A DNA stretch of 64,000 bases from Sedimentisphaerales bacterium (GTDB lineage Bacteria; Planctomycetota; Phycisphaerae; Sedimentisphaerales; Anaerobacaceae), in the NCBI GenBank assembly GCA_016931715.1, contig JAFGEF010000015.1, forward strand, positions 1-64,000. The letters are read 5' to 3'. This document shows, one piece after another, positions 1-64,000 of the stretch. The notes beneath the pieces are model-generated. The model did no database searches. It had not been told where the DNA came from and saw nothing but the letters and a program-made list of their open reading frames with translations. Made by a program: the position numbers and the translations under genes. Position 1 is the stretch's first letter, and every line of letters begins with the position of its first letter.

Positions 1-87
1 GAGGTGGCCGAGCGGCTTAAGGCGACGGTTTGCTAAACCGTTGTAGGGGGTAAACCCCTACCCCGGGTTCGAATCCCGGCCTCTCCG
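1..87 (+). tRNA. tRNA-Ser (anticodon GCU), 5' end cut by the window
   Basis: This is a class II tRNA with a long variable arm. The anticodon stem (acggt/accgt) encloses a seven-base loop with GCT at 32-34. A T-arm (GGTTCGAATCC) follows. The 3' acceptor strand CCTCTCC plus discriminator G ends at 87. The matching 5' acceptor strand would be GGAGAGG, but only its last four bases are present, so about three bases lie before the window. CCA is not encoded. A run of seven T immediately after the gene could terminate transcription. Confidence 0.93.
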
Positions 88-115
88 TTTTTTTCATGAT
101 CATTTGCGATAATTA

Positions 116-143
116 TTGACAAATTGATATGACTGAATATTAT
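116..143 (+). promoter_or_regulatory. Sigma-70-like promoter
   Basis: A perfect -35 box TTGACA (116-121) is separated by 16 bases from TATTAT (138-143). Transcription would start near 150 and run through the inverted-repeat element at 191-390 before reaching the gene starting at 417. The element would therefore sit in a structured 5' leader. Confidence 0.5.
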
Positions 144-190
144 GCTCTATTTAGTCTGTCAATAATCGGGAAATAAAAAAATATTACTAA

Positions 191-390
191 AGGATTCTGC
201 AAAATTGAAGTTAGACATACTTTAAGAAAGAAAAAATTGCTTGTGTTTAATTTTTTCTTTCTTAAACAACGAAGTTAAAGTATTCTTTAATAAGAAGTTA
301 CGGCAACGCAGCAGATTGTATGAAGAAAATCTTTTAAACCGATTTTCTTCATACAATATATGTCTAACTTCAATTTTACAGAACTCATAT
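191..390. mobile_element. MITE-like element, longest copy (copy A)
   Basis: This 200-bp element has 25-bp terminal inverted repeats (195-219 and 359-383, one mismatch). They begin TTCTGCAAAATTG and continue GAAGTTAGACATA. Inside are two AT-rich hairpins, at about 220-265 (AAGAAAGAAAAAATT arm) and 316-358 (TATGAAGAAAAT arm). It is bracketed exactly by a 10-bp direct repeat ATATTACTAA at 181-190 and 391-400, which looks like a target-site duplication. There is no coding potential. Related copies occur at eight other places in this window. Confidence 0.75.
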
Positions 391-416
391 ATATTACTAA
401 TTTAGGGAGATGTATC

Positions 417-1370
417 ATGCAAGCATATGACTTTGAGCCAATGTCGATAGGCAGAATTCTGGATGTCACTTTCAAAATCTATAAGGATAATTTCATAAGA
501 TTCATAACTATTGTGGCAATAATTCAGATCCCAATCGGCTTGCTGTCAATAATATCCAGTTCTTTAATACGCAGGGAAGCGCCTGTTCGCCAGGAGAGCT
601 ATTCCGGGCAAATTAATCCCCTTACAGAGCAGAATCCTGAAAGCATCAATACTGAAGCATTTCGGGCAAACCTCGAAAATAACCGTAATAACAGAAGCAA
701 TCCCGCGGTATTTATTGTCGGAGGTATTGGTATGATAATTGTGGGTATCTTAAGCCTGCTGGGCCAGCTTCTTTGCAGCGGAGCATTATCCAAAAGTGTT
801 TCTGAAGTATATTTAGGAAATGAGCTCACTGTCGGCCAGGCATATGGATATGTCTTTCCTAAATTTTTATCTCTGCTCGGTGCAGGCATCCTCGTTGCAC
901 TGATAGTTTACCTTGGATTCATTCTTTTAATTGTTCCCGGAATAATATTTGCTCTCTGGCTGTCGCTGACAACACCTGCCATTATTATCGAAAACCTCAG
1001 GGCAACAAAAGGAATGTCACGCAGTAAAGCTCTGGCTTCAGGTAATCTTGGCAAAATATTTTCTGTCGGTTTTCTGGCTTTATTAATTTCCCTCTTAATA
1101 ACCTTACCTTTTAACTTCATTGGAGGTTTAGTTGGAGGCATTCTGTTTGCTGATAATTTAACGATGATAACTTTTATAACACAGTTGTTTAGCCTGGCAG
1201 GACAGATATTAATTGTTCCTATCGGAGCTATAGCTTATATTTTACTGTATTATGACTTACGAATTCGCAAGGAAGGATTTGACCTTGTAATGCTCGCAAA
1301 CAGCATTGGTTCCGGGCAAGGTGTACCTAATGTCGGCCAAACATTACCGTCAAACAACTCTGAAATGTAG
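417..1370 (+). CDS. Glycerophosphoryl diester phosphodiesterase membrane-domain-like protein
   Basis: This is a 317-residue integral membrane protein. The N-terminus (FEPMSIGRILDVTFKIYKDNF) is typical of the GPDPase membrane-domain / YciC-like family: a short amphipathic stretch before the first membrane segment. About six hydrophobic segments follow, with a polar Asn/Gln/Glu-rich loop at about residues 60-105. No catalytic phosphodiesterase domain is attached. I placed the start at the ATG at 417 behind TAGGGAGA; an upstream in-frame ATG at 360 lies inside a mobile-element end and has no ribosome binding site. It is the first gene of a run with DUF4129, DUF4350, MoxR and DUF58 genes, which suggests a role in envelope or membrane-complex assembly. 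The function itself is unknown. Confidence 0.75.
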   Translation: MQAYDFEPMSIGRILDVTFKIYKDNFIRFITIVAIIQIPIGLLSIISSSLIRREAPVRQESYSGQINPLTEQNPESINTEAFRANLENNRNNRSNPAVFIVGGIGMIIVGILSLLGQLLCSGALSKSVSEVYLGNELTVGQAYGYVFPKFLSLLGAGILVALIVYLGFILLIVPGIIFALWLSLTTPAIIIENLRATKGMSRSKALASGNLGKIFSVGFLALLISLLITLPFNFIGGLVGGILFADNLTMITFITQLFSLAGQILIVPIGAIAYILLYYDLRIRKEGFDLVMLANSIGSGQGVPNVGQTLPSNNSEM

Positions 1371-2085
1371 ATTTCTGCTATCAGCAGCTATCGTAATAAT
1401 ATTTTTATCACCTGCAATATTCTTCGCAAACGAATCAGCAGATACAGATAGTGTACAATATAACAGAGCCGATGCTGACACTATAAAAATACTTACCAGG
1501 CAGATTCTTTCGATAAAAGATTTTGCGCCCAGGAAAACTTTTCAGCAATGGTTAATTGAGAAATTAACGAAGTGGGATTTGCCAAAACTCGAATTTAGTC
1601 ACGGCTGGGTCGCGGTTGTCTGCTGGATTATTCTTATCTGGTGCATTCTTACTCTAATAGCAATATTTATTCATTTTATTTATACCATAACTTTATTGAT
1701 TCGACCGGCTGCGGTATCTTCCGATGCCGGAAGAAATATATCATCGAAATCAGTAAAGATTACATCTTTCACTGAGCTGTATAAAATGGCTCAGGAATTT
1801 GCAGGAAATGGCGCATTCCGTGAAGCTGTCAGTACAATATCGGCCGCTCTTCTCTATTGGCTTGATTCCGTGAATATTGTCAGTTTCCATGAAAGTAAAA
1901 CCAACGGAGATTATATCAGGGAATATCCATCAGATTATACAGGCAGGGATGCTTTCAGAAAATTCATATGCATATCCGAGCAAAACATTTACGGCAGCCT
2001 TCGCAGTGATAATCAAACATATAACCAAATGAATTCTTTAATGGAGCATATACAGAACTGTGTCGCCAGACAGACAAAAGAGTGA
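1330..2085 (+). CDS. DUF4129 domain-containing membrane protein
   Basis: This 251-residue protein has an N-terminal hydrophobic segment (signal peptide or anchor), an extracytoplasmic stretch of about 65 residues, a second membrane segment near residue 95, and a cytoplasmic C-terminal DUF4129-like domain of about 100 residues. That domain has the repeated helices FREAVSTISAALLYWLD and FRKFICISEQNIYG. The ATG at 1330 follows CAAGGTG at good spacing and overlaps the upstream gene by 41 bases; a TTG at 1306 is the alternative. DUF4129 proteins are recurrent partners of MoxR-DUF58 systems, as here. The biochemical role is not established. Confidence 0.75.
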   Translation: MSAKHYRQTTLKCRFLLSAAIVIIFLSPAIFFANESADTDSVQYNRADADTIKILTRQILSIKDFAPRKTFQQWLIEKLTKWDLPKLEFSHGWVAVVCWIILIWCILTLIAIFIHFIYTITLLIRPAAVSSDAGRNISSKSVKITSFTELYKMAQEFAGNGAFREAVSTISAALLYWLDSVNIVSFHESKTNGDYIREYPSDYTGRDAFRKFICISEQNIYGSLRSDNQTYNQMNSLMEHIQNCVARQTKE

Positions 2086-3325
2086 TTATTTTATCTTGGC
2101 TATTCTCGGAGCAATTACAGCAGGAATACTGTTCATATTTATTCTTTTAGATTTGATCGGGAAAGACAAGCCCGGTATGCCCGGTATTCGAGCATCAGAT
2201 TCTACGAATGTGGACGGCGTATTGGTTTGCTATACGCTTTTCGAGAAACTCGGAATGCATGTGGAACGTTCTCAAAAAGCTCTTCTTGGCAAGGTACTTT
2301 CCAAAATAGATGTTCTGTTCCTGTTAAATCCTGTTATACCGATGTATGAAGGCGAGATTAGAGATATACGGGAATGGTTAACCGGAGGAGGTGTATTAAT
2401 TTGTACAAATATACCAAAAGGACTGCACCCCTTTTTGCAGCAATTTACTCAATCCTCCAATTCGTCCATGAATCCGGCAAGAAAAATAAATTCGCCTATA
2501 AATACAGCCGCTGATATACCTGCTCAGCATGCAAATCTTCCTTTGGCTCGTGACATATCGAAAATTTACTTCGAGACATCTAATGTTATCAAAGCTGATA
2601 TTCCCGACTTTACTCAGCATAAAAGTTCGATAGAAACTCTTCTATCTGATAACATCGGCTCTCGTATTATCAAATTCAGTTTAGGCTCCGGCTGCATTAT
2701 TCTTTTATCTGACAGTTCTTTTCTGGCGAATGGACATATAGATAAAAATGATAATGCCGTACTTGCGGTCAATCTTGTTTCTTATGCTATTTCGCTGGCT
2801 GAAAACAATAACGTTGTATTTGATGAATATCATTTTAATACATCAAACAGTCAAACCGGATTTGGTACATTAAGTAAAATGCTGTTCAGTTCTGCCGCCG
2901 GATGGTCGGTTTTAAGCCTGATTATTGCCGGCGTATTTTACATTATTTATAAAGGCAGGAGATTTGGTTACAGACGAAGTCTTGAAAATAAACATAGACG
3001 CTCGAAACTCGAGTATATTTACAGCGTCGGCTCCGCATACCATTCTGCCGGAGCTAACCGGCTTACCCTGAAAATTATTTATGACTGGCTCAGGCGCAAA
3101 ACTTCTGATATTACAGGATTGGCTCCAAATGCGTCAAATTCAGCAATTGCCAATGAACTATCTCGCCGAAGCGGACATGAGCCTGAAAAATATAAACTAA
3201 TATTCGACAAATGCGACAAAATGATGACACAAAAAAAAATATCGGAACGACAGATGCAATCTGCATTAAAAGAACTCGCATCAATTGAAATGGAGATATT
3301 CAATGAACATCGAAAACATAAATGA
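2060..3325 (+). CDS. DUF4350 domain-containing membrane protein
   Basis: This 421-residue protein starts at GTG 2060, overlapping the previous gene by 26 bases. It has an N-terminal membrane segment, then a DUF4350-type domain (class I glutamine-amidotransferase-like fold) in about residues 40-260. The domain shows the hallmark IREWLTGGGVLICTN and ends with IKFSLGSGCIILLSD. A second membrane segment lies near residue 285, followed by a basic cytoplasmic tail of about 120 residues. DUF4350 proteins accompany MoxR, DUF58 and DUF4129 proteins in many bacteria. Two larger proteins at 28.8-34.0 kb carry similar domains. Confidence 0.78.
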   Translation: MSPDRQKSDYFILAILGAITAGILFIFILLDLIGKDKPGMPGIRASDSTNVDGVLVCYTLFEKLGMHVERSQKALLGKVLSKIDVLFLLNPVIPMYEGEIRDIREWLTGGGVLICTNIPKGLHPFLQQFTQSSNSSMNPARKINSPINTAADIPAQHANLPLARDISKIYFETSNVIKADIPDFTQHKSSIETLLSDNIGSRIIKFSLGSGCIILLSDSSFLANGHIDKNDNAVLAVNLVSYAISLAENNNVVFDEYHFNTSNSQTGFGTLSKMLFSSAAGWSVLSLIIAGVFYIIYKGRRFGYRRSLENKHRRSKLEYIYSVGSAYHSAGANRLTLKIIYDWLRRKTSDITGLAPNASNSAIANELSRRSGHEPEKYKLIFDKCDKMMTQKKISERQMQSALKELASIEMEIFNEHRKHK

Positions 3326-4259
3326 GACAGCACAACAAATACTTAACGAGCTTCGCAAGACTATAATTGGTCAGGAAGAAGCCCTCGAACAAACAGCCGC
3401 TGCCCTGTTTGCGGGAGGCCATGCCCTGCTCGAAGGAGTCCCGGGAACAGGCAAAACCCTGCTGGCAAGAACCTTATCATGCGTTACAGGGACATTATTC
3501 CATCGTATTCAGTTCACTCCGGACCTGATGCCTTCAGATATTATAGGCGTAAATATTTATGATATGACTGAACGGAAGTTTAATTTCAGAACAGGCCCGA
3601 TATTTTGTGATATTCTTCTGGCAGACGAAATCAACAGGGCGCCCGCAAAAACACAATCAGCGCTCCTTGAGGCGATGCAGGAGCGACAGGCTACCATTGA
3701 CGGCGGTTCATATCCGATGTCTCCTGTCTTTACAGTTTTCGCTACTCAGAATCCTGTTGAATATGAAGGTACCTATCCGCTTCCCGAGGCACAGGTTGAC
3801 AGGTTCATGATGAAAATTCTTATTAAATATCCGCCCGAAACAGCGGAAGCCGGGATACTTGATAAGGTCGAATCCGGATTCGATTCTTCCAATCTCGAAA
3901 CCGCCGATATCAGAAAGGTTCTCGACCTTGAAACGCTTATGGCTATACGTGAAGCAGCCAGAAAGATTCATGTCGAAGAGCCGGTCAGGCGATATATCAC
4001 TCAAATTATTCGTGCAACTCGTTCGAAGCCTAACATTACTCTCGGAGCAAGTCCCCGCGCAGGCGTAATGCTGATGAATGCAGCAAAAGCAAAAGCCCTG
4101 CTGATGGGCCGTGACTTTTCGACTCCTGATGATGTGAAATCCATGTCGCTGCCTGTACTGCGTCACCGGATACTGCTTGTTCCTGAAGCTGAAATCGAAG
4201 GCAAAACCGCAGATGACTGCATCAGTGAAATTCTCTACACAATTGAGGTGCCAAGATAA
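3303..4259 (+). CDS. MoxR-family AAA+ ATPase
   Basis: This is a 318-residue cytoplasmic AAA+ ATPase. Walker A is GVPGTGKT (residues 45-52) and Walker B is ILLADEINRAP (D108, E109). The sensor region FATQNPVEYEGTYPLPEAQ(V)DRF is family-typical, and a C-terminal lid domain follows. MoxR ATPases act as chaperone-like assembly factors for protein or metal-cofactor complexes, usually with a DUF58/VWA partner, encoded directly downstream here. I chose the ATG at 3303 (GGAG eight bases upstream) over an in-frame TTG at 3285; it overlaps the DUF4350 gene by 23 bases. The family assignment is secure; the client is unknown. Confidence 0.92.
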   Translation: MNIENINETAQQILNELRKTIIGQEEALEQTAAALFAGGHALLEGVPGTGKTLLARTLSCVTGTLFHRIQFTPDLMPSDIIGVNIYDMTERKFNFRTGPIFCDILLADEINRAPAKTQSALLEAMQERQATIDGGSYPMSPVFTVFATQNPVEYEGTYPLPEAQVDRFMMKILIKYPPETAEAGILDKVESGFDSSNLETADIRKVLDLETLMAIREAARKIHVEEPVRRYITQIIRATRSKPNITLGASPRAGVMLMNAAKAKALLMGRDFSTPDDVKSMSLPVLRHRILLVPEAEIEGKTADDCISEILYTIEVPR

Positions 4260-4262
4260 TTT

Positions 4263-5573
4263 ATGCTCCCTTCTTTACGATTGATAATATTGATTGCGGC
4301 AGCCGCCCCGATATTTTTAGCAGGTTCTTTATATGATTTTTTTACCGGTATCGGGGTAATTTATGTAATCCTTCTAATACTTTATACTGCTTTAGATGCA
4401 CTTATTCTGCCCGGGAAGCATAAATTTCTTATTAAGCGAATTATCCCCGCTCGAATATCTCTCGGTTTCCCGACACTCGTCAAATTCGAAGTTCAGAACA
4501 ACTGCCGCAGACGAATGGAAGTCATTCTTGCTGAAGATATACCTCCGGCAATGAATGTCACGCCAGACAGGTGTAAAATATTACTGGGCGCCGGCGAAAG
4601 AAAAACTGTTGAATACCGCCTCGATGCACATAAGCGGGGAAAATACGAGCTTTCATACATATATGCAAGAATTTTGCCTTACATGGGCTTATTACACCGC
4701 CAGTTCAAAATCCGGATACCTGACAATATCAGCGTCTTTCCGAATCTAATGAACCTGAAAAGATACGAGCTTCTCATAAGGAGAGGCATGGACTCCGATC
4801 AGGGCATACTAAAGCTCAGGCAAATCGGGCCGGGATCTGAATTCGAGAGTTTGCGACACTACGTCAGCGGCGATGAAATATCGCGAATTGAATGGAAGGC
4901 AACCGCCCGAAAAGGAAAGCTTATAGTAAAAAACTATGAACCGGAAAAACAGCAGAATATTATTGTTGCAATCGATACAGGACGTGCAACTGCAGGAGAG
5001 TTCGGCGGATTGAGCAGAGTCGATTATTTGGTAAACGCAACCTTAATGCTGGCTTACGCAGCCCTGCGTCAGAATGACTGGTTCAGTATGATTGCATTCA
5101 GTGACAAAATTGACAGCTATTTGCCTCCGGTGAACGGCATAAAAAACATCGATCGTGTCGCAAAGTCACTTTTTGAATTACAGCCGAACCTTGTCGAGTC
5201 CAATTACGGTGCTGCATGCCGCTTTCTGGGTTTGAAAAACCGCAAACGAAGTTTGCTGTGCATGATGACTGATGTAGTTGATCGTCACGCAAGCAATGAA
5301 ATCATATCATATATGTCACGATTTTCACGTTATCATCTTCCTCTTGCGATAACTTTATCAAACCCGGAAATCCGCCAGGCTGCTGAAATTCCGCTGACGG
5401 AATGTAATGACCCATACAGTAAAGCTGCAGCTCTGGATACCATCGCCGCCAGAGAAGAAGCTCTTTTATTAATGAAACACAAAGGAATATCTGTTTTGGA
5501 CGTCCCCCCAAATCGCCTGACACCGGAACTGATAAATCGCTATACACTGATTAAATCAACACATCAGCTTTAA
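4263..5573 (+). CDS. DUF58 domain-containing protein (MoxR partner)
   Basis: This 436-residue protein has two N-terminal membrane segments (about residues 5-50), then a beta-rich extracytoplasmic or membrane-proximal region. The DUF58 core follows at about residues 195-245 with GSEFESLRHYVSGDEISRI and IEWKATARKGKLIVKNYEPE. The C-terminal half is a degenerate von Willebrand factor A-like fold; IIVAIDTGRA replaces the metal-site DxSxS, so metal binding is doubtful. It starts three bases after the MoxR stop and ends one base before the convergent SpoIIM-like gene. Confidence 0.88.
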   Translation: MLPSLRLIILIAAAAPIFLAGSLYDFFTGIGVIYVILLILYTALDALILPGKHKFLIKRIIPARISLGFPTLVKFEVQNNCRRRMEVILAEDIPPAMNVTPDRCKILLGAGERKTVEYRLDAHKRGKYELSYIYARILPYMGLLHRQFKIRIPDNISVFPNLMNLKRYELLIRRGMDSDQGILKLRQIGPGSEFESLRHYVSGDEISRIEWKATARKGKLIVKNYEPEKQQNIIVAIDTGRATAGEFGGLSRVDYLVNATLMLAYAALRQNDWFSMIAFSDKIDSYLPPVNGIKNIDRVAKSLFELQPNLVESNYGAACRFLGLKNRKRSLLCMMTDVVDRHASNEIISYMSRFSRYHLPLAITLSNPEIRQAAEIPLTECNDPYSKAAALDTIAAREEALLLMKHKGISVLDVPPNRLTPELINRYTLIKSTHQL

Positions 5574-5574
5574 T

Positions 5575-6597
5575 TTACAAAATAAGGGATTCGCTGATTT
5601 TTTGCGGAGATGGAATATCACTTTCAGAAAAACGCCTGCGACCGGTGAACATCAGGTAAGATATCGTCACAAACGCAACGGATATTCCTAATACAATTTT
5701 GACAATACCCGGAAGATATGACGGAGTGACAAATCCCTCGATAATACCTGCAACAACAAACATCGGAATCGTCCCAAGAACGAGCAGCGAGGCTTCAATT
5801 GCGCCTGTTCTAAGAGACGCCGCGCGATTTAAGTGTCCGGGTATTGCCAGTGACAATCCCAGCCTCAGCCCTGCCGCAGCAGATACCAGTATAGCAAATA
5901 TTTCCAATACCCCATGCGGCGCAATGAAAGACCAGAACTCGAACGTCAGGCCATAATTTGAGAAATAAGCCGCTATGCCTCCAATCATCATTGCATTATA
6001 AAATACCAAAAGACAAGTGCCAATCCCGGCGGTTATACCAAGTGCAAATGCCCTGAAAGCTACTGAAATATTATTTGTCATAATTCCAGCCGCCATCGGA
6101 GGTTTTTCCATGCGTCTGAATCTTTCGCTTATGTCACGGCTGGTTATCCCTGAATCTTCGTCTGTAACGTCCAGCTTTCCGGGAACAAAGAGATATGCAT
6201 TCGACGGCTCTAATGTTGTGCTGACATATGCCCCTAAAAAACCAATCACAAAAAGAGCTATTGCAAGCAGCAGATAAGGCCATAACCTGCGAAACAGCTC
6301 GGGATAGTCATTTCGGAAAAACTCATATATTGCCCGAAAATACCTTACATTTTTACGCCTGTATAAAAGACCGTGTGCCGAAATAGCAAGCTGATTTATT
6401 CGCTTGCGGGTTACAGAATCGATGTTGTACATTTTTGCTCTGCCGGCATCGATTGCCACTGCCGGATATAATCTTGTCAATTCGTGAAGTTCATTATCAC
6501 TCAATCCCTTCAATCCCTTTTTACCGGTTTTGCCTATAATATCCTCAAGCCTGTTCCATGCATCTATTCTTGTTTTAAGGAATCTGGCAGGTGTCAT
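5575..6597 (-). CDS. Stage II sporulation protein M-like membrane protein
   Basis: This 340-residue protein has a cytoplasmic N-terminal helical region of about 110 residues (FLKTRIDAWNRLEDI motif). About five membrane segments of the SpoIIM/DUF95 family follow, including the FAPHGVLEIFAIL stretch (here FIAPHGVLEIFAI) that is characteristic of it. SpoIIM-like proteins outside Firmicutes are not sporulation factors. They sit beside RDD and MoxR/DUF58 genes as here, and a role in membrane remodelling or transport is assumed. The start is ATG at 6597 with GGAG upstream. It follows the RDD gene on the same strand with a 77-base gap and faces the MoxR operon. Confidence 0.85.
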   Translation of the reverse strand: MTPARFLKTRIDAWNRLEDIIGKTGKKGLKGLSDNELHELTRLYPAVAIDAGRAKMYNIDSVTRKRINQLAISAHGLLYRRKNVRYFRAIYEFFRNDYPELFRRLWPYLLLAIALFVIGFLGAYVSTTLEPSNAYLFVPGKLDVTDEDSGITSRDISERFRRMEKPPMAAGIMTNNISVAFRAFALGITAGIGTCLLVFYNAMMIGGIAAYFSNYGLTFEFWSFIAPHGVLEIFAILVSAAAGLRLGLSLAIPGHLNRAASLRTGAIEASLLVLGTIPMFVVAGIIEGFVTPSYLPGIVKIVLGISVAFVTISYLMFTGRRRFSESDIPSPQKISESLIL

Positions 6598-6674
6598 TTC
6601 TCGAACTCCAATAGTACTTGTTTTGTCATGTATTTATTTGCAGTGCAAATTTTTATACGGTTGCCGCAACTGTT

Positions 6675-7460
6675 TTATTTCCGTTCTTTATTTTCTTCAC
6701 TATTAGCATTTATTATAATTTTTTCTACATATTCTTCAAGTACTTCCAGCGATTCATCAGGCATTGCCTGCCCGATTCGATTGAATATCGGCCTCATAAT
6801 CTGAGGCAGTAATTGCTGCCTGGCTTGTAAATTCAATTCGTTGCGCCTGAGCCAGTAATTGTGCAATAAACGATATTCTTCAGGCTTAAGGCCAGTTGCT
6901 TCCAGGGCAAACGCTGTTACAGACTCATTATCGAGAACTTTTCTTTTCTGATCATAACGAGACGAATAGTTCGGCAATTCTTCAGAAATGACTACTGTAC
7001 CCGCGGCGAGATCACCGAGACGCTGTCCTTTCCTGGTGATAAACATTACAATACCCGCCAAGGCATATAATACGATAAAGTCAACAATTCTCAATAAATT
7101 CCGAATGGCAATGGAACTAAAAGTAATTCCGCCGCCTTCCATTTGTACCACCCGAATCTTTACATATTTTTTTCCGGGACTCTGGCCATTAGTCAACATC
7201 TCAAAAAAAACAAAATACCCCCAAAAAACAGCGAATGCAATCAGAATCAGGATAGCAGACAGCCATATTTCAGAAGTATCTGAAAAGCCTGTATCTGAAA
7301 CAGATATACCGGCCACAAAAAACGGGATAAAAATGAAAAGATAAATAACTAATATTAGCAAATGATCAAGAAATCCTGCTAAAAAGCGGGAGCCTATACC
7401 TGCCAGGCGACGCTCAAGCTCGACATTCTCAGGTGTCTCAATTAAGTCAAAATCCTGCAC
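6675..7460 (-). CDS. RDD family membrane protein
   Basis: This 261-residue protein has an RDD domain at about residues 15-165. The typical opening is RLAGIGSRFLAGFLDHLL; two membrane helices, a third segment and the GQRLGDLAAGTVV signature follow. The C-terminal 90 residues are charged and helical. The start is set at GTG 7460 because GGAAGG lies seven bases upstream; a TTG at 7499 would add 13 residues and lacks a clear ribosome binding site. It precedes the SpoIIM-like gene on the same strand. RDD proteins are poorly understood membrane proteins, some linked to ion or osmolyte transport. Confidence 0.85.
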   Translation of the reverse strand: MQDFDLIETPENVELERRLAGIGSRFLAGFLDHLLILVIYLFIFIPFFVAGISVSDTGFSDTSEIWLSAILILIAFAVFWGYFVFFEMLTNGQSPGKKYVKIRVVQMEGGGITFSSIAIRNLLRIVDFIVLYALAGIVMFITRKGQRLGDLAAGTVVISEELPNYSSRYDQKRKVLDNESVTAFALEATGLKPEEYRLLHNYWLRRNELNLQARQQLLPQIMRPIFNRIGQAMPDESLEVLEEYVEKIIINANSEENKERK

Positions 7461-7713
7461 TGTTTTCCTTCCTGATTCTCTTAATAAACTTCCAGACAAA
7501 TATATATGAAATATATAGCATAGAAACCGACTAATAAAGGAAATAATTACAGAAATACGGTAGAATTATTTATGAAAACTCTATTTATTTCTAAAAATAA
7601 GCTGGAATTATTACGTACTTCTGTTATAGTATATAAACTTTTTTGGGTGGTTGTAATTAAAACATTTTATCAAAAACTGATATTACCATCAAATTTTAGA
7701 AACCGTTTTTTGT

Positions 7714-7742
7714 TTGTTATTGGATAGTTTGCTACATAATAT
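7714..7742 (+). promoter_or_regulatory. Candidate promoter of the hyd operon
   Basis: TTGTTA (7714-7719) is separated by 17 bases from TAATAT (7737-7742). The -10 box lies inside the left direct repeat of the 21-bp element. Insertion of the element duplicated this box, so a second TAATAT occurs at 7765-7770. Confidence 0.4.
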
Positions 7743-7763
7743 AAGAGTTTTGCAAAAGTTCAG
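7743..7763. repeat. Minimal 21-bp copy of the dispersed element
   Basis: The unit runs AAGAG, then the palindrome TTTTGCAAAA, then GTTCAG. It is bracketed exactly by the 7-bp direct repeat ATAATAT (7736-7742 and 7764-7770). It equals the two ends of the long copy at 35105-35291 joined at the shared palindrome with everything between them deleted. A nearly identical unit lies at 14800-14821. Confidence 0.6.
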
Positions 7764-7789
7764 ATAATATGCAGCAGTAAGGATAATTT

Positions 7790-9976
7790 ATGACGCATAA
7801 TATTGTGCAGGATAGTTATGAAAAGCTTTTCCAACAGGCTGCGAACGAGATTAAGCTGCGTGAAGAAAGCAGTAAAATTCGCATCCAGGTCGGTTCTGCC
7901 ACATGTGAGAATGCAGCCGGTGCCCGCGAAGTATATGATGAATTTAACAAACACATAGAAGCTTCAGGACGTCAAGATATCGTTCTGCATCAGACAGGCT
8001 GCACAGGACGCTGCAGTTGTGAGCCTGTAGTATCGGTTCAAATTGCACATCAAATGCCTGTAAAATATGAGCTTGTGAATCGTGAACTGGCTCATAAAAT
8101 CTTTTCGCAGCATATTTTGGGTGGTCAGCCGGTAATTGAACATATTATAGATTCCAAAGACGGCAATCTCACTAAATGGGAATTCATGTTCTGTAACAGC
8201 GCCCGCTGCGGAAGAGATTTGCTCCCGAATTTTCAGGAAGATTTATCAAATAAGCTCGAGCAGGCCGGTTTGACCAAAGGGCAATATAAGGTTATACCTG
8301 CTAATTGTTTCGGACTTTGTCCTCAAAAAGCAGCCGGCAAAGCGATTTATATGATGATTCGACCGTCAAAAACAATATATCGCATTACACAAATAGAACA
8401 CCTTGATCGTATTATACGGGAGCATATACTTGGCGGTAATGAAGTTAAAGAATTAGAAGTAAAAACAAAGCCGATGAGCCAGAGATTCTTTAATCTCTAT
8501 GGAGATGTTTCATTCTTCTCTCGTCAAACACGAATAGCTCTGCGCAATAATGGCTTGATTGATCCCGAAGATATCTATGAATATATAACATGTGACGGCT
8601 TTAAGGCTTTGTCTGTTGTTTTAGGCAAGGGTAATAAGGAATGGATTATTGAACAGGTATCCAAATCAAAACTTCGCGGCCGAGGAGGAGGCGGATATCC
8701 GACTGCTCAAAAATGGGAAATGGTTTCCAAAGCAGCAGAAAGTACACGTTATCTTATCTGTAACGCCGACGAAGGTGACCCAGGGGCATTTATGGATCGC
8801 AGTATGCTCGAGGGGGATCCATTCAGTGTGATAGAAGGCATGATTATCTGTGCTTATGCAATATCTTCCAACAGAGGATTCGTTTATATTCGCGCTGAGT
8901 ATCCCATGGCTATCGAGCGTATTGAAAAAGCTGTAGCTTTATGCCGCCAGCATGGTCTGCTCGGTAAAAACATATTGAACAGTGGTTTTGATTTTGACCT
9001 GGAGCTTCGCCTCGGAGCCGGTGCATTTGTTTGCGGTGAAGAAACCGCTCTTATTCACTCCATCGAAGGTGAACGCGGACAACCAAGACCAAGACCTCCG
9101 TATCCGGCGGAAAAGGGATTATGGGATAAACCTACAGTAATAAATAATGTAGAAACATTTGCCAATGTTCCTGCAATTTTTTTATTTAGCCCCGAATGGT
9201 TCGCTTCGCTTGGAACAGCCAGGAGCGGCGGAACAAAAGTTTTCGCACTTGCAGGAAAAGTTCGACATACAGGATTAGTCGAAGTGCCTATGGGTACAAC
9301 CCTGCGAGAAATTGTCTATAATATCGGCGGCGGTATTGCCGGAGGCAAGAAATTCAAGGCTATTCAGACGGGCGGACCCGCAGGCGGCTGCATTCCGGAA
9401 CAATATCTGGACACAATTGTGGATTTCGACAGTCTTACGGCGCTTGGCTCAATTATGGGCAGCGGCGGCATGATAATCATGGACGAAGATGACTGCATGG
9501 TAGATATCGCAAAGTTCTTCCTGACATTCTCACAGGACGAATCCTGCGGCAAGTGTACTCCCTGCCGGGAAGGCACCAAACGCATGCTGGAGATAATTGA
9601 GCGAATTACAGCAGGAGACGGCATACCTGAAGATATTATAAAACTCGAACGTCTCGGAAATCTATTGCGCAAAACATCATTATGCGGATTAGGGCGGGCG
9701 GCGCCGAATCCTGTTTTAAGCACATTGAAATATTTTCGTGATGAATATGAAGCTCATGTACATGAAAAACGATGCCCTGCGAGAAAGTGCACAGCTTTAA
9801 GCCGCTATAGTATTATACCTGAAAAGTGTGTCGGCTGCACCGCATGCGCACGCAATTGTCCGGTTTTCTGCATTTCCGGAACCGCCAAACATGCACATGT
9901 AATAGATCAGTCAAGATGCATAAAATGCGGAAGATGCTACCAGGTTTGCCGCTTTGAAGCGGTAAGCAGAACATAG
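7790..9976 (+). CDS. hydB: NADH-dependent [FeFe] hydrogenase, NuoF-like flavoprotein subunit
   Basis: This 728-residue protein has two successive thioredoxin-like [2Fe-2S] domains (about residues 30-110 and 125-215; cysteines in TGCTGRC and CFGLC contexts). The NuoF-type FMN/NAD(H) domain follows with GRGGGGYPT at about 296-304. Next come an SLBB domain and the [4Fe-4S] site C586-x2-C589-x2-C592 with C632. The C-terminal 2x[4Fe-4S] ferredoxin starts at C680-x2-C683-x2-C686. It would exchange electrons with NAD(H) and pass them to HydA. This architecture fits HydB/HndC of multimeric, often electron-bifurcating, hydrogenases. Bifurcation is inferred from the family. It is the first gene of hydBAC. 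Confidence 0.9.
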   Translation: MTHNIVQDSYEKLFQQAANEIKLREESSKIRIQVGSATCENAAGAREVYDEFNKHIEASGRQDIVLHQTGCTGRCSCEPVVSVQIAHQMPVKYELVNRELAHKIFSQHILGGQPVIEHIIDSKDGNLTKWEFMFCNSARCGRDLLPNFQEDLSNKLEQAGLTKGQYKVIPANCFGLCPQKAAGKAIYMMIRPSKTIYRITQIEHLDRIIREHILGGNEVKELEVKTKPMSQRFFNLYGDVSFFSRQTRIALRNNGLIDPEDIYEYITCDGFKALSVVLGKGNKEWIIEQVSKSKLRGRGGGGYPTAQKWEMVSKAAESTRYLICNADEGDPGAFMDRSMLEGDPFSVIEGMIICAYAISSNRGFVYIRAEYPMAIERIEKAVALCRQHGLLGKNILNSGFDFDLELRLGAGAFVCGEETALIHSIEGERGQPRPRPPYPAEKGLWDKPTVINNVETFANVPAIFLFSPEWFASLGTARSGGTKVFALAGKVRHTGLVEVPMGTTLREIVYNIGGGIAGGKKFKAIQTGGPAGGCIPEQYLDTIVDFDSLTALGSIMGSGGMIIMDEDDCMVDIAKFFLTFSQDESCGKCTPCREGTKRMLEIIERITAGDGIPEDIIKLERLGNLLRKTSLCGLGRAAPNPVLSTLKYFRDEYEAHVHEKRCPARKCTALSRYSIIPEKCVGCTACARNCPVFCISGTAKHAHVIDQSRCIKCGRCYQVCRFEAVSRT

Positions 9977-9992
9977 TAAAAAGGAGATTGGT

Positions 9993-11813
9993 TTGAACGA
10001 TAATTCTGAAAAAGTTACTATTACACTTGACGGCCAGCAGGTCAGCGTTTCAAAAGACTTGACTATCCTTGAGGCCGCTGAGGAATATGGAATAAAAATC
10101 CCGAGACTGTGTTATCACCCGGATTTGAGCTTGATGGGCTCATGCCGTGTGTGCATAGTAGATGTCAAGAATGTCGGATTTTATATGGCAGCATGTTCTA
10201 CGAAAGTCTGGGAGGGTATGGTTGTTCAGACAAATTCCCCGGAAATCAGGCAGGCTCGGCGCGACATTGTCGAGCTGCTTCTGGATAATCATCCCAAAGC
10301 ATGCCAGACATGTGAACGTGACGGGAACTGCGAATTGCAAAATCTGGCATATACATTAGGCGTTAGAGATCGCTTGTTTGAAGGCGAGCGAAAACATTTT
10401 CCGAAAGATGAGTCAGGACTTTCCGTTATACGTGAACCTGACAAGTGCATTCTCTGCGGACGATGTGTTCGTGTATGTGCCGAAGTACAAAACGTTAATA
10501 ATTTGAGCCAGCACGGCCGGGGTTTTACAACTGTAGTCAGTCCGGCACACGGGGCAAATATGGATGATTCCGTTTGTATCCAGTGCGGCCAGTGCATCAA
10601 TGTTTGTCCAACTGCTGCGTTTCTTGAAAAGGATGCTACAGACAGCGTATGGGAAGCCCTGGCGGACTCTTCCAAACATGTAGTTATACAGACAGCTCCG
10701 TCTATTCGCGCAGCCATCGGAGAAGGATTCGGACTGGAACCGGGAACAGCCTGCACTAATCAGATGATATCAAGCCTGAGACGTCTCGGTTTCGAGGCTG
10801 TTTTTGATACGAATTTCGGCGCCGATTTGACAATCATGGAAGAATCCAATGAATTTCTTAATCGATTGGCAAATCAGGGACCTTTGCCTATGCTGACTTC
10901 ATGTTCGCCGGGCTGGGTTAATTATCTTGAAAAGTTTTATCCATCTCTTATTCCGAATATGTCATCCTGCCGTTCACCAATGACAATGACATCAGTGCTG
11001 ATTAAGACCTATTATGCACAAAAGATGGGTCTTAATCCCAAAGATATTTTTGTCGTTGCCGTAATGCCGTGCGTTGCGAAAAAATTTGAAGCAAAACGCC
11101 CGGAGCATCTCATGTCACCGGGTATGTATTACACCGATGCTGTACTGACAACCCGTGAAGCAATCTGGATGATTAAGTCTTACGGTATTGACAATTGGAC
11201 ATTACCTCAAATGAATTTCTGGAATGTGCAGAAAGACCAATTCGATTCTCCGCTGGGAATGTCCACCGGAGCCGGCGATATATTCGGCACCACTGGCGGT
11301 GTTATGGAAGCTGCACTGCGAACGGCCGCTGAAAAGGTAACTGGAAAACCCGCAGACAAGCTTGAATTTACCGAAGTGCGCGCGGTCGAGGGGCTGCGGG
11401 AAGCAACCGTTAGACTGGGTGACAAGGAATTGCGTGTGGCAGTCGCCAACGGCCTGAACAACGCTCGTACTATTCTTGATAAGGTCGTTGCCGGAAAAGA
11501 GCAATTCCATCTCATAGAGATTATGGCTTGTCCCGGCGGCTGCATCGGCGGAGGCGGTCAGCCTTATCCCCCGCATGGAATTAAGGTTATGGACAAAGAA
11601 CTTCTGGCGAAACGTGCATCGGCCCTGTATGCCATAGATAAGAAAAAGACACTGCGGAAGTCTCACGAGAACCCTGAAATTCTGACACTTTATAAAGAAT
11701 TCCTCGGCGAAGCGGGCGGGCCAAAAGCACACGAATTACTTCATACTCATTACAGTCCGCGCTTGCCGCGTGGTATTATTGGAGATGCTGATGTGTACAT
11801 GCAAAACGGATAA
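9993..11813 (+). CDS. hydA: [FeFe] hydrogenase catalytic subunit
   Basis: This 606-residue protein starts at TTG 9993 with AAGGAG upstream. Domains are: N-terminal [2Fe-2S] (LCYHPDLSLMGSCRVC), His-ligated [4Fe-4S] (HPKACQTCERDGNC), two [4Fe-4S] ferredoxin motifs (CILCGRCVRVC, CIQCGQCINVC), then the H-cluster domain. H-cluster motif 1 reads TSCSPGW (residues 302-308), motif 2 is MPCVAKKFE with C360, and motif 3 is ACPGGCIGGGGQP with C513 and C517. FDTNFGADLTIMEE, needed for proton transfer, is present. It reduces protons or oxidises H2. The textbook second cysteine of motif 1 (TSCCPxW) is Ser305. HydE, HydF and HydG maturases are not in the window. Confidence 0.95.
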   Translation: MNDNSEKVTITLDGQQVSVSKDLTILEAAEEYGIKIPRLCYHPDLSLMGSCRVCIVDVKNVGFYMAACSTKVWEGMVVQTNSPEIRQARRDIVELLLDNHPKACQTCERDGNCELQNLAYTLGVRDRLFEGERKHFPKDESGLSVIREPDKCILCGRCVRVCAEVQNVNNLSQHGRGFTTVVSPAHGANMDDSVCIQCGQCINVCPTAAFLEKDATDSVWEALADSSKHVVIQTAPSIRAAIGEGFGLEPGTACTNQMISSLRRLGFEAVFDTNFGADLTIMEESNEFLNRLANQGPLPMLTSCSPGWVNYLEKFYPSLIPNMSSCRSPMTMTSVLIKTYYAQKMGLNPKDIFVVAVMPCVAKKFEAKRPEHLMSPGMYYTDAVLTTREAIWMIKSYGIDNWTLPQMNFWNVQKDQFDSPLGMSTGAGDIFGTTGGVMEAALRTAAEKVTGKPADKLEFTEVRAVEGLREATVRLGDKELRVAVANGLNNARTILDKVVAGKEQFHLIEIMACPGGCIGGGGQPYPPHGIKVMDKELLAKRASALYAIDKKKTLRKSHENPEILTLYKEFLGEAGGPKAHELLHTHYSPRLPRGIIGDADVYMQNG

Positions 11814-12312
11814 TTTGTCGGATATAGAAAGAACCAGCGAACTTTCTCTGGGACCTGAAATTGTCGAATATATAAAAACTATTTGTGAAGGGCCGCACAA
11901 AGAAAGTCAGCTTATATCTGTTTTACATAAAGTACAGCAGAAATACGGCTACCTTTCCATGGAAAATATAAATGCTGTTGCATACCTGCTCAAGATACCT
12001 GCGGCCAAGGTAAGCGGTGTCGCTACATTTTATAACTTTTTCCGTCTTCAGCAGCCGGGAAAATTTAAAATCAATGTTTGTCTCGGCACTGCCTGTTACG
12101 TTAAAGGCGCAAATCTTATCGCAGACCGATTCAAACAGGAACTGGGAATCGATTTCGGCGAAACAAGCAAGGACGCAATGTTCACTCTGGAAATCGCAAG
12201 ATGCTTAGGCACATGCGGCCTGGCGCCGGTAGTTACAATCGGAAAAGAAGTATTCAGCCAGGTGACACCGGACCAGGTACCTGTACTGCTGGACAAGTTC
12301 AGAAAACAGTAG
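11791..12312 (+). CDS. hydC: NADH-dependent [FeFe] hydrogenase, NuoE-like subunit
   Basis: This 173-residue thioredoxin-like [2Fe-2S] protein of the NuoE/HydC family has an N-terminal helical part (EIVEYIKTICEG...QQKYGYLS) and the cluster ligands in VCLGTAC and ARCLGTCG. It would relay electrons near the flavin of HydB. The start is ATG 11791, six bases after GGAG; it overlaps hydA by 23 bases, so translation is probably coupled. GTG 11770 and ATG 11785 are alternatives. It ends in a hairpin facing the convergent cheB gene. Confidence 0.92.
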   Translation: MCTCKTDNLSDIERTSELSLGPEIVEYIKTICEGPHKESQLISVLHKVQQKYGYLSMENINAVAYLLKIPAAKVSGVATFYNFFRLQQPGKFKINVCLGTACYVKGANLIADRFKQELGIDFGETSKDAMFTLEIARCLGTCGLAPVVTIGKEVFSQVTPDQVPVLLDKFRKQ

Positions 12313-12333
12313 TCAGTAGAAATTCTGACTACT
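12308..12333. terminator. Hairpin between convergent hydC and cheB
   Basis: AGTAGTCAG (12308-12316) pairs with CTGACTACT (12325-12333) across an eight-base loop. It overlaps the hydC stop codon. There is no clear T-tract, so termination is only plausible. Confidence 0.35.
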
Positions 12334-12347
12334 TACTACTGAATTCT

Positions 12348-13397
<1,050 letters not shown>

Positions 13398-13436
13398 CTA
13401 TCCTGCAATAATAATTCTTATTCTTCCATAAACTTT

Positions 13437-13922
13437 TTACAAGCTCTTTTCCAGCCCGTTGGATCTCACAGTCACCATGCCATTTTCAATATTGATATGT
13501 AAATTACGCGGAGATGAACCGCCGACATCCTCGGAACTGATAAGCATTCCGTTCTTCCACAATATTTTTCTGATTGCAAGGTGATTTCTTTTGCCTATAT
13601 CAAATCCTTTCGGTCCGGCATCCATAGCAGCTCCGCCGGCTATTTTGACTTGTATCCTCTTTTTATTCGCACCCATTAAGAGCATTTTATCAACTAATAC
13701 TTTCATTCCTGTATCTGCATACATAAACGGATTTTCCTGCGCGCGATCCGGATTCATTTGCGATTCAGGCAGTTGATAATGAAGCATTCCGCCGATTTTC
13801 CTGTCCATATCATAAAGACATACGCCGATACAGGAACCCAGTGAATATGTTACAAGAACATCCTCCGGATTATCGGATATTTTCGCATCCGATACATTCA
13901 CAATTATTCGTTTTTTTGTCAT
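13437..13922 (-). CDS. cheD: Chemoreceptor glutamine deamidase CheD
   Basis: This 161-residue protein has the CheD signatures: catalytic Cys in TYSLGSCIGVCLYD and His in GGMLHYQLPES, with KIAGGAAM in the C-terminal half. CheD deamidates receptor glutamines and in many bacteria is controlled by CheC/CheX-type phosphatases. Two CheX-like proteins are encoded in the same operon. Ten bases separate it from cheR upstream. Confidence 0.94.
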   Translation of the reverse strand: MTKKRIIVNVSDAKISDNPEDVLVTYSLGSCIGVCLYDMDRKIGGMLHYQLPESQMNPDRAQENPFMYADTGMKVLVDKMLLMGANKKRIQVKIAGGAAMDAGPKGFDIGKRNHLAIRKILWKNGMLISSEDVGGSSPRNLHINIENGMVTVRSNGLEKSL

Positions 13923-13932
13923 ATTAATAAAC

Positions 13933-14781
13933 CTATGTCTTCTTGTATATTGTCGGCTGAACGTATTTAAACCTGTGTTTGATGCCGGTCAGTGATTCCG
14001 AATGACCGGTAAATAAAACTGCACCAGAGTCCAGCATGTCCCAGTAGCGGTCTATTAAAAACTGCTGTGTTGACTTATCGAAGTATATCATCACGTTACG
14101 ACAAAAAATAAAATCAAGCGGGCCTTTAATCGGCCAGTCTTCCATTAAATTCAAATGCCTGAAAACAACAATATCCCTCAAAGCTTTGCTTGCTTCAAAA
14201 ACCTTCCTGCCATTTCCCCGCTTCGATAATAAATACTTGTTTCTCTGCTGAAGAAGGAAAGAAGAAACACGTTCTTCATCGTAATACCCTTTCCGGGCAG
14301 TATCGAGCATCCTCGTCGAAATGTCAGTTCCAAGAATTTTTACATCCCACTGTCCCTGCCCTGAAAGAGCTTCCAGCAGGGTAATTGCTATCGAATAGAC
14401 TTCTTCGCCTGAAGAACAGCCCGCGCTCCAGGCACGTATCCTGAAATTCCTGTCTTTCTTCTTTCGCTCGATGAGCGCCGGCAGAAAGTTGTCTTTTAAA
14501 AAATCGAAATGCTGCTTTTCGCGAAAAAAACTCGTCAGGTTCGTGCTGAGCGAATCAATCAGAACAGAAAATTCCCTGCCTGTTTTATCTTCAAGAACAT
14601 ACCGCATATACTCCTGAAAATTATTAAAGTTTCCCTGGCGCAATATTTTCGCAAGACGAGCGCGAACAAGCTCCTTTTTGCCTGTGTGAAGATTGATTCC
14701 GCAATGCTTATAAACAATATCGCTTATATACTGGAAATCATCTTCACTTAAAACAACTTCTTTTAATGTCAGTCCATTCAT
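13933..14781 (-). CDS. cheR: Chemotaxis protein methyltransferase
   Basis: This 282-residue SAM-dependent methyltransferase has an N-terminal helical CheR domain (about 10-75) and a C-terminal Rossmann domain. Motifs are SLSTNLTSFFREKQHF, RIRAWSAGCSSGEEVYSIA (SAM-binding), and DFIFCRNVMIYFD. It methylates MCP glutamates. There is no TPR extension. A 22-bp copy of the dispersed element sits between it and cheA. Confidence 0.95.
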   Translation of the reverse strand: MNGLTLKEVVLSEDDFQYISDIVYKHCGINLHTGKKELVRARLAKILRQGNFNNFQEYMRYVLEDKTGREFSVLIDSLSTNLTSFFREKQHFDFLKDNFLPALIERKKKDRNFRIRAWSAGCSSGEEVYSIAITLLEALSGQGQWDVKILGTDISTRMLDTARKGYYDEERVSSFLLQQRNKYLLSKRGNGRKVFEASKALRDIVVFRHLNLMEDWPIKGPLDFIFCRNVMIYFDKSTQQFLIDRYWDMLDSGAVLFTGHSESLTGIKHRFKYVQPTIYKKT

Positions 14782-14799
14782 AAATCATTCACTTATTAT

Positions 14800-14821
14800 C
14801 TGAATTTTTGCAAAACTCTTT
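14800..14821. repeat. Minimal 22-bp copy of the dispersed element inside the che operon
   Basis: On the minus strand the unit reads AAAGAG-TTTTGCAAAA-ATTCAG, nearly identical to the unit at 7743-7763. It is bracketed exactly by the 7-bp direct repeat TTATTAT (14793-14799 and 14822-14828). It lies in the short gap between the cheA stop and the cheR start and leaves both intact. Confidence 0.6.
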
Positions 14822-14829
14822 TTATTATT

Positions 14830-16938
14830 TTAAAATCGAGCAATATCTGCTATCCCCGGAATATCCAGAATAAGGCTGACTTTTCCGTCACCCATGATAG
14901 CTCCGCCGGATAAACCTTTTACTTTCCCTAATCCATCACCAAGATTTTTGATAACAACCTGCTGCTGATCAAGCAATTCATCAACCAGCAGACAATATTT
15001 TTTATTATTATTTTCCACGATTACAAGCAGGGATTCCGTAGGATTTTCTGTTACCGGGACAACCCTGAATAACTTGTACAATCGTACGAGCGGCATCAAT
15101 TCTCCGCGAACCATTACCATCTCAGATCTGTTCTGTACAGTTGATATCTGGTCTGGTGCTGGTCTTAAACTGTTAATTATTGAATTGATTGGTATAATAT
15201 AACGCTCAGAACCAACTTTTACTATCTGGCCGTCAATGATAGCTAATGTCAGAGGCAGGCGAATCGTAAAAATCGTTCCCTTGCCCTTAATCGATTGTAT
15301 TTCAATTTTACCGTTAAGCAATTCGATATTTTTTCTGACCACATCCATGCCAACGCCCCGGCCTGATATGCTTGTGACTTTCTGTGCCGTTGAAAAACCT
15401 GCAAGGAAAATCATCTTGAAGATTTCATCTTCAGATAATTCCTGGCCCGGCTGTACAAGTTTCTTCTCGATGGCTTTTTGTAAAATACGCTCTTTATCGA
15501 GACCCTTGCCGTCATCTCGAATCTCGATAACAATATTACCCGCCTGATGAAACGCCCGAAGCTCGAGATTACCGGAAGGATTTTTACCAGACTGAATTCT
15601 GTCCTGCTCCGGCTCGATTCCATGGTCAATGGAATTGCGAACCATATGTATAAGCGGGTCGGAAATTTTATCCACGATTGAGCGGTCAAGCTCTGTTTCA
15701 TCTCCCGTGGTGGAGAAATTGATTTTTTTACCTGATTTACGGGACAAATCTCTTGCGAGTCTTGCCATCTTCTGGAACACGCCGCCTATGGGCACCATTC
15801 GCATCGACAAGGATAATTCCTGAAGCTCGCGAACAATTTTGCTTTGGCTGGCGACTTTACTGTTTAACTGATGTTCAATTGACAATTTCTTGCTCACCTC
15901 TTCGGAGACCATCAATTGTGCTATTACCAGCTCGCCCACCATATTTATAAGATTATCAAGCCTGGTTGTGCTGACTTTTATTTTTTCGTCCCCTGCATGA
16001 CTTTCTTTTTTGACAGAAGCCGAATTAGATTCGGACGTTTCGGGCGATTCGAGCATGTTTTCGATTTTTTCATCCTGCACCGTATTCAATTCTTCAGCAG
16101 GATTCTGAACCGCAGACTCTGAACTGTTTTCTTTTTGCTTTTCCGGTTCACTTTCTGCAATTCTCTTCAATTTAGCCAGAAAGTCAGGCAGATTTTTTTG
16201 TGCAGGAACAGGCTTGCCGGCCTCGATACATTCTTTCAGGGTGTTAATCATCTTTTTCATCATATCAATCGATTCGAAGACGACATCAGTAACATTACCT
16301 GAAAGAACCATTTTATCTTCACGAACAAGACCAAGAAGATTTTCCGCCGAATGTGCGAGCGAGCCTATATCAGTTAAATTCAGGAAACCGGCCATACCCT
16401 TAATAGTATGAAAACCCCTGAAAATTTGATTAATAATATCTTTATCATTTGGTTTGTCTTCAAGTTCGAGCAATCCTGCTTCTGCGGATTCGATATGCTC
16501 ACAGGATTCGTTTATAAAATCTATAATCAAAGGAATGTCATCTTCAGAAATCACTACGCCCGCCTGAGATACATCTTCAATATTGTTTTCAACCGCATTT
16601 TGTATCTTTCCTGGCTCAGGTGAAACCGGGGCGTGACCCATCTGCTCAATGATACCCTGGAGAGTCGCGATAGCTTTCGAGACTATTACAATCGATGACG
16701 CTGTATCTTCGACTTCATGACGCAAAATTTTCTGAAGCAATTCAATCGAGCTGTTCGTTTCACCGCTTGCTTTATTCAGCACTTCGGAAGAACACTCTCC
16801 CATTTGTCCGAGACTATTTTTTATCTCATCAAGAACTTTTTGCAAATTCTCAATCTCTGAAAAATCATCGGGGCCAAGCATATTTATTGAAGATGCCGCC
16901 CTTTCCATTAATTCCGTCAGATGTTCTATGTTTTGCAT
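14830..16938 (-). CDS. cheA: Chemotaxis sensor histidine kinase CheA
   Basis: This 702-residue protein has a C-terminal CheA core: dimerisation domain (VGELVIAQLMVSEE), HATPase with N box HMVRNSIDHGIE and G boxes (DDGKGLD, GRGVGMDVV), then a CheW-like domain to the end. The phosphotransfer HPt domain is internal, with H177 in RGFHTIKGMAGFLNL. Residues 1-125 precede it as an extra helical region not found in standard CheA. The linker at about 265-320 is Glu/Ser-rich. No separate CheY/CheB-binding P2 domain is obvious. Confidence 0.95.
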   Translation of the reverse strand: MQNIEHLTELMERAASSINMLGPDDFSEIENLQKVLDEIKNSLGQMGECSSEVLNKASGETNSSIELLQKILRHEVEDTASSIVIVSKAIATLQGIIEQMGHAPVSPEPGKIQNAVENNIEDVSQAGVVISEDDIPLIIDFINESCEHIESAEAGLLELEDKPNDKDIINQIFRGFHTIKGMAGFLNLTDIGSLAHSAENLLGLVREDKMVLSGNVTDVVFESIDMMKKMINTLKECIEAGKPVPAQKNLPDFLAKLKRIAESEPEKQKENSSESAVQNPAEELNTVQDEKIENMLESPETSESNSASVKKESHAGDEKIKVSTTRLDNLINMVGELVIAQLMVSEEVSKKLSIEHQLNSKVASQSKIVRELQELSLSMRMVPIGGVFQKMARLARDLSRKSGKKINFSTTGDETELDRSIVDKISDPLIHMVRNSIDHGIEPEQDRIQSGKNPSGNLELRAFHQAGNIVIEIRDDGKGLDKERILQKAIEKKLVQPGQELSEDEIFKMIFLAGFSTAQKVTSISGRGVGMDVVRKNIELLNGKIEIQSIKGKGTIFTIRLPLTLAIIDGQIVKVGSERYIIPINSIINSLRPAPDQISTVQNRSEMVMVRGELMPLVRLYKLFRVVPVTENPTESLLVIVENNNKKYCLLVDELLDQQQVVIKNLGDGLGKVKGLSGGAIMGDGKVSLILDIPGIADIARF

Positions 16939-16953
16939 TTTTAACCTCTATGT

Positions 16954-18330
16954 TTATAAAAGCAAAGGAACCTGTATAGTCTTTCCCATGGTTGAAATAT
17001 CAGCATTGGCATTTAAAGCCCTGAAGATATCGAATACTGTGACCATACCTTCAACATTGCCCTTTTGATTTATAACAGGCAGACAGCGAACACCATGCTG
17101 ACACATATTTTCCATTATCCGGGTTATAGTCGTCTCTGGTTTTATCGTATGTACAGGTCTGCTCATTATCCACTTGATTCTGATACTAAGCGTCGCATCA
17201 TCAAGAGGTCTGCGCCACTTTGAAAATATTGCCCGCAGGTACGGGCTTACCGCTCCTGTTATATCAGACCGCGATACGATTCCTTCAGGCACGTTTGCGC
17301 TGCCAATCATCAGGTATCCTGTATCGAACTGCTGCATTTTTTCAATCGCCTGCTGTACACCGGCATCCGGGCTGCACCATGTGACATTTTTGTCCATAAT
17401 ATCTTTCGCGCATAACGACAAAGATATATGGTTTGATTCGTCAGGGGCAAGCGTACCGGAAACGGGCTGTCCGGGCAAAACTGCAGGTGACTGAGTCATT
17501 CTTTTAATCGTTTCTGAAACTGAGTTTTCATCCTGATTAACAGGATTATTTACAGGAACAGATTCCGTTTGAACTAATGTTTTTTCTGTTTCAACAGCCG
17601 GTTTATTTTCCTCATTTTCGACTTTCTTTGCATCACCGATTATTTCCAAATCCTTCTCTTTATTATCAACAGGACTCGTTTCGCTGTCTTTGTTCTCAAC
17701 CTTATCTTCTGCCGGACTGCTTTTTTCAGCGGGTAATTCCGACTGAAGCGCAAAGATGCTTTTCGGAAAGATTACGCCGCAGTTAAAAACCGGATATGAT
17801 CCGATTGTCATCTCGAAAGGAACGAATGAAAGCGATTCATCCTTGCGCAACCTTATGCTTTCCTCGGGCTTATCCCATGGATTCCCTATGAAAGTGCCAT
17901 TTTGCACAAAGTGACCGTGCCCAGTATATTCTTCCCGGAAAATTCGGTCCCACGAACCAACGCATAAATTTCCGGTTTCCCGGACTGCATCGTTCATGCT
18001 GTTTACATCCTGTACCGTTCCCCGTTTGATTTCTTCGAGGATTCTTTTTTCCGGGAGCATAACAATGATGCCGGAGAGAGTAAATAATCCGCCCTGGTCA
18101 AAAATCAAATAGAAAGTACCGTGTATGGCTCCTTCTGCATCAACATTATTAATAGCAGAGAGCTTTTTAAAGCGTTTCTTCAGACTATCAATTGTTTCGA
18201 TACTCGGTTTTTGCGGGACACATTTGATATCCACACCGAACATGCCCGAGATATCTTCACAAAATCTATCGAAAGCCGGCGCTGCTAATTCAATCGCTTT
18301 TGATTCAAGATCTATTTGTGTCACTGCCAT
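16954..18330 (-). CDS. CheX-like domain protein with C-terminal CBS pair
   Basis: This 458-residue protein has three parts. The N-terminal region (about 1-195) resembles CheC/CheX phosphatases: residues 110-126 read NSMNDAVRETGNLCVGS and carry the E-x-x-N phosphatase pair (E118, N121). The middle (about 200-300) is a low-complexity Lys/Glu/Ser/Asn linker. The C-terminus (about 310-450) is a CBS domain pair (AKDIMDKNVTWCSPDAGV; IMSRPVHTIKPETTI; RCLPVINQKGNVEGMVTVFD). CBS pairs bind adenine nucleotides, so it may link energy state to CheY dephosphorylation. That link is inference. It lies between cheX and cheA. Confidence 0.7.
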   Translation of the reverse strand: MAVTQIDLESKAIELAAPAFDRFCEDISGMFGVDIKCVPQKPSIETIDSLKKRFKKLSAINNVDAEGAIHGTFYLIFDQGGLFTLSGIIVMLPEKRILEEIKRGTVQDVNSMNDAVRETGNLCVGSWDRIFREEYTGHGHFVQNGTFIGNPWDKPEESIRLRKDESLSFVPFEMTIGSYPVFNCGVIFPKSIFALQSELPAEKSSPAEDKVENKDSETSPVDNKEKDLEIIGDAKKVENEENKPAVETEKTLVQTESVPVNNPVNQDENSVSETIKRMTQSPAVLPGQPVSGTLAPDESNHISLSLCAKDIMDKNVTWCSPDAGVQQAIEKMQQFDTGYLMIGSANVPEGIVSRSDITGAVSPYLRAIFSKWRRPLDDATLSIRIKWIMSRPVHTIKPETTITRIMENMCQHGVRCLPVINQKGNVEGMVTVFDIFRALNANADISTMGKTIQVPLLL

Positions 18331-18360
18331 CGTATAAAACCTTCGAACCGGGCTTTCTTT

Positions 18361-18843
18361 TTATAAAGAGTTATCTTTGTACAATAAACAGAATTCAGCA
18401 ATATATTTGCTGTCAATCAAAACTTTAACAATGGTCTTTATTGCCTGACCATCACTTAAGCGTGTTACAATTTCTCTGCCGCTTATTACAACAGGAATTG
18501 ATACAGAAATATTCCCTGTATTCTGCTGAATCTTGGTTTTCACGCTTCCCATAACCATATTGGCGACTTCACCAAGTGCATCGTAAGTACCTTCCCTGCT
18601 GATTTGTTCTTCGGGGTCCATACCAAGCATATTGATCCCGATGGATTTAGCACAATCTGTACTGCAGCAAATGGTTAAACAGCCATTGAGGTCCCCTTTG
18701 AATGTTATCGAGCTTAAAAGAGAATCGCCCGCAATATTCTGCTGTTCATCGAAACACTGTTCCAAATCCATAAAAATCATTGTTTCAAAAACTTCGCTTG
18801 CGCTAGCCAACAGCACACTATTCATACAAATACTATCTATCAT
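18361..18843 (-). CDS. cheX: Chemotaxis phosphatase CheX-like protein
   Basis: This 160-residue protein carries the CheX-type signature DALGEVANMVMGSVK (E92, N95), preceded by the beta strand SSITFKGDLNGCLTICC. CheX dephosphorylates CheY-P. It is encoded directly after cheY in the same operon (56-base gap). The start is ATG 18843 with AAGGA upstream. Confidence 0.85.
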   Translation of the reverse strand: MIDSICMNSVLLASASEVFETMIFMDLEQCFDEQQNIAGDSLLSSITFKGDLNGCLTICCSTDCAKSIGINMLGMDPEEQISREGTYDALGEVANMVMGSVKTKIQQNTGNISVSIPVVISGREIVTRLSDGQAIKTIVKVLIDSKYIAEFCLLYKDNSL

Positions 18844-18899
18844 TGTTTTGATTCCTTACTATAGCCCCGGATTTCATACTGCGGCTGAGAATCCATACC

Positions 18900-19274
18900 T
18901 TAATTCATAAACGGAGATAATTTCTCCTGGAATTTTTCAGGAGTAAACGGCTTGGTAATGTAACCATTTGCGCCATCGGCAATAATATTGTCAATTAGCT
19001 CCTGTGCGCTTTCCGTCGATACCATTATTATTTTTGTGTTGGCACAGTTACTCAGTTCACGAGCTTTTTTTACAAACTCCATTCCGTTCATTTCCGGCAT
19101 ATTAATATCACATAGTACAATATCAACAGGTCCGCTGCTCAGTTTTTCAAGAGCTTCTTTACCATTACCAGCCTCCTGCGGCTCGTTAAATTCAAGGCCT
19201 GACATTCTCATAGTTCGCATTATGATTTTTCTCATCGTTGCTGAATCATCTACAATCATTAATGATTTAGCCAT
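18900..19274 (-). CDS. cheY: Chemotaxis response regulator CheY
   Basis: This 124-residue single receiver domain has the acidic pair D9/D10, phosphoacceptor D56 in VLCDINMPEMNG, the switch Ser/Thr in IIMVSTES, and Lys in YITKPF. The ATG at 19274 follows AGGTGA at good spacing; the longer in-frame reading to 19370 passes through an inverted repeat and is unlikely. The second phosphatase-like gene downstream suggests tight control of its phosphorylation. Confidence 0.93.
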   Translation of the reverse strand: MAKSLMIVDDSATMRKIIMRTMRMSGLEFNEPQEAGNGKEALEKLSSGPVDIVLCDINMPEMNGMEFVKKARELSNCANTKIIMVSTESAQELIDNIIADGANGYITKPFTPEKFQEKLSPFMN

Positions 19275-19316
19275 AACACGTTCACCTGCACTTTCTCTTT
19301 CTTTTTCTTTTAGTGT

Positions 19317-19335
19317 CGCGGGCTTCCAGCCCGCG
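19317..19335. repeat. GC-rich palindrome upstream of cheY
   Basis: CGCGGGCT-tcc-AGCCCGCG is a perfect 8-bp stem with a three-base loop in the gap between the MCP and cheY genes. It could be a dispersed palindromic repeat or an intercistronic RNA hairpin. Only this copy is seen in the window. Confidence 0.45.
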
Positions 19336-19411
19336 TATTGTTTAAACCGAAGACAAGATGCCCTCGACATGTCAAGTTTCCTGCTTAATATCCTTATTAA
19401 ACATTATGCTA

Positions 19412-19441
19412 TAAGCGCCTCCAGATTTCTGGAGGCGCTTA
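19412..19441 (-). terminator. Strong hairpin after the MCP gene
   Basis: TAAGCGCCTCCAGA pairs perfectly with TCTGGAGGCGCTTA, 20 bases past the MCP stop. There is no T-tract after it on the minus strand. It may be a partial terminator or an RNA stabiliser that sets different levels of MCP and downstream che mRNA. Confidence 0.5.
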
Positions 19442-19461
19442 TATAACAACATGACAATTTA

Positions 19462-21657
19462 TTATGCATTAAACTCATCGAAATCATTGCTGTTAACATC
19501 ATTATCCTCTAAAGGGATGACGCTGCGAGCATGAGTATCAACTGATTTCTTGTTATTAACTTTCTTAGCCGAACCTTTTGCTATATTATGAAATACCTTG
19601 TTCGACACAGACAGCTCACTGTTTCCTTTAGTTACCCTGGATGCCTTCTTATTGGAAACTGAATTTCTTGTACCGGCATCGGCATGCTTTCTGTCACTGA
19701 CACCGCCGATAAGCATCGCCAAATCCTTAACTATCGAATCCATCTGTTCTGCCTGGGCACTCAGCTCTTCAGATGCACTTGCAGATTCTTCTGCATTTGC
19801 AGCGTTTTGCTGTGTGACTTTATCCATCTGAGAAACCGCGCTGTTGACCTGGTCTATACCCTGCGCCTGTTCTGCTGATGCAGCGGCTATTTCACTAATC
19901 AGGTCTGTAGTCTTGCCTATACTGGATACTATTTCTGCAAGAACCTTTCCAACTTCAGCGGCAATATCAACGCCGTTCTTTGAATTCTTGACTGATTCCT
20001 CAATCATATTAGCAGTATTTTTGGCTGCTTCCGCTGAACGCATTGCAAGATTGCGAACTTCTTCTGCAACAACAGCGAAACCTTTTCCTGCCTCGCCCGC
20101 TCTTGCAGCTTCGACTGCGGCATTCAAAGCCAGAAGATTGGTCTGGAATGCGATTTCGTCAATAACTTTAATAATCTTGGCTGTTTCGTTGGAACTCTTT
20201 TGAATATCCTGAATAGCCTGATTCATTTTTCCCATTGACTCATTGCCTGTATCCGCAGATTTTCTCGCCTCGGAAGCAAGTGTGTTTGCCTGCTGTGCAT
20301 TATCAGCATTTTGCTTTGTCATTGCAGACATTTCTTCAAGGCTGGAAGAAGTTTCTTCAAGACCTGCCGCCTGCTCTGTTGCGCCTTCCGCCAATGATTG
20401 AGAAGCGGAAGATACCTGTCTGGAAGCTGAGGCAACCTGTTCAGAACCTTCCGTAAGCTGGTTTACAATATGATTTATCTTGCCGGTTATACCACGTGCA
20501 ACAAAGAACCATACAAATGAAACAAGTAATAAAGCTCCGGCAAGAATACTGCCAAGCAGAAAATTGCTTGTTCGTCCTATTGCTGAGATACGGTCTTTGG
20601 CTGCATAGAATTCATCAACATAAGAACCTACACCAATAATCCAGTCCCATGGCTCGAAATACATGATGCGTACAACTTTCTCGCGTGCACTGGCATCTCC
20701 CTCATTTTTCCATGGATATCTCTGCTCTCCAATTTCACCTTTTCCAAGGACAAGAGCTTTTTTACAAATTTCCTGAATAAATAAATTTCCATTTGCATCC
20801 TTCATCTGGGAAATATCTTCTCCATCACGTGTTCCGCCTTTGGAAATTACATAATGACCCGCCGAATCAAGAACATATACATAACCTGTCTTGCCAACTT
20901 CGGTCTTCATTATTGACTGCCTCAGAGATGCTACGCTTTCCTGCGGAATACCAACATACAAAGCTCCGACAACGTTATTGTTCTTATCAACAATTGGTTC
21001 ATAAGCAGTTATGTACCACTTATTCACAACATAAGCCCGGCCTTTATAAGTTTGGCCGCTCAGAACTGCACTGATGACGGGATTCTGGCTGCCATCTGCA
21101 TTGGTCTTCGGAATATAAGTTCCAATTGCACGGGTACCATCCGTATTCTGTACGTTTGTAGCAATACGCAGCATATCTCCGGCATCGTTCATCCTCTGGA
21201 AGATAGTGCATGTAGCTCCGCAAAGAGTTTTGACCCTGTCAACAACAGCCGATGACTTTCCCATGTCACTGTTCTGGCCCAGCCATGTTTCTCCAACTAA
21301 CATCTTGGGAAGCTCGACACGGGAAGCAGCTTTGTTGGCCTGATTAATTGCATTCCATGTTACACCCTCCTGTGAAAAACTAACTTCACCAGTACTCTTG
21401 AAAACGTCACGTGCAATATTCAGTGAATATCCAAGATTCTCCCGAATAAGTTCCTGTTGTGTTTCACAAAGTGTATAAATACTTTTCGTGATATGGTCAA
21501 GGTCAGCATAAGCCATCTTTGTATTCTCTACATCGGACACTTTAACAATTTTTGTGTTCTGGTAATATACTATTACCGATACCGCCAGGAGCGGGATGAT
21601 TGTCAACAAGATACCTATTGTCAACAGCTTTGTTCGCAATTTCATATTTTTAAACAT
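19462..21657 (-). CDS. Methyl-accepting chemotaxis protein with Cache-type sensor
   Basis: This 731-residue receptor has membrane segments at about residues 9-29 and 372-393. The periplasmic region of about 340 residues fits a Cache_3-Cache_2 type sensor ([25 protein letters not shown], then [18 protein letters not shown] and [14 protein letters not shown]). It binds small ligands, unidentified here. The cytoplasmic signalling hairpin has the conserved tip [20 protein letters not shown] and [16 protein letters not shown]. The tail after about 660 is Lys/Ser/Asn-rich, and the C-terminus lacks a CheR-tether pentapeptide. The start is ATG 21657 behind AAAGGAG. Confidence 0.93.
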
Positions 21658-21716
21658 TTGATTTCTCCTTTATAACATTACTAAAAGTTATTTTTTTGTT
21701 TGATTACTTTCTCGAA

Positions 21717-23216
21717 TTAGAATTTGTACGTAAGTGATAGTTGAGCACGGGTAGAGTCAGAATCATCCAGATTCTTATATGCTGTTTCCCATTGTGACAG
21801 CTCAAAACCTATTTGCGTATTGCTATTTATTGCGTAAACAAAATTTCCGAATACTGTCGCGTTCTGTATCTTGCTGCCTGAAGCGACATCATCTCTCTCA
21901 ACATCATCTACGCCTGCACCAATATTGAAATTCCATTTGTCCCACGGCCCCACGCTCGCGGCAATCCAGCCGCCCTGGGCGCCAATCTCATTCAACGAAG
22001 CAGTATTGACGCTCTGGCCTATGCCGCCGAAATAAGTACCGAGAGTCTCGCCTCTAAAATATTCGCCCTGAATAGTCAGCCATTTATTAATCGGCTGTGT
22101 TAAGTCGATATTGGCAGACCAGCTCTCGAACTTCTTATTGCTTCCATCGTTTTGAGTATCGTACTCTTCTCTTCCTATATGCCCGGAAAAACCGAGTGTT
22201 GTCGGTTTATATCCGAGCAAAGGAAATGACATGCTCAATCGTGACTGAGCAGTCGGATAACCTGCATCCATACCTGTTTCGGCATATGGAGCGGCGCTTG
22301 TGCCTTTGTCAGTTCCGATACTCCTGGCAAGAGCAGCTTCAAATTTAACAAAATTCTTGTCCTCGCCGGTCCAGGTCTTGGTATAACGAATCTGCGGACG
22401 TCTGTAACCTATATTTCCCACATCCCATAAAACTGTATAATTCAGAGTCGAAGGACATAAAGGCGACATAACATCAGAAGTTTGTCCGGCAAGAATTTCG
22501 CTGCCGTTTGCCCAGTTAAGTTTCAAATAAGCATGGCGCATCTGAATCTTCGCCTTGTTCTCGGACGCATAATTTCCGTAGAAATCGAATTCGAGAAGCC
22601 CGCTCGACTTAATTCCGTCTTTTTCCGGCCCGTTTATCTTGAAGCCCAAACGTGTCTGATTGGCGGTCATATTAAAACCGTCATCATCCGGATTTGTCGC
22701 TTCTGAATCGACATAAACCGCGTAATTTCCGGCAGTAGTCAAAGACGTATCATATGAAGCATCGAATTTGACGTATCCATAAAACTGAATATCCAAATTT
22801 GACCATAAAGGAAGCCCCTTCGGCGCCGGTGCTGCAGCCACAGGTTTCTTTTCTGCAGCGGCCGGACTCTTTTCTGCTGCGACCGAGCTTTCTTTACCAA
22901 GTTGAAGCTTGCTTGTATCTGGCTTTGTCTGCGCGGAAACAGGTTTCACTGACGTTACTGCCGGTGTTGATTTCGTTTCAGATGATTTTAAGGACAGATT
23001 CCAGGGAGAGCCGCTTTTTACAGGCTCTTTTTCCTCAACTTTTGAAGAACTGGTAATTTTCATATCTTCCGATGAAGCAGCAGTTTTGAGAGATTCCAAT
23101 TCCTTCTCCATTTTACTGATTCTATCACGAAGATCATTGTTATTCATCTGGCTCGGCATACAAACCGAAACCATGAATAAAACTAACACAATTGAAAGAA
23201 TGTTTTTTCTGTACAT
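21717..23216 (-). CDS. DcaP-like outer-membrane porin
   Basis: This 499-residue protein has a signal peptide (about 1-22), a short coiled coil (LRDRISKMEKELESLK, about 29-45), a Ser/Lys/Pro/Ala-rich linker with repeated AAEK motifs, then a beta-barrel domain from about residue 135 to the C-terminal Phe. Strand motifs such as IQFYGYVKFDASYD, NQTRLGFKINGP and the final AQLSLTYKF fit DcaP-type trimeric porins with an N-terminal coiled coil. It would let small anionic solutes across an outer membrane. Its position inside the che operon between cheW and the MCP is unusual. The start is ATG 23216 behind GAGG. Confidence 0.8.
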   Translation of the reverse strand: MYRKNILSIVLVLFMVSVCMPSQMNNNDLRDRISKMEKELESLKTAASSEDMKITSSSKVEEKEPVKSGSPWNLSLKSSETKSTPAVTSVKPVSAQTKPDTSKLQLGKESSVAAEKSPAAAEKKPVAAAPAPKGLPLWSNLDIQFYGYVKFDASYDTSLTTAGNYAVYVDSEATNPDDDGFNMTANQTRLGFKINGPEKDGIKSSGLLEFDFYGNYASENKAKIQMRHAYLKLNWANGSEILAGQTSDVMSPLCPSTLNYTVLWDVGNIGYRRPQIRYTKTWTGEDKNFVKFEAALARSIGTDKGTSAAPYAETGMDAGYPTAQSRLSMSFPLLGYKPTTLGFSGHIGREEYDTQNDGSNKKFESWSANIDLTQPINKWLTIQGEYFRGETLGTYFGGIGQSVNTASLNEIGAQGGWIAASVGPWDKWNFNIGAGVDDVERDDVASGSKIQNATVFGNFVYAINSNTQIGFELSQWETAYKNLDDSDSTRAQLSLTYKF

Positions 23217-23234
23217 TTTTTACCTCACTTAATA

Positions 23235-23798
23235 TTAAGCATTTTCTGCGGGATTATTTTCTGTTCTGGCAGTGAATCCGGAAAAATCGGTGCCGCTGAG
23301 AACTTTATCAATATCAAGAAGAATTTTCACCGCTGTGCCGACTTTACCCATTCCGACGATAAAATCAGTATTTACGGAAGAGCCGAACTGAGGTGTTTCT
23401 TCGATATTATCACCGGTGATGTCGAGCACTTCCTGCACCCTGTCAACCACAATACCGGTACTGCAATTGCGGCCGCCCTGCGTAGTTTCTACTACGATAA
23501 TGCAGGTCTGTTCTGTTACCTGAGCGGTTTCCATACCGAACTTTGCCCGAAGGTCAATCACGGGTATTACCTGACCTCGCAGGTTTATTACGCCTTTTAC
23601 ATATTCAGGCATCTGCGGGACTGCCGTGATATCCATGTACCCGATAATCTCACGGACTTTCAATATTTCCAGCCCATATTCTTCGTTGGCCAGAGCAAAG
23701 GTAAGGTACTTGCCTTCCCTGTCCATCAGCGCCTGACCGGAACCGCTCTGGTTCAGGGACTGATTTTCCTTTACTGACGTTGGTTTTGCTTCTGTCAT
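23235..23798 (-). CDS. cheW: Chemotaxis coupling protein CheW
   Basis: This 187-residue protein carries one CheW domain (about 27-170): YLTFALANEEYGLEILKVREI, MPEYVKGVINLRGQVIPVIDLR, and VDRVQEVLDI. The first 25 residues and last 15 are polar extensions. It links CheA to the receptor. It is the first gene of the minus-strand operon, with AAGGAG upstream, and has a long structured leader before it. Confidence 0.95.
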   Translation of the reverse strand: MTEAKPTSVKENQSLNQSGSGQALMDREGKYLTFALANEEYGLEILKVREIIGYMDITAVPQMPEYVKGVINLRGQVIPVIDLRAKFGMETAQVTEQTCIIVVETTQGGRNCSTGIVVDRVQEVLDITGDNIEETPQFGSSVNTDFIVGMGKVGTAVKILLDIDKVLSGTDFSGFTARTENNPAENA

Positions 23799-24481
23799 AA
23801 CTTGCTCCTTAACTTTATTTTACTTTTGTACGGTCAAATAACTCGCCTTTTGGCGCACACCAGGCGAAAATGACTTTTTAAAATATATTTAAGTTCCTAT
23901 AATCTTCGGAATATAGGACTTAATGCCATATTCATTTGTAAAACCAGCGTTTAGCATTGAGCGTATAATTTTCTGCACGCTATACGCTGCACAATTTCAA
24001 TAGATTCCACAGGGCTGAGATTTGCAAATAGCCGCTTTTTTACGCCACAGACGTATATTAGCAGCTCTCGGCCAAAATAATCACCCAATACCAGGTAGGT
24101 ATTGGATTAGCGTCTTTTCGTCTGAATTCATCCTGACCTTAAGAAAATTTCCTCTTATTTTTATCCGCTTTCAATTTTTTTTTGGAAACTCACCATGAAC
24201 AATATTATTTTCGTCTCATAAAACCAAAATAATATCCCATAATAACGAAATTTTTCTTGACAAAATGCGGAATAAAAGAGATAATTATTATTGATTTTCC
24301 GCTGTTATTTTTATAGTAAAAGTAATCCGCTAAAAGTGGATTTTAATTCTTTTATACAGACAAAATAGAGTTGAAAAATTAGGGGATAAGTTAAAAAATG
24401 CCTAAAGTTGGAGTTGAACACCTTCGGCGTATTTACTTTAGTTCACTTTAACTTTTTCTCCTGGATTTGGAGGGTACGAAA
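23799..24481. other. Divergent 683-bp intergenic region with several RNA hairpins
   Basis: This gap serves as leader for cheW (minus) and for the Cys-repeat protein (plus). Hairpins seen: 23890-23922 (TAAGTTCCTATA / TATAGGACTTA, one bulge), 23961-23987 (GCGTATA / TATACGC), 24085-24105 (CCAATACC / GGTATTGG), and 24404-24454 (AAAGTTGGAGTTGAAC / GTTCACTTTAACTTT, imperfect). A plus-strand promoter is at 24257-24285. I could not match the minus-strand leader to a known riboswitch class by eye. No gene is seen. Confidence 0.5.
24257..24285 (+). promoter_or_regulatory. Sigma-70-like promoter of the Cys-repeat protein operon
   Basis: Perfect TTGACA (24257-24262), a 17-base spacer, then GATAAT (24280-24285). 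This implies a leader of about 190 bases that includes the imperfect hairpin at 24404-24454 just before the ribosome binding site GGAGGG. Confidence 0.6.
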
Positions 24482-27400
24482 ATGAAAAAGTCAAGTACTC
24501 AGGCGGCATTCCCCATTCTCCTTATTTGTGTATTTATAATAGTCTTTGTGCCGTCAGCATCAGGTCTTTTGAGCAATCTTGGCAGCTTAATAATAACAGA
24601 GTTGACCAGTACCAGGCTAAGCAGTCTTCACGGAGTAAGTTCCGGTGTTTATATAACACCAGAGCCTGCAGACAGTGAATGCGACTGGAGGTACGGGTAT
24701 CCTCACAAGATGCACTGGCCTCAATTGCCTGATTTCGGTACAGCAGGAATGGATGTCGATGCCTCGCAGGCAATTTTAGCAGATGATTTCAAATGCACAG
24801 CAACAGGCCCAATTAATGATATACACTTCTGGGCATCTTTTGAAAACGATATTTTACCAGCAAATGGAGCAAACAGCCTGTCATTTGAGATAAAGATTTA
24901 TTCGGATAAGCCTGCAAGCGCCAATTCATGGAGCAGCCCTGAAAGTATTCTTTGGAGCAGAATATTTAATCCGGGTGATTATACTGTTCGCCAGATAAGG
25001 AATCGGCTTTCGGACTGGTTCGATCCGCTGATGCTTGTTAATTCAGCCGACAATCACAGGCAGGCATTTCAATATAATTTCTGTGTAAAAAACAATCCGT
25101 TCATTCAGGAGGAAGGCACAATTTACTGGCTCAGCATCAGAGAAATAAGGTCTGAAAATGCGATTCACAAGCTGGGCTGGAAAACAACGACAAAAAAGCT
25201 CAGATGGAATGATAATGCCGTGTATTCTGTGCCGGGAGCGGCTGCATGGCTTCCTATGTACTACCCGAAAGCGCACGAATACGAGGGACAGTCGATAAAT
25301 CTGGCATTTTCAATTACTGACGGGCTCCAGGGAGACCGAATGCATGACCTTGGTGATGCCCCGGACAGTTCGAATACGTTTCCGGGTGTAACGATGACGG
25401 CTTATGATGCAAATACAACAGCACATTATCCAACAGTATTCTGGACAAACTTTCCGCCATTTGGCCCAATTCACTGGCAGCCCGAGAAATGGTTTTATCT
25501 TGGAAAAGATGTAAGCTTTGAAAGCGGCGCGGACTCCGGATATGATGAGGATACCAATAATAACCTCTATCCGCCGGGAAATATGGCTAATCGGGACGGT
25601 TCTGATGACGGCATAAAACTGCCCCTGGTACTGCCGCACTGCCAGCAGGCAAAAATACCATTTACAGTTACGTTTGTCAGCCCGACTGGTAGTACTCCGA
25701 TTTACTTAAATGTCTGGTGCGATTGGAACCGGGATGGCGATTGGGATGATACTATGACATGCCCGGACGGCAAAAATGCACCGGAATGGGCTGTGCAAAA
25801 TGCATCAATTATTAATAATTTCGCCGGTACAGTTGACCTGGAAACAAATTCTTTCATGTGCTGGCATCCTCAAACCGGCGATGAACCAGACCCGATGTGG
25901 CTGCGAATTACACTTTCGGAAAAAACATGGAGCACGTCTTATCCATCTTTAATCGGCTCGAGCGGCTGCGGCCCCGATGAGGGTTACGAATATGGCGAGA
26001 CTGAGGATTACCTGATTTATGCAAAAGAAGATCCAAACTCGACTCAATATGACTGGGCAGACGCCCCAGACAGCTATTCATATCCAGCGTATCCGACAAT
26101 TTCAACTAACAATGGCGCTTATCATGTAATTACAGGACCATGGCTGGGAGATGCAAACGATAAACCAGATGCAGAGCTGAACGGTCAGCCCGATGCAAAC
26201 GCTTTGGGCGATGATTTGGATACCGAGCCGTTGTTCTCATTAGGCTCAACAATTGATGACGAGAACGGCGTGACAATACCACCTTTGATTCCGGGGTATC
26301 CTGCTGATATAACGCTCGAAGTGGGCGGCGGCGGCGGTGTTGTTCAGGCATGGATAGACTATAACAGCGATATGGGCTGGCAGCCTGAAGAAGAGGTTTA
26401 TAATAATTTCCTGTCTCCGGGCTTGCATGTTATTTCATTTATTGTGCCTGACGATGCAATAACCGGACAGTCTTTCGCCAGGTTCCGAATCAGCAGAGAC
26501 GGTAATCTTGCACCGGATGGTCCGGCGAGGGATGGAGAAGTTGAAGATTACGAAGTACTTATCGACTCGCTTTCACCTTATACAAAATGGCTTCAATTAC
26601 CTGATGTTACCCCGCACGGAATAGATATACAGGTAGATTCCAACGATGGGATGCGCATAATTGCGGACGATTTCGAATGTACAAATACTGATAAAATTAC
26701 TGATGTTCATTTCTGGGGTTCATGGAAAAATGATAAAAAATACGATATAGAAAGAATCCATCTCAGCATCTATAATGACGTCCCGGCAGACAGTTCAAAT
26801 CCGTATTCACAACCTGCCGCCAAAGTTCTGTGGCAGAAAGATTTCTACCCGGGCGAGTTTACTGAGAAACTTTATCATGAAGTTCGCAAGCCTGGCGAGT
26901 GGTGGTGGGACCCCGTGAAAAACAATCTTGTCGAAGGAGCGGACAAGCAAATTTGGAAAATCGATATCGACATCAATCCAAACGAGGCATTCACGCAGCA
27001 GGGTACTGCTGATAATCCGCGAATATACTGGCTTGCAATACGCGTTGATACTAATGACGGCGAATTCGGCTGGAAAACCAGAAGATGGCCGGACCATTAT
27101 ATGGATGATGCTGTCTGGGATGTCGGCTCTGAGCTGCCGCGATTGTGGAAAGAACTTCGATACCCAAAGAAACATCCGTATCATGATATAGAAAGAAATT
27201 CCGTTGATATGGCATTCCAACTGACTTATACACAGGATCAGGGAATACCTACCATGAGGCCTGTAAGCCTGACTCAATGCCCGGCGATTCAGACAAAATG
27301 TCCGGCTGCCGCTACAGCCTGTCCGCCTGTTAATACTCGCTGTCCGGCTGCAGCTACGAAATGTCCGCCTGTACAGACACAGTGTATGGCAATCACGGTT

Positions 27401-28852
27401 TGCCAGGGAAGCTCGGAAACTATATGTCCGGCCGTACTTACACAATGCCCTGTCATTGAGACTCAATGCCCGGCTGCTGTAACACAATGCGTTGCAATCA
27501 CGGTTTGCCAGGGAAGTTCGGAAACTATATGTCCGGCTGTACTTACACAATGCCCTGTCGTTGAAACTGAGTGTCCGCCGGTGGAAACCCAGTGCCCGGT
27601 CGTAGAAACCAAGTGTCCTTTCGTAGAAACAAAATGTTATGCAATTACAGTTTGTGGAGGAAGTTCAGAAACAATATGCCCGGCGCTTCAGACTCAATGT
27701 CCCGTGGTTGAGACTGAATGTCCGCCGACAACATCAATATGTCCCCCTGTACTGACTCAGTGTACTGCTGTTGATACTCTATGCCCGCCGGTGGAAACCC
27801 AATGTCCGCCTGAACAATGCCAGGTCGAAACAGTTTATCCGGCAGCAGAAACCAAGTGTCCTGTAGAGCAGACAAAATGTCCTGCTGTTGTAACAAGATG
27901 TCCGCCGATTGAGACAAGATGTCCCCCTGTTGATACTGAATGTCCGGTTGTCGAGACAGAATGCCCTGCAAACGAAACCTATTGTCCCGTTTATCAGACA
28001 TATTGTCCGCCCGTCGATACAAGATGCCCGCCGATTGAGACATATTGTCCGCCTATAGATACTAAATGTCCGCCGGTAGAGACGGGATGTCCTTCACCGC
28101 CGACCGAATGTTTAATTATAGCAACTGAGTGCCCGCAGGAGCCGACTCGCTGCCCGCCAATAGAGACTCAATGTCCTCCCGAACCGACCTTATGCCAGGT
28201 AATAGCGACTCAGTGCCCGGTAGAAACAGTCTGTCCTGCTGCTGAGACCAAGTGTCCCGCAGAGCAAACAAAATGTCCGGTAGAAACAACAAAATGTCCT
28301 GTTTATGAGACAAGATGCCCTACTATTGATACGCAATGTCCGATGAATCAGACATACTGTCCGCCGGTAGAAACTGAATGCCCGCCAGCCGATACCAAAT
28401 GTCCGCCGGTTGAAACGCAATGCCCGCCTGAACAATGCCAGGTAGAAACAGTATATCCGGCTGTGGAAACAAAATGCCCGCCGGTTCAAACTCGCTGCCC
28501 GGTAGTTGAAACAGAATGTCCTCCGGTTGAAACAAAATGTCCAGACGGGCCAACATACTGCCCGATAGTCATTACTCAATGTCCTCGATATGAGACATGG
28601 TGCACACAGGTTGAGACTCAGTGCCCATATGACCAGACGAAATGTCCGCCTCCGAATCCTACAGGAAGCTGCGACCCTCCGCCTATTCCGCCATGGGAAA
28701 TTAAAGGCTCTGATTTAATGATATATTCAGACCTAAGCATAACTGAAGAAGCAAAAAGAACGATAGCAGTTCCTGTAATACAAGCTTGTCCTGCAATAGA
28801 AGTAATATGCCCGACTATTATTAACAAAGAGAATTTATTAGTTAAGATTTGA
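24482..28852 (+). CDS. Giant secreted protein: GEVED domains plus about 65 Cys-Pro heptads
   Basis: This 1456-residue protein has an N-terminal signal peptide (about 1-28). Residues about 60-265 and 705-915 are a duplicated domain (ADDFKCT...DIHFWASF; ADDFECT...DVHFWGSW) of a type common in planctomycetal secreted proteins (DUF7901-like, by memory). Between them are two GEVED-type domains, ending GYEYGETEDYLIYA and DGEVEDYEVLI. Residues 933-1397 are tandem heptads of the form C-P-x-x-x-T-x. The last 60 residues contain two more CP units and no anchor motif. The start is ATG 24482 behind GGAGG. No enzyme motif is seen. It would act outside the cytoplasm, probably as a structural or binding protein. 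The next gene overlaps its stop. Confidence 0.85.
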   Translation: MKKSSTQAAFPILLICVFIIVFVPSASGLLSNLGSLIITELTSTRLSSLHGVSSGVYITPEPADSECDWRYGYPHKMHWPQLPDFGTAGMDVDASQAILADDFKCTATGPINDIHFWASFENDILPANGANSLSFEIKIYSDKPASANSWSSPESILWSRIFNPGDYTVRQIRNRLSDWFDPLMLVNSADNHRQAFQYNFCVKNNPFIQEEGTIYWLSIREIRSENAIHKLGWKTTTKKLRWNDNAVYSVPGAAAWLPMYYPKAHEYEGQSINLAFSITDGLQGDRMHDLGDAPDSSNTFPGVTMTAYDANTTAHYPTVFWTNFPPFGPIHWQPEKWFYLGKDVSFESGADSGYDEDTNNNLYPPGNMANRDGSDDGIKLPLVLPHCQQAKIPFTVTFVSPTGSTPIYLNVWCDWNRDGDWDDTMTCPDGKNAPEWAVQNASIINNFAGTVDLETNSFMCWHPQTGDEPDPMWLRITLSEKTWSTSYPSLIGSSGCGPDEGYEYGETEDYLIYAKEDPNSTQYDWADAPDSYSYPAYPTISTNNGAYHVITGPWLGDANDKPDAELNGQPDANALGDDLDTEPLFSLGSTIDDENGVTIPPLIPGYPADITLEVGGGGGVVQAWIDYNSDMGWQPEEEVYNNFLSPGLHVISFIVPDDAITGQSFARFRISRDGNLAPDGPARDGEVEDYEVLIDSLSPYTKWLQLPDVTPHGIDIQVDSNDGMRIIADDFECTNTDKITDVHFWGSWKNDKKYDIERIHLSIYNDVPADSSNPYSQPAAKVLWQKDFYPGEFTEKLYHEVRKPGEWWWDPVKNNLVEGADKQIWKIDIDINPNEAFTQQGTADNPRIYWLAIRVDTNDGEFGWKTRRWPDHYMDDAVWDVGSELPRLWKELRYPKKHPYHDIERNSVDMAFQLTYTQDQGIPTMRPVSLTQCPAIQTKCPAAATACPPVNTRCPAAATKCPPVQTQCMAITVCQGSSETICPAVLTQCPVIETQCPAAVTQCVAITVCQGSSETICPAVLTQCPVVETECPPVETQCPVVETKCPFVETKCYAITVCGGSSETICPALQTQCPVVETECPPTTSICPPVLTQCTAVDTLCPPVETQCPPEQCQVETVYPAAETKCPVEQTKCPAVVTRCPPIETRCPPVDTECPVVETECPANETYCPVYQTYCPPVDTRCPPIETYCPPIDTKCPPVETGCPSPPTECLIIATECPQEPTRCPPIETQCPPEPTLCQVIATQCPVETVCPAAETKCPAEQTKCPVETTKCPVYETRCPTIDTQCPMNQTYCPPVETECPPADTKCPPVETQCPPEQCQVETVYPAVETKCPPVQTRCPVVETECPPVETKCPDGPTYCPIVITQCPRYETWCTQVETQCPYDQTKCPPPNPTGSCDPPPIPPWEIKGSDLMIYSDLSITEEAKRTIAVPVIQACPAIEVICPTIINKENLLVKI
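27278..28672 (+). repeat. Tandem 21-bp coding repeat (Cys-Pro heptads)
   Basis: The block encodes about 65 Cys-initiated units, mostly seven residues: CPPVETQ, CPVVETE, CPPIDTK and similar. Cys, Pro and Thr positions are near-invariant; the others vary between Val/Ile/Ala/Pro and Glu/Gln/Lys/Arg. Irregular inserts recur: AITVC-x-GSSETIC three times and CQVETVYPA-x-ETK twice, pointing to segmental duplication of multi-unit blocks. The repeats keep alternative frames open on the minus strand; these are artefacts. Confidence 0.9.
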
Positions 28853-31530
28853 TCTTTGTATTTTCAGTAATATTTCTAATTGCAGTATCTATAATCTCAG
28901 GTATAATCTTCTACGTGAGCCAGAGAAGACTATTACAATCCGAAGGATTTGTCAAAGATTCTTCACCGGAAACAATGACCTGCTCAGGTTTAACGGTGCT
29001 GGTCATATCGTCTTTTATAGCGGCGTGGATTGCATCCGGTTCAGTCGGATTACTTTCACATCCTTTAAGGCGGGTACTGACAATAATTTTTTTAGCAATA
29101 GCTGTTTTAGCTCCGCGCCCCTGCCCATGGCAAAAAAATACAAGCCGCTTAATCATCTTTGCAGCGTCATGCCTTGCTATATATATGATTACCTCGTCTT
29201 TACCTGCTGTCAATATACTGGCAGTTGCTCTTGTTCCGGCCGGGCTTGCTGTAATATCTACAGGGCAAACAAAAAGAATTTCAGGTATCTTAGCTTCTTC
29301 TGTTTTAATATTTGCCATTTACCGCATGGCTTATATCAGCATACCATCAATCTGGTTAATCTCTGATAAAATAAGCCATATATTCGGGACTGTTGCAGGC
29401 TCTGTAACCGGCATACCTTTATTAACAGGTTCAACTTTCGCAGGTATTGATTTTCTTGTCCTGACAAGCACATTTTGGATATTATGTCTGTCATTTACTC
29501 CAAAGCCAAAAACTGCAAGAGCTATATACGGATTTTCAGGAATCCTTGGAGGTCATCTTTGTTATCTGTTTGTATTATCTTACGCTCCGAAACTGCTTGA
29601 AGCAGCAGTCGAACCCGCAGGTGAGGAAATATGGTCATGGGCAGGTCTTTTCCACAAGGCCGTTCCCTGGAACCTGCCTGTTTTGGCTTGCGGAATTCAT
29701 CTTATTATCGCAGCATCTGTTTTCCGCTGGCTGCAATGGCCTGCAGAAAATCCGGCGGAAGAAAAAGTCACTATATCATCACGACGCAATAAATATATGT
29801 TCGGTATTTCCGGAGCGGCTCTTGCAATTTTACTGCCTGTTATTCTTGCACTATATCCAAATCAATTAACACTTCAGGGCAAGAAGATAGTTTTCAACGA
29901 AAAAGGATTCTTAAACTGGCTCAAACCCGAATACGGCCAGTATGGAAGGCTTTCAAGCGGAATGTACGGAATGCTTCCGGTATTCGTGGAAAGCCTCGGA
30001 GGCGCCAGCCTGATTTCGGAAAATTTATCCGAGAATGACCTGAGTGATGCAGATGTTTTAGTATTGCTTTTCCCTGACGACCCATGGGCTGAAGGCCAGC
30101 TCGAGCGAATTTGGAATTTTGTGAGAAAGGGAGGCTCACTGCTTGTAATGGGCGAACATACAACTGCCGACAGCGATGGCAGCAATCGTTTTAACGAAGT
30201 GCTCGAACCAACCGATATGCGAGTCGAATTCGATTGCGCAACATTCACAGTAGGAGGCTGGCTTCAGTCATACGATTCTATTATTCATCCTGCCGCAGCG
30301 GGCATACCGGATGAACGAAATCAATTCGGGGTTGTTATCGGCGCATCGCTGAATATCAGCTTGCCGGCCCGGCCTCTATTAATTGGGCGATGGGGATGGT
30401 CTGATATGGGAGACCAGGGAAGTTCCAGAGCAATGATGGGTGACGATATCTATAATCCGGGTGAAAGGCTCGGCGATTTAATCCTTGCCGCCGAGCAGCC
30501 GCTGGGAAAAGGTCGTGTCATTGCTTTCGGTGATACTTCAGGGCTGACAAACGGAATTAATGTAAGCTCATATGTTTTCACTTCCAGGCTCTTCGGCTAT
30601 CTTGCGGGACATAACAACAACGCACATCCTTTTTGGAGACAGCTTTCAGGAATATTTTTATGTCTTCTGCTGATTATACTTACGCTCACAAAATTCAACG
30701 CATGGCATGTCACTCTTATAATCCTGTGCCTGTCGGTATCTATGGCTCTATCCCAAACGATTACTCAGCGTTCGGACGAGATTCTTCCTGATGGACGATA
30801 CAAAACTCCCAATAACCTCGCACTCGTCGATTCTTCACACCTCGAAGCATACAGCGGCGAATCATGGCGGCCTGATGGTGTCGGCGGACTTATGCTTACT
30901 TTGATGCGAAATAACTACCTTGCATTATCACTTTCGGAATTTTCCACAAAGCAGCTTGCACGTGCAGACCTTTACATCTCTATTGCACCATCACGAAGCT
31001 TTTCGCAAAAAGAACAGGAAGCAATAAAAGACTTTGTAATGAACGGCGGCAGCTTTATTATCGCTGCAGGTATGGAACAAGCCGGTCCCTGCTCTTCTTT
31101 ACTTTCGCAATTTGGATTCGCAATCGGAACAAAAAGCCCGGATGAACTCGAACCAGTACCGTTAGGATATTTTAAGTCACCTTATTTGAGTTCCGGAAAC
31201 CAGCAGGTGTTTGTGCGTTTCCACGCCGCATGGCCTGTTTATTGCAATGATTCTCAGGCAAGAGTAATTGCTTACGGGCGCTACAATGTTCCCGTTATTA
31301 TCATGCGAAGTTTCGGAAAAGGAAAAGTTGCTGTTATTGGTGACACTTGCTTTGCGATGAATAAAAATCTCGAATATGAGGGAGGCGAACCTTTCGAGGG
31401 TATGCGCGAGAATGCCGATTTCTGGCGATGGTTTATTACAGTTTTACGCGACCAGGAAGGGACATGGATTCCACCCGCTCTGCAAACGCAGGATTCCATT
31501 AACAAACCTGAAAAGGAGGGCGCAAATTGA
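28849..31530 (+). CDS. Polytopic membrane protein with DUF4350-like extracytoplasmic domains (first paralogue)
   Basis: This 893-residue protein begins with about 10 membrane segments (residues 1-350). An extracytoplasmic region (about 355-595) has a glutamine-amidotransferase-like/DUF4350 pattern: DADVLVLLFPDD, WNFVRKGGSLLVMGEHTT and GKGRVIAFGDTSG. Two membrane segments (about 600-645) follow, then a second similar domain with IKDFVMNGGSFIIAAG and GKGKVAVIGDTC. The TTG start overlaps the upstream stop (TTGA), implying translational coupling. Part of the N-terminal region (HIFGTVAGSVTGIPLLTG) faintly recalls exosortase topology, but no catalytic Cys-Arg arrangement is clear. The function is unknown; co-transcription suggests handling or export of the Cys-repeat protein. 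Confidence 0.7.
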   Translation: MIFVFSVIFLIAVSIISGIIFYVSQRRLLQSEGFVKDSSPETMTCSGLTVLVISSFIAAWIASGSVGLLSHPLRRVLTIIFLAIAVLAPRPCPWQKNTSRLIIFAASCLAIYMITSSLPAVNILAVALVPAGLAVISTGQTKRISGILASSVLIFAIYRMAYISIPSIWLISDKISHIFGTVAGSVTGIPLLTGSTFAGIDFLVLTSTFWILCLSFTPKPKTARAIYGFSGILGGHLCYLFVLSYAPKLLEAAVEPAGEEIWSWAGLFHKAVPWNLPVLACGIHLIIAASVFRWLQWPAENPAEEKVTISSRRNKYMFGISGAALAILLPVILALYPNQLTLQGKKIVFNEKGFLNWLKPEYGQYGRLSSGMYGMLPVFVESLGGASLISENLSENDLSDADVLVLLFPDDPWAEGQLERIWNFVRKGGSLLVMGEHTTADSDGSNRFNEVLEPTDMRVEFDCATFTVGGWLQSYDSIIHPAAAGIPDERNQFGVVIGASLNISLPARPLLIGRWGWSDMGDQGSSRAMMGDDIYNPGERLGDLILAAEQPLGKGRVIAFGDTSGLTNGINVSSYVFTSRLFGYLAGHNNNAHPFWRQLSGIFLCLLLIILTLTKFNAWHVTLIILCLSVSMALSQTITQRSDEILPDGRYKTPNNLALVDSSHLEAYSGESWRPDGVGGLMLTLMRNNYLALSLSEFSTKQLARADLYISIAPSRSFSQKEQEAIKDFVMNGGSFIIAAGMEQAGPCSSLLSQFGFAIGTKSPDELEPVPLGYFKSPYLSSGNQQVFVRFHAAWPVYCNDSQARVIAYGRYNVPVIIMRSFGKGKVAVIGDTCFAMNKNLEYEGGEPFEGMRENADFWRWFITVLRDQEGTWIPPALQTQDSINKPEKEGAN

Positions 31531-34031
31531 AACGGACATGGATTAGTCTTGCTTTTTTCAGCGCTTCGTGGCTTTTCGGGCTAAGCTATTATTATGATGC
31601 ACAATGGTTAGTCTGGCTGATTCTTGTCGCGGCCGGCACAGGCTTATTAGTCGGAGTTCAGCTTCGAAAACCAACGGCGTTCGAGACGGCCATAGCCGCG
31701 ATAATGCTGCTGCCTGTTATTAAAATAGCTCCATGGCCCTATCGTATTGCTCCGCTGCTTGTTTTTGCCGGTTTGCTGTTTATTACTATACCCATCCCAC
31801 GCAAATGGCCGCAATATTTGGCACCGGCTTTTCTTCTTGCAGGTTATATTTTGGTAATACAGTCGCTTGCCATTTTTGCCTATGAATATGTCACCTCAAG
31901 ATCGCACGAGCTGCCGCGATTTATTTCGTATATGCTTTGCGGCGTTTCCCGGATTATCGGCATTCCTTCCGCTTTCAACGGTTTAAATCTCGCCATGTAC
32001 ACACAGAGACTCGTCCATCAAACTGGAACTGTATGGGAGTTGTTTTTTGACCCGGCTGCTTTCGCTTTTCTTTTCGGCGGGATTGTAATACTGTGCCTTT
32101 GTAAGTCCGAAGACACAGGCAGAGCTAAACAAATATCGTTTTTGCTCATTTCGATAGCCGCATGGCTGCCTGTACGAGCTGCAATTCTAATATCTATATT
32201 TATGCACCGCGCTCTGAGAACCGAATATGAATCGGAACTTGCCTTAGTCACACAATTCTGGAATCCATGGCTGCTGATGGCGCTTTTAATCGGACCGGTT
32301 TTAATCGTACTGCGATTCGTTCATAAACCTTTTGATACACAATATGCCGCAGTTATACAACCTGACAATCCGCGTAATAAGAGTATAAGAATAATCGTAT
32401 TGTCTTTTCTTGGCAGTTTCCTGCTGATTTCAGGTTTATTGTTAGACATACCGGGCACTCGCAAACAGGAACGTGTCGCTGTGGATGAATTTCATTCCAA
32501 CTGGGAGCGAACAGACAAACCTTTTGATACTGAATGGTATGGACAGGAATCAGGTTACAATTACGCGTGTATTTATGACTATTGCTCGCGTTTTTATAAC
32601 ATGTCACGCCTGACAGCCGCGATTGATAAAACAACTCTGAATAATTGCGATGTTCTCATAGTTAAAGTCCCCACCTCGCGGTATGCACCGGAAGAAATCT
32701 CATATATCGAGCAATTTGTCAAACGGGGCGGCGGCCTGATGCTTGTCGGGGAACATACGAGCGTATTCAATTCAGGAACATACATAAACGATGTCGCACA
32801 AATATTCGGCATGCGATTTCGTTACGACTGTCTTTTCGATATAGATACTACTTTCGAGCAGCTTTATCATCCGCCTGTTGTGCCGCACCCGATAATTCAA
32901 AATATGCCGCCCCTGAATTTTGCAGTTTCGTGCTCAATAGAACCGACAGCAAAAATCGGACTGGCGGTAATTCGTTCAACCGGCCTGAAAAATCTGACTG
33001 CTGATTATCACGTAAGCAATTATTATCCGCAGGTGGAGAATCTTGCACAGATGCGGTATGGCGCTTTTATCCAGTTATGGGCATCACAACACGGCAAGGG
33101 TCGTGTTGCCGCGTTTTCCGATTCGACAATTTTTTCCAATTTCGCGACATTCGAGGAAGGCAAAGCAGAATTAATGCTCGGAATGATAGAGTGGCTGAAC
33201 CACGAAAACCCGCGATTTAATGTCACTATCCTGCTGATAATTTCAGGACTGATTGTCTTCACTGCCGGCGTTATATTATCAGGAAAATCAAACAACACAT
33301 GGCTTATAATAATGACTTCTGCATTATTAGGCTGGGCAGCCGCTTCAGGCAGTGCAAAAACGATTCATAAATATTCCATGCCTCTGCCGCAGGCAAAACG
33401 TCCCATGGTTAATGTCACGATAGACAGAACTATCTGCAGCGTTCCCCTTTCCAGAAGCGGCTTCATATCCGGGCAAAAGAACGGATTCGGAATTTTCGAG
33501 CGATGGATACTTCGCCTGGGCTATTTCACCTCCCGCAAACAGGGAATTGATGCCATATCAGGCGATCTTGTCGTATTTACTTATCCAAACCTGTCTGTCT
33601 CAAACGAATACCGTGAAGCGATGGTCAATTATATCACTAATGGTGGAAAAATATTGATTCTGGATTCGCCCGAAAATACCAATTCGACCGCAAACAGCCT
33701 GCTATATCCCTTTGGCATAAATATTAATCGAACTGTCCCTCAGAATGGCCAGCTAAAAACACCCGAAAACTGGCCAGCGATAAAAATTGATTCCGCTTAT
33801 CCCATCGAGGGCGCCGAGCCGTTTTTGTGGGCAAATAATATTCCAGTAGGCGCAAGTCTCAATTTCGGAAAAGGAACTGTCACTGTCATCAGTTTCGGCT
33901 CGAAATTCGCAGATGCATTTATGGGAATAACAGGTGACGTAGTGCCAAACAGCGAACAGCGAAAGGTATTTGACCTCGGATTTGCAGTATTAAGAAGAAT
34001 TATCTCCGAAGAAAAACCACGGAACAACTAA
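31527..34031 (+). CDS. Polytopic membrane protein with DUF4350-like extracytoplasmic domains (second paralogue)
   Basis: This 834-residue protein shares the layout of the preceding gene: about nine membrane segments (1-310), a DUF4350-like domain (about 315-555; IEQFVKRGGGLMLVGEHTS, GKGRVAAFSDSTIF), two membrane segments, and a second domain ending GKGTVTVISFGSKF. Its N-terminal part (RIIGIPSAFNGLNLA ... WLPVRAAILISIFMHR) is laid out like the exosortase/archaeosortase family, including an Arg in the NxxR-like position, but FDPAAF stands where the active-site Cys would be expected. The TTG start overlaps the previous stop and follows AAGGAGGG. Its stop overlaps that of the convergent PAC2 gene. 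The function is unknown. Confidence 0.7.
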   Translation: MKRTWISLAFFSASWLFGLSYYYDAQWLVWLILVAAGTGLLVGVQLRKPTAFETAIAAIMLLPVIKIAPWPYRIAPLLVFAGLLFITIPIPRKWPQYLAPAFLLAGYILVIQSLAIFAYEYVTSRSHELPRFISYMLCGVSRIIGIPSAFNGLNLAMYTQRLVHQTGTVWELFFDPAAFAFLFGGIVILCLCKSEDTGRAKQISFLLISIAAWLPVRAAILISIFMHRALRTEYESELALVTQFWNPWLLMALLIGPVLIVLRFVHKPFDTQYAAVIQPDNPRNKSIRIIVLSFLGSFLLISGLLLDIPGTRKQERVAVDEFHSNWERTDKPFDTEWYGQESGYNYACIYDYCSRFYNMSRLTAAIDKTTLNNCDVLIVKVPTSRYAPEEISYIEQFVKRGGGLMLVGEHTSVFNSGTYINDVAQIFGMRFRYDCLFDIDTTFEQLYHPPVVPHPIIQNMPPLNFAVSCSIEPTAKIGLAVIRSTGLKNLTADYHVSNYYPQVENLAQMRYGAFIQLWASQHGKGRVAAFSDSTIFSNFATFEEGKAELMLGMIEWLNHENPRFNVTILLIISGLIVFTAGVILSGKSNNTWLIIMTSALLGWAAASGSAKTIHKYSMPLPQAKRPMVNVTIDRTICSVPLSRSGFISGQKNGFGIFERWILRLGYFTSRKQGIDAISGDLVVFTYPNLSVSNEYREAMVNYITNGGKILILDSPENTNSTANSLLYPFGININRTVPQNGQLKTPENWPAIKIDSAYPIEGAEPFLWANNIPVGASLNFGKGTVTVISFGSKFADAFMGITGDVVPNSEQRKVFDLGFAVLRRIISEEKPRNN

Positions 34032-34897
34032 TCAACCCGAATGCCCTGCTGTTCGAGCCAGCGTTTTATATCCGCCATTTCATGATTGAAAATTTCATTG
34101 TCGTAGTCTTCTTCCAGCTTTTTTATATTATTCGCCAAATCCGGCTGCTGCTGCACGACCTCGCTTATTTTTTTCTCGAATTCTTCGCTTATAATCTGCA
34201 AGTCGTCAAGGTCAAGATCAAGCTCAAGCATTCCCGCCAGGCGCCTTGTTACCGCTTCAATACACTTGGGATTATTTCCCTGTACATACGCCGGAATTGT
34301 AGCAACAAGACTTATCATATTTAATTTTCGTTTTGCACATTCCGCAGTCAAATAGGTTATAATGCTCGCCGGACCTTCGTAATTTGTAAAACCTATGCCG
34401 TAATGCTTGAAAGTATCCTTAAGCTGGGCGTCCGAAACCGAGCAAAACAGTTTCGGTTCACGTGTATGCGGCACAAGACCGGCGACAGAGCCGATAAAAT
34501 ATATCATTTTAACGCCGAACTCCTCACACAACGCAAAAACACAATTAGAATATTCCTCCCATTTCAGGTTCGGCTCTTTTCCCAAAAATATTATGAGGTC
34601 GTCTTTTTCGCTGCATGAAAACTCGTTCGATGGTATATCAACGGATTTAATCAGACCCTCCATGATTTTCGTGTGCGGTCGGAACAACGCCGTAATTTCC
34701 ATCGATCCGGGAAAGTTGTAAATATAGAATCCCTTTGGCTTGATTTCCGCGATTTTGTGTGCTCCGGTTTTGTCAATAATACATTTAACAGTACCGGTGG
34801 AGACTTCGCCGCCATCCATCCAGCCGGAAAAACCCATTAGCAAGCGAGGCTGACATAGTTTAGGATATTCAATTATTCTAAGCTCTTCTGGTATCAT
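34028..34897 (-). CDS. PAC2 family protein
   Basis: This 289-residue cytoplasmic protein is of the PAC2 (proteasome-assembly-chaperone-like) family: opening QPRLLMGFSGWMDGGEVSTG, central MIYFIGSVAGLVPHTREP, and YEGPASIITYLTAECAKR. The C-terminal 60 residues are acidic and helical, probably coiled coil. PAC2 proteins in bacteria are of unknown function and often occur in proteasome- or Pup-containing lineages. No proteasome genes are near. The stop overlaps the stop of the convergent membrane gene. Confidence 0.85.
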   Translation of the reverse strand: MIPEELRIIEYPKLCQPRLLMGFSGWMDGGEVSTGTVKCIIDKTGAHKIAEIKPKGFYIYNFPGSMEITALFRPHTKIMEGLIKSVDIPSNEFSCSEKDDLIIFLGKEPNLKWEEYSNCVFALCEEFGVKMIYFIGSVAGLVPHTREPKLFCSVSDAQLKDTFKHYGIGFTNYEGPASIITYLTAECAKRKLNMISLVATIPAYVQGNNPKCIEAVTRRLAGMLELDLDLDDLQIISEEFEKKISEVVQQQPDLANNIKKLEEDYDNEIFNHEMADIKRWLEQQGIRVD

Positions 34898-35288
34898 AGT
34901 GTCTCCAATAAGATATAATATAAGGATTCTGCAAAATTGAAGTTAGACATACTTTGCAGAACTTATTTATAATAATCGCCCTTTTACAAATTTTCCTCAC
35001 TTTTTTCCAGAATAATCTTAAATTTTTTCATATTTCCCCGCGATGTGCTAAAATATTTTCGGTAGAAGTGAACTTTGACTTATTTCGTATCACCTATATT
35101 ACAGCAAGAGTTTTGCAAAAATGAGAAAAGGCATACTTTGGAAAGAAAAAATTATAAAATAAATTTTTTCTTTCTAAGCATAAAATATCACTTATTAAAG
35201 AGTTATGCTGATTGTAATTTATTATTTTAAGAAAATCGTTAGACGATTTTCTTAAATAATATATGCCTTTTCTCATTTTTGCAAAAGT
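34898..35288. other. Intergenic region carrying two element copies side by side
   Basis: This 391-bp AT-rich gap lies between the PAC2 start and the symporter stop. It contains the 47-bp copy at 34921-34967 and most of the 187-bp copy at 35105-35291. The rest holds no evident gene or clear promoter. Confidence 0.5.
34921..34967. mobile_element. Dispersed element, 47-bp internally deleted copy
   Basis: The left end (AAGGATTCTGCAAAATTG, then AAGTTAGACATA) is followed almost at once by the right end CTTTGCAGAACTTAT. The unit is bracketed by the 7-bp direct repeat TATAATA (34914-34920 and 34968-34974). It is upstream of the PAC2 gene. Confidence 0.6.
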
Positions 35289-35291
35289 TCA
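35105..35291. mobile_element. MITE-like element, 187-bp copy that ends the symporter gene (copy B)
   Basis: The terminal inverted repeats differ from copy A in sequence but match in layout: TTTTGCAAAAATGAGAAAAG at the left and its complement at the right. The two internal hairpins correspond to those of copy A (AAAGAAAAAATT arm and AAGAAAATCG arm). It is bracketed by the 7-bp direct repeat ATTACAG (35098-35104 and 35292-35298). The last three bases (35289-35291) are the stop codon of the symporter. Confidence 0.75.
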
Positions 35292-36518
35292 ATTACAGTG
35301 ATTTCCCCTGATAAAGCGGCTGACAATCATCGCCGCCGCTGTATCACCTGTTGAATTTATCATTGTTGCAGGCGGATCAACGAGAGTGCCAAGCATAGAT
35401 ATAATGGGCAGAGCTTCAGGACCAAAGCCATAGAGCGAGACAATCAGCGCTTCCCCGAGAAAGCCCCCTCCTGTTATTCCGCTCATAACAACGCCGCATA
35501 ACAGGGAGACACCGATAGCCGCTGTATATGTATCTAATCCTGTAAAGTCCTTTTGGAAAATTGTGAACAGAATGGCGATTTTAAGAACCGCCGCCAGGCA
35601 TGTGCCATCCATATGAATCGTTGCACCTATCGGAAGCACAATCTCGCGGACATCTTCGGGTACACCTATTCGCCTGGCTGCTTCAAGATTTGCAGGCAGA
35701 GCCGCCAGGCTGCTTCCAGTACCAAAAGCAGTCAGCGCCGCAGGGGGAATATTCACCCAGAATAGCTTTACTCCTTTTATGCCGCCTGCAGCAAACGTAT
35801 ATAGTGAAAAGCTGAAAACAAAATATAATATCGCGACAGGATAATACAAACTGACAACACGCGCATATGTCCCTATAAGTTCAGGACCAAATACGCCGAC
35901 TAAATATGCGAAATAAGCGCCAAGACCAATCGGAGCATAAAGCATAATCAGCTTTATCAGCCTGCCCATAACTTCGGAGCCTGAAACAAGAAATTCCCGA
36001 AATGGACGTCCTTTTTCACCGGCGGCCTGAGAGGCAAAGCCGATGAGAATAGAAAAAATAATCAGTGCTAAAATATTCCTTCGAGAAAGCAGGTTCGGAA
36101 AATCACCCACTGTAAGGGTATCGACAATTCGTTGAGAAATATTACCTGTATCCTGAGACGCTGCTTCTTCAAGCTGCAAAGTAATATTTTTAGCTGGATT
36201 AAAAATCTTAACGCAAACGAGCATTAAGCTTGATGAAATTATTCCCGTAATAACAAACACAACGAGCATCGAACCTGCTATCCTGCCGAGACGTTTGATA
36301 TTGGCGCTTCGTGCTACGGCTGATGACAATGAAAAAAATATCAATGGCACAACTGCAGTAAAAAGCAGATTCAAAAATATGTCACCCAGCGGCTTAAAGA
36401 CACCGGCTTTAGACTTGAACACAAAACCAATTAAAGCACCCACACCAACTGCGCAGATAAGAATCAAGGTAAATCGCCATCGTTTGAGAAAGGTCTGTTC
36501 ACTATTGTTTTGTGTCAT
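35289..36518 (-). CDS. Dicarboxylate/amino acid:cation symporter (DAACS family)
   Basis: This 409-residue transporter has about eight membrane helices and two re-entrant loops. Family motifs include FTAVVPLIFFSLSSAV, TAFGTGSSLAALPANLEA (serine-rich hairpin, HP1), PIGATIHMDGTCLAAV (NMDGT-like motif as HMDGT), and a C-terminal HP2 with LGTLVDPPATMINSTGD. It takes up dicarboxylates or acidic amino acids with Na+ or H+. Its last codon and stop come from a mobile-element insertion; without it the protein would end IGDTK after HCN. The effect on function should be small. Confidence 0.93.
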   Translation of the reverse strand: MTQNNSEQTFLKRWRFTLILICAVGVGALIGFVFKSKAGVFKPLGDIFLNLLFTAVVPLIFFSLSSAVARSANIKRLGRIAGSMLVVFVITGIISSSLMLVCVKIFNPAKNITLQLEEAASQDTGNISQRIVDTLTVGDFPNLLSRRNILALIIFSILIGFASQAAGEKGRPFREFLVSGSEVMGRLIKLIMLYAPIGLGAYFAYLVGVFGPELIGTYARVVSLYYPVAILYFVFSFSLYTFAAGGIKGVKLFWVNIPPAALTAFGTGSSLAALPANLEAARRIGVPEDVREIVLPIGATIHMDGTCLAAVLKIAILFTIFQKDFTGLDTYTAAIGVSLLCGVVMSGITGGGFLGEALIVSLYGFGPEALPIISMLGTLVDPPATMINSTGDTAAAMIVSRFIRGNHCN

Positions 36519-36532
36519 AGAAGTTAATTATT

Positions 36533-37051
36533 TCAATTTTGCTCAACAAAAATCAATTTATCTGTTTTGAAGCCGAGATTTTTTGCGGCTTCGAGAAGAT
36601 TGTCGATTACTTGTTTATCGAGAGATTTTTGACGGGCTAAAATCCAGAGGTATGAGCGGGTCGGGCCGCAAACCATCGCATAGGAATAATTTTCCTTATC
36701 AAGATTTATTACGTTGTAACCTCCATAGAAAGGCCAGAAGAATGTCACCTTCAATCTGCCAATCGTTTTATCTTTCACGAAATAAGCTTTGCCTTTGATT
36801 TGTTTCCATTTCCCATTTTTTGTGTCGAAGCCTTTGTTCAGAACATCCACGCCGCCGTCTTTTCGCATTGTATAAGTCGCTGAAACATTAGTAAGACCGC
36901 GCTCGAAACTATGGTCCAGCCTTGCGATTTCATACCATGTCCCAAGATATTTTTCGGTTTCGAAATTATCAACCGCATTTATTCCGGATGGAATTCCGGC
37001 ACAACCCGTAACTAAAAAAGAAAGCACCATAGTAAATATTACCTTTTTCAT
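36533..37051 (-). CDS. Lipocalin family outer-membrane lipoprotein (Blc-like)
   Basis: This 172-residue protein has a lipoprotein signal peptide with lipobox LVTGC (C17) and a bacterial lipocalin fold: YLGTWYEIARLDHSFERG (the GxW motif), NVSATYTMRKDGGVDVLNKG, and a C-terminal YLWILARQKSLD. Blc-type lipocalins bind lysophospholipids or fatty acids at the outer membrane and respond to envelope stress. The ATG at 37051 is preferred over one 24 bases upstream because it starts the signal peptide directly. Confidence 0.9.
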   Translation of the reverse strand: MKKVIFTMVLSFLVTGCAGIPSGINAVDNFETEKYLGTWYEIARLDHSFERGLTNVSATYTMRKDGGVDVLNKGFDTKNGKWKQIKGKAYFVKDKTIGRLKVTFFWPFYGGYNVINLDKENYSYAMVCGPTRSYLWILARQKSLDKQVIDNLLEAAKNLGFKTDKLIFVEQN

Positions 37052-37095
37052 ATTTCTGCGTTCCACTATTACCATATTTACGATTTAAGAATACA

Positions 37096-37503
37096 TCAAT
37101 TCAAAGGCTTTAATGTTAATCCGTAAAGGATACCGAGAATAATCATTTCTGCAAGACCTGTCCAAAGATTATAAAGCACTGTTTTTAGAGGAAGATTGAA
37201 CATCATCCAGCTTGAAGCGGCACTCATTACAACACGGAAAAACCAGACAAACAAGGCAAATACAATCCCTTTGACAAATCCGGACTCACCTGGCAGACTG
37301 TTAAAAATTATCAGGAAAACAGCGGCCATAATAAAACCGTACGCGAGGTCTATCACGATTCCCGCCGGAACATTTATTACAGTTCGTGCGATTGGCTTAT
37401 ATACAGCGTTAATCTTTTGTGCGTATGGATTAGCATTGATAATGCCATCGAGAACACCGAATAAAATCCCGCTTGCAATACTTATGATAACATATCTTAT
37501 CAT
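37096..37503 (-). CDS. Small four-helix membrane protein of unknown function
   Basis: This 135-residue hydrophobic protein has about four membrane segments: MIRYVIISIASGILFGVLDG, AGIVIDLAYGFIMAAVFLII, GFVKGIVFALFVWFFRVVMS, and EMIILGILYGLTL. No family is recognised with confidence. The ATG at 37503 with AGGGCGA upstream is chosen over one seven codons earlier. It sits 44 bases before the lipocalin start on the same strand and may be co-transcribed with it. Confidence 0.65.
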   Translation of the reverse strand: MIRYVIISIASGILFGVLDGIINANPYAQKINAVYKPIARTVINVPAGIVIDLAYGFIMAAVFLIIFNSLPGESGFVKGIVFALFVWFFRVVMSAASSWMMFNLPLKTVLYNLWTGLAEMIILGILYGLTLKPLN

Positions 37504-37590
37504 ACAGTCGCCCTTTCGATTCAAGACAAAAATTCTTGCCCAAATACAGTCGCTCTTTTCAAAAAGGTTCAGAATATTTCAGAAATAGCA

Positions 37591-37627
37591 GGAAAAAAGG
37601 CTCGATACCTTCACAGTATCGAGCCTT
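37591..37627 (-). terminator. Rho-independent terminator of the coiled-coil lipoprotein gene
   Basis: AAGGCTCGATAC and GTATCGAGCCTT form a perfect 12-bp stem with a seven-base loop (37597-37627). Read on the minus strand it is followed by a T-run (TTTTTTCC). It lies 37 bases beyond the stop at 37664. Confidence 0.85.
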
Positions 37628-37663
37628 ACAAAAGTCCCTTTCTTTTTTCAATCACAACACAAC

Positions 37664-39505
37664 TTATTTATCAGAAGAATACGCAGTTTCATCTTCGATG
37701 GTCATTTCCTTTCGTAATTTTTCGATAGCCGCCGGAAATTCAACTGAAATGCTGTCCGCTTTGGACTGGACGTCTTCGATTTTTTTCTGAAGCTGGCTCT
37801 GGCTTTGTTTGATAACGTTCACAGAATCTGCCAGCACAAGAAGATCTTTCTTCATTTTTTCCTGGAACTCGGTTTGTCCCTGGTTATTAGTGTTCGCCGC
37901 CGTGATTAAATCTCCCATTTTGCCCAGTAAAATCTCCTGCAATTTCGAAAGATTCTGCTCGAAAGTACCGATATTGCCGGCAACCTGCACTACGCTTTCC
38001 TGCATCTGTTTGATAGTTTCCTGCCATTCCTTCTGACTTTGTTCCATTACTTCAACTTTTTCGGATAACTGCTGATTATATGAAGAAACAGTTTCTTGAA
38101 GATTTGCCTGCTCCTTGCCGACAGAGGAAATATTCTCAGCGGTTTCTTTAGCCTGATTATTCGCTTCTTCAATCCCTTCCTGTAAACCGGACTGGTTTTT
38201 CTCAATTTCAGCGACCTTCTGCGATAACAGGTTATTGTTATTCTGAATTATCCCGCTCAATTCCTTCTGCATTTCACCAAGTGAGGTGATACTATTACCT
38301 ACTTTTGCGGTTTCGTTATGAGAAACAACCAAACCAGTTTTGAGAATTGATTGATTCTGGACGATTTCAGACAAAATATTCGCCAGCTTCAAAATATCGT
38401 TTTGTGAACTCTCGTTCAATTTTAACTGTTCCCTGCTAAGGACTGCGACATTATTTGCCACCTTCGCAGTTTCATTATGAGATACAACCAAACCTGTCTT
38501 AAGAACTTCCTGATTGCCTGCAACCTGAGAAAGATTATTCGCTATTTGCTGTATATCGTTTTGCGATGACTCATGAAGTTTCGCCTGCTCCTTTCCAAGC
38601 TCTGCCACTTCGGAAGAAACTTTTAATGTCTGATTCTTTGATCCCTCGATACCCGCAAGCAGATTTTGCTGCCCATGTTCCAAAACAGCAACTTTTTCAG
38701 TCAGTTTACTATTATTATTCTGAACTGTACTGAATAATTCAGCCTGCTTTTGGCTTAAAGCGGTGAGATTGTTCGCGATTTTGGCAGTTTCATTATTAGA
38801 TGTGGCCAAACCGGCTTTCAAAACATCCTGTTTATCGGACATTTGAGCCAAACGGGATTGTACATTCTTTATGCTGCTTTGAGATGTTTCATGCAGTTTC
38901 ATCTGTTCCTGTCCGAGAGCCGCCACTTCGGATGATACTTTCAATGTTTTATTCTTCGCATCCTCAATGCCTGCAAGCAGATTGTTCTGGCCCTGTTCCA
39001 ATACAGCAACTTTTTCATTCATCTTGCTGTTATTATTCTGAACTGTACTGAATAATACCGCCTGCTTTTGGCTTAAGGTATTAAGATTGTTCGCGATTTG
39101 AGCTGTTTCATTATGAGATACGACCAATCCGACCTTCAAAACATCCTGATTATCGGACATTTGGTTCAAATGCTCTGCTATTTTCTGAATGCTGCTTTGT
39201 GATGTTTCGTGCAGTACTGACTGCGTCTGGGCGACTGTTTGAACGCTTTCATCAACAAGTTTTGTTTCATTCCGCACCTGCTGAATTTTTGCAGTCAGCT
39301 CATTTTGATTTTGCTCAATATATTGGGCAATTTCAGCCAAATTTTCTGCGTTAGCCTGCGCCATTAATTTTAACTGAGCCTGGTTTTCTTCAATTCTTGC
39401 AAACTGTTTACTGCATCCCGCCAGGCATACGAACATCATCAGGAATGTAATAAATACCGTTATTCGAGTGATTTCCTTTGTTTCCAATCCTTGCTTCTTT
39501 TCCAT
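37664..39505 (-). CDS. Repetitive coiled-coil lipoprotein
   Basis: This 613-residue protein has an N-terminal membrane segment ending in lipobox CLAGC (C31). The rest is a long alpha-helical coiled coil rich in Gln, Asn, Ser, Glu and Lys, without Cys, Pro or aromatic core. It contains a long tandem repeat of about 106 residues: LHETSQSSI recurs at about 98 and 204 and as LHESSQNDI near 310, each followed by VSHNETA-type and VQNNNSK-type blocks, with a shorter fourth unit. It could span periplasm from the outer membrane as a Lpp- or OmpH-like tether, or act as a sensor-like rod; that is inference. The ATG at 39505 follows AAGGA. No enzyme motif is seen. Confidence 0.75.
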   Translation of the reverse strand: MEKKQGLETKEITRITVFITFLMMFVCLAGCSKQFARIEENQAQLKLMAQANAENLAEIAQYIEQNQNELTAKIQQVRNETKLVDESVQTVAQTQSVLHETSQSSIQKIAEHLNQMSDNQDVLKVGLVVSHNETAQIANNLNTLSQKQAVLFSTVQNNNSKMNEKVAVLEQGQNNLLAGIEDAKNKTLKVSSEVAALGQEQMKLHETSQSSIKNVQSRLAQMSDKQDVLKAGLATSNNETAKIANNLTALSQKQAELFSTVQNNNSKLTEKVAVLEHGQQNLLAGIEGSKNQTLKVSSEVAELGKEQAKLHESSQNDIQQIANNLSQVAGNQEVLKTGLVVSHNETAKVANNVAVLSREQLKLNESSQNDILKLANILSEIVQNQSILKTGLVVSHNETAKVGNSITSLGEMQKELSGIIQNNNNLLSQKVAEIEKNQSGLQEGIEEANNQAKETAENISSVGKEQANLQETVSSYNQQLSEKVEVMEQSQKEWQETIKQMQESVVQVAGNIGTFEQNLSKLQEILLGKMGDLITAANTNNQGQTEFQEKMKKDLLVLADSVNVIKQSQSQLQKKIEDVQSKADSISVEFPAAIEKLRKEMTIEDETAYSSDK

Positions 39506-39670
39506 TTTGAATCCTTCCATTTTTAAAGTGCACAATATTTTCGGAATGGATAAACCATTCATTAATTTATCGGCATGAACAGTATTATTACTTGAATATT
39601 TATAGGACTGACATCTGAATGAAAAACCAAGAGGATTATCGGAACTTCTTCATTATTACAATATTATAAG

Positions 39671-39704
39671 GGATCTGCAAATGAAAATTATCATTGCACT
39701 TTAG
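39671..39704. repeat. Divergent short copy of the dispersed element
   Basis: The 34-bp unit GGATCTGCAAATG...CATTGCACTTTAG has a recognisable TCTGCAAA core with an inverted partner. It is bracketed exactly by the 7-bp direct repeat TTATAAG (39664-39670 and 39705-39711). The right repeat contains the stop codon of the next gene, so duplication left that stop unchanged. Confidence 0.45.
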
Positions 39705-41624
39705 TTATAAGTTGCGATTACGAATTCCTCTTTCCCTGTACTCCTGGCCGCTTCTTATTTGCTGAAGCTGTATTTCACTTTCACCAAAGTCTCTGAATGC
39801 TTCACGTTTTTTACCAATTTGCTCTTGTACGTAACTATATGCTTCTCTCATATCTGGAGGCCATTTTGTACTGTCGTTCGTAACGGGCATATGCAGGATT
39901 TCCTTGCCGTCATAACTGTATAACATATCATAATATAATTTAGGGCTCGATACACTTCCGCCTGATAATTCAGAAACAGGTACCAAATCCATCAAAACTG
40001 CACCTGTAGTAAAATCGATGGTTTCAGGCTCTTTTACATCGTCAGCAGTCACTGTTGTCGTATCTGTTCTTGATGTAGATTTTTTAGGCTTGATATCGAC
40101 AATATCACCTATCATCTCACCCTGTCCAACTCTTTCAAAAGTTTCTCTATACCAGTAACCTAAAACAAGCTTATAGACAGAAATGGAGAGTGTTTTCGCT
40201 GCTTCCTGTACACTTGTTCCGGGAAAGAAATATATTTTACCGTGTATTTTGACTAAAGACGTAGGATTAGTGAAATCACTCCAGAAAATAATCTCATCTT
40301 CTTCTCCATCCGCTACAGGATTTAACAATCCAACCCGCATTCTGTACCTGTAAACATTTCCGGGCACAACTGTATCATCATGCGCCCATATAAGCATCGG
40401 TTCGCTCATTTTGGACAAATCAGTATCAGGTGTGACTACAGCCGCTTCAAAATCATCATATACTTGATAAACCTTTAATTCTTCCTGACCTGCTACATCC
40501 ACTGTATCCCTTGTGTCAGTCTCATCAGTTCTGCCGCGTCTTCTTGTTGTTGTAGTATCAATGTTAGTTGTCGTATCTCTCGTATTGCGGCTTCCCCTGC
40601 GTTGGGTTGTAGTACCCGTCAAAGTCTGATTAATACCTCCTCCAGTTGTGGTACTTCTCGTATCACGGCCTCTCCTGCCTCCGGTGTCGGTCGTAGTTTT
40701 TGTATCTTCTGTTTCCCTTGCAATTCTCCTGGCTTCCTGTTCGTCTTTTTTCTGAGCGGACAGAAATTCCCGATGAAGCGCCGGGGTGAGCCATTCATCC
40801 TTAGCCGAAGCGACATGATATGCTTCGGGCTGCAGAAGCTCCAATTGAGTTATTTGATCATCTAATTGATATTTATATATCAGCAAACCGCCAAACGGCA
40901 GGTCTGAATACTTTTCAACTACCTTAAAAAGGTTCCTGTTATAATCAATTTTTGCCCTGGGCACATTCTCCCAGTCACTCTCTGAGCCATCAGCGTTTAT
41001 TTTCTGCCTTTGCAGGTTCACTGAAGCAAAAATCGGTTTTGCATTGCATGGATCAACCAGCAGCTCATTGCTGACTTCTCGCAAAAAACATCTTTTCAGC
41101 TCATCGTTTATCTTTGCCATGTCAAGCAGTGCTTCGACAGTAACAAAATCAAGATCATTCGGTTCGCAATCACTCTCCTGATATGGATTTTCCCTCGTCA
41201 CAGGAGCAGTCGGCTCATAAACTGCCGATCTATAATGTTCAACATCCACTTTGGTAACGACTCTGCCAAAAACCGGCTTTTGAAACATACCGTCGCCATC
41301 AATTTCCGTGGGTAACGGCGGTACAAAAGGAGGAAGGTCTATAATAACATTTCTTAATGGGCTTGCAAACAATTCAGCATAGTTCGTATCTCGCGGAATA
41401 ACTATATCAGGATCAGGATTATTTTTCTGGGGCGCCACATTAATGGCGTCATTGAGAATTTGTGTGTCAATATTGCCCGGGCTGAAAGTTTTGTCAGCAT
41501 ATGTAACAACATTCGGACTTAACAGAACGCGTGTAATCAAAAGCCACGAACATAAAAGACCGACAACAATCAAAATTATCTTCTCAACGTGCTCTTCGAG
41601 AAAGCTGCCTATTTTTTTTATCAT
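39705..41624 (-). CDS. Pilus/secretion platform protein, third gene of PilM operon
   Basis: This 639-residue protein has a short cytoplasmic N-terminus, one membrane segment (about 13-33) and a large extracytoplasmic region. A Thr/Arg/Gly/Asp-rich low-complexity linker (about 300-375; units such as TTTTRRRGRTDE) divides it in two. The C-terminal part contains KIYFFPGTSVQEAAKTLSISVYKLVLGYW. Its place after PilM-PilN and PilO-like genes suggests a PilP- or GspC-like periplasmic connector, but I recognise no named domain. The start codon is ATG 41624, 46 bases after the PilO-like gene. Confidence 0.65.
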   Translation of the reverse strand: MIKKIGSFLEEHVEKIILIVVGLLCSWLLITRVLLSPNVVTYADKTFSPGNIDTQILNDAINVAPQKNNPDPDIVIPRDTNYAELFASPLRNVIIDLPPFVPPLPTEIDGDGMFQKPVFGRVVTKVDVEHYRSAVYEPTAPVTRENPYQESDCEPNDLDFVTVEALLDMAKINDELKRCFLREVSNELLVDPCNAKPIFASVNLQRQKINADGSESDWENVPRAKIDYNRNLFKVVEKYSDLPFGGLLIYKYQLDDQITQLELLQPEAYHVASAKDEWLTPALHREFLSAQKKDEQEARRIARETEDTKTTTDTGGRRGRDTRSTTTGGGINQTLTGTTTQRRGSRNTRDTTTNIDTTTTRRRGRTDETDTRDTVDVAGQEELKVYQVYDDFEAAVVTPDTDLSKMSEPMLIWAHDDTVVPGNVYRYRMRVGLLNPVADGEEDEIIFWSDFTNPTSLVKIHGKIYFFPGTSVQEAAKTLSISVYKLVLGYWYRETFERVGQGEMIGDIVDIKPKKSTSRTDTTTVTADDVKEPETIDFTTGAVLMDLVPVSELSGGSVSSPKLYYDMLYSYDGKEILHMPVTNDSTKWPPDMREAYSYVQEQIGKKREAFRDFGESEIQLQQIRSGQEYRERGIRNRNL

Positions 41625-41670
41625 CTTTCTGACCCAGTCTATAAATTATATCTTTTGTTTAATCTAATAT

Positions 41671-42960
41671 TTATTCACCGCCAAACATATCCTTAATAGA
41701 TTGCGGCATAATATCATCGTAACCTTTTACATTGAAAATATATTCACATGATAATTCCACTTCAGATACGTTCTCATCACCGTATCGGTAAAGATCATGT
41801 TCATCAATTCTCATATCCACTGACTTTATACTCGTGTCGAGTATGGTAATCTGATTATGTTTATATGTATGTGTTTGTTTGTCTTTATCGATGTATTTAT
41901 GCTCTTTCTCACTGCAAAGCTGCTGAATAAACCGCATAACATCTTTCGAACTGATGACGAATGTCGCCTTAAAATGAATAACATCATAATATTCATCAGA
42001 GTATCTTCCCGTCATTGTTTCTCTCGGAACTTCATCGTTAGAACGGATATACTGAGGTCTGTCGCTGTACACTTTCACAGGATTTACAGCGGTTCGACCA
42101 AGGATTGAGGAGGACAGACCATCCGAGAAGTTTATCTTCATCAGCCTTTTAACAGGAGCAGTCACAAGACTTTCGTGACCGGTATTCATGGCAACAATCG
42201 TATCGAAAACATCTTCGATAACCCAATAACCTAACTGGGAATACCAGCAGTTCTCGATATCCTCAATCCACGAACTGTACGAATATTGAGACCAGAAATC
42301 GTATCCGCTTATCTGCATCGGGTCTATATAAACAAAAGTTTTTTTTGCTCTTTTCCAGCATATCTCATCAGCAATTATTCCCTGATAATTTTCCTCGCTT
42401 TGCCTTTCAACATAAGTCCTTCCCATTAAGCGTCCGCCGCCCTGCATCATGCTTTCAATCCCTGATAACTTCAATTCGGTTTCAATTTCAGGGCTTGTCG
42501 GGCAAATATTCGCATTATGTTCTCCAATGAATTTGTCGATTCTCCCGCAGTACTCACGTCCAAATTCAGTGAAAACCGTCTGCGAAACAGTGCGGTTCGG
42601 ATCATTTACATCCAGATTGAATATATCATATCTTAATAATTCCCTCTGTGTGGTTTGTTTTGAGAGCAGCTCGATGGTATTCGCATCCTTTGCAATGGAA
42701 TCCACAGTATTCTTTACTTCTTCCAAATATTCCGGTGCAACAAGATTTTTTTTAAGATCTTCCAATTTATTTGCGAGTTCGTCTATGCTTTTCTGCTGAA
42801 CTTCTTTCTTCAGGCTCCTGCTGAGAAGCTGCGATGGAACAAAAAGCAATATACCAACCAGCGCAATGATAATAGATATCATCACAGATAAATTATTCTT
42901 GAGAACACTTAGCTTTTCTAAAACGATTTTTAAAATGTCTTTAATATTCGGAAGATTCAT
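41671..42960 (-). CDS. PilO-like inner-membrane platform protein
   Basis: This 429-residue protein has a membrane segment at about residues 27-48, a coiled coil (about 50-110; KKEVQQKSIDELANKLEDLKKN) and a C-terminal alpha/beta region with FKATFVISSKDVMRFIQQL. It resembles PilO/GspM-type proteins in layout but is about twice as long. The short coiled-coil-plus-ferredoxin-like pattern and its position directly after PilM-PilN support the call. Sequence similarity to classical PilO is not obvious by eye. Confidence 0.6.
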   Translation of the reverse strand: MNLPNIKDILKIVLEKLSVLKNNLSVMISIIIALVGILLFVPSQLLSRSLKKEVQQKSIDELANKLEDLKKNLVAPEYLEEVKNTVDSIAKDANTIELLSKQTTQRELLRYDIFNLDVNDPNRTVSQTVFTEFGREYCGRIDKFIGEHNANICPTSPEIETELKLSGIESMMQGGGRLMGRTYVERQSEENYQGIIADEICWKRAKKTFVYIDPMQISGYDFWSQYSYSSWIEDIENCWYSQLGYWVIEDVFDTIVAMNTGHESLVTAPVKRLMKINFSDGLSSSILGRTAVNPVKVYSDRPQYIRSNDEVPRETMTGRYSDEYYDVIHFKATFVISSKDVMRFIQQLCSEKEHKYIDKDKQTHTYKHNQITILDTSIKSVDMRIDEHDLYRYGDENVSEVELSCEYIFNVKGYDDIMPQSIKDMFGGE

Positions 42961-43037
42961 TTTTTACTCACAAATAATTCTTAACCAGTTTTTTCAATTT
43001 TTCTTTCCCGTACGCACATTTATCAGCATTATTCTTT

Positions 43038-45221
43038 TTAAATTCCCAAAGAAATTTCAGGAGGTTCAGGGGCGTCTTTCCATAGAAATTTCATTTTTAA
43101 TGTAAACCAGTGGTCATTAACCTTATAAACATTCTGGCCGTTAGCGTCCTTTTCCACTTCCAAACCGATAGGTTCCTTTGTAAGAGGATCAATCAGCGTA
43201 ATACCGGTAGTTTGAATATTCCTGTAAGCGCCTGTACCAAAAGTAGTCGGATAAATCTTTTCCTTTTCCACACCCGTTCCAATCGGGCACTCTTCAACTT
43301 TGTCTATTTCTTTGACCACAAGATCAAAATGCTGAGTATTAATCTTGTCATAAAGCTTAAACGGGCTGTTGACATCGAATAATTCGTCCATATACTCCAG
43401 GCGTGTAACAAAACCCCAATTTCTCCTGTCAGTAACATCGTGAGGATTCAGCAGGTTGAGGACATCCGTATTTTTTTCTCCATAAGGACAATAACCAGTT
43501 ATAATTATCATGAAACCGGAATCGGTTGGCGCTGTTTCGACTTCCGCAGCTTCTCCCATGGTCCTGGCAAGATCGCGCTTTGCCTGTATTTCCGCCTGCC
43601 TTTCCTGTTCTGTCTTTTGCGCTCTGCCTTCGCTCGTAGTTCCATAACCAGCGCTTTGCCGTGTTAAATCTATCTCTGGAAACTGAGCTTTTGCAAGATC
43701 AGTCGTAAAACGTATAATAGTATTTGTAATAAATATCTGCTTTCTATCCTTGCGGGGAACATTCATCACTGTTTTTGCGTCACCTCTGGCAAAAGCCTTA
43801 TACATCTCAGCCTGCCTTTGATTATTCTCCTCATTCGGCAGCGCAGCGCTTATCGTCTCAATAATCCGGGGAATGATATCACGATGTTCAAAAAACTTAT
43901 ACTCCCTGTCCACAACAGAGTCCATCTGGACTTTTAGTTCTTTAAGCTCTTCGTACTGAGACCTGGAATTATCAAGATCGCGAATTATTCTCCCTGCGCG
44001 AGTTCTGTCAGTACTCTGTCTGCCATATTGCACTTTATCCCAGAAAGTCCTTCCAAAGCTCATTACAGAAACAGCTAAAAGCAAACAGGCAGCGATAATA
44101 AAATACCTGCCTTTGGTAGCCCATGCCTTCGCCCTGGCAATGTTTCGAGGAAGCAGGTTGCTTTCGATTTTAGCGATACCAAGAGCCTGTACAGCGAGAC
44201 CATAAACAATACCAAAATCAGTAATACTCTCATGGAATTTAGCCTGCGAGACACCCTGCCCTAAAGTAAGCCTTTTAAAAGAATCCGGCCTTTCGACAGG
44301 CATTTGAATTGTTTGCTGAAGATATTTAAGCAGGCCGCGAAGTTTTGCGCCGCCGCCCATGGCGATAATCTTCTTTATTTTCGTATTCGGATTGGCGCTG
44401 TTGTAAAAACCAAGTGAACGCTGAACCTCGGATGCCAAATCTGTAAAAACAGGCCTCATCGCCTGAAATATCTGCCTGGCATACTTGCTCATCGGGGCTG
44501 TGCGTTTGAGTTTTTCCGCCTTATCGAAATTTAGTTTGAACGTATCGGCTATCGCCTGTGTGAAAGTATTGCCCCCAATGAGAATACATCTTTGCCATAC
44601 TGTCGTTTTCGTGCATACTACAAGGTCGGTATTTTCTGCTCCGACATTGATAACAACAACAGCCTGATTATCTGTCGTAACCAAATCAGGACGGTCATAC
44701 ACGAGGTAATTATAAAGAGCCATCGGTGCAATTTGCACATAACTGACATCGATATCCTCCCTGCTGAGAGGATTCAGAGCTGCATTTACTATTTCATTTT
44801 TAATAGCGAAAATTCCGACTTTTATCTCCGGGCTGTCAGGTTCGGACATCAATTGCCAATCCCACTGAACATCATTGATGCCGAAAGGAATCTGCTGCAC
44901 AGCCTCGAATTTGACCATTTCCGGTATGCGTTTTGCCTCTACAGGCGGCAGGTTCACGAATCTTACAAAACTATTTTGACTCGGCACAGATACGATAATT
45001 TCCTCCATGCTCAAATCGTATTTATTCACCAGTTCACGAAAGCTTAAAGCGATAAGCTCTTCTTTCTCGTCCTGGGTTACATTGCTTCCGCTGAGAATTT
45101 TGCCGTGCTGAATATTCTCAAACCCGATTACTTCGACCACTCCGCGTTCAGTACTCAAACAAAGAGCTTTCAGAGAATTGTTACCTATGTCTATCGCCCA
45201 AACTGTTCCTGTTTCTGCCAT
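43038..45221 (-). CDS. pilM: PilM-PilN fusion: type IV pilus assembly ATPase-like protein
   Basis: This 727-residue protein has an actin-like PilM domain in residues 1-360 (TVWAIDIGNNSLKALCLS; MVKFEAVQQIPFGINDVQWDW; AVVVINVGAENTDLVV; KIIAMGGGAKLRGLLKYLQ). A membrane segment follows (about 378-397, GRYFIIAACLLLAVSVMSFG), then a coiled coil and a periplasmic domain as in PilN. In Proteobacteria PilM and PilN are separate proteins that bind each other. Here they appear fused. It would anchor an inner-membrane pilus or type II secretion platform. The ATG at 45221 follows GAGG; an earlier ATG would add nine residues. Confidence 0.85.
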   Translation of the reverse strand: MAETGTVWAIDIGNNSLKALCLSTERGVVEVIGFENIQHGKILSGSNVTQDEKEELIALSFRELVNKYDLSMEEIIVSVPSQNSFVRFVNLPPVEAKRIPEMVKFEAVQQIPFGINDVQWDWQLMSEPDSPEIKVGIFAIKNEIVNAALNPLSREDIDVSYVQIAPMALYNYLVYDRPDLVTTDNQAVVVINVGAENTDLVVCTKTTVWQRCILIGGNTFTQAIADTFKLNFDKAEKLKRTAPMSKYARQIFQAMRPVFTDLASEVQRSLGFYNSANPNTKIKKIIAMGGGAKLRGLLKYLQQTIQMPVERPDSFKRLTLGQGVSQAKFHESITDFGIVYGLAVQALGIAKIESNLLPRNIARAKAWATKGRYFIIAACLLLAVSVMSFGRTFWDKVQYGRQSTDRTRAGRIIRDLDNSRSQYEELKELKVQMDSVVDREYKFFEHRDIIPRIIETISAALPNEENNQRQAEMYKAFARGDAKTVMNVPRKDRKQIFITNTIIRFTTDLAKAQFPEIDLTRQSAGYGTTSEGRAQKTEQERQAEIQAKRDLARTMGEAAEVETAPTDSGFMIIITGYCPYGEKNTDVLNLLNPHDVTDRRNWGFVTRLEYMDELFDVNSPFKLYDKINTQHFDLVVKEIDKVEECPIGTGVEKEKIYPTTFGTGAYRNIQTTGITLIDPLTKEPIGLEVEKDANGQNVYKVNDHWFTLKMKFLWKDAPEPPEISLGI

Positions 45222-45318
45222 ATAAACCTCACGTATAACAAGGCTCACAACTCGTTTTATGAGCTTAATGAACTACTACTTGTAAAAATGTCCAAACAAA
45301 TATAAATTATACCATATT

Positions 45319-46767
45319 ATGAAAACTTTTTCCATAAACACTCTGGGCTGCAAAGTAAATCAGTATGAAAGCCAACAGATCCGGGAATTACTTGAAAAAT
45401 TCGGTATGCAAAAAGCCGAATTCTCTGAAAAACCTGACCTGGTTGTTATCAATACATGCTGTGTTACCCATACTGCCTCAGCCAAGAGCAGGCAGCAAAT
45501 CCGAAAATTCCAAAAACACTATCCTGAAGCCATCGTTGTCGTATGCGGCTGTCTGCCTGTTATAGAGAACAGCTTACCCACGCAAGATATCGACTTACAA
45601 AGCAATTCAAACCAAAAGTCCGAAAATATCCTTTTTGTCACAAATCGTGACGAACTTGCCGCAATTCTTATCCAATTAGTAAGCAAAACTTACTGCCGGA
45701 ATCATTTTCAAGCCGAACGGAACTGCACACCCGGCCTAAATCTCCAATCCATTAACCCGATTAAAACAGAATATGATGCTAAAATCAAGCTAAAAAAAGG
45801 ATTTACAGAAAATCCCGAACTGCCCGTATTAACTTGTTTTCAAGACCAAACGAGGGCTTTTCTCAAAGTTCAGGACGGCTGCGATGGTCTCTGCTCATAT
45901 TGTATTATACCGAGAACGCGACCCGATGTTCGCAGCAAACCTGTTAAAGAAGCCATAAATGAGGCAAAATCACTTGTCCAGGCAGGACATAAGGAAATTG
46001 TAATTACCGGCGTTTGCCTTGGCGCTTACGGCAGAGATAGTGCAAGACGAAGAGCAAATCTTTCAGAAAACACCGATTATTTAGCCGATTTAGTTGAAAA
46101 AATTGCCCAAATCCCGAATCTTAAACGAATAAGATTAAGCTCAATCGAACCATCTGATATAACTGACAGCCTTCTCGATATTTTCCGCCAATACAGCAAC
46201 ATCATGCCGCATATACATTTATCTCTGCAATCCGGCTCGGATGCGGTTTTGAAAAAAATGTGCAGAAGGTACAAAGTCGATGCAGTAAGAAAAATTATCG
46301 ACAGGATAAAAACATTTCTCGACAATCCCGCTATTACGACAGATATGATAGTAGGATTTCCAGGCGAAACCGATGAAAATTTCAACGATACTGTCAAACT
46401 CGTTCAGGAAACAGGATTCGCGAAAATACATGTTTTCAGATTCTCGCCACGAAAAGGCACCGCTGCGGCCCGTATGAAAGATGTCATTGACAGCAAAACA
46501 GTTCATAGCCGCTCGGAAATACTTCTGCAGATGGATAAGCAGTCAGGATATAATTTCAGAAATCAATTTGTCGGGAAAAACGAATCGATTCTCATCGAAA
46601 GCAATGGCGGCAAACCCGCAGGAAGAAGCGAAAGATATTTCATGGTATATCTAAACCAGCAGAAAGCCGCAAATCATAACACGCAATTTCAAAAAAATGA
46701 TTTAGTGAAAGTAAAACTATTAAAAAACACAAAAGACGGCATGACCGCCGAACCAGTTTCATATTAG
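45319..46767 (+). CDS. mtaB: tRNA (t6A37-C2)-methylthiotransferase
   Basis: This 482-residue radical-SAM methylthiotransferase has an N-terminal MTTase domain with three cluster cysteines (C11 in TLGCKVNQYES, C47 region in VINTCCVT, and VCGCLP), a radical-SAM motif C188-x3-C192-x2-C195 in DGCDGLCSYCIIPRTR, and a C-terminal TRAM-like beta domain. It converts t6A37 to ms2t6A in tRNAs reading ANN codons. CIIPRTR and GCKVNQ place it in the MtaB/YqeV group rather than MiaB or RimO. An insertion of about 40 residues after position 125 is longer than usual. It is divergent from pilM. Confidence 0.92.
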   Translation: MKTFSINTLGCKVNQYESQQIRELLEKFGMQKAEFSEKPDLVVINTCCVTHTASAKSRQQIRKFQKHYPEAIVVVCGCLPVIENSLPTQDIDLQSNSNQKSENILFVTNRDELAAILIQLVSKTYCRNHFQAERNCTPGLNLQSINPIKTEYDAKIKLKKGFTENPELPVLTCFQDQTRAFLKVQDGCDGLCSYCIIPRTRPDVRSKPVKEAINEAKSLVQAGHKEIVITGVCLGAYGRDSARRRANLSENTDYLADLVEKIAQIPNLKRIRLSSIEPSDITDSLLDIFRQYSNIMPHIHLSLQSGSDAVLKKMCRRYKVDAVRKIIDRIKTFLDNPAITTDMIVGFPGETDENFNDTVKLVQETGFAKIHVFRFSPRKGTAAARMKDVIDSKTVHSRSEILLQMDKQSGYNFRNQFVGKNESILIESNGGKPAGRSERYFMVYLNQQKAANHNTQFQKNDLVKVKLLKNTKDGMTAEPVSY

Positions 46768-46944
46768 CGGCTATCTCTATATATAATTACGGATATTTTC
46801 AGCATCGCACATTAACGACCATCCTGTTAAAACTCTAATTTTCATATTTACAAGAGAGAATTTATTTTTCAATCATGTTATTAACTCAAACTAACCGATT
46901 TATAAAGTATTATTTATACTAACTTGTTGGAGTTGGAAAAGTAT

Positions 46945-47709
46945 ATGCGAACATTCATTTATGTATTGCTGCTGCTCATTATTAGTGTTTCAGCGTTTGC
47001 ACAAAACACAATAAGAACAATCCACGTCGTTGTCGCCCTGTGCGATAATGACAGCCAGGGTATAGTTCCTGTTCCGAAATCACTTGGCAATGGGGATGAT
47101 CCGAATAACAACCTTTATTGGGGTGCGCTATACGGCTCAAAAACATTCATCAAAAAATGTAATGACTGGACTCTCATAAAGACCGCCAGGAATGTGAATG
47201 AAACAATCCTGGAAAGAATTGTGTATCGTCATGCTTCAGGTAATGTTTATCTTATCATGGATGCTTATCGCGGAGTCCGTATAAAAACTGCCGTCGAATA
47301 TTTTCTTAATGCAGTCATCGGGAATAATCCCGGGCTTATTCAACATGGTGACGTCAAAATTCCAATTGGAGGTGACGCCGATATGATAGTCTATGCAGGG
47401 CATAACGGCTTGATGGATTTTGAAGTCGAGCCTATTCAGAAAAAGCGAGAGGGACATGCTAATGATGCTGTTGTGTTAGCCTGCAAAAGCAAAGCTTATT
47501 TTGCACCTTTTCTTTCAAAAAATTCCTGCAGATCTGTGCTCCTTACCACCGGATTTATGGCTCCAGAAGCATATACTCTTGAAGCGGCCTTGACAGGCTG
47601 GATAGCCGGCGAAAATGGCAGTCAAATTAAAGAACGAGCCGCTCAGGCATATAACAAATACCAAAAATGCGGCTTAAAAGGGGCTCAAAATCTGTTCTTT
47701 TCAGAATAG
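46945..47709 (+). CDS. Exported protein of unknown function
   Basis: This 254-residue protein has a signal peptide cleaved after about residue 19 (VSAFAQ). The mature part opens TIRTIHVVVALCDNDSQGIVPVP and contains GGDADMIVYAGHNGLMDF and VVLACKSKAYFAPFL. The pattern of a histidine-containing GHNG after a hydrophobic strand suggests an alpha/beta hydrolase-like or caspase-like (C14) fold, but I cannot name it. The ATG at 46945 begins a proper signal peptide. It stands alone between mtaB and a minus-strand lipoprotein gene. Confidence 0.6.
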   Translation: MRTFIYVLLLLIISVSAFAQNTIRTIHVVVALCDNDSQGIVPVPKSLGNGDDPNNNLYWGALYGSKTFIKKCNDWTLIKTARNVNETILERIVYRHASGNVYLIMDAYRGVRIKTAVEYFLNAVIGNNPGLIQHGDVKIPIGGDADMIVYAGHNGLMDFEVEPIQKKREGHANDAVVLACKSKAYFAPFLSKNSCRSVLLTTGFMAPEAYTLEAALTGWIAGENGSQIKERAAQAYNKYQKCGLKGAQNLFFSE

Positions 47710-47782
47710 TTTTGGCGCATTAACATAATTAAATCTACTAATTGCTCTATTTACGTGGAGTCTTCGATAATTGACCGATTTA

Positions 47783-48310
47783 TTATTTTTGCATCACATC
47801 AAGATTCCAGCGGCACTGCTGCTGATCGTTGACCGCCAATACCAAAGCCAACCCGCCTTGATCAAGCTGTTGCGGAACTTTTACCTTCAGAGGAGCCAAA
47901 TCTTTTCCGGAAGTTGAGTAAGCTTCGGCGATCGAAGTGACTTGACGGCCTTCATTGTCCAGAAGGCTCAGCGTAACTTTTGCATCTGTCGGAGCCAGGC
48001 CGTGAATATCCACCTCAAGCTGCTGACCGGGCTGTATATTTATAGAAGACTCAGACTTTATGTCATTCCATTCGTCCTCAGTATAATACCATGTATCACT
48101 TGCAGCATCAATGACTAATGCGACAACTCCCGGAATGACACCGGCAATCAACCAGAGGCAATCGAACAGGACGACCTTAGCATCGATTTCATTGGAAAGT
48201 TTGGCATGTCGCCGTTCCGGATACAAAATGTAGCCGCAACCCATGGTGGTTATGATAAATGCGGTTAATACAACCAAGCTGAATATTCGCATTTTAAAAA
48301 TCTTTTTCAT
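47783..48310 (-). CDS. YceK/YidQ-like lipoprotein with second membrane segment
   Basis: This 175-residue protein has a lipoprotein-type signal (MKKIFKMRIFSLVVL...TTMGC, C25). Next is YILYPERRHA and a hydrophobic stretch FDCLWLIAGVIPGVVALVIDAASDTWYY, an arrangement seen in small lipoproteins of Gammaproteobacteria annotated YceK-like. The C-terminal 90 residues form a beta-rich domain (LEVDIHGLAPTDAKVTLSLLD). The ATG at 48310 follows AAAGGAG; a longer in-frame reading would enter a copy of the dispersed element. Confidence 0.6.
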   Translation of the reverse strand: MKKIFKMRIFSLVVLTAFIITTMGCGYILYPERRHAKLSNEIDAKVVLFDCLWLIAGVIPGVVALVIDAASDTWYYTEDEWNDIKSESSINIQPGQQLEVDIHGLAPTDAKVTLSLLDNEGRQVTSIAEAYSTSGKDLAPLKVKVPQQLDQGGLALVLAVNDQQQCRWNLDVMQK

Positions 48311-48333
48311 AGCAGTATCTCCTTTCAAAAAAG

Positions 48334-48362
48334 AGGTTAGGCTTCTGCAAAATTGAAGAACT
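48334..48362. repeat. Short copy of the dispersed element
   Basis: GGCTTCTGCAAAATTGAAG followed by AACT matches the two ends of the family joined. A 6-bp direct repeat AAAAAG flanks it (48328-48333 and 48363-48368). It is directly upstream of the lipoprotein gene on the minus strand. Confidence 0.45.
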
Positions 48363-48608
48363 AAAAAGCTTCTAATTAAAATATCGGCATATTTTGACCA
48401 AGAAATTATTGTCGTTTTATGAAATATATTAAAAATTGTTGTCAAATTAGCACAACTGGTGGGTTTAATAGGTCAGTTTGAGTAAAATAATATTGACAGT
48501 ATCCGGCTATTTTAATAGTATAAATATCGTCCTGAGGCAGAAAAGATAGATATTGTTTTATTGAAAAGAAGATATGAGGAATTTCAAGGTGTCCGGTACA
48601 TTTAGAGA

Positions 48609-48727
48609 TTCTAACAAAATGAATTTTTCCTTTGTGGCATGGCCATCCCATTCGACTAACGCTCAGGGCAGGCTCTGACCATGCTTCTTGGGCAAGATGC
48701 CCATGACACGATTCTTTTTGTTAGAAC
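48609..48727. repeat. Inverted-repeat unit (about 119 bp)
   Basis: TTCTAACAAAATGAAT (48609-48624) matches the complement of ATTCTTTTTGTTAGAA (48711-48726) with one mismatch. The GC-richer interior contains GGCATGGCCATCCC and CTTGGGCAAGATGCCC. It may be a different miniature element; no flanking direct repeat is clear. Confidence 0.4.
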
Positions 48728-48965
48728 TTCTTAATTCTTCCAAGCAGCATTTTATAATGCCAATTCAGTGATTATTGAGGGATGATTTTACACGCTTTAA
48801 CTTTTAAATATAGAGAGCGAAAATAACCAAAAAAGTATTGAAAATTAAAAAATAATAAGATATTATAGAAAAAGTGTTACTTTAAGTCCCTGTTCAATAT
48901 TAATAGAAAAAGGTTCTAAAAATAAAATCTTTATTATTTTGCTTATATTAAATAATAAAACGTAG

Positions 48966-49071
48966 CTCTAAAAATGCGATTTGTACTTGCGAGCGAAGCA
49001 GAAAACCGTGTTTTTCGAACAATAATACAGATTACTTCGCCGTTTCACTTCTTGCAATGACATTTTTAGAG
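48966..49071. repeat. Inverted-repeat unit (106 bp)
   Basis: CTCTAAAAATG (48966-48976) is perfectly complementary to CATTTTTAGAG (49061-49071). The interior has further imperfect complementarity (TTGCGAGCGAAGCAGAAAAC against a CGAAGTAATCTG region). It resembles the widespread palindromic intergenic repeats containing TTGCGAGCGAAGC. Confidence 0.45.
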
Positions 49072-49324
49072 ATTGCCTAAATGCAGGATTAGTTCTTTAT
49101 ATCTTCATTTTTGAAGATTCAGGAGAGCTTGTATGAAAAGTACATTTTACATTCCTATTATTCCCTTAATAATAAATCTCTTATGCACATATATCTATTT
49201 TATACATTTGCAAAGAAGAAAGAAGATTTTAACTATACAATTATTTTTAACAGATAGTTGCAGTATAATTTGTTGAGAAGTCTTTAAATTCTATTTGATT
49301 TTTACTAATTTAAGGAGGTTTATG

Positions 49325-51664
49325 ATGTTTAAGAAGCTTTTTTTTGTTATTTCATTTATATCTTTTCTGGTATTGACAAACACAGCCAGCGCTGCCGATC
49401 CCAATCTCGTTGGCTGGTGGAAGCTCGATGAAGGTTTTGGCAATACTGCTTATGATTCCAGTATTTACGGCAACAACGGCACAATAACCGGAGGACCTGA
49501 CTGGATTGACGGTCGAATTAAAGGAGCGCTTCAGTTTAGCGGCCAGGCACAATATATAGACTGCCAGGCAGGAGAAAGCCTGAATATTACAAAAGAGATT
49601 ACGCTTTCACTGTGGGTGGACACAAACGATGCGGGGGATAACCTGAGACACTCATATATGATGAAGGGGGAAATGACTTATGGACTAAAACATACCACTT
49701 CAAATAACATTCAATTTTACATATATTACGACGGCTATCATGAGGTTCTGACACCTGTAACCGAAGCTTTTAATGGTCAGTGGCATCATTTGGCCGGAAC
49801 TTTTGACGGACAAGTGATGAAGTTATATATCGATGGTGTGTTAATGGGCAGCACACAATATAAAGGGGGTATAAACAGGGATAATAATTATGCTCTTAGT
49901 TTTGGGAGAAACAACCAGGGAGACGGGCTTAATCAATGGTATTACGAAGGCTTTCTTGATGATATTCGGGTTTATAATCGTGCGTTATCACAACAGGAGA
50001 TTCAGGATATGCTTAGCCCGGAGTATGCCTCCATGCCGAGTCCTGAAGACGGCGCCCAATATGAAGAACCTGATGTGGTTTTGAAATGGGTGCCCGGCTC
50101 CAGGGCTAATACACATGACGTTTACCTCGGAACGGTTTTTAATGATGTCAACCAGGCAAGCAGAACTGATCAGCGCAATGTTCTTGTAAGTCAAAACACC
50201 GATGCTAATTCTTTTGAACCCGCCGGACTGCTTGAATTAGACCAGACTTATTACTGGCGGATTGATGAAGTTGATGCTCCGCCGAGCAACACAAGATATA
50301 AAGGTCCGGTCTGGAGCTTCACAGTTCCTTTTGCCTTTCCTATTAAGCAAATCACTGCCGCAGCTTCCAGCAGCGATGCGAATAAAGGTCCTGAAAATAC
50401 AGTAAATGGTTCCGGATTAGATAAAACCGGTTTGCTGCATGATAAAATAAGTAAAGACTGTATGTGGCTGAGTAGCCGCACCGGAGAACAACCGACATGG
50501 ATATTATTTGAATTTAACAAGGTTTACAAACTTCATGAGATGTGGGTATGGAACTCTAATGATAGTTTTGAGCTTTCGGTTGGTTTGGGAATTAAAAATG
50601 CAGTAATTGAATATTCAGTCGATGGCATCAATTACACAACACTGGGAACTACTCATGAATTTGCTCAAGCGCCTGCTGTGTCGAATTATGCGCATAATAC
50701 GACTATAGATTTCGATGATGTATTGGCAAAATACGTCAGAATTACCGCCAACAGCAATTGGAAGGGTCTCCTGAAACAGTATGGTCTCAGTGAGGTTCGC
50801 TTTTTCTATGTCCCTGTCAGTGCAAGAATGCCTAATCCGACAGACGGCTTAACAGACGTCGCCCTGGATGTAACACTCACATGGAAAGCCGGAAGAGAAG
50901 CGGCTGAGCATAAAGTATATATCAGCAAAGACGAGCAGGCCGTAATTAACGGAAATGCACCTGTTAGTACATACAGCATGACAAGCTATGGCCCGTTAGC
51001 GCTTGATCTTAACAGCATATATTACTGGCGCGTAGATGAGGTTAATAATGCTGAAACACCTTCTGTATGGCAGGGAGATATTTGGAGCTTTAAAACTTCC
51101 GAGTATATTGTCGTCGATGGTTTCGAGATCGGTTATGATGATACTGATGCAAATGCAGTATGGGCTACATGGATTGACGGATATGGGAATGAATTAGTCA
51201 ACGGCGCCCTGATTGGTTACGCATTTCCGGGCCCATATCTATCAACAACCAATCACAGCGGCGGACATTCTGCACCCTTGAATTATAATAATACAATAGC
51301 CAGTTATTCAGAAATTACAGCTCAGTCTGATGAGCTTCCGATAGGTACGACAGACTGGACGACAGGCAACCCGGATACACTCGTGATATGGTTTATGGGC
51401 GATGCTAATAATGCTTCTACAGACAGGCTGTATATGAAGCTGAACAACAAGAAACTTGTTTACAATGGTCCTGCGGCTGATATATCCAGCACAACATGGA
51501 TACCCTGGGAGATAGATATTCCATCGCTGGGAGTGAACCTTAGTAATATCAGCAGTATTACAATAGGTTTGGAACGGAGCGGCTCGAATGGAGGCTCTGG
51601 TATATTGTATATAGATGATATTCAGCTTTATGTTCGTTTGGATGAAGAGGCGATTCTTGAGTAA
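49325..51664 (+). CDS. Secreted LamG/discoidin multidomain protein
   Basis: This 779-residue protein has a signal peptide (about 1-24, NTASAADP) and a LamG/concanavalin-like domain (about 25-220: LVGWWKLDEGFGNTAYDSS ... WYYEGFLDDIRVYNRAL). An FN3-like module follows (PSPEDGAQYEE...YYWRIDEVDAP), then a discoidin/F5-8C-like domain (about 335-485), a second FN3-like module (YYWRVDEVNNA), and a C-terminal beta domain starting VVDGFEIGYDDTDANAVW. Such proteins bind polysaccharides or surfaces. No catalytic motif, dockerin or PEP-CTERM is seen. The second of two adjacent ATGs is six bases from AAGGAGG. The next gene is a paralogue for its last 550 residues. Confidence 0.85.
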   Translation: MFKKLFFVISFISFLVLTNTASAADPNLVGWWKLDEGFGNTAYDSSIYGNNGTITGGPDWIDGRIKGALQFSGQAQYIDCQAGESLNITKEITLSLWVDTNDAGDNLRHSYMMKGEMTYGLKHTTSNNIQFYIYYDGYHEVLTPVTEAFNGQWHHLAGTFDGQVMKLYIDGVLMGSTQYKGGINRDNNYALSFGRNNQGDGLNQWYYEGFLDDIRVYNRALSQQEIQDMLSPEYASMPSPEDGAQYEEPDVVLKWVPGSRANTHDVYLGTVFNDVNQASRTDQRNVLVSQNTDANSFEPAGLLELDQTYYWRIDEVDAPPSNTRYKGPVWSFTVPFAFPIKQITAAASSSDANKGPENTVNGSGLDKTGLLHDKISKDCMWLSSRTGEQPTWILFEFNKVYKLHEMWVWNSNDSFELSVGLGIKNAVIEYSVDGINYTTLGTTHEFAQAPAVSNYAHNTTIDFDDVLAKYVRITANSNWKGLLKQYGLSEVRFFYVPVSARMPNPTDGLTDVALDVTLTWKAGREAAEHKVYISKDEQAVINGNAPVSTYSMTSYGPLALDLNSIYYWRVDEVNNAETPSVWQGDIWSFKTSEYIVVDGFEIGYDDTDANAVWATWIDGYGNELVNGALIGYAFPGPYLSTTNHSGGHSAPLNYNNTIASYSEITAQSDELPIGTTDWTTGNPDTLVIWFMGDANNASTDRLYMKLNNKKLVYNGPAADISSTTWIPWEIDIPSLGVNLSNISSITIGLERSGSNGGSGILYIDDIQLYVRLDEEAILE

Positions 51665-51875
51665 TAAATCAGATAACATTATCCTGGGCAGATAAATGTT
51701 GTTAAAAAGCTTTATGAGAAAGGATATCGTATAAGGAAGAAAGTAATATCCTTCAACCGGTGACGGATTAAGTAAAATGTCCCGGCAAGAAGATTTTTGA
51801 TGTTAAAAACCGATAAGTTCTTTGTTGCGTGGTTATCAATATAACTTAACAATTTTTTTAAACAGGAGGATTATT

Positions 51876-54158
51876 ATGTGTAGAAATTTATTTATTTCAA
51901 TCTTTTGTGCTGTTTTAATCATTGGTGCAGGCAGTGCCTGGGCAAGCTCGGAACCTTTTAGCGTATTAGCACTTCTGGAACAGCATGTGACTAATGACAC
52001 GCAGTGGGGTCCTGACCAGACGGAAGACCAGATTGGAGTACATGTTCGAGATACAGGTACCAATAGGCGCCGGGTGGGACTCTACAGTTTTGATATCTCA
52101 TCAGTTAAAGTTGAAGGTGCAGAATTTGCAAATTTATGCTTTAGTAATTTAGGCGCTGGCGTCGGTCCAGTAAATGTCTATGGAGTCATCGAGGAGCTTG
52201 ACAATCTTCCACCAAGATTAGAGCTTACATGGAATAAGGCTCCCGGTGTCAAGAATGATGGTTCTTTAGCTGTCGGTGCTCCTGTGGTGTTAGACTATAA
52301 CGATCTCACACCCTTACTGTGCCGTTTTACCGCGCCCGGCAATCAGATTAGGGCATCAACCGAACCGAATCAGGCATTGACCGATTTCGTCAATAGTGAT
52401 ACCGATGGGATTATCACCCTGCTGTTTGCACCAAATACAGGCAGCTCGGCGATTTTGCGGACAGTCAGAAGCACTGAGGGCGGAATCATTGGCGGCACTT
52501 ACCTTCAAGGTGAAATAGTAACGCTACCGGAATTGGCTTCCAAGCCGCTGCCTGCTTTAAAAGCAACAGATGTGCCTCGCGATTTGGTTCTTAGCTGGTC
52601 TCCAGGTATATTTGCCAACACGCACAATTTGTACTTCGGCACAGATATAAACGATGTCAAAGGAGCCACTATAGCAGCACCGTTAAGCGCTACTGTAATC
52701 GAGGGACTGGATGCCAACAGTTATGATATCGGCAGATTGGAATTCGGAACGACTTATTACTGGCGCGTTGACGAGGTCAGCGCTCCTCCGGTTTCAACGG
52801 TATATGATGGTGTAGTTTGGAGCTTTACCGTAGAATCTTTGTCGTATCCTATAGCTGGTGATATGATAACAACTACTGCTTCATCATCATCTGAAGGTCT
52901 GGGACCTGAGAATACCGTTAACGAGTCAGGACTGGATGTGAACGGTTTGCTGCATGGCAATGAAGCTGTCAATACTATGTGGCTAAGCAGTGAAACTGAA
53001 ACAGGACCGGCATCTATCGAATATGATTTAGGTGTTGTTCAGAGGCTTCACGAGCTTTGGGTATGGAACTATAATGATTCTCTGGAGTCGCTGATTGGTT
53101 TCGGATTCAAAGATGTTACAATCCAATACTCAGTCAATGGCAGCGACTATACAACGCTGGGAACCACTCATGAATTTACTCAGGCATTTGGTGAACCTAA
53201 TTATGCACCTAATACTATTGTGAATCTTGATGGTATCGAAGCCAGGTATATTAAGCTTACGGCTAATACAAACTGGGGAGGTATTCTGAACCAGTATGGT
53301 CTTAGTGAGGTACGTTTCTTCTATATACCAATGCGTGCATGGAAACCAAACCCGAAAGACGATGCAGCAGATGTAGCTCTGGATGCAATGCTAAGCTGGA
53401 TGGCAGGAAGAGAGGTCTCTGAGCACAACGTATATATCAGCACTGACGAACAGGCTGTAATTGACGGCAATGCTCCTCTTGTGACAATATCACAGAAAAG
53501 CTATGGCCCATTATCCCTTGATCTTGGAAAAACTTACTACTGGCGAGTCGATGAGGTCAATAATGCCGAACCTACTCCCGTCTGGCAGGGAAATGTCTGG
53601 AACTTCACAACAAAGGATTCTCTGATTGTGGATGACTTCGAGGTCGGCTATGATGATACTGATGCTAATGCAGTATGGGCAACATGGATTGACGGATATG
53701 GGAATGAATCTGTCAACGGCGGTCTGATAGGTAACGTATTTCCAGGACCATATCTTTCTACAATTAACCATAGCGGCGGTCATTCAGTTCCGTTGAGGTA
53801 TGACAATACTATCGCCAGTTATTCAGAGGCAACAGCTCAGGTAGCTGACCTGCCGATTGGTATAACCGACTGGACGACAGGCAATCCGAATACCCTCGTA
53901 ATCTGGTTCAGAGGCGCTGCTGCCAATGCTGCTAATGATCGGCCGTACATGAAACTGAATAATACCAGGCTTGTTTATGGTGGTGCTGCTGCCAATATAT
54001 CCAGTACAACCTGGATAAAATGGGAGATAAATCTTCCGTCTCTTGGTATAAACCTTAGTAATATAAGCTCTATTACAATAGGTGTAGAGAGAATCGACTC
54101 AACCGGAGGCTCAGGTACATTATATCTGGATGATATTCAACTGACATCGCTGGATTAA
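51876..54158 (+). CDS. Secreted DNRLRE/discoidin multidomain protein
   Basis: This 760-residue protein has a signal peptide (about 1-24, GSAWASSEP). The N-terminal domain (about 25-215) resembles DNRLRE/CBM96 carbohydrate-associated modules (RRVGLYSFDISSVKVEGAEF...LTWNKAPGV). It replaces the LamG domain of the neighbour. The rest repeats the neighbour's layout: FN3-like, discoidin-like, FN3-like, then the domain beginning IVDDFEVGYDDTDANAVW. AGGAGGA lies five bases before ATG 51876. The shared C-terminal domain probably has a common anchoring or assembly role; that is inference. Confidence 0.83.
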   Translation: MCRNLFISIFCAVLIIGAGSAWASSEPFSVLALLEQHVTNDTQWGPDQTEDQIGVHVRDTGTNRRRVGLYSFDISSVKVEGAEFANLCFSNLGAGVGPVNVYGVIEELDNLPPRLELTWNKAPGVKNDGSLAVGAPVVLDYNDLTPLLCRFTAPGNQIRASTEPNQALTDFVNSDTDGIITLLFAPNTGSSAILRTVRSTEGGIIGGTYLQGEIVTLPELASKPLPALKATDVPRDLVLSWSPGIFANTHNLYFGTDINDVKGATIAAPLSATVIEGLDANSYDIGRLEFGTTYYWRVDEVSAPPVSTVYDGVVWSFTVESLSYPIAGDMITTTASSSSEGLGPENTVNESGLDVNGLLHGNEAVNTMWLSSETETGPASIEYDLGVVQRLHELWVWNYNDSLESLIGFGFKDVTIQYSVNGSDYTTLGTTHEFTQAFGEPNYAPNTIVNLDGIEARYIKLTANTNWGGILNQYGLSEVRFFYIPMRAWKPNPKDDAADVALDAMLSWMAGREVSEHNVYISTDEQAVIDGNAPLVTISQKSYGPLSLDLGKTYYWRVDEVNNAEPTPVWQGNVWNFTTKDSLIVDDFEVGYDDTDANAVWATWIDGYGNESVNGGLIGNVFPGPYLSTINHSGGHSVPLRYDNTIASYSEATAQVADLPIGITDWTTGNPNTLVIWFRGAAANAANDRPYMKLNNTRLVYGGAAANISSTTWIKWEINLPSLGINLSNISSITIGVERIDSTGGSGTLYLDDIQLTSLD

Positions 54159-54246
54159 CAGTAATAGTCAGTATCGCCGCAAATACGTGGACCGTCACGG
54201 GCAATGTCTCAGTTGCGTTCATTTTGAAAAACGAAGATGATTTCGG

Positions 54247-54345
54247 CTGAGGTTTGACGTTCGCGGCAAAGGATTTGTAAATGCGGCTTATCATCCGAAA
54301 CCGGGGCTTTTTGAAATTGCAGTAAATGAATTAAGACCTCTGCTT
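54247..54345 (+). pseudogene. Possible gene fragment (unidentified)
   Basis: The frame starting near 54247 reads FDVRGKGFVNAAYHPKPG then LFEIAVNELRPLL with no start codon, and a stop lies just upstream in the neighbouring frame (a one-base shift would join it to an upstream open stretch). The composition looks protein-like. I do not recognise the family. It may equally be chance. Confidence 0.2.
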
Positions 54346-54375
54346 TCTCAAGGATGTAAAAGCAGAGGTCTTTTT
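54333..54375 (+). terminator. Rho-independent terminator after the secreted-protein genes
   Basis: AAGACCTCTGCTTT pairs with AAAGCAGAGGTCTT across an 11-base loop, followed by TTTTT. It lies 175 bases after the stop of the DNRLRE protein gene. Confidence 0.85.
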
Positions 54376-54511
54376 CCTACTTATCGGGTATGTCTCAAGC
54401 CTCATTTTTCACACCGCATTGTGAATTTTCGATGAATGTCGGTTCCTGTTTTTTTGCAAAAATTTATCAAAAACTTGCTAATCGAGGCTTTCTATTGTAT
54501 TGTGTTAGTTA

Positions 54512-55633
54512 ATGGAAACGAAAAAGATACAATTGAATCCCGAAAACATAGACATGGGTGTGATAAAGGAAGCCGCAGCGATAGTTGACTCCGGCGGCTT
54601 TGTCGTATTTCCTACAGAAACAGTCTATGGAATAGCCGCTCGTGTTAAAAATGATACTTTATCGAAGCTAAATCTCATCAAAAACAGAGCTGATAATAAA
54701 CACTATACACTGCATATCGCGAAAAATACCGATGTTTTCAAATATGTTCCGAAAATAAATTTGAGAGCGCGCAAGCTTATTCAAAACGCCTGGCCCGGCC
54801 CGTTAACGCTCATATTTGATTTAAACCAGAACGATATAAGGATGCAGCGCACAAAACTGGAAATGGAAGCATTTGACGCTATTTATAAGGATGGAACAAT
54901 AGGCATAAGATGCCCGGATAATCCCATTGCTTCTCTTTTACTGCAGGAAGCAACCAATCCTGTAGTTGCGCCCAGTGCAAATATATCAGACCGCCCCCCT
55001 GCTGTTACCGCGGAACAGGCACTTGAACAATTGTCCGGCAAAATAGATATCGTGCTCGACGGCGGACAGTGTAAATTCAAAAAAAGCAGCACTGTTGCAA
55101 AAATAAACAAGACAGGCATTGAAATCTTGAGAGAAGGCGCTTTTTCACAGACTGAATTGGATTTTGTATCACAAATAAAGTTTCTTTTCGTTTGTACCGG
55201 CAACACATGCAGAAGCCCGATGGCGGAGGGGATATTTAAAAAATATTTGGCTCAAAAACTAAATTGTGATGTTGACGAACTTGAAAATATGGGTTATAAA
55301 GTAAGTTCAGCAGGCATTATAGGTTCGTCCGGCTATCGTGCAAGTTTTGAAGCTATCGAAGCTTGTGCAAAACAGGGTGTTAATATAGAAAATCACAGAA
55401 ATCAGGGATTAACGAGCGAACTGATAACAGAAAGTGATTTTATATTTGCTATGGAGAGAATACATTTGACGAGAATCCTGGCTTTGGAGCCGCAGGCTGA
55501 AAACAGGTGCTTATTGCTGGCGGGTGATAAAGAAATTTTAGATCCTATCGGGCAGCCCCAAAGGATTTACGATAGTTGTGTTAAGATAATTACAAAAGCT
55601 GTTAAAGAAAGAATTAGTGAGTTAATATTATGA
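54512..55633 (+). CDS. Threonylcarbamoyl-AMP synthase fused to low-molecular-weight phosphatase
   Basis: This 373-residue protein joins a YrdC/Sua5/TsaC domain (about 15-215; GGFVVFPTETVYGIAARV, WPGPLTLIF, GIRCPDNPIA, PVVAPSANIS) to a low-molecular-weight protein tyrosine phosphatase domain (about 222-373). The phosphatase has the P-loop C228-TGNTC-R234-S and the distal DPIG motif. The first domain makes threonylcarbamoyl-AMP for t6A in tRNA. The phosphatase may act on protein tyrosine or arginine phosphate; TGNT fits either. mtaB, which modifies the same t6A base, is 8 kb upstream. rpiB overlaps its stop. Confidence 0.93.
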   Translation: METKKIQLNPENIDMGVIKEAAAIVDSGGFVVFPTETVYGIAARVKNDTLSKLNLIKNRADNKHYTLHIAKNTDVFKYVPKINLRARKLIQNAWPGPLTLIFDLNQNDIRMQRTKLEMEAFDAIYKDGTIGIRCPDNPIASLLLQEATNPVVAPSANISDRPPAVTAEQALEQLSGKIDIVLDGGQCKFKKSSTVAKINKTGIEILREGAFSQTELDFVSQIKFLFVCTGNTCRSPMAEGIFKKYLAQKLNCDVDELENMGYKVSSAGIIGSSGYRASFEAIEACAKQGVNIENHRNQGLTSELITESDFIFAMERIHLTRILALEPQAENRCLLLAGDKEILDPIGQPQRIYDSCVKIITKAVKERISELIL

Positions 55634-56094
55634 AGATAGCACTCGGATGTGACCATAGAGCTTTTGAAATCAAAGAGCAAATCAAAGTATTAATAAACGA
55701 ATTAGGCCATGAATTTATTGATTTCGGCGCTTTTAATAACGAGCCGGTAGATTATCCTGATACTGCATATTTAGCGGCTAAAGCAGTTTCAACAAAGCAG
55801 GCCGACAGAGCAATCCTTGCCTGTGCAACCGGTATTGGTATGAGTATGGCTGCAAATAAAGTTCCGGGAATAAGAGCTGCACTCTGTCATGACGAATTAA
55901 GCGCACAACTATCGAGAGGACACAACGATGCTAATGTGCTCTGCCTGTCGGGAGATCAAACCGGAGAATCACTGCTCAGAAAAATAGTCGAGATGTGGCT
56001 GAAAACCGAATTCACCGGCGGAAGGCACCAGAGAAGAGTCAATAAAATTCAAGCTATCGAACAGGGAAAAGATCCAAGAGAACTCAACCATTAA
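55630..56094 (+). CDS. rpiB: Ribose-5-phosphate isomerase B
   Basis: This 154-residue RpiB/LacAB-family isomerase has GCDHRAFEIK (D8, H9), DYPDTAYLAA, and catalytic C65 in ILACATGIGMS; RAALCHD and SRGHNDANVL follow. It interconverts ribose-5-P and ribulose-5-P. The ATGA overlap with the Sua5-phosphatase gene implies coupled translation. This pairing of phosphatase and rpiB is common in several phyla. Confidence 0.95.
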   Translation: MKIALGCDHRAFEIKEQIKVLINELGHEFIDFGAFNNEPVDYPDTAYLAAKAVSTKQADRAILACATGIGMSMAANKVPGIRAALCHDELSAQLSRGHNDANVLCLSGDQTGESLLRKIVEMWLKTEFTGGRHQRRVNKIQAIEQGKDPRELNH

Positions 56095-56118
56095 TCATAT
56101 ATGGCGTAATACAGGGCG

Positions 56119-56134
56119 GGCAGGGAGGCCTGCC
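56119..56134. terminator. Short GC-rich hairpin between rpiB and accA
   Basis: GGCAGG pairs with CCTGCC across GAGG, 25 bases after the rpiB stop. An A-run follows on the plus strand, so a T-run follows the hairpin only on the other side. It may be a weak bidirectional terminator of the convergent genes. Confidence 0.35.
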
Positions 56135-56172
56135 TTGTTAAAAAAAAATTCCTCCCTTAAATATCAATTCTT

Positions 56173-56252
56173 AAGGATTCTGCAAAATTGAAGTTAGACA
56201 TATATTGTATGAAGAAAATCGGTTTAAAAGATTTTCTTTATACTTTGGCGTG
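56173..56252. mobile_element. Dispersed element, 80-bp copy that ends accA (copy E)
   Basis: It starts AAGGATTCTGCAAAATTG, continues through GAAGTTAGACATA, and then has the second hairpin of copy A in reverse orientation (TATGAAGAAAATCGG arm). The right end is degenerate. It is bracketed by the 7-bp direct repeat AATTCTT (56166-56172 and 56253-56259). The accA stop codon (56238-56240) and its last four codons lie inside it. Confidence 0.65.
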
Positions 56253-57335
56253 AATTCTTTTGGATTTTGATTTGATGCTCTGCAATGCAATCTTTATTCT
56301 GTCTCTGCCGGCCTGAGTTTTCGAGCGCAGCGTTTCAGGAGAAACAGAGCCTATCGAACGCAATTTCTGATACCTGTCCTCTAACAGATTTTCAATTTTC
56401 ACGCGTTTAAGCTCTCTGAACGTCTTTACGATGTATTTTTCTACATTATAAATGGCATCATGCATATTTCGATGCGCCCCCCCCAGCGGCTCCTGAATAA
56501 TCTCGTCAATAAGCCTGAGTTTATGCAAATCTTTGCTGGTCAGTTTGAGCGCTTCGGCAGCTAATGGAGCCTGCGAGCCGTCACGCCATAAAATACCGGC
56601 ACAGCCTTCAGGCGATATTACGGAATAATACGCATACTCAAGCATAGCAAGTCTGTCACCAACACCTATACCAAGCGCGCCGCCTGAGCCGCCCTCTCCG
56701 ATAACTATGCAGATAATCGGGACTTTCAAACGGGACATCTCCTGCATGTTCACGGCGATAGCCTGCGCCTGGCCGCGTTCTTCGGCGCCTACACCGGGAT
56801 ATGCGCCCGGCGTATCAATTAAAGTTACAATCGGGATATTGAACTTTTCTGCGAATTTCATTTTGGCGAGCGCCTTGCGGTAACCTTCGGGATTGGGACA
56901 TCCGAAATTGCACTCTATTTTTTGCTTAATATTTTTTCCCTTATTCTGCGCAATTACTAAAACTCTTTCCCTGCCTATATTTCCGAAGCCGGTAATAATC
57001 GCTTTATCATCGCCGAAGCATCTGTCTCCGTGAAGCTCGCGAAAATCTTTTACCATAAGCTCAAGATAATCGCCGGCAAGAGGTCTTTTCGGATGGCGAG
57101 CCACCTGAACCGTCTGCCATGCAGAAAGCCTGGAATAAACATGCCTCAGCTCATCAACCTGCTGTTTCTGGAGCCGCCGTATTTCAGGAGAATAGTCTAT
57201 GCCTTTAACTGAACTGAGTTTCCGAAGTTCAATCATCTGGCTGTCAAGCTCAGCAACCTTATCCTCGAAATCGAGGTGATCACTGCCGCTTATACTATTA
57301 TTATTGTCAGGCATAAATTTTATCTTCTTCGGCAT
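56238..57335 (-). CDS. accA: Acetyl-CoA carboxylase carboxyltransferase subunit alpha
   Basis: This 365-residue protein has an N-terminal helical region (about 18-75), then the crotonase-like carboxyltransferase core: RPLAGDYLELMVKDFRELHG, TLIDTPGAYPGVGAEERGQ, IGEGGSGGALGIGVGDR, and YSVISPEGCAGILWRD. It transfers CO2 from carboxybiotin to acetyl-CoA with AccD, which is not in the window. The last residues (HAKV) are encoded by a mobile-element insertion; without it the frame would end RIDI and stop at 56157. The C-terminal tail of about 40 residues is basic and poorly conserved in the family. Confidence 0.93.
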   Translation of the reverse strand: MPKKIKFMPDNNNSISGSDHLDFEDKVAELDSQMIELRKLSSVKGIDYSPEIRRLQKQQVDELRHVYSRLSAWQTVQVARHPKRPLAGDYLELMVKDFRELHGDRCFGDDKAIITGFGNIGRERVLVIAQNKGKNIKQKIECNFGCPNPEGYRKALAKMKFAEKFNIPIVTLIDTPGAYPGVGAEERGQAQAIAVNMQEMSRLKVPIICIVIGEGGSGGALGIGVGDRLAMLEYAYYSVISPEGCAGILWRDGSQAPLAAEALKLTSKDLHKLRLIDEIIQEPLGGAHRNMHDAIYNVEKYIVKTFRELKRVKIENLLEDRYQKLRSIGSVSPETLRSKTQAGRDRIKIALQSIKSKSKRIHAKV

Positions 57336-57656
57336 ACGCGCAAAACTACCTTCACTTGCTATTTCAACACATACCTTCTTAAACGTGAGATATTACCATT
57401 TTCATTGCGATAATAAAAGAAAAAAATTGCTTTTCAGAAGGCCGGAGAGCATACATATATTTGATTCAGCGTAATTGACATTTTCATATCTTCTTACGTA
57501 TAAATGAGTTATGCAACATAACGTCTTGAATATGGTAATTGCAATTTTTGATGCTCAGCTTCGCATTTCCTCACAATCCTATTGAAAAAACAGGCTGGAA
57601 ATTTCATTTGGGCTTGAATAATACCAGAACGATAATTTCTTTCGACAATACGAATG
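57336..57656. other. Intergenic region with an orphan promoter
   Basis: This 321-bp gap lies between the accA start and the ferritin-like gene's stop. It contains TTGACA (57475-57480), an 18-base spacer and TATAAA (57499-57504) facing plus, toward the 3' end of the ferritin-like gene. A 24-codon frame starts at 57510 and a 61-codon frame from TTG at 57539; neither has a clear ribosome binding site. The promoter could make a short antisense RNA. Confidence 0.35.
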
Positions 57657-58124
57657 TTATTGCCGGTCTCGCGGATTCTTTTGAAGGATATTATATTCCG
57701 TCTCGAAACGGAGCTTGTGTTTGACTTCCTCCTGCGCTAATGCCATCAATAATTCGCGGGACTGCTCATCATGCACACTGCCTATAAGATTGATATATGT
57801 CTTAAAAGCCGCATCTTCCTTTTCTATTCCCAGCATAAGAACATCCATGTAATCCATATCCAGATCCGCAGGGTCATCGGTAATAATATATTCGCTTGCA
57901 GGTCTTGGCGGCTCAAGCTCAGTAGATACTGTCCTGCCTGTCTTGATAATCTCCAGTTCGAGCTTTGCTTTGTGCTCTAACTCCTCAGCGGCCAAATCCT
58001 CGAATGCCTTACGAACACGGTCATTTCCAACTCGACCTGCCAATGTCATATAAAAATTATATGCCTCATTCTCACGAAATATAGCAAATTCAAGAATTTC
58101 CTGATCAGACTCGACCTTGCCCAT
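57657..58124 (-). CDS. Ferritin-like/rubrerythrin-family protein
   Basis: This 155-residue four-helix protein has two copies of the diiron pattern: E-x-x-x-Y in FRENEAYNFYMTLA and EELEHKAKLE; GIEKEDAAFKTYINL and QEEVKHKLRFE. The ExxH motifs (EELEH, EEVKH) are intact. There is no C-terminal rubredoxin domain. It probably binds two irons and acts in peroxide reduction or iron handling in an anaerobe. The ATG at 58124 is preferred over 58148 because AAGGAAAA lies just upstream. Confidence 0.88.
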   Translation of the reverse strand: MGKVESDQEILEFAIFRENEAYNFYMTLAGRVGNDRVRKAFEDLAAEELEHKAKLELEIIKTGRTVSTELEPPRPASEYIITDDPADLDMDYMDVLMLGIEKEDAAFKTYINLIGSVHDEQSRELLMALAQEEVKHKLRFETEYNILQKNPRDRQ

Positions 58125-58195
58125 AGCTTTTCCTTTCATTTCCGCCAACTTCTATTAACTGTCAATCAACAAACTGTACCTCCCAAAATTCATAA

Positions 58196-58276
58196 CAAGA
58201 AAGGACTCTGCAAAATTGAAGTTAGACATAATTATAAGAAAGAAAATATTTCTTGTTTTCAATTTTGCAGAACTTG
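58196..58276. mobile_element. Dispersed element, 81-bp copy (copy C)
   Basis: The left end reads CAAGAAAGGACTCTGCAAAA and the right end TTTTGCAGAACTTG, with one AAGAAAGAAAATATTTCTT hairpin between them. It is bracketed by the 7-bp direct repeat TTCATAA (58189-58195 and 58277-58283). It lies between the kinase stop and the ferritin-like start. Confidence 0.7.
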
Positions 58277-58341
58277 TTCATAATATAATTGTAATGATTA
58301 ATATCAGATTTGCAATCCTGATTTGTTTTTATTCTGCGTTT

Positions 58342-60861
58342 TTAAGCGTCTTGCGGATGTGCGGCGAGCGACACTCTGAAAATAGCGCCTGTCGGTTTTG
58401 CGCTGAAAATTTCTACAAAGCCGTTATGAGCCTGTGCGAATTTTTTAACCAGCGCCAGCCCCAGGCCGCTCCCGCTTGTTTCGCGTGTCGCTTCTGCTCC
58501 GATTCGGTAGAATTCCTGGAATACTTTTTTCCGCTGGCGATGCGGAATTCCCGGACCATGGTCCTCGACTTCTATTAATACAAATTCATCATCACTTCTG
58601 GTTCGTACAGTAATTGTTTTATCATTGGAATTACTCGAATATTTCACAGCGTTGTCGAGGAGATTCACAACAATTTGAGTAACAGCGTCACTGTCAAAAG
58701 CGATTTCCCTGCATTCGCCAAGCTGCGTTTTTATCTGAAAACCTCTTTGAGCGGCATAAGCAGCCATCATTTCGGCAACATCTGTAACACATTTATTTAT
58801 GTCACCAAGCTTGAAGAAGTACTTCTTCCGACCTTTCTGGATGCGGGAAAAATCCAGAACATTTTCAATAAGCCTGCTGAGCCTCTCGCTCTCGGTTCTC
58901 ATGCTTCGGTAATACTCGCCAAGCTTGTTTTCAGATTTTATCCAGTTTTTCTCGAGCATTTCCGCGTGCATTCTAATTGAAGTCAGCGGCGTTCGCAACT
59001 CGTGCGAGACCGCCGAAACAAAATCATCTTTCTTCTGCGCAAGTTTTATTTGTGCTCTCGCGTTCAGCCATAAACTTACGACTGCAAGTGTCACCGCCAA
59101 AAATACAATGGATATGATACTGAAATACCATGTACGCAAATGGCTGATTTGCAGAATAAAGCGTCCCGGGTCGTCCTCGAATAAATTCAGCAGTAAATGT
59201 CCGAATCCGAAATCCAGTATGGCCGTATAGGCGGAACTTTCGTTTTGATTGCGCCCCAGCTCATAGCTCATCCCTGCACGAACAAAACGCTTTGTCGATT
59301 CTTCTACTTCTTCGAGAAGTTTTTTCTCGTTAAGCTGGAATCCCTGTATCAGCTCTTTGCCTTCGTATTTCACCCTGCGAACCATAAAGACCTGGCCGCC
59401 GAATATGGAATCTTTATCGTTCTCTCCCTTAACTACAATCGGAGTAAACGGCTCGATTCGCACTTCGATTATATCAGACTGATTCGGATCAGCAGCTATC
59501 GGCTGATTCTGTTCTCTTTGCGCGACAGTTGCCGGCGCCTGAGTTCCCTCGTGTACATTTATTGATGAGCTTACAGACCTGCCTGTGGTTGTACTGGTCA
59601 TCTCATTTCTTGTATCAAGTCTTGTATCTGCCTGAACAGGAGATTCGCTATCTTGAAGGGCTTGAGCACTTCTGCCGCCAAAACCAAGTTCCCCTGCTGA
59701 GGACTGCCTGCCGCCTCGTCCTCCTGCAGCAGATCTTGCACCGCTCATACCTCCCATTCCGCCGCCGAATCCTCCTCTCCCACCCATTTGCTGCGTTTCA
59801 TTTGCAGCAGTGTCTTGTTGTACTTCCAAAACAGACTCTGTGTCTTTTGGTTGCAAAGCAGTTGATTGCTCATCTACAACAAGAGATTGCTGACTGGCAG
59901 ATTGCTGATACTTATTAATAATTTCAGCCTGCTCAGTTGCGTCAAACAATTGATTTTGTTGTGACATATTGGTAACATAATCACGAGATTGCTTTTGGAC
60001 CTGCGGCTCGGCATTGGTATTTTGAAAACTCTCAATATTATAGCTTCCCGTTCTGCTCGTGGTTCTTGTGCTTGAAGCTTTGCTATTGCCTATGACTTTG
60101 TCCTGGGCTATTATGGCCTTATCTTCTCTTTCTTTCACGATATTTTCTTTTTTAGACTCTTCTGATTTAACAGGTGAAGGAGTTTTGGAAAATACAGGTT
60201 CGGACTCTTTCTTAATGCCTGACAATCTCTCTTTAAGAACATCTGTTTTCTTAGAATTATCTATCGATGAATCCGCAGTATCCCGAAGAACCGGCAGAAG
60301 ATTGTCACGAACATTCAATGCATTAATACCGACTTCATTATTATATTCTATATCCGCTTCGGACAAAGCGTCCGATTGCTGAGGCTCAATCTTGTAATTA
60401 GGAGTTGTAATGCTTTTACTTAAAGTATCATACTGAAAATTGAAATAAGCAAACCCGTTCTCAAGACTGCCTGCTAATGGCGAGGGCATAAGTGTGATTT
60501 GCTGCTGGTCGCCAATACCTCGGGCAGGCTGAACATTCGATATCTCCGATCTGCGACGTGAGTAATCATCCGCAAGAGCATCCTGAACTTTCCTTTTATC
60601 TTCCTGATATGTATAGAATGATTCTTCAGGTGCAGTATAATATTGATAATCCGTATAAGGACGACTCTGCTCCTGCTCCATAAAAGCATCGAGCTTATAT
60701 TTCACATCCAGCCTGATTTGCTCTGCAACATTTGCGAATTCGGTGATGCGAGTTCCTTCGATGCCCTGAATCCACATGGAAATAGCCCGGTAGCCCAGCC
60801 AGCTCAGCCCGCAAAGAGCCGCGACAATTATTACCGATAATATAATCAATCTTCTATACAT
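58342..60861 (-). CDS. Membrane sensor histidine kinase with long low-complexity sensor region
   Basis: This 839-residue kinase has membrane segments at about 5-27 and 583-605. The extracytoplasmic region of about 555 residues includes a disordered Ser/Gln/Thr stretch (about 190-360) and a Gly/Arg-rich block (about 365-400; MGGRGGFGGGMGGMSG), then a small domain before the second membrane segment. HisKA has H620 in AVSHELRTPLTSI; HATPase_c has NLLDNAVKYS, DHGPGIP and GSGLGLALVK. There is no HAMP domain. It is third in an operon with an OmpR-type regulator and a MORN-type protein. The ligand is unknown. Confidence 0.9.
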   Translation of the reverse strand: MYRRLIILSVIIVAALCGLSWLGYRAISMWIQGIEGTRITEFANVAEQIRLDVKYKLDAFMEQEQSRPYTDYQYYTAPEESFYTYQEDKRKVQDALADDYSRRRSEISNVQPARGIGDQQQITLMPSPLAGSLENGFAYFNFQYDTLSKSITTPNYKIEPQQSDALSEADIEYNNEVGINALNVRDNLLPVLRDTADSSIDNSKKTDVLKERLSGIKKESEPVFSKTPSPVKSEESKKENIVKEREDKAIIAQDKVIGNSKASSTRTTSRTGSYNIESFQNTNAEPQVQKQSRDYVTNMSQQNQLFDATEQAEIINKYQQSASQQSLVVDEQSTALQPKDTESVLEVQQDTAANETQQMGGRGGFGGGMGGMSGARSAAGGRGGRQSSAGELGFGGRSAQALQDSESPVQADTRLDTRNEMTSTTTGRSVSSSINVHEGTQAPATVAQREQNQPIAADPNQSDIIEVRIEPFTPIVVKGENDKDSIFGGQVFMVRRVKYEGKELIQGFQLNEKKLLEEVEESTKRFVRAGMSYELGRNQNESSAYTAILDFGFGHLLLNLFEDDPGRFILQISHLRTWYFSIISIVFLAVTLAVVSLWLNARAQIKLAQKKDDFVSAVSHELRTPLTSIRMHAEMLEKNWIKSENKLGEYYRSMRTESERLSRLIENVLDFSRIQKGRKKYFFKLGDINKCVTDVAEMMAAYAAQRGFQIKTQLGECREIAFDSDAVTQIVVNLLDNAVKYSSNSNDKTITVRTRSDDEFVLIEVEDHGPGIPHRQRKKVFQEFYRIGAEATRETSGSGLGLALVKKFAQAHNGFVEIFSAKPTGAIFRVSLAAHPQDA

Positions 60862-60890
60862 AATTTTTCACAAGCTAATATTGCTATGTC

Positions 60891-60910
60891 ATTCCCGCGA
60901 AGGCGGGAAT
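60891..60910. repeat. Palindromic repeat ATTCCCGC-GAAG-GCGGGAAT type
   Basis: ATTCCCGC and GCGGGAAT form an 8-bp perfect stem in the short gap between the MORN-type gene and the kinase. It matches the very common CATTCCCGCGAAGGCGGGAA type of REP-like repeat in bacterial genomes. It could be an intercistronic hairpin. Confidence 0.55.
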
Positions 60911-60948
60911 CCAGTTTTAAACTTTGAATTCTGCCTTATAATACAAAA

Positions 60949-61767
60949 TTATCGTCTATTTGTAAGATTTCCGAATTTTTCCCTTCCAGAATCATTCAGG
61001 CCAATTACTTTTCCTTTCCAAAACCAAACTTCTCCACTTGGCTGACCGTAACTATAACTCCGATCCGGCCCATGTAATCTACCGTTCTTATAGGTTCTTA
61101 AAATACATAGTTGTCCTTCAGGTGTGAATTGCTTCATTTCGCCATCAAGTTTCCCATTCTTATAAGATTGCTCAAGACCTATGTTCGTAAAACCATAGCC
61201 TGAAAATTCGCGGCCTGTCCAGGGTTTATCATTCTTAAATTCACAACGACATATTTCCTGTCCTGTTTCTGAGTAGTATATTGTTGGACCATGAAGCTCG
61301 TTATCTTTATAAGTTTCGAGCATCAATAATTTTTCTGGTTTCCCCACCCAAGTTACTGCTTTCCCATTAAGTTTTCCATTTATTACTTCATACTCTCTTA
61401 TTCGGTTGATTCCCAACCAGCTAACATTTTCATCCATAATTACTTTTGCTGGAGTACTTTCTTCATCCAGTAAAACAGTAACACTTGGGCCGTCCAAAAT
61501 GAACATGCCAGTATTTACGATTTTCCAATCTTCATTTACTTGCCTTAAGCCTGCTTCTTCGCGTAAATTATTTAGAATAACAATATCTTCTATTACAGGT
61601 TTTGTCTGTTCCATCACAATATACTCTATAGTACTGGCTGCAGAAGGTAAATGTTTTTCAGGTGTTTTTAGAAAGGATGCTGTCACAAGTACCGAGAAAC
61701 TCAGAATCGTTGCTACAATAATTCCTATAATTAAATATGATAATGCTTTTTTGTTTTTAACATTCAT
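60949..61767 (-). CDS. Membrane-anchored MORN-variant repeat protein
   Basis: This 272-residue protein has one membrane segment (about 9-33). The C-terminal half (about 135-250) consists of repeats of the MORN-variant type: GKLNGKAVTWVGKPEKLLMLETYKDNELHGP then IYYSETGQEICRCEFKN and later TYKNGRLHGPDRSYSYGQ. The middle contains an unclassified region. The ATG at 61767 overlaps the response regulator stop by 11 bases (ATGAATGTTAA), so the two are translationally coupled. Its place between regulator and kinase suggests an accessory sensor. Confidence 0.75.
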   Translation of the reverse strand: MNVKNKKALSYLIIGIIVATILSFSVLVTASFLKTPEKHLPSAASTIEYIVMEQTKPVIEDIVILNNLREEAGLRQVNEDWKIVNTGMFILDGPSVTVLLDEESTPAKVIMDENVSWLGINRIREYEVINGKLNGKAVTWVGKPEKLLMLETYKDNELHGPTIYYSETGQEICRCEFKNDKPWTGREFSGYGFTNIGLEQSYKNGKLDGEMKQFTPEGQLCILRTYKNGRLHGPDRSYSYGQPSGEVWFWKGKVIGLNDSGREKFGNLTNRR

Positions 61768-62449
61768 ATTTATAACCTGCTCCGCGGACGGTTTTGATAA
61801 TCTGCGGCTGTTCTGAATCAAGCTCGATTTTGCTTCGCAGCTTTGCGATGTGCATATCAGTCGTCCTCGTACCCAAATCCGTCATCGTATCGTGCCAAAC
61901 CTGCTTATATAATTCGTCCCTGCTGATAACCCTGTTCGGATTAGCAGCGAGATATTGAATAATTTCCGCCTCACGTTTGCTTATCGGTATCTCATGTCCC
62001 GCTCGCCTGGCGATAAGTGAAGCTGCGTCTATTTCCAGGTCCCCGAACAGAAATTTCTGCCCTACTCCCCGCGCCGGGTCTGTCCGCCGCAATACGGCAT
62101 TTATCCTCGCAAGCAGTTCTTCCAGCGAGAATGGTTTCGTAATATAGTCATCAGCGCCGAGGTTCAGTCCCGCGATTCTTTCCTTTTCCAGACCCTTGGC
62201 GGTCAGCATCAAAATCGGGGTCTGCAATCCTTCGCGGCGCCACTTCGTGCAGAGCTGCTCGCCGCTGATTTTCGGAAGCATTAAATCGAGCAGTATCAGG
62301 TCGAAGCTTTGCTCGGAAACTATCCTCTCGGCTTCAAGACCATCTATAGCGATTAAGGCTTCAAAGCCGTGATATTCCAGAAAATCCGCTAAGGCGCTCT
62401 GGATATTCTGTTCATCCTCGACCACAAGTATTTTTGCTTTCGGTTCCAT
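61757..62449 (-). CDS. OmpR/PhoB-family response regulator
   Basis: This 230-residue regulator has a receiver domain (about 5-118; D11, D12 region EDE, phosphoacceptor D55 in LILLDLMLPK, K in YITKPFS) and a winged-helix DNA-binding domain (about 132-229; ISKREAEIIQYLAANPNRVISRDEL and VRGAGYKYEC). It is probably phosphorylated by the kinase encoded downstream. The promoter would lie in the 210-bp gap shared with the divergent gene at 62660. The target is unknown. Confidence 0.95.
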   Translation of the reverse strand: MEPKAKILVVEDEQNIQSALADFLEYHGFEALIAIDGLEAERIVSEQSFDLILLDLMLPKISGEQLCTKWRREGLQTPILMLTAKGLEKERIAGLNLGADDYITKPFSLEELLARINAVLRRTDPARGVGQKFLFGDLEIDAASLIARRAGHEIPISKREAEIIQYLAANPNRVISRDELYKQVWHDTMTDLGTRTTDMHIAKLRSKIELDSEQPQIIKTVRGAGYKYEC

Positions 62450-62659
62450 AATTTCTTTTTACTGTATCCTGTATTCTGACTTCTGTCTTCTTATATTAAT
62501 ATTATAGACTAAAACACGCCCGATGGTTTGTAAATAGTTTGTAAAAAATAAAACGCCCGATTTTACACGCATTTTACTGCTCAAAAAAGCGGTTCTTCCG
62601 TATAATATTTCTTAGTGAGAAAATATAAATCGAACGTTTTTTCAAAAGGAGATACAAAA

Positions 62660-64000
62660 ATGAAATCAACAAAATTCAATCAAAAATGTGTATTCGCCAT
62701 AGCCGTAATTGTATTTTTAACTATGTTTTTTCGTTCAACCGCATCGGAAAATATACCCGAAAATGCTCTTGCGAATATGCCTGTAAAAGAAATTACGGTT
62801 TTCAAGGACGGCCATACATTCGTCCTGCACGAAGGACAAATGCCCACTGACACAGATGGGAATATCGTTCTCGATTATTTGCCAAGGCCGATTATAGGAA
62901 CTTTCTGGAGCTATTCCGCCGATAGCAAAACAAAACTTGCCGGAGTCGTATCGGGAAAACGTATAGTCTCGATAGATAGAACCGCCCTCAATATCCCAGA
63001 GCTTATAAGAGCCAATATAGGAGCAAAAGTAAAAGTCTCAGAAATCGGACTCGATGCTTACGAGTGCACTATCTTCGCAATTCCGTCAAGAAGTTCCGAA
63101 GAATTGCGCAGAACCAGTCCTGAGTCTAATCCTGACGAGCTTCCTCAGCAGGGAAATATAGTTATGCTCAAATATGAAGGCGGGATTAAAGCTGTTTCAA
63201 TTGATCGCATCCAGCAAATTACTTTTCTCGAAGAGCCTCAGCCTTCTCTCGAACACAAAGAGTTCAGGAATATTATGACACTCAAGCTTGATTGGAATAA
63301 AAGCGCTCCCGCGAAAACTGCAAACGTAGGAATGATGTACGTCCAGAAAGGAATTCGCTGGATTCCGAATTACCGGGTCGAAATTGACGGCAAAGGGCAG
63401 GCGGTTATTAAACTGCAGGCAACAATCATTAACGAGCTTACCGATATAGAAAACGTCAAAGCTCATCTTGTAATTGGCGTCCCGACATTTGCTTTTCAGG
63501 AAACCGTTGACCCAATATCGCTCCAGCAGACTGTCGCACAGCTTTCAAGCAATTTCCAGAGAAACAGCCGTACTGCTTATTCTTTTGATAATGCAATTAT
63601 GAGTCAGGTACGTATGTCTGAACGTAACGTTGAAGTTCCTGTCAATAATGAAACTATCGATCTTGGTCCCGAAGTTGCTTCATCAGGCAAAAACGAAGAC
63701 TTGTACATTTTCACGCTTGAAAACATTACTCTGAAAAAAGGCCAGCGAATGGTTGTTCCTATTGGCGAATACAAATTGAAATACAAGGATGTGTATGTGC
63801 TCGACCTGCCTTTCGGCCCCCCGCCGGAAGTTCGCGAGCGTTTCAACAATGACCAGGTAGCACAATTAGCAAGGCTTTATAACGCACCGAAAGCAATACA
63901 CAAAATCCGAATCTCTAACACTGCGGATTGTCCTTTAACAACTGCTCCAGCGCTGATACTCCGCGATGGACGTATTATTTCTCAGGGCATGATGACATAT
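62660..64000 (+). CDS. Secreted DUF4139-like protein, 3' end beyond the window
   Basis: 447 codons are present and remain open to the last base. A signal peptide (about 1-30, FRSTASENIPE) precedes MPVKEITVFKDGHTFVLHEG, an opening like that of DUF4139/mucoidy-inhibitor-like proteins. The later part has WNKSAPAKTANVGMMYVQKGIRWIPNYRVEI and VKAHLVIGVP, typical of the DUF4139 beta domain (the WxPxYR motif). The ATG follows AAAAGGAGA at 62645. It is transcribed divergently from the response regulator, so it may be in that regulon; this is only suggested by position. Confidence 0.75.
   Translation, partial: MKSTKFNQKCVFAIAVIVFLTMFFRSTASENIPENALANMPVKEITVFKDGHTFVLHEGQMPTDTDGNIVLDYLPRPIIGTFWSYSADSKTKLAGVVSGKRIVSIDRTALNIPELIRANIGAKVKVSEIGLDAYECTIFAIPSRSSEELRRTSPESNPDELPQQGNIVMLKYEGGIKAVSIDRIQQITFLEEPQPSLEHKEFRNIMTLKLDWNKSAPAKTANVGMMYVQKGIRWIPNYRVEIDGKGQAVIKLQATIINELTDIENVKAHLVIGVPTFAFQETVDPISLQQTVAQLSSNFQRNSRTAYSFDNAIMSQVRMSERNVEVPVNNETIDLGPEVASSGKNEDLYIFTLENITLKKGQRMVVPIGEYKLKYKDVYVLDLPFGPPPEVRERFNNDQVAQLARLYNAPKAIHKIRISNTADCPLTTAPALILRDGRIISQGMMTY

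Follow-up and report, generated by a model that had tools for sequence, protein, structure and literature searches.

Repeats of one short family recur through the window (the whole 64,000-nucleotide stretch of Sedimentisphaerales DNA that we analysed), and the family is genome-wide and mobile. We consider it very likely, with a probability of roughly 0.9, that it is a MITE-like family of Sedimentisphaerales-type Planctomycetota that is moved in trans and whose short forms arise by internal deletion. A non-autonomous transposable family, as the original prediction from the window had it, is the best-supported reading because copies are found genome-wide, their target site duplications (TSDs) lie far above chance and the corresponding sites of a relative are empty at three loci. 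We call the family MITE-like rather than MITE because no partner was found in the fetched DNA or among the ends listed, while the assembly breaks at these repeats.

Full-length copies carry no gene and share a single plan. A five-base tip A (AAGGA, AAGGC or AAGAG) is followed by the partly palindromic core TTYTGCAAAA, which lies directly inside each tip, and then by the remainder of the first inverted repeat (...TTGAAGTTAGACATA), 25-29 bp in all. Further inward come two hairpins, the first of them A/T-rich, with a spacer between them that varies. The second inverted repeat and a five-base tip B (CTCAT or GTTCA) complete the element. The core-to-core length is 159-226 bp, with clusters at 167 and 189 bp (107 copies), and other forms go down to 20 bp. 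Two related end types, TTCTGC and TTTTGC, are distinguished below. The family shows the features by which MITEs are recognised: a length below 500 bp without coding capacity, many copies, terminal inverted repeats (TIRs), target site duplication, and an AT-rich intergenic location, the last judged from flank composition and from a position mostly between ORFs according to crude ORF calls. The copies in the window, with their target repeats, are listed here.

181..190, left target repeat ATATTACTAA, whose last A overlaps the element tip AAGGA (from sequence reading and the TSD scan)
190..388, plus strand, full-length TTCTGC-type element: tip A AAGGA, TIR TTCTGCAAAATTGAAGTTAGACATA, hairpin 1, hairpin 2, TIR and tip B CTCAT
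391..400, right target repeat ATATTACTAA
7736..7742, left target repeat ATAATAT
7743..7763, plus strand, minimal element AAGAG-TTTTGCAAAA-GTTCA(G), one of ~41 such copies at up to 1 mismatch
7764..7770, right target repeat ATAATAT
14793..14799, left target repeat TTATTAT
14800..14821, minus strand, minimal element, on the reverse strand AAGAG-TTTTGCAAAA-ATTCAG, missing at the aligned orthologous site in the relative G002
14822..14828, right target repeat TTATTAT
34914..34920, left target repeat TATAATA
34921..34967, plus strand, TTCTGC-type copy shortened by internal deletion to 35 bp core to core; at the empty G002 site TATAATA occurs once
34968..34974, right target repeat TATAATA
35098..35104, left target repeat ATTACAG
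35105..35291, plus strand, full-length element of the TTTTGC type, carrying two internal hairpins
35292..35298, right target repeat ATTACAG
39671..39704, claimed copy, unsupported: lacks a TTYTGCAAAA core
48334..48362, claimed copy, doubtful: has the core, lacks proper tips, and its flanking AAAAAG is low-complexity
56166..56172, left repeat AATTCTT
56173..56252, plus strand, truncated copy with tip A, one TIR and hairpin 2, its right end unrecognisable
58189..58195, left repeat TTCATAA
58196..58276, plus strand, internally deleted TTCTGC-type copy that keeps two TIR cores, 67 bp core to core
58277..58283, right repeat TTCATAA

All nine coordinate sets given in the original prediction were read, and the direct repeats it quoted are present around the copies it named. 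Seven of those nine copies are family members; the two exceptions are 39671-39704, which has no core, and 48334-48362, which has no proper tips. The element at 190..388 has many near-identical copies elsewhere in the host genome, and that at 35105..35291 is the sole full-length TTTTGC-type copy seen there. The host genome (G000; 4.55 Mb in 173 contigs, including the window) holds ~100-150 family copies in total, most of them ~190 bp long and ~40 only 20 bp. Exact matches to the core TTCTGCAAAATTG numbered 96 in these 4.55 Mb compared to 0 for the reversed control, and a looser end pattern that included the tips (up to 3 mismatches) identified 301 ends compared to 22 for the control. Using window positions 191-390 as the query, at least ~40 full-length or near-full-length copies were detected in the host genome at 88-98% identity.

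The TSDs were compared with shuffled controls. Exact repeats of at least 7 bp were observed around 60% of 72 full-length copies, compared to 1.4% when the right flanks were shuffled among copies, and repeats of at least 9 bp around 40% compared to 0.13%; around ~28% of the 72, exact repeats were shorter than 5 bp or absent. That AT-rich intergenic DNA simply yields 7-bp repeats by chance around a common short motif has a negligible probability. The flanks are indeed AT-rich, and the single cases at 39671 and 48334 are unconvincing, but repeats of at least 7 bp surround 51-60% of copies as against 1.4-1.8% in shuffled flanks, and these controls refute chance for the family as a whole.

The length of the duplication varies within each end type and differs between the two, spanning 6-15 bp family-wide. 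With the register fixed at exactly five tip bases per side, flush repeats were counted in 29 of 87 TTCTGC-type copies compared to 0.2 expected, with lengths of 8 (5 copies), 9 (5), 10 (10), 11 (6) and 12, 13 and 14 bp (1 each); the full-length copies of this type have an 8-14 bp duplication with a mode of 10. Around TTTTGC-type ends the repeats are flush one base further out and are 6 or 7 bp long in 12 of 20 copies (0.1 expected), with 9-bp repeats in two copies, giving a duplication of 6-9 bp, usually 7-8. Most DDE transposases give a less variable TSD length than this. A fixed 7-bp TSD, which the original prediction cited against chance, was rejected on these lengths. It fits many TTTTGC-type and 20-bp copies, and it appeared constant because TTTTGC-type and short copies dominate the window; genome-wide the range is 6-9 bp there and 8-14 bp in the TTCTGC-type.

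Empty orthologous sites, which a history of insertion predicts, were found in G002, a relative of the same genus, at three loci, one of them the site of a 22-bp copy. At the site of the 34921-34967 copy, G002 reads GTAATTTATAATAATAGCCC with a single TATAATA. Around 14800-14821, genes on either side align at ~77%, and between them the G002 sequence runs on without the 22-bp element and the second repeat. At the third locus (G000:C82:5212) a 198-bp element and one repeat are missing and the spacer has the expected length, at a site too diverged for the single repeat to be read. A second site on the same contig (12536) and the window 39671 site aligned poorly to G002. Loci that keep both repeats without the core, or genome-wide copies without duplications, would each speak against transposition, and neither was found.

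As we infer the mechanism, an enzyme supplied in trans would recognise tip plus core, cut AT-rich intergenic DNA in a staggered fashion and join the element there; gap repair after joining would then duplicate the target. The search for a transposase gene with matching ends, which the original prediction had proposed, found none in the DNA examined. IS-sized pairs of matching ends in the fetched DNA were only chance-level candidates, and there was no such pair among the matches listed for host-genome ends. The ends of an autonomous partner would begin AAGGM-TTCTGCAAAATTG or AAGAG-TTTTGCAAAATTG. Contigs of the fragmented, MAG-like host assembly often end within elements, so assembly may have lost a partner present in many copies; alternatively, the lineage may no longer have one.

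Duplications of variable length, ~8-12 bp, are also produced by IS1 and IS231, and the tip and core of the present elements loosely resemble the ends of IS1 and IS6. However, an IS1-type transposase (PF03400) was detected in 0 of 7 genomes with control genomes positive, and an IS1-derived MITE was rejected on this basis. DDE_Tnp_1 was likewise rejected as a partner: its genes occur in some carriers, in few copies and at loci with unrelated ends. The rve gene is absent from the host genome and has no matching ends elsewhere, and an IS6-derived MITE would have a fixed 8-bp TSD instead of the variable 6-15 bp observed.

REP/REPIN-type palindromes moved by a Y1 (RAYT) transposase resemble this family in being short, palindromic, intergenic, hairpin-forming and present in high copy number. 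Y1_Tnp matches were detected in 5 of 5 carrier genomes tested, in one of them short of the curated cut-off, and several matches have open frames of ~230 aa. However, no element ends lie near any Y1 gene found in the carriers, and no Y1 gene was found adjoining the elements. Y1 transposition gives no target duplication, as established for IS200/IS605, and REP/REPIN sequences have none, in contrast to the clear duplications that are the main signature here. We therefore judge a Y1-driven origin very improbable.

The minimal 20-bp form, AAGAGTTTTGCAAAAGTTCA, is composed of tip A, core and tip B. Searching the host genome for this arrangement with up to 2 mismatches gave 119 matches compared to 4 for the control; ~30 of the listed matches are ordinary ends of full-length copies, and ~41 of those listed at 0-1 mismatch are AAGAGTTTTGCAAAAGTTCA or a close variant. 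Exact 7-9 bp repeats stand in register around 22 of 43 minimal copies compared to 1.8% in shuffles, and the target resembles GTTAnnAAT. The minimal form corresponds to a TTTTGC-type element minus everything between its two identical cores, and slippage between direct repeats at the base of the palindrome can therefore explain it.

The minimal copies are probably scars of such slippage, in which full-length TTTTGC-type insertions lost the interior between identical 10-bp TTTTGCAAAA cores and the 20-bp form never moved; this account concerns the short forms alone and does not conflict with a MITE family. A deletion between direct TTTTGCAAAA copies would leave precisely the 20-bp sequence, and partial TTTTGC-type remnants exist (L377). 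Cores of the TTCTGC-type are not identical in direct orientation; few such forms were seen, 0 of 4 with a flush TSD. The nearly precise excision of Tn10, in which the DNA between short direct repeats at the foot of a long inverted repeat is deleted and a short TSD-bearing scar stays behind, offers a likeness in mode of origin, with the difference that ~40 sites would here share one uniform 20-bp scar. Against slippage alone, though not decisively, the host genome showed one full-length TTTTGC-type copy compared to ~41 minimal ones. Furthermore, two other carriers (G009 and G028) have kept many full-length TTTTGC-type copies, yet 358 kb sampled from them contained 0 minimal copies compared to ~3 expected at the density of the host genome.

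A further point against scars that never moved comes from the 35-bp deleted form of the TTCTGC type, in which a 3-bp match underlies the deletion junction. It is identical at window position 34921 (TSD TATAATA) and at G000:C93 ~17105 (TSD TTATTATTG), and the flanks of these two sites are unrelated. Because the same form sits at two unrelated sites with different TSDs, this suggests, though not decisively, that movement survives deletion; transposition after shortening seems to have occurred in at least one deleted form. The progressive internal deletion first proposed for the family is borne out in part: deleted copies exist, but the 20-bp form occurs in many uniform copies that carry TSDs, and the 35-bp form occupies two sites. 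Within the MITE-like reading, short forms would come from internal deletion, with slippage between the two identical terminal TTTTGCAAAA cores a plausible route to the 20-bp form.

It is also possible, though we hold it only tentatively, that the 20-22 bp unit (tip A, palindromic TTTTGCAAAA and tip B) is itself mobile and is moved by the enzyme of the 190-bp elements with a 7-8 bp duplication. If so, it would be exceptionally small for a mobile DNA unit that forms TSDs, and its two end-recognition sites would overlap and share one palindrome. With a two-hairpin element, a 35-bp derivative and ~40 20-bp copies, the family is a well-sampled natural experiment on the smallest insertable DNA, and the insertion marks around the 20-bp copies raise the question of the minimum size of a mobile DNA unit.

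The family was matched in 8 of 61 genomes searched, the host genome included. One of two same-genus relatives had matches, two weak ones only, as did 6 of 34 other genomes of the same family, of which four (G009, G011, G015 and G028), from four other genera, carry full-length copies at ~70-76% identity; among other families of the order, 0 of 24 genomes matched. A scan with one genome per species (84,980 species) gave at least 88 matches. All 88 named are Planctomycetota MAG records, and most of the matches listed are Sedimentisphaerales or Phycisphaerae records. No match was found in the viral contigs searched.

Prokaryotic MITEs are gene-less, AT-rich, intergenic elements of <500 bp with terminal inverted repeats and flanking direct repeats, many copies and the capacity to form hairpins (PMC10969869). 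The present family has all of these size, TIR, repeat and location features in common with them. It differs in that no parental insertion sequence was found, both hairpins are conserved across genera, TSD length is variable and subfamily-dependent, and a uniform 20-bp form also has TSDs. ERIC, RUP and Correia/NEMIS-type repeats are intergenic imperfect palindromes of ~100-200 bp that can sit near genes and have TA duplications or none clearly. The likeness to them lies in size, palindromic intergenic structure and possible gene proximity; the present family differs by its 6-15 bp duplication, its unrelated sequence and its different phylum. The general MITE-like class is already known. The literature searched on MITEs in Planctomycetes/Sedimentisphaerales did not contain this repeat family, its sequence, the conserved double hairpin, the subfamily-dependent duplication length, which differs here between two related end types, or the numerous TSD-flanked 20-bp units.

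The inverted arms covary between genera, with 12 of 23 pairs changed on both sides, which shared end recognition could explain. Both internal hairpins formed in 20 of 21 divergent copies when each was folded alone. Stem 2, read outward from the loop, has alternative pairs at the same position, such as TA/GC and AT/TA/GC/CG, and stem 1 has GC/AT. Conservation of the hairpins needs some further reason. On figures that rest on crude ORF calls, the median distance from a full-length copy to the next start codon downstream is ~28 nt in head-to-tail intergenic regions, compared to ~100 nt for random intergenic points. Minimal copies lack such closeness, with 8 of 29 between convergent genes and a median of 56 nt to the start.

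The conserved double-hairpin fold with its compensatory changes, the closeness to start codons and some truncated full-length copies, such as L114 and L118, that now serve as a gene's 5' leader would all suit fixed regulatory or RNA elements, such as terminators, leader structures or operator sites, that are not mobile. We give this little credence. The flanking repeats differ between copies yet pair exactly around each, orthologous sites are empty, and no Rfam family matches the elements (the only match being a tRNA at the window start). The TSDs and empty sites refute it as a complete account; these MITE-like elements may have a regulatory role that is secondary. The preference of the full-length copies is for the leader just upstream of genes, and copies can become part of a 5' UTR. 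In the window, a minus-strand ORF at 56238-57335 terminates within the truncated copy at 56173..56252.

Several copies of the main MITE-like family carry other repeats within them. At L297, a locus in the planctomycete genome CSMAG_2034, from the same family as the host (DAOWID010000404.1, ~4930-5100), the copy hosts a nested second MITE-like element that is unrelated to the main family, has the inverted ends TGTAACCGTTCACAGGGT and is flanked by TATTAT. Two 223-226 bp copies in the genome containing the window (L106 and L117) each have an additional internal palindromic repeat that starts with GTCATTGCGAG. In the CSMAG_2034 copies L244 and L274, a GC-rich hairpin (TCCGCCAAAGGCGGA) was observed in place of the loop side of hairpin 2.

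The start of the window matches Rfam RF00005; ARAGORN made no call at 1-87:

1-87, + strand: tRNA gene (Rfam RF00005 match), truncated by the contig start

Degenerate tandem or internal repeats of ~67-84% identity were found in the long ORF at 27289-28650. The neighbouring ORFs at 50387-51627 and 52902-54142 are 73% identical across 1.2 kb and form a tandem gene duplication. A short stretch at ~48600-48735, belonging to a repeat family separate from the main MITE-like family, has many matching places in a same-genus relative (G002), at 81-94% identity.

Follow-up and report, generated by a model that had tools for sequence, protein, structure and literature searches.

Tandem CPxxxTx cysteine heptads in probably exported bacterial proteins and their genetic linkage to a pair of membrane-protein genes

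Planctomycetes have long been thought to have cysteine-rich protein walls. Among described cysteine-rich wall families of these bacteria we found none except the YTV proteins of one order. The YTV-domain proteins were found in wall preparations of Planctomycetales, and they have been reported only in that order (PMC8567305). They are the nearest known kind to the proteins analyzed here, which carry long arrays of the heptad Cys-Pro-x-x-x-Thr-x (CPxxxTx), since both are rich in Cys, occur in Planctomycetes, and are exported (probably so for the protein studied here). The likeness is one of kind and not of family: CPxxxTx arrays occur in Phycisphaerae/Sedimentisphaerales, Verrucomicrobiota, and others, they are accompanied by a pair of genes that we call A and B, and they share no family match with the YTV proteins. 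The YTV domain model gave no match to the protein studied here up to an E-value of 1 and none among 35 array segments up to an E-value of 10. For A and B, the closest described proteins are those with GldG/ABC_transp_aux, DUF4350, and GIFT domains, and it is the soluble domains that they have in common; archaeal DUF4350 proteins (arCOG01314) are predicted members of a secretion complex and have S-layer-like proteins as neighbors (PMC5898192). A and B differ from all of these in having about 10 N-terminal membrane helices and two soluble domains each, and in occurring as a pair.

The DNA analyzed, hereafter the window, is a stretch of 64,000 nucleotides from a Sedimentisphaerales bacterium (contig JAFGEF010000015.1, positions 1 to 64,000). 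Gene H (24482–28852, + strand) encodes the array protein. Its longest open reading frame runs from 24467 to 28852 on the + strand and encodes 1461 residues counted from TTG 24467; however, ATG 24482 is the likelier start because a GGAGG ribosome site precedes it. A promoter-like site, TTGACA-17-GATAAT (24257–24285, +), matches the consensus at 11 of 12 positions and is the best + strand site in the region by consensus scan, making it a putative promoter; a search upstream of H for an RNA element found none. The product begins with a probable signal peptide, MKKSSTQAAFPILLICVFIIVFVPSASG (24482–24565), with a hydropathy of 2.74 over 19 residues and an n-region containing two Lys. This signal-like segment, together with relatives of the same layout, suggests that H is probably exported. 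There follow a first DUF7901 domain (24710–25318; PF25470, E-value 2e-47), two GEVED stretches, the better of which lies at 26342–26557 (PF20009, whole-protein E-value 4e-19), a second DUF7901 domain (26582–27226; PF25470), and then the array (27278–28672). Near the C-terminus, comparison with the C-termini of relatives identified the motif CPAIEVICPTI (28787–28819), which they keep as C[PLV]x[VIL]xxxC[PLM][TS][VILA]. The hydropathy of this C-terminus is weak (1.74), and H does not have the features of PEP-CTERM/exosortase-type sorting.

The original prediction described about 65 tandem CPxxxTx heptads at residues 933–1397, and the repeat is real. The same stretch is residues 938–1402 in our numbering, which counts from the TTG rather than from ATG 24482. 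It contains 66 of the 78 Cys of H, with 10 before it and two in the tail, and 53 of its Cys are spaced exactly seven apart. Exact CPxxxTxC units number 48, compared with a maximum of 4 in 20,000 shuffles of the array's own residues, and at the DNA level a pattern of three heptads plus Cys matches 29 times in the window where none is expected. Counted over the whole reading frame there are 54 Cys-to-Cys heptads, 53 of them within the array. Pro, predicted to follow Cys always, does so in 50 of the 54, a slight overstatement, and Thr stands two residues before the next Cys in 52 of the 54. About 12 units are irregular, with lengths of 5, 6, 8, 9, or 13 residues, and among the irregular blocks are AITVC-x-GSSETIC and CPPEQCQVETVYP; the former is present three times, bearing out the block duplication that had been proposed from it. 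Is the array a recent expansion? Pairwise agreement at third codon positions among the 48 exact units, whose residues are fixed because the units were chosen for the motif, is 0.53 for Cys, 0.41 for Pro, and 0.31 for Thr. The scrambling of these positions at invariant residues indicates that the units are old and have been kept by selection; thus, the array is not a fresh DNA expansion. It has no second copy in the window genome. Elsewhere in the window, a 318-base tandem repeat of 1.9 copies (38560–39163) lies within the open reading frame 37664–39562 (–), the product of which has a sub-threshold DUF1664 match.

Comparison with Pfam, NCBIfam, and PDB sequences revealed no family that spans the array, in agreement with the claim that no family for the repeat had been described; over the window array no curated Pfam or NCBIfam repeat model scored above its cut-off, and neither CPxxxTx repeats nor the H-A-B trio turned up in our searches of the open-access literature. 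When 35 array segments were compared with Pfam, the sole recurrent match was the MSG family of Pneumocystis (PF02349; best E-value 1e-7), also a Cys-rich surface protein. Some relatives score better than the window segment, which at 18.1 bits is below the curated cut-off of 22, and the match is likelier to follow Cys spacing than kinship. Similarly, the best PDB sequence match was granulin (2jyv; E-value 0.0018), a weak profile match through the Cys pattern to a small folded domain that lacks CPxxxTx periodicity. An AlphaFold prediction of 17 heptads with the 35 aligned segments gave a pLDDT of 49 and no usable model. With its V-x-T-x-C alternation, the unit would fit a beta strand that turns Val, Thr, and Cys to the same side. 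A coil of 21 residues (three heptads), or a fixed solenoid, is unsupported by heptad autocorrelation: the array at locus L040 repeats every three heptads and that at L037 every eight, while the window array has no clear lag.

The CPxxxTx repeat defines a multi-phylum family, a point absent from the original prediction. Relatives were found by scanning genome contigs with the three-heptad DNA pattern, which gave at least 117 stretches; neither scanning with the full-length protein nor querying with an alignment recovered any. Among the matches listed, 34 reading frames with ten or more exact units form the family set. Their 1634 Cys-to-Cys heptads have Thr in 97.2% and Pro in 88.4%, with Ser replacing Thr in 0.8%, and Cys spacing is seven in 79% of cases, the other common spacings being 8, 9, 5, and 10. 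According to record titles, heptad proteins occur in Planctomycetota (Phycisphaerae, Sedimentisphaerales, Pirellulales, Brocadiia, and others), in Verrucomicrobiota, and in Victivallales/Lentisphaerota-type bacteria; single bins titled Deltaproteobacteria and Nealsonbacteria may be misbinned. Arrays in these secreted relatives reach about 130 heptads. Most of the loci come from metagenome assemblies, and because assemblies break within arrays, short-read data may give the wrong number of units; runs of N/X lie inside the arrays of L052, L068, L123, and L132. Many matches (Haloechinothrix, Nostoc, Actinophytocola, and viral contigs), with 3–9 heptads and mostly short frames, were discounted as coincidence or DNA repeats, as were a match in a Streptomyces plasmid and genome matches with stops or lacking CPxxxT.

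The N-termini of the heptad proteins differ, with unrelated domains and some short heads. The DUF7901-GEVED-DUF7901-type head recurs in eight relatives with full-length similarity to H (L052, L061, L068, L104, L132, L139, L147, and L155), and three others, read by eye, end in dockerin-like repeats (L133, L048, and L272). In L053 (2521–3240), also read by eye, eleven heptads are fused to a cytochrome c-like tail in which CxCH replaces CxxCH.

H heads a conserved locus of three genes, H-A-B, which the original prediction likewise did not mention. Two paralogous genes for polytopic membrane proteins, A and then B, directly follow H, and the same order on one strand is seen in the window and at L037, L061, L062, L068, L105, L110, L121, and L132, as well as at L261, L267, L268, L269, L271, L272, L276, L278, L282, and L283, these two sets overlapping because a few places in the L261–L283 set were fetched twice. 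In the near relative L110, A and B are 73% and 78% identical to the window genes. How closely do heptads and A travel together? In a sample of 392 Planctomycetota genomes, 17 had A, seven had true heptads, and six had both, so that A was present in six of the seven heptad genomes versus 11 of the 385 others (Fisher p 1.7e-8, or 3.4e-7 without the window genome, neither value taking account of relatedness among genomes); in the seventh, G080, the heptad gene lies at a contig end. True-heptad counts were made after removing matches with stops or lacking the motif and sorting weak ones by hand. Likewise, among 388 Verrucomicrobiota genomes six had A and three had heptads, all three with A; without the centre genome, A was present in both heptad genomes versus three of 385 (p 1.3e-4, again ignoring relatedness). 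Genomes picked for having heptads carried A in 19 of 21 cases. Divergent from the window locus is a chemotaxis-like block (14830–23798) encoding a CheA-type kinase, a Cache MCP, CheW proteins, and a DcaP-like porin.

Gene A (28849–31530, +; its start may be GTG 28915) encodes about 10 predicted N-terminal membrane helices followed by two GIFT/DUF4350-type soluble domains, and gene B (31527–34031, +), whose first 4 bases are also the last 4 of A, encodes a distant paralogue (about 22–25% identity). Each combines many N-terminal membrane helices with GIFT/DUF4350/ABC_transp_aux (GldG-like) domains. Both score above the curated DUF4350/GIFT cut-off (63.3 bits for A and 43.4 for B, versus 30.4), whereas with the GldG equivalog model (TIGR03521) A and B score 18.7 and 19.7 bits, far below its cut-off of 389.85. 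The AlphaFold model of A (pLDDT 70, pTM 0.69) matches the GIFT domain of IFT52 with a target TM-score of 0.68 and also matches GH42-type enzymes. Exosortase-like domains, suspected by eye, could not be matched in either protein at E-values up to 10, and no glycosyltransferase family was found in either; one B homologue weakly matches OST48_N, a GIFT-fold oligosaccharyltransferase subunit (E-value 6e-4). No ABC ATPase, AAA ATPase, or vWA gene was seen as a constant neighbor at A-B loci.

Some A-B pairs without nearby heptads adjoin other Cys-rich secreted proteins. Upstream of one such pair, L218 (10307–15274, –) encodes a secreted protein of 1656 residues with 137 Cys and units like C[KR]xTxDPNDPx, another unnamed Cys repeat; other neighbors have CSV units (L220 and L229), 12 Cys in 241 residues (L225), or YWCxxCKxYH (L265 and L266). 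A-B pairs also lie beside RHS-like giants or low-Cys proteins (L221–L224 and L226–L228), so A and B need not be specific for Cys. From these mixed neighbors, it seems that A and B work for exported proteins that are large or repetitive and often rich in Cys. A short motif like SPL[YF]xxxxLxxAL occurs just after the signal-like segment at the N-termini of L137, L315, L217, L265, L266, and L275, and may be a tag by which A-B recognize these otherwise different, A-B-linked secreted proteins.

We propose that H is the structural product of the H-A-B locus and that, after export, its array would stretch out beyond the inner membrane as a long segment, either extended or filamentous. The regularly spaced Cys would be cross-linked, within or between chains, yielding a tough cell-surface or wall material, and the N-terminal domains would act as interchangeable heads, DUF7901/GEVED in H and others elsewhere. 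A and B may pair in an inner-membrane complex that works for proteins of this type; export, delivery to the surface, or assembly would be its most likely task. We give this reading, cross-linked extracellular or wall material with A-B as dedicated export or assembly partners, an even chance of being right. In its favor are the conservation of the unit, the linkage to A-B, the other Cys-rich neighbors of A-B pairs, the precedents of the YTV and archaeal DUF4350 proteins, and a VKOR-DsbA type fusion encoded in the window genome, a means of making disulfides outside the cytoplasm. Against the proposal stand the array pLDDT of 49, the A-B pairs beside RHS-type or low-Cys proteins, the metagenomic origin of most loci, and the failure to find COX1 in the window genome; this last point suggests a possibly oxygen-free life, a setting that favors disulfides less. 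That possibly anaerobic life would suit an unlikely alternative, in which the array is a surface thiolate binder of metal, sulfide, or electron carriers and A-B insert or transport what it binds. About 14% Cys outside the cell and the fusion of heptads to a cytochrome c-like tail in L053 point the same way, but a Cys every seven residues followed by Pro does not resemble the ligand spacing of CxxC motifs or metallothioneins, the heptads contain hardly any His, no array segment matches a metal family, and the conserved Thr would be left unexplained.

That Thr is central to a somewhat less probable reading, a stalk in which it bears an O-glycan attached by way of A-B, with Cys serving just to staple the chain. 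The near invariance of Thr, the Pro-rich context, and the OST48_N match are consistent with such a stalk; however, Ser also serves most O-glycosylation, and its rarity in the 1634 heptads argues against a plain mucin-like stalk, while A and B, which lack a glycosyltransferase family, match DUF4350 more closely. The fixed T-x-C spacing of nearly all units would fit a modified peptide, with Thr and Cys cross-linked by a thioether or similar bond and A-B as export parts, and three members weakly match HvfA, a thiol-modified RiPP model (E-value 0.011). We regard this as very improbable, given that the HvfA match is weak and found in three of 35 segments, that the locus has no conserved modifying enzyme, and that a Sec-type signal and large folded heads are present. 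It is also improbable, though less so, that the linkage is incidental or loose, with A-B at the service of large repetitive surface proteins of any kind and no special chemistry in the array. Several genomes with A-B beside RHS-like or Cys-poor proteins, and the very different proteins that carry the array, would accord with that, but the strong co-occurrence in two phyla and the exact conservation of the unit speak against it.

Returning to the cross-linked material, we tentatively extend the proposal, with less confidence than we have in its narrower form, to an undescribed H-A-B export-and-assembly system of PVC bacteria and some others, in which a GIFT pair forms the core and modular Cys repeats (CPxxxTx, DPNDP-Cys, CSV, and others) build covalently cross-linked filaments outside the cell or walls. 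The CPxxxTx proteins constitute a second Cys-repeat family, unrelated to YTV, in other orders and phyla and with a genetic partner. If A and B are needed to place H-type proteins, they would constitute a new way of delivering large polymers to the surface. Finally, if the array is a fibre, it would show how a cross-linked protein material can be built to a simple design of seven residues.
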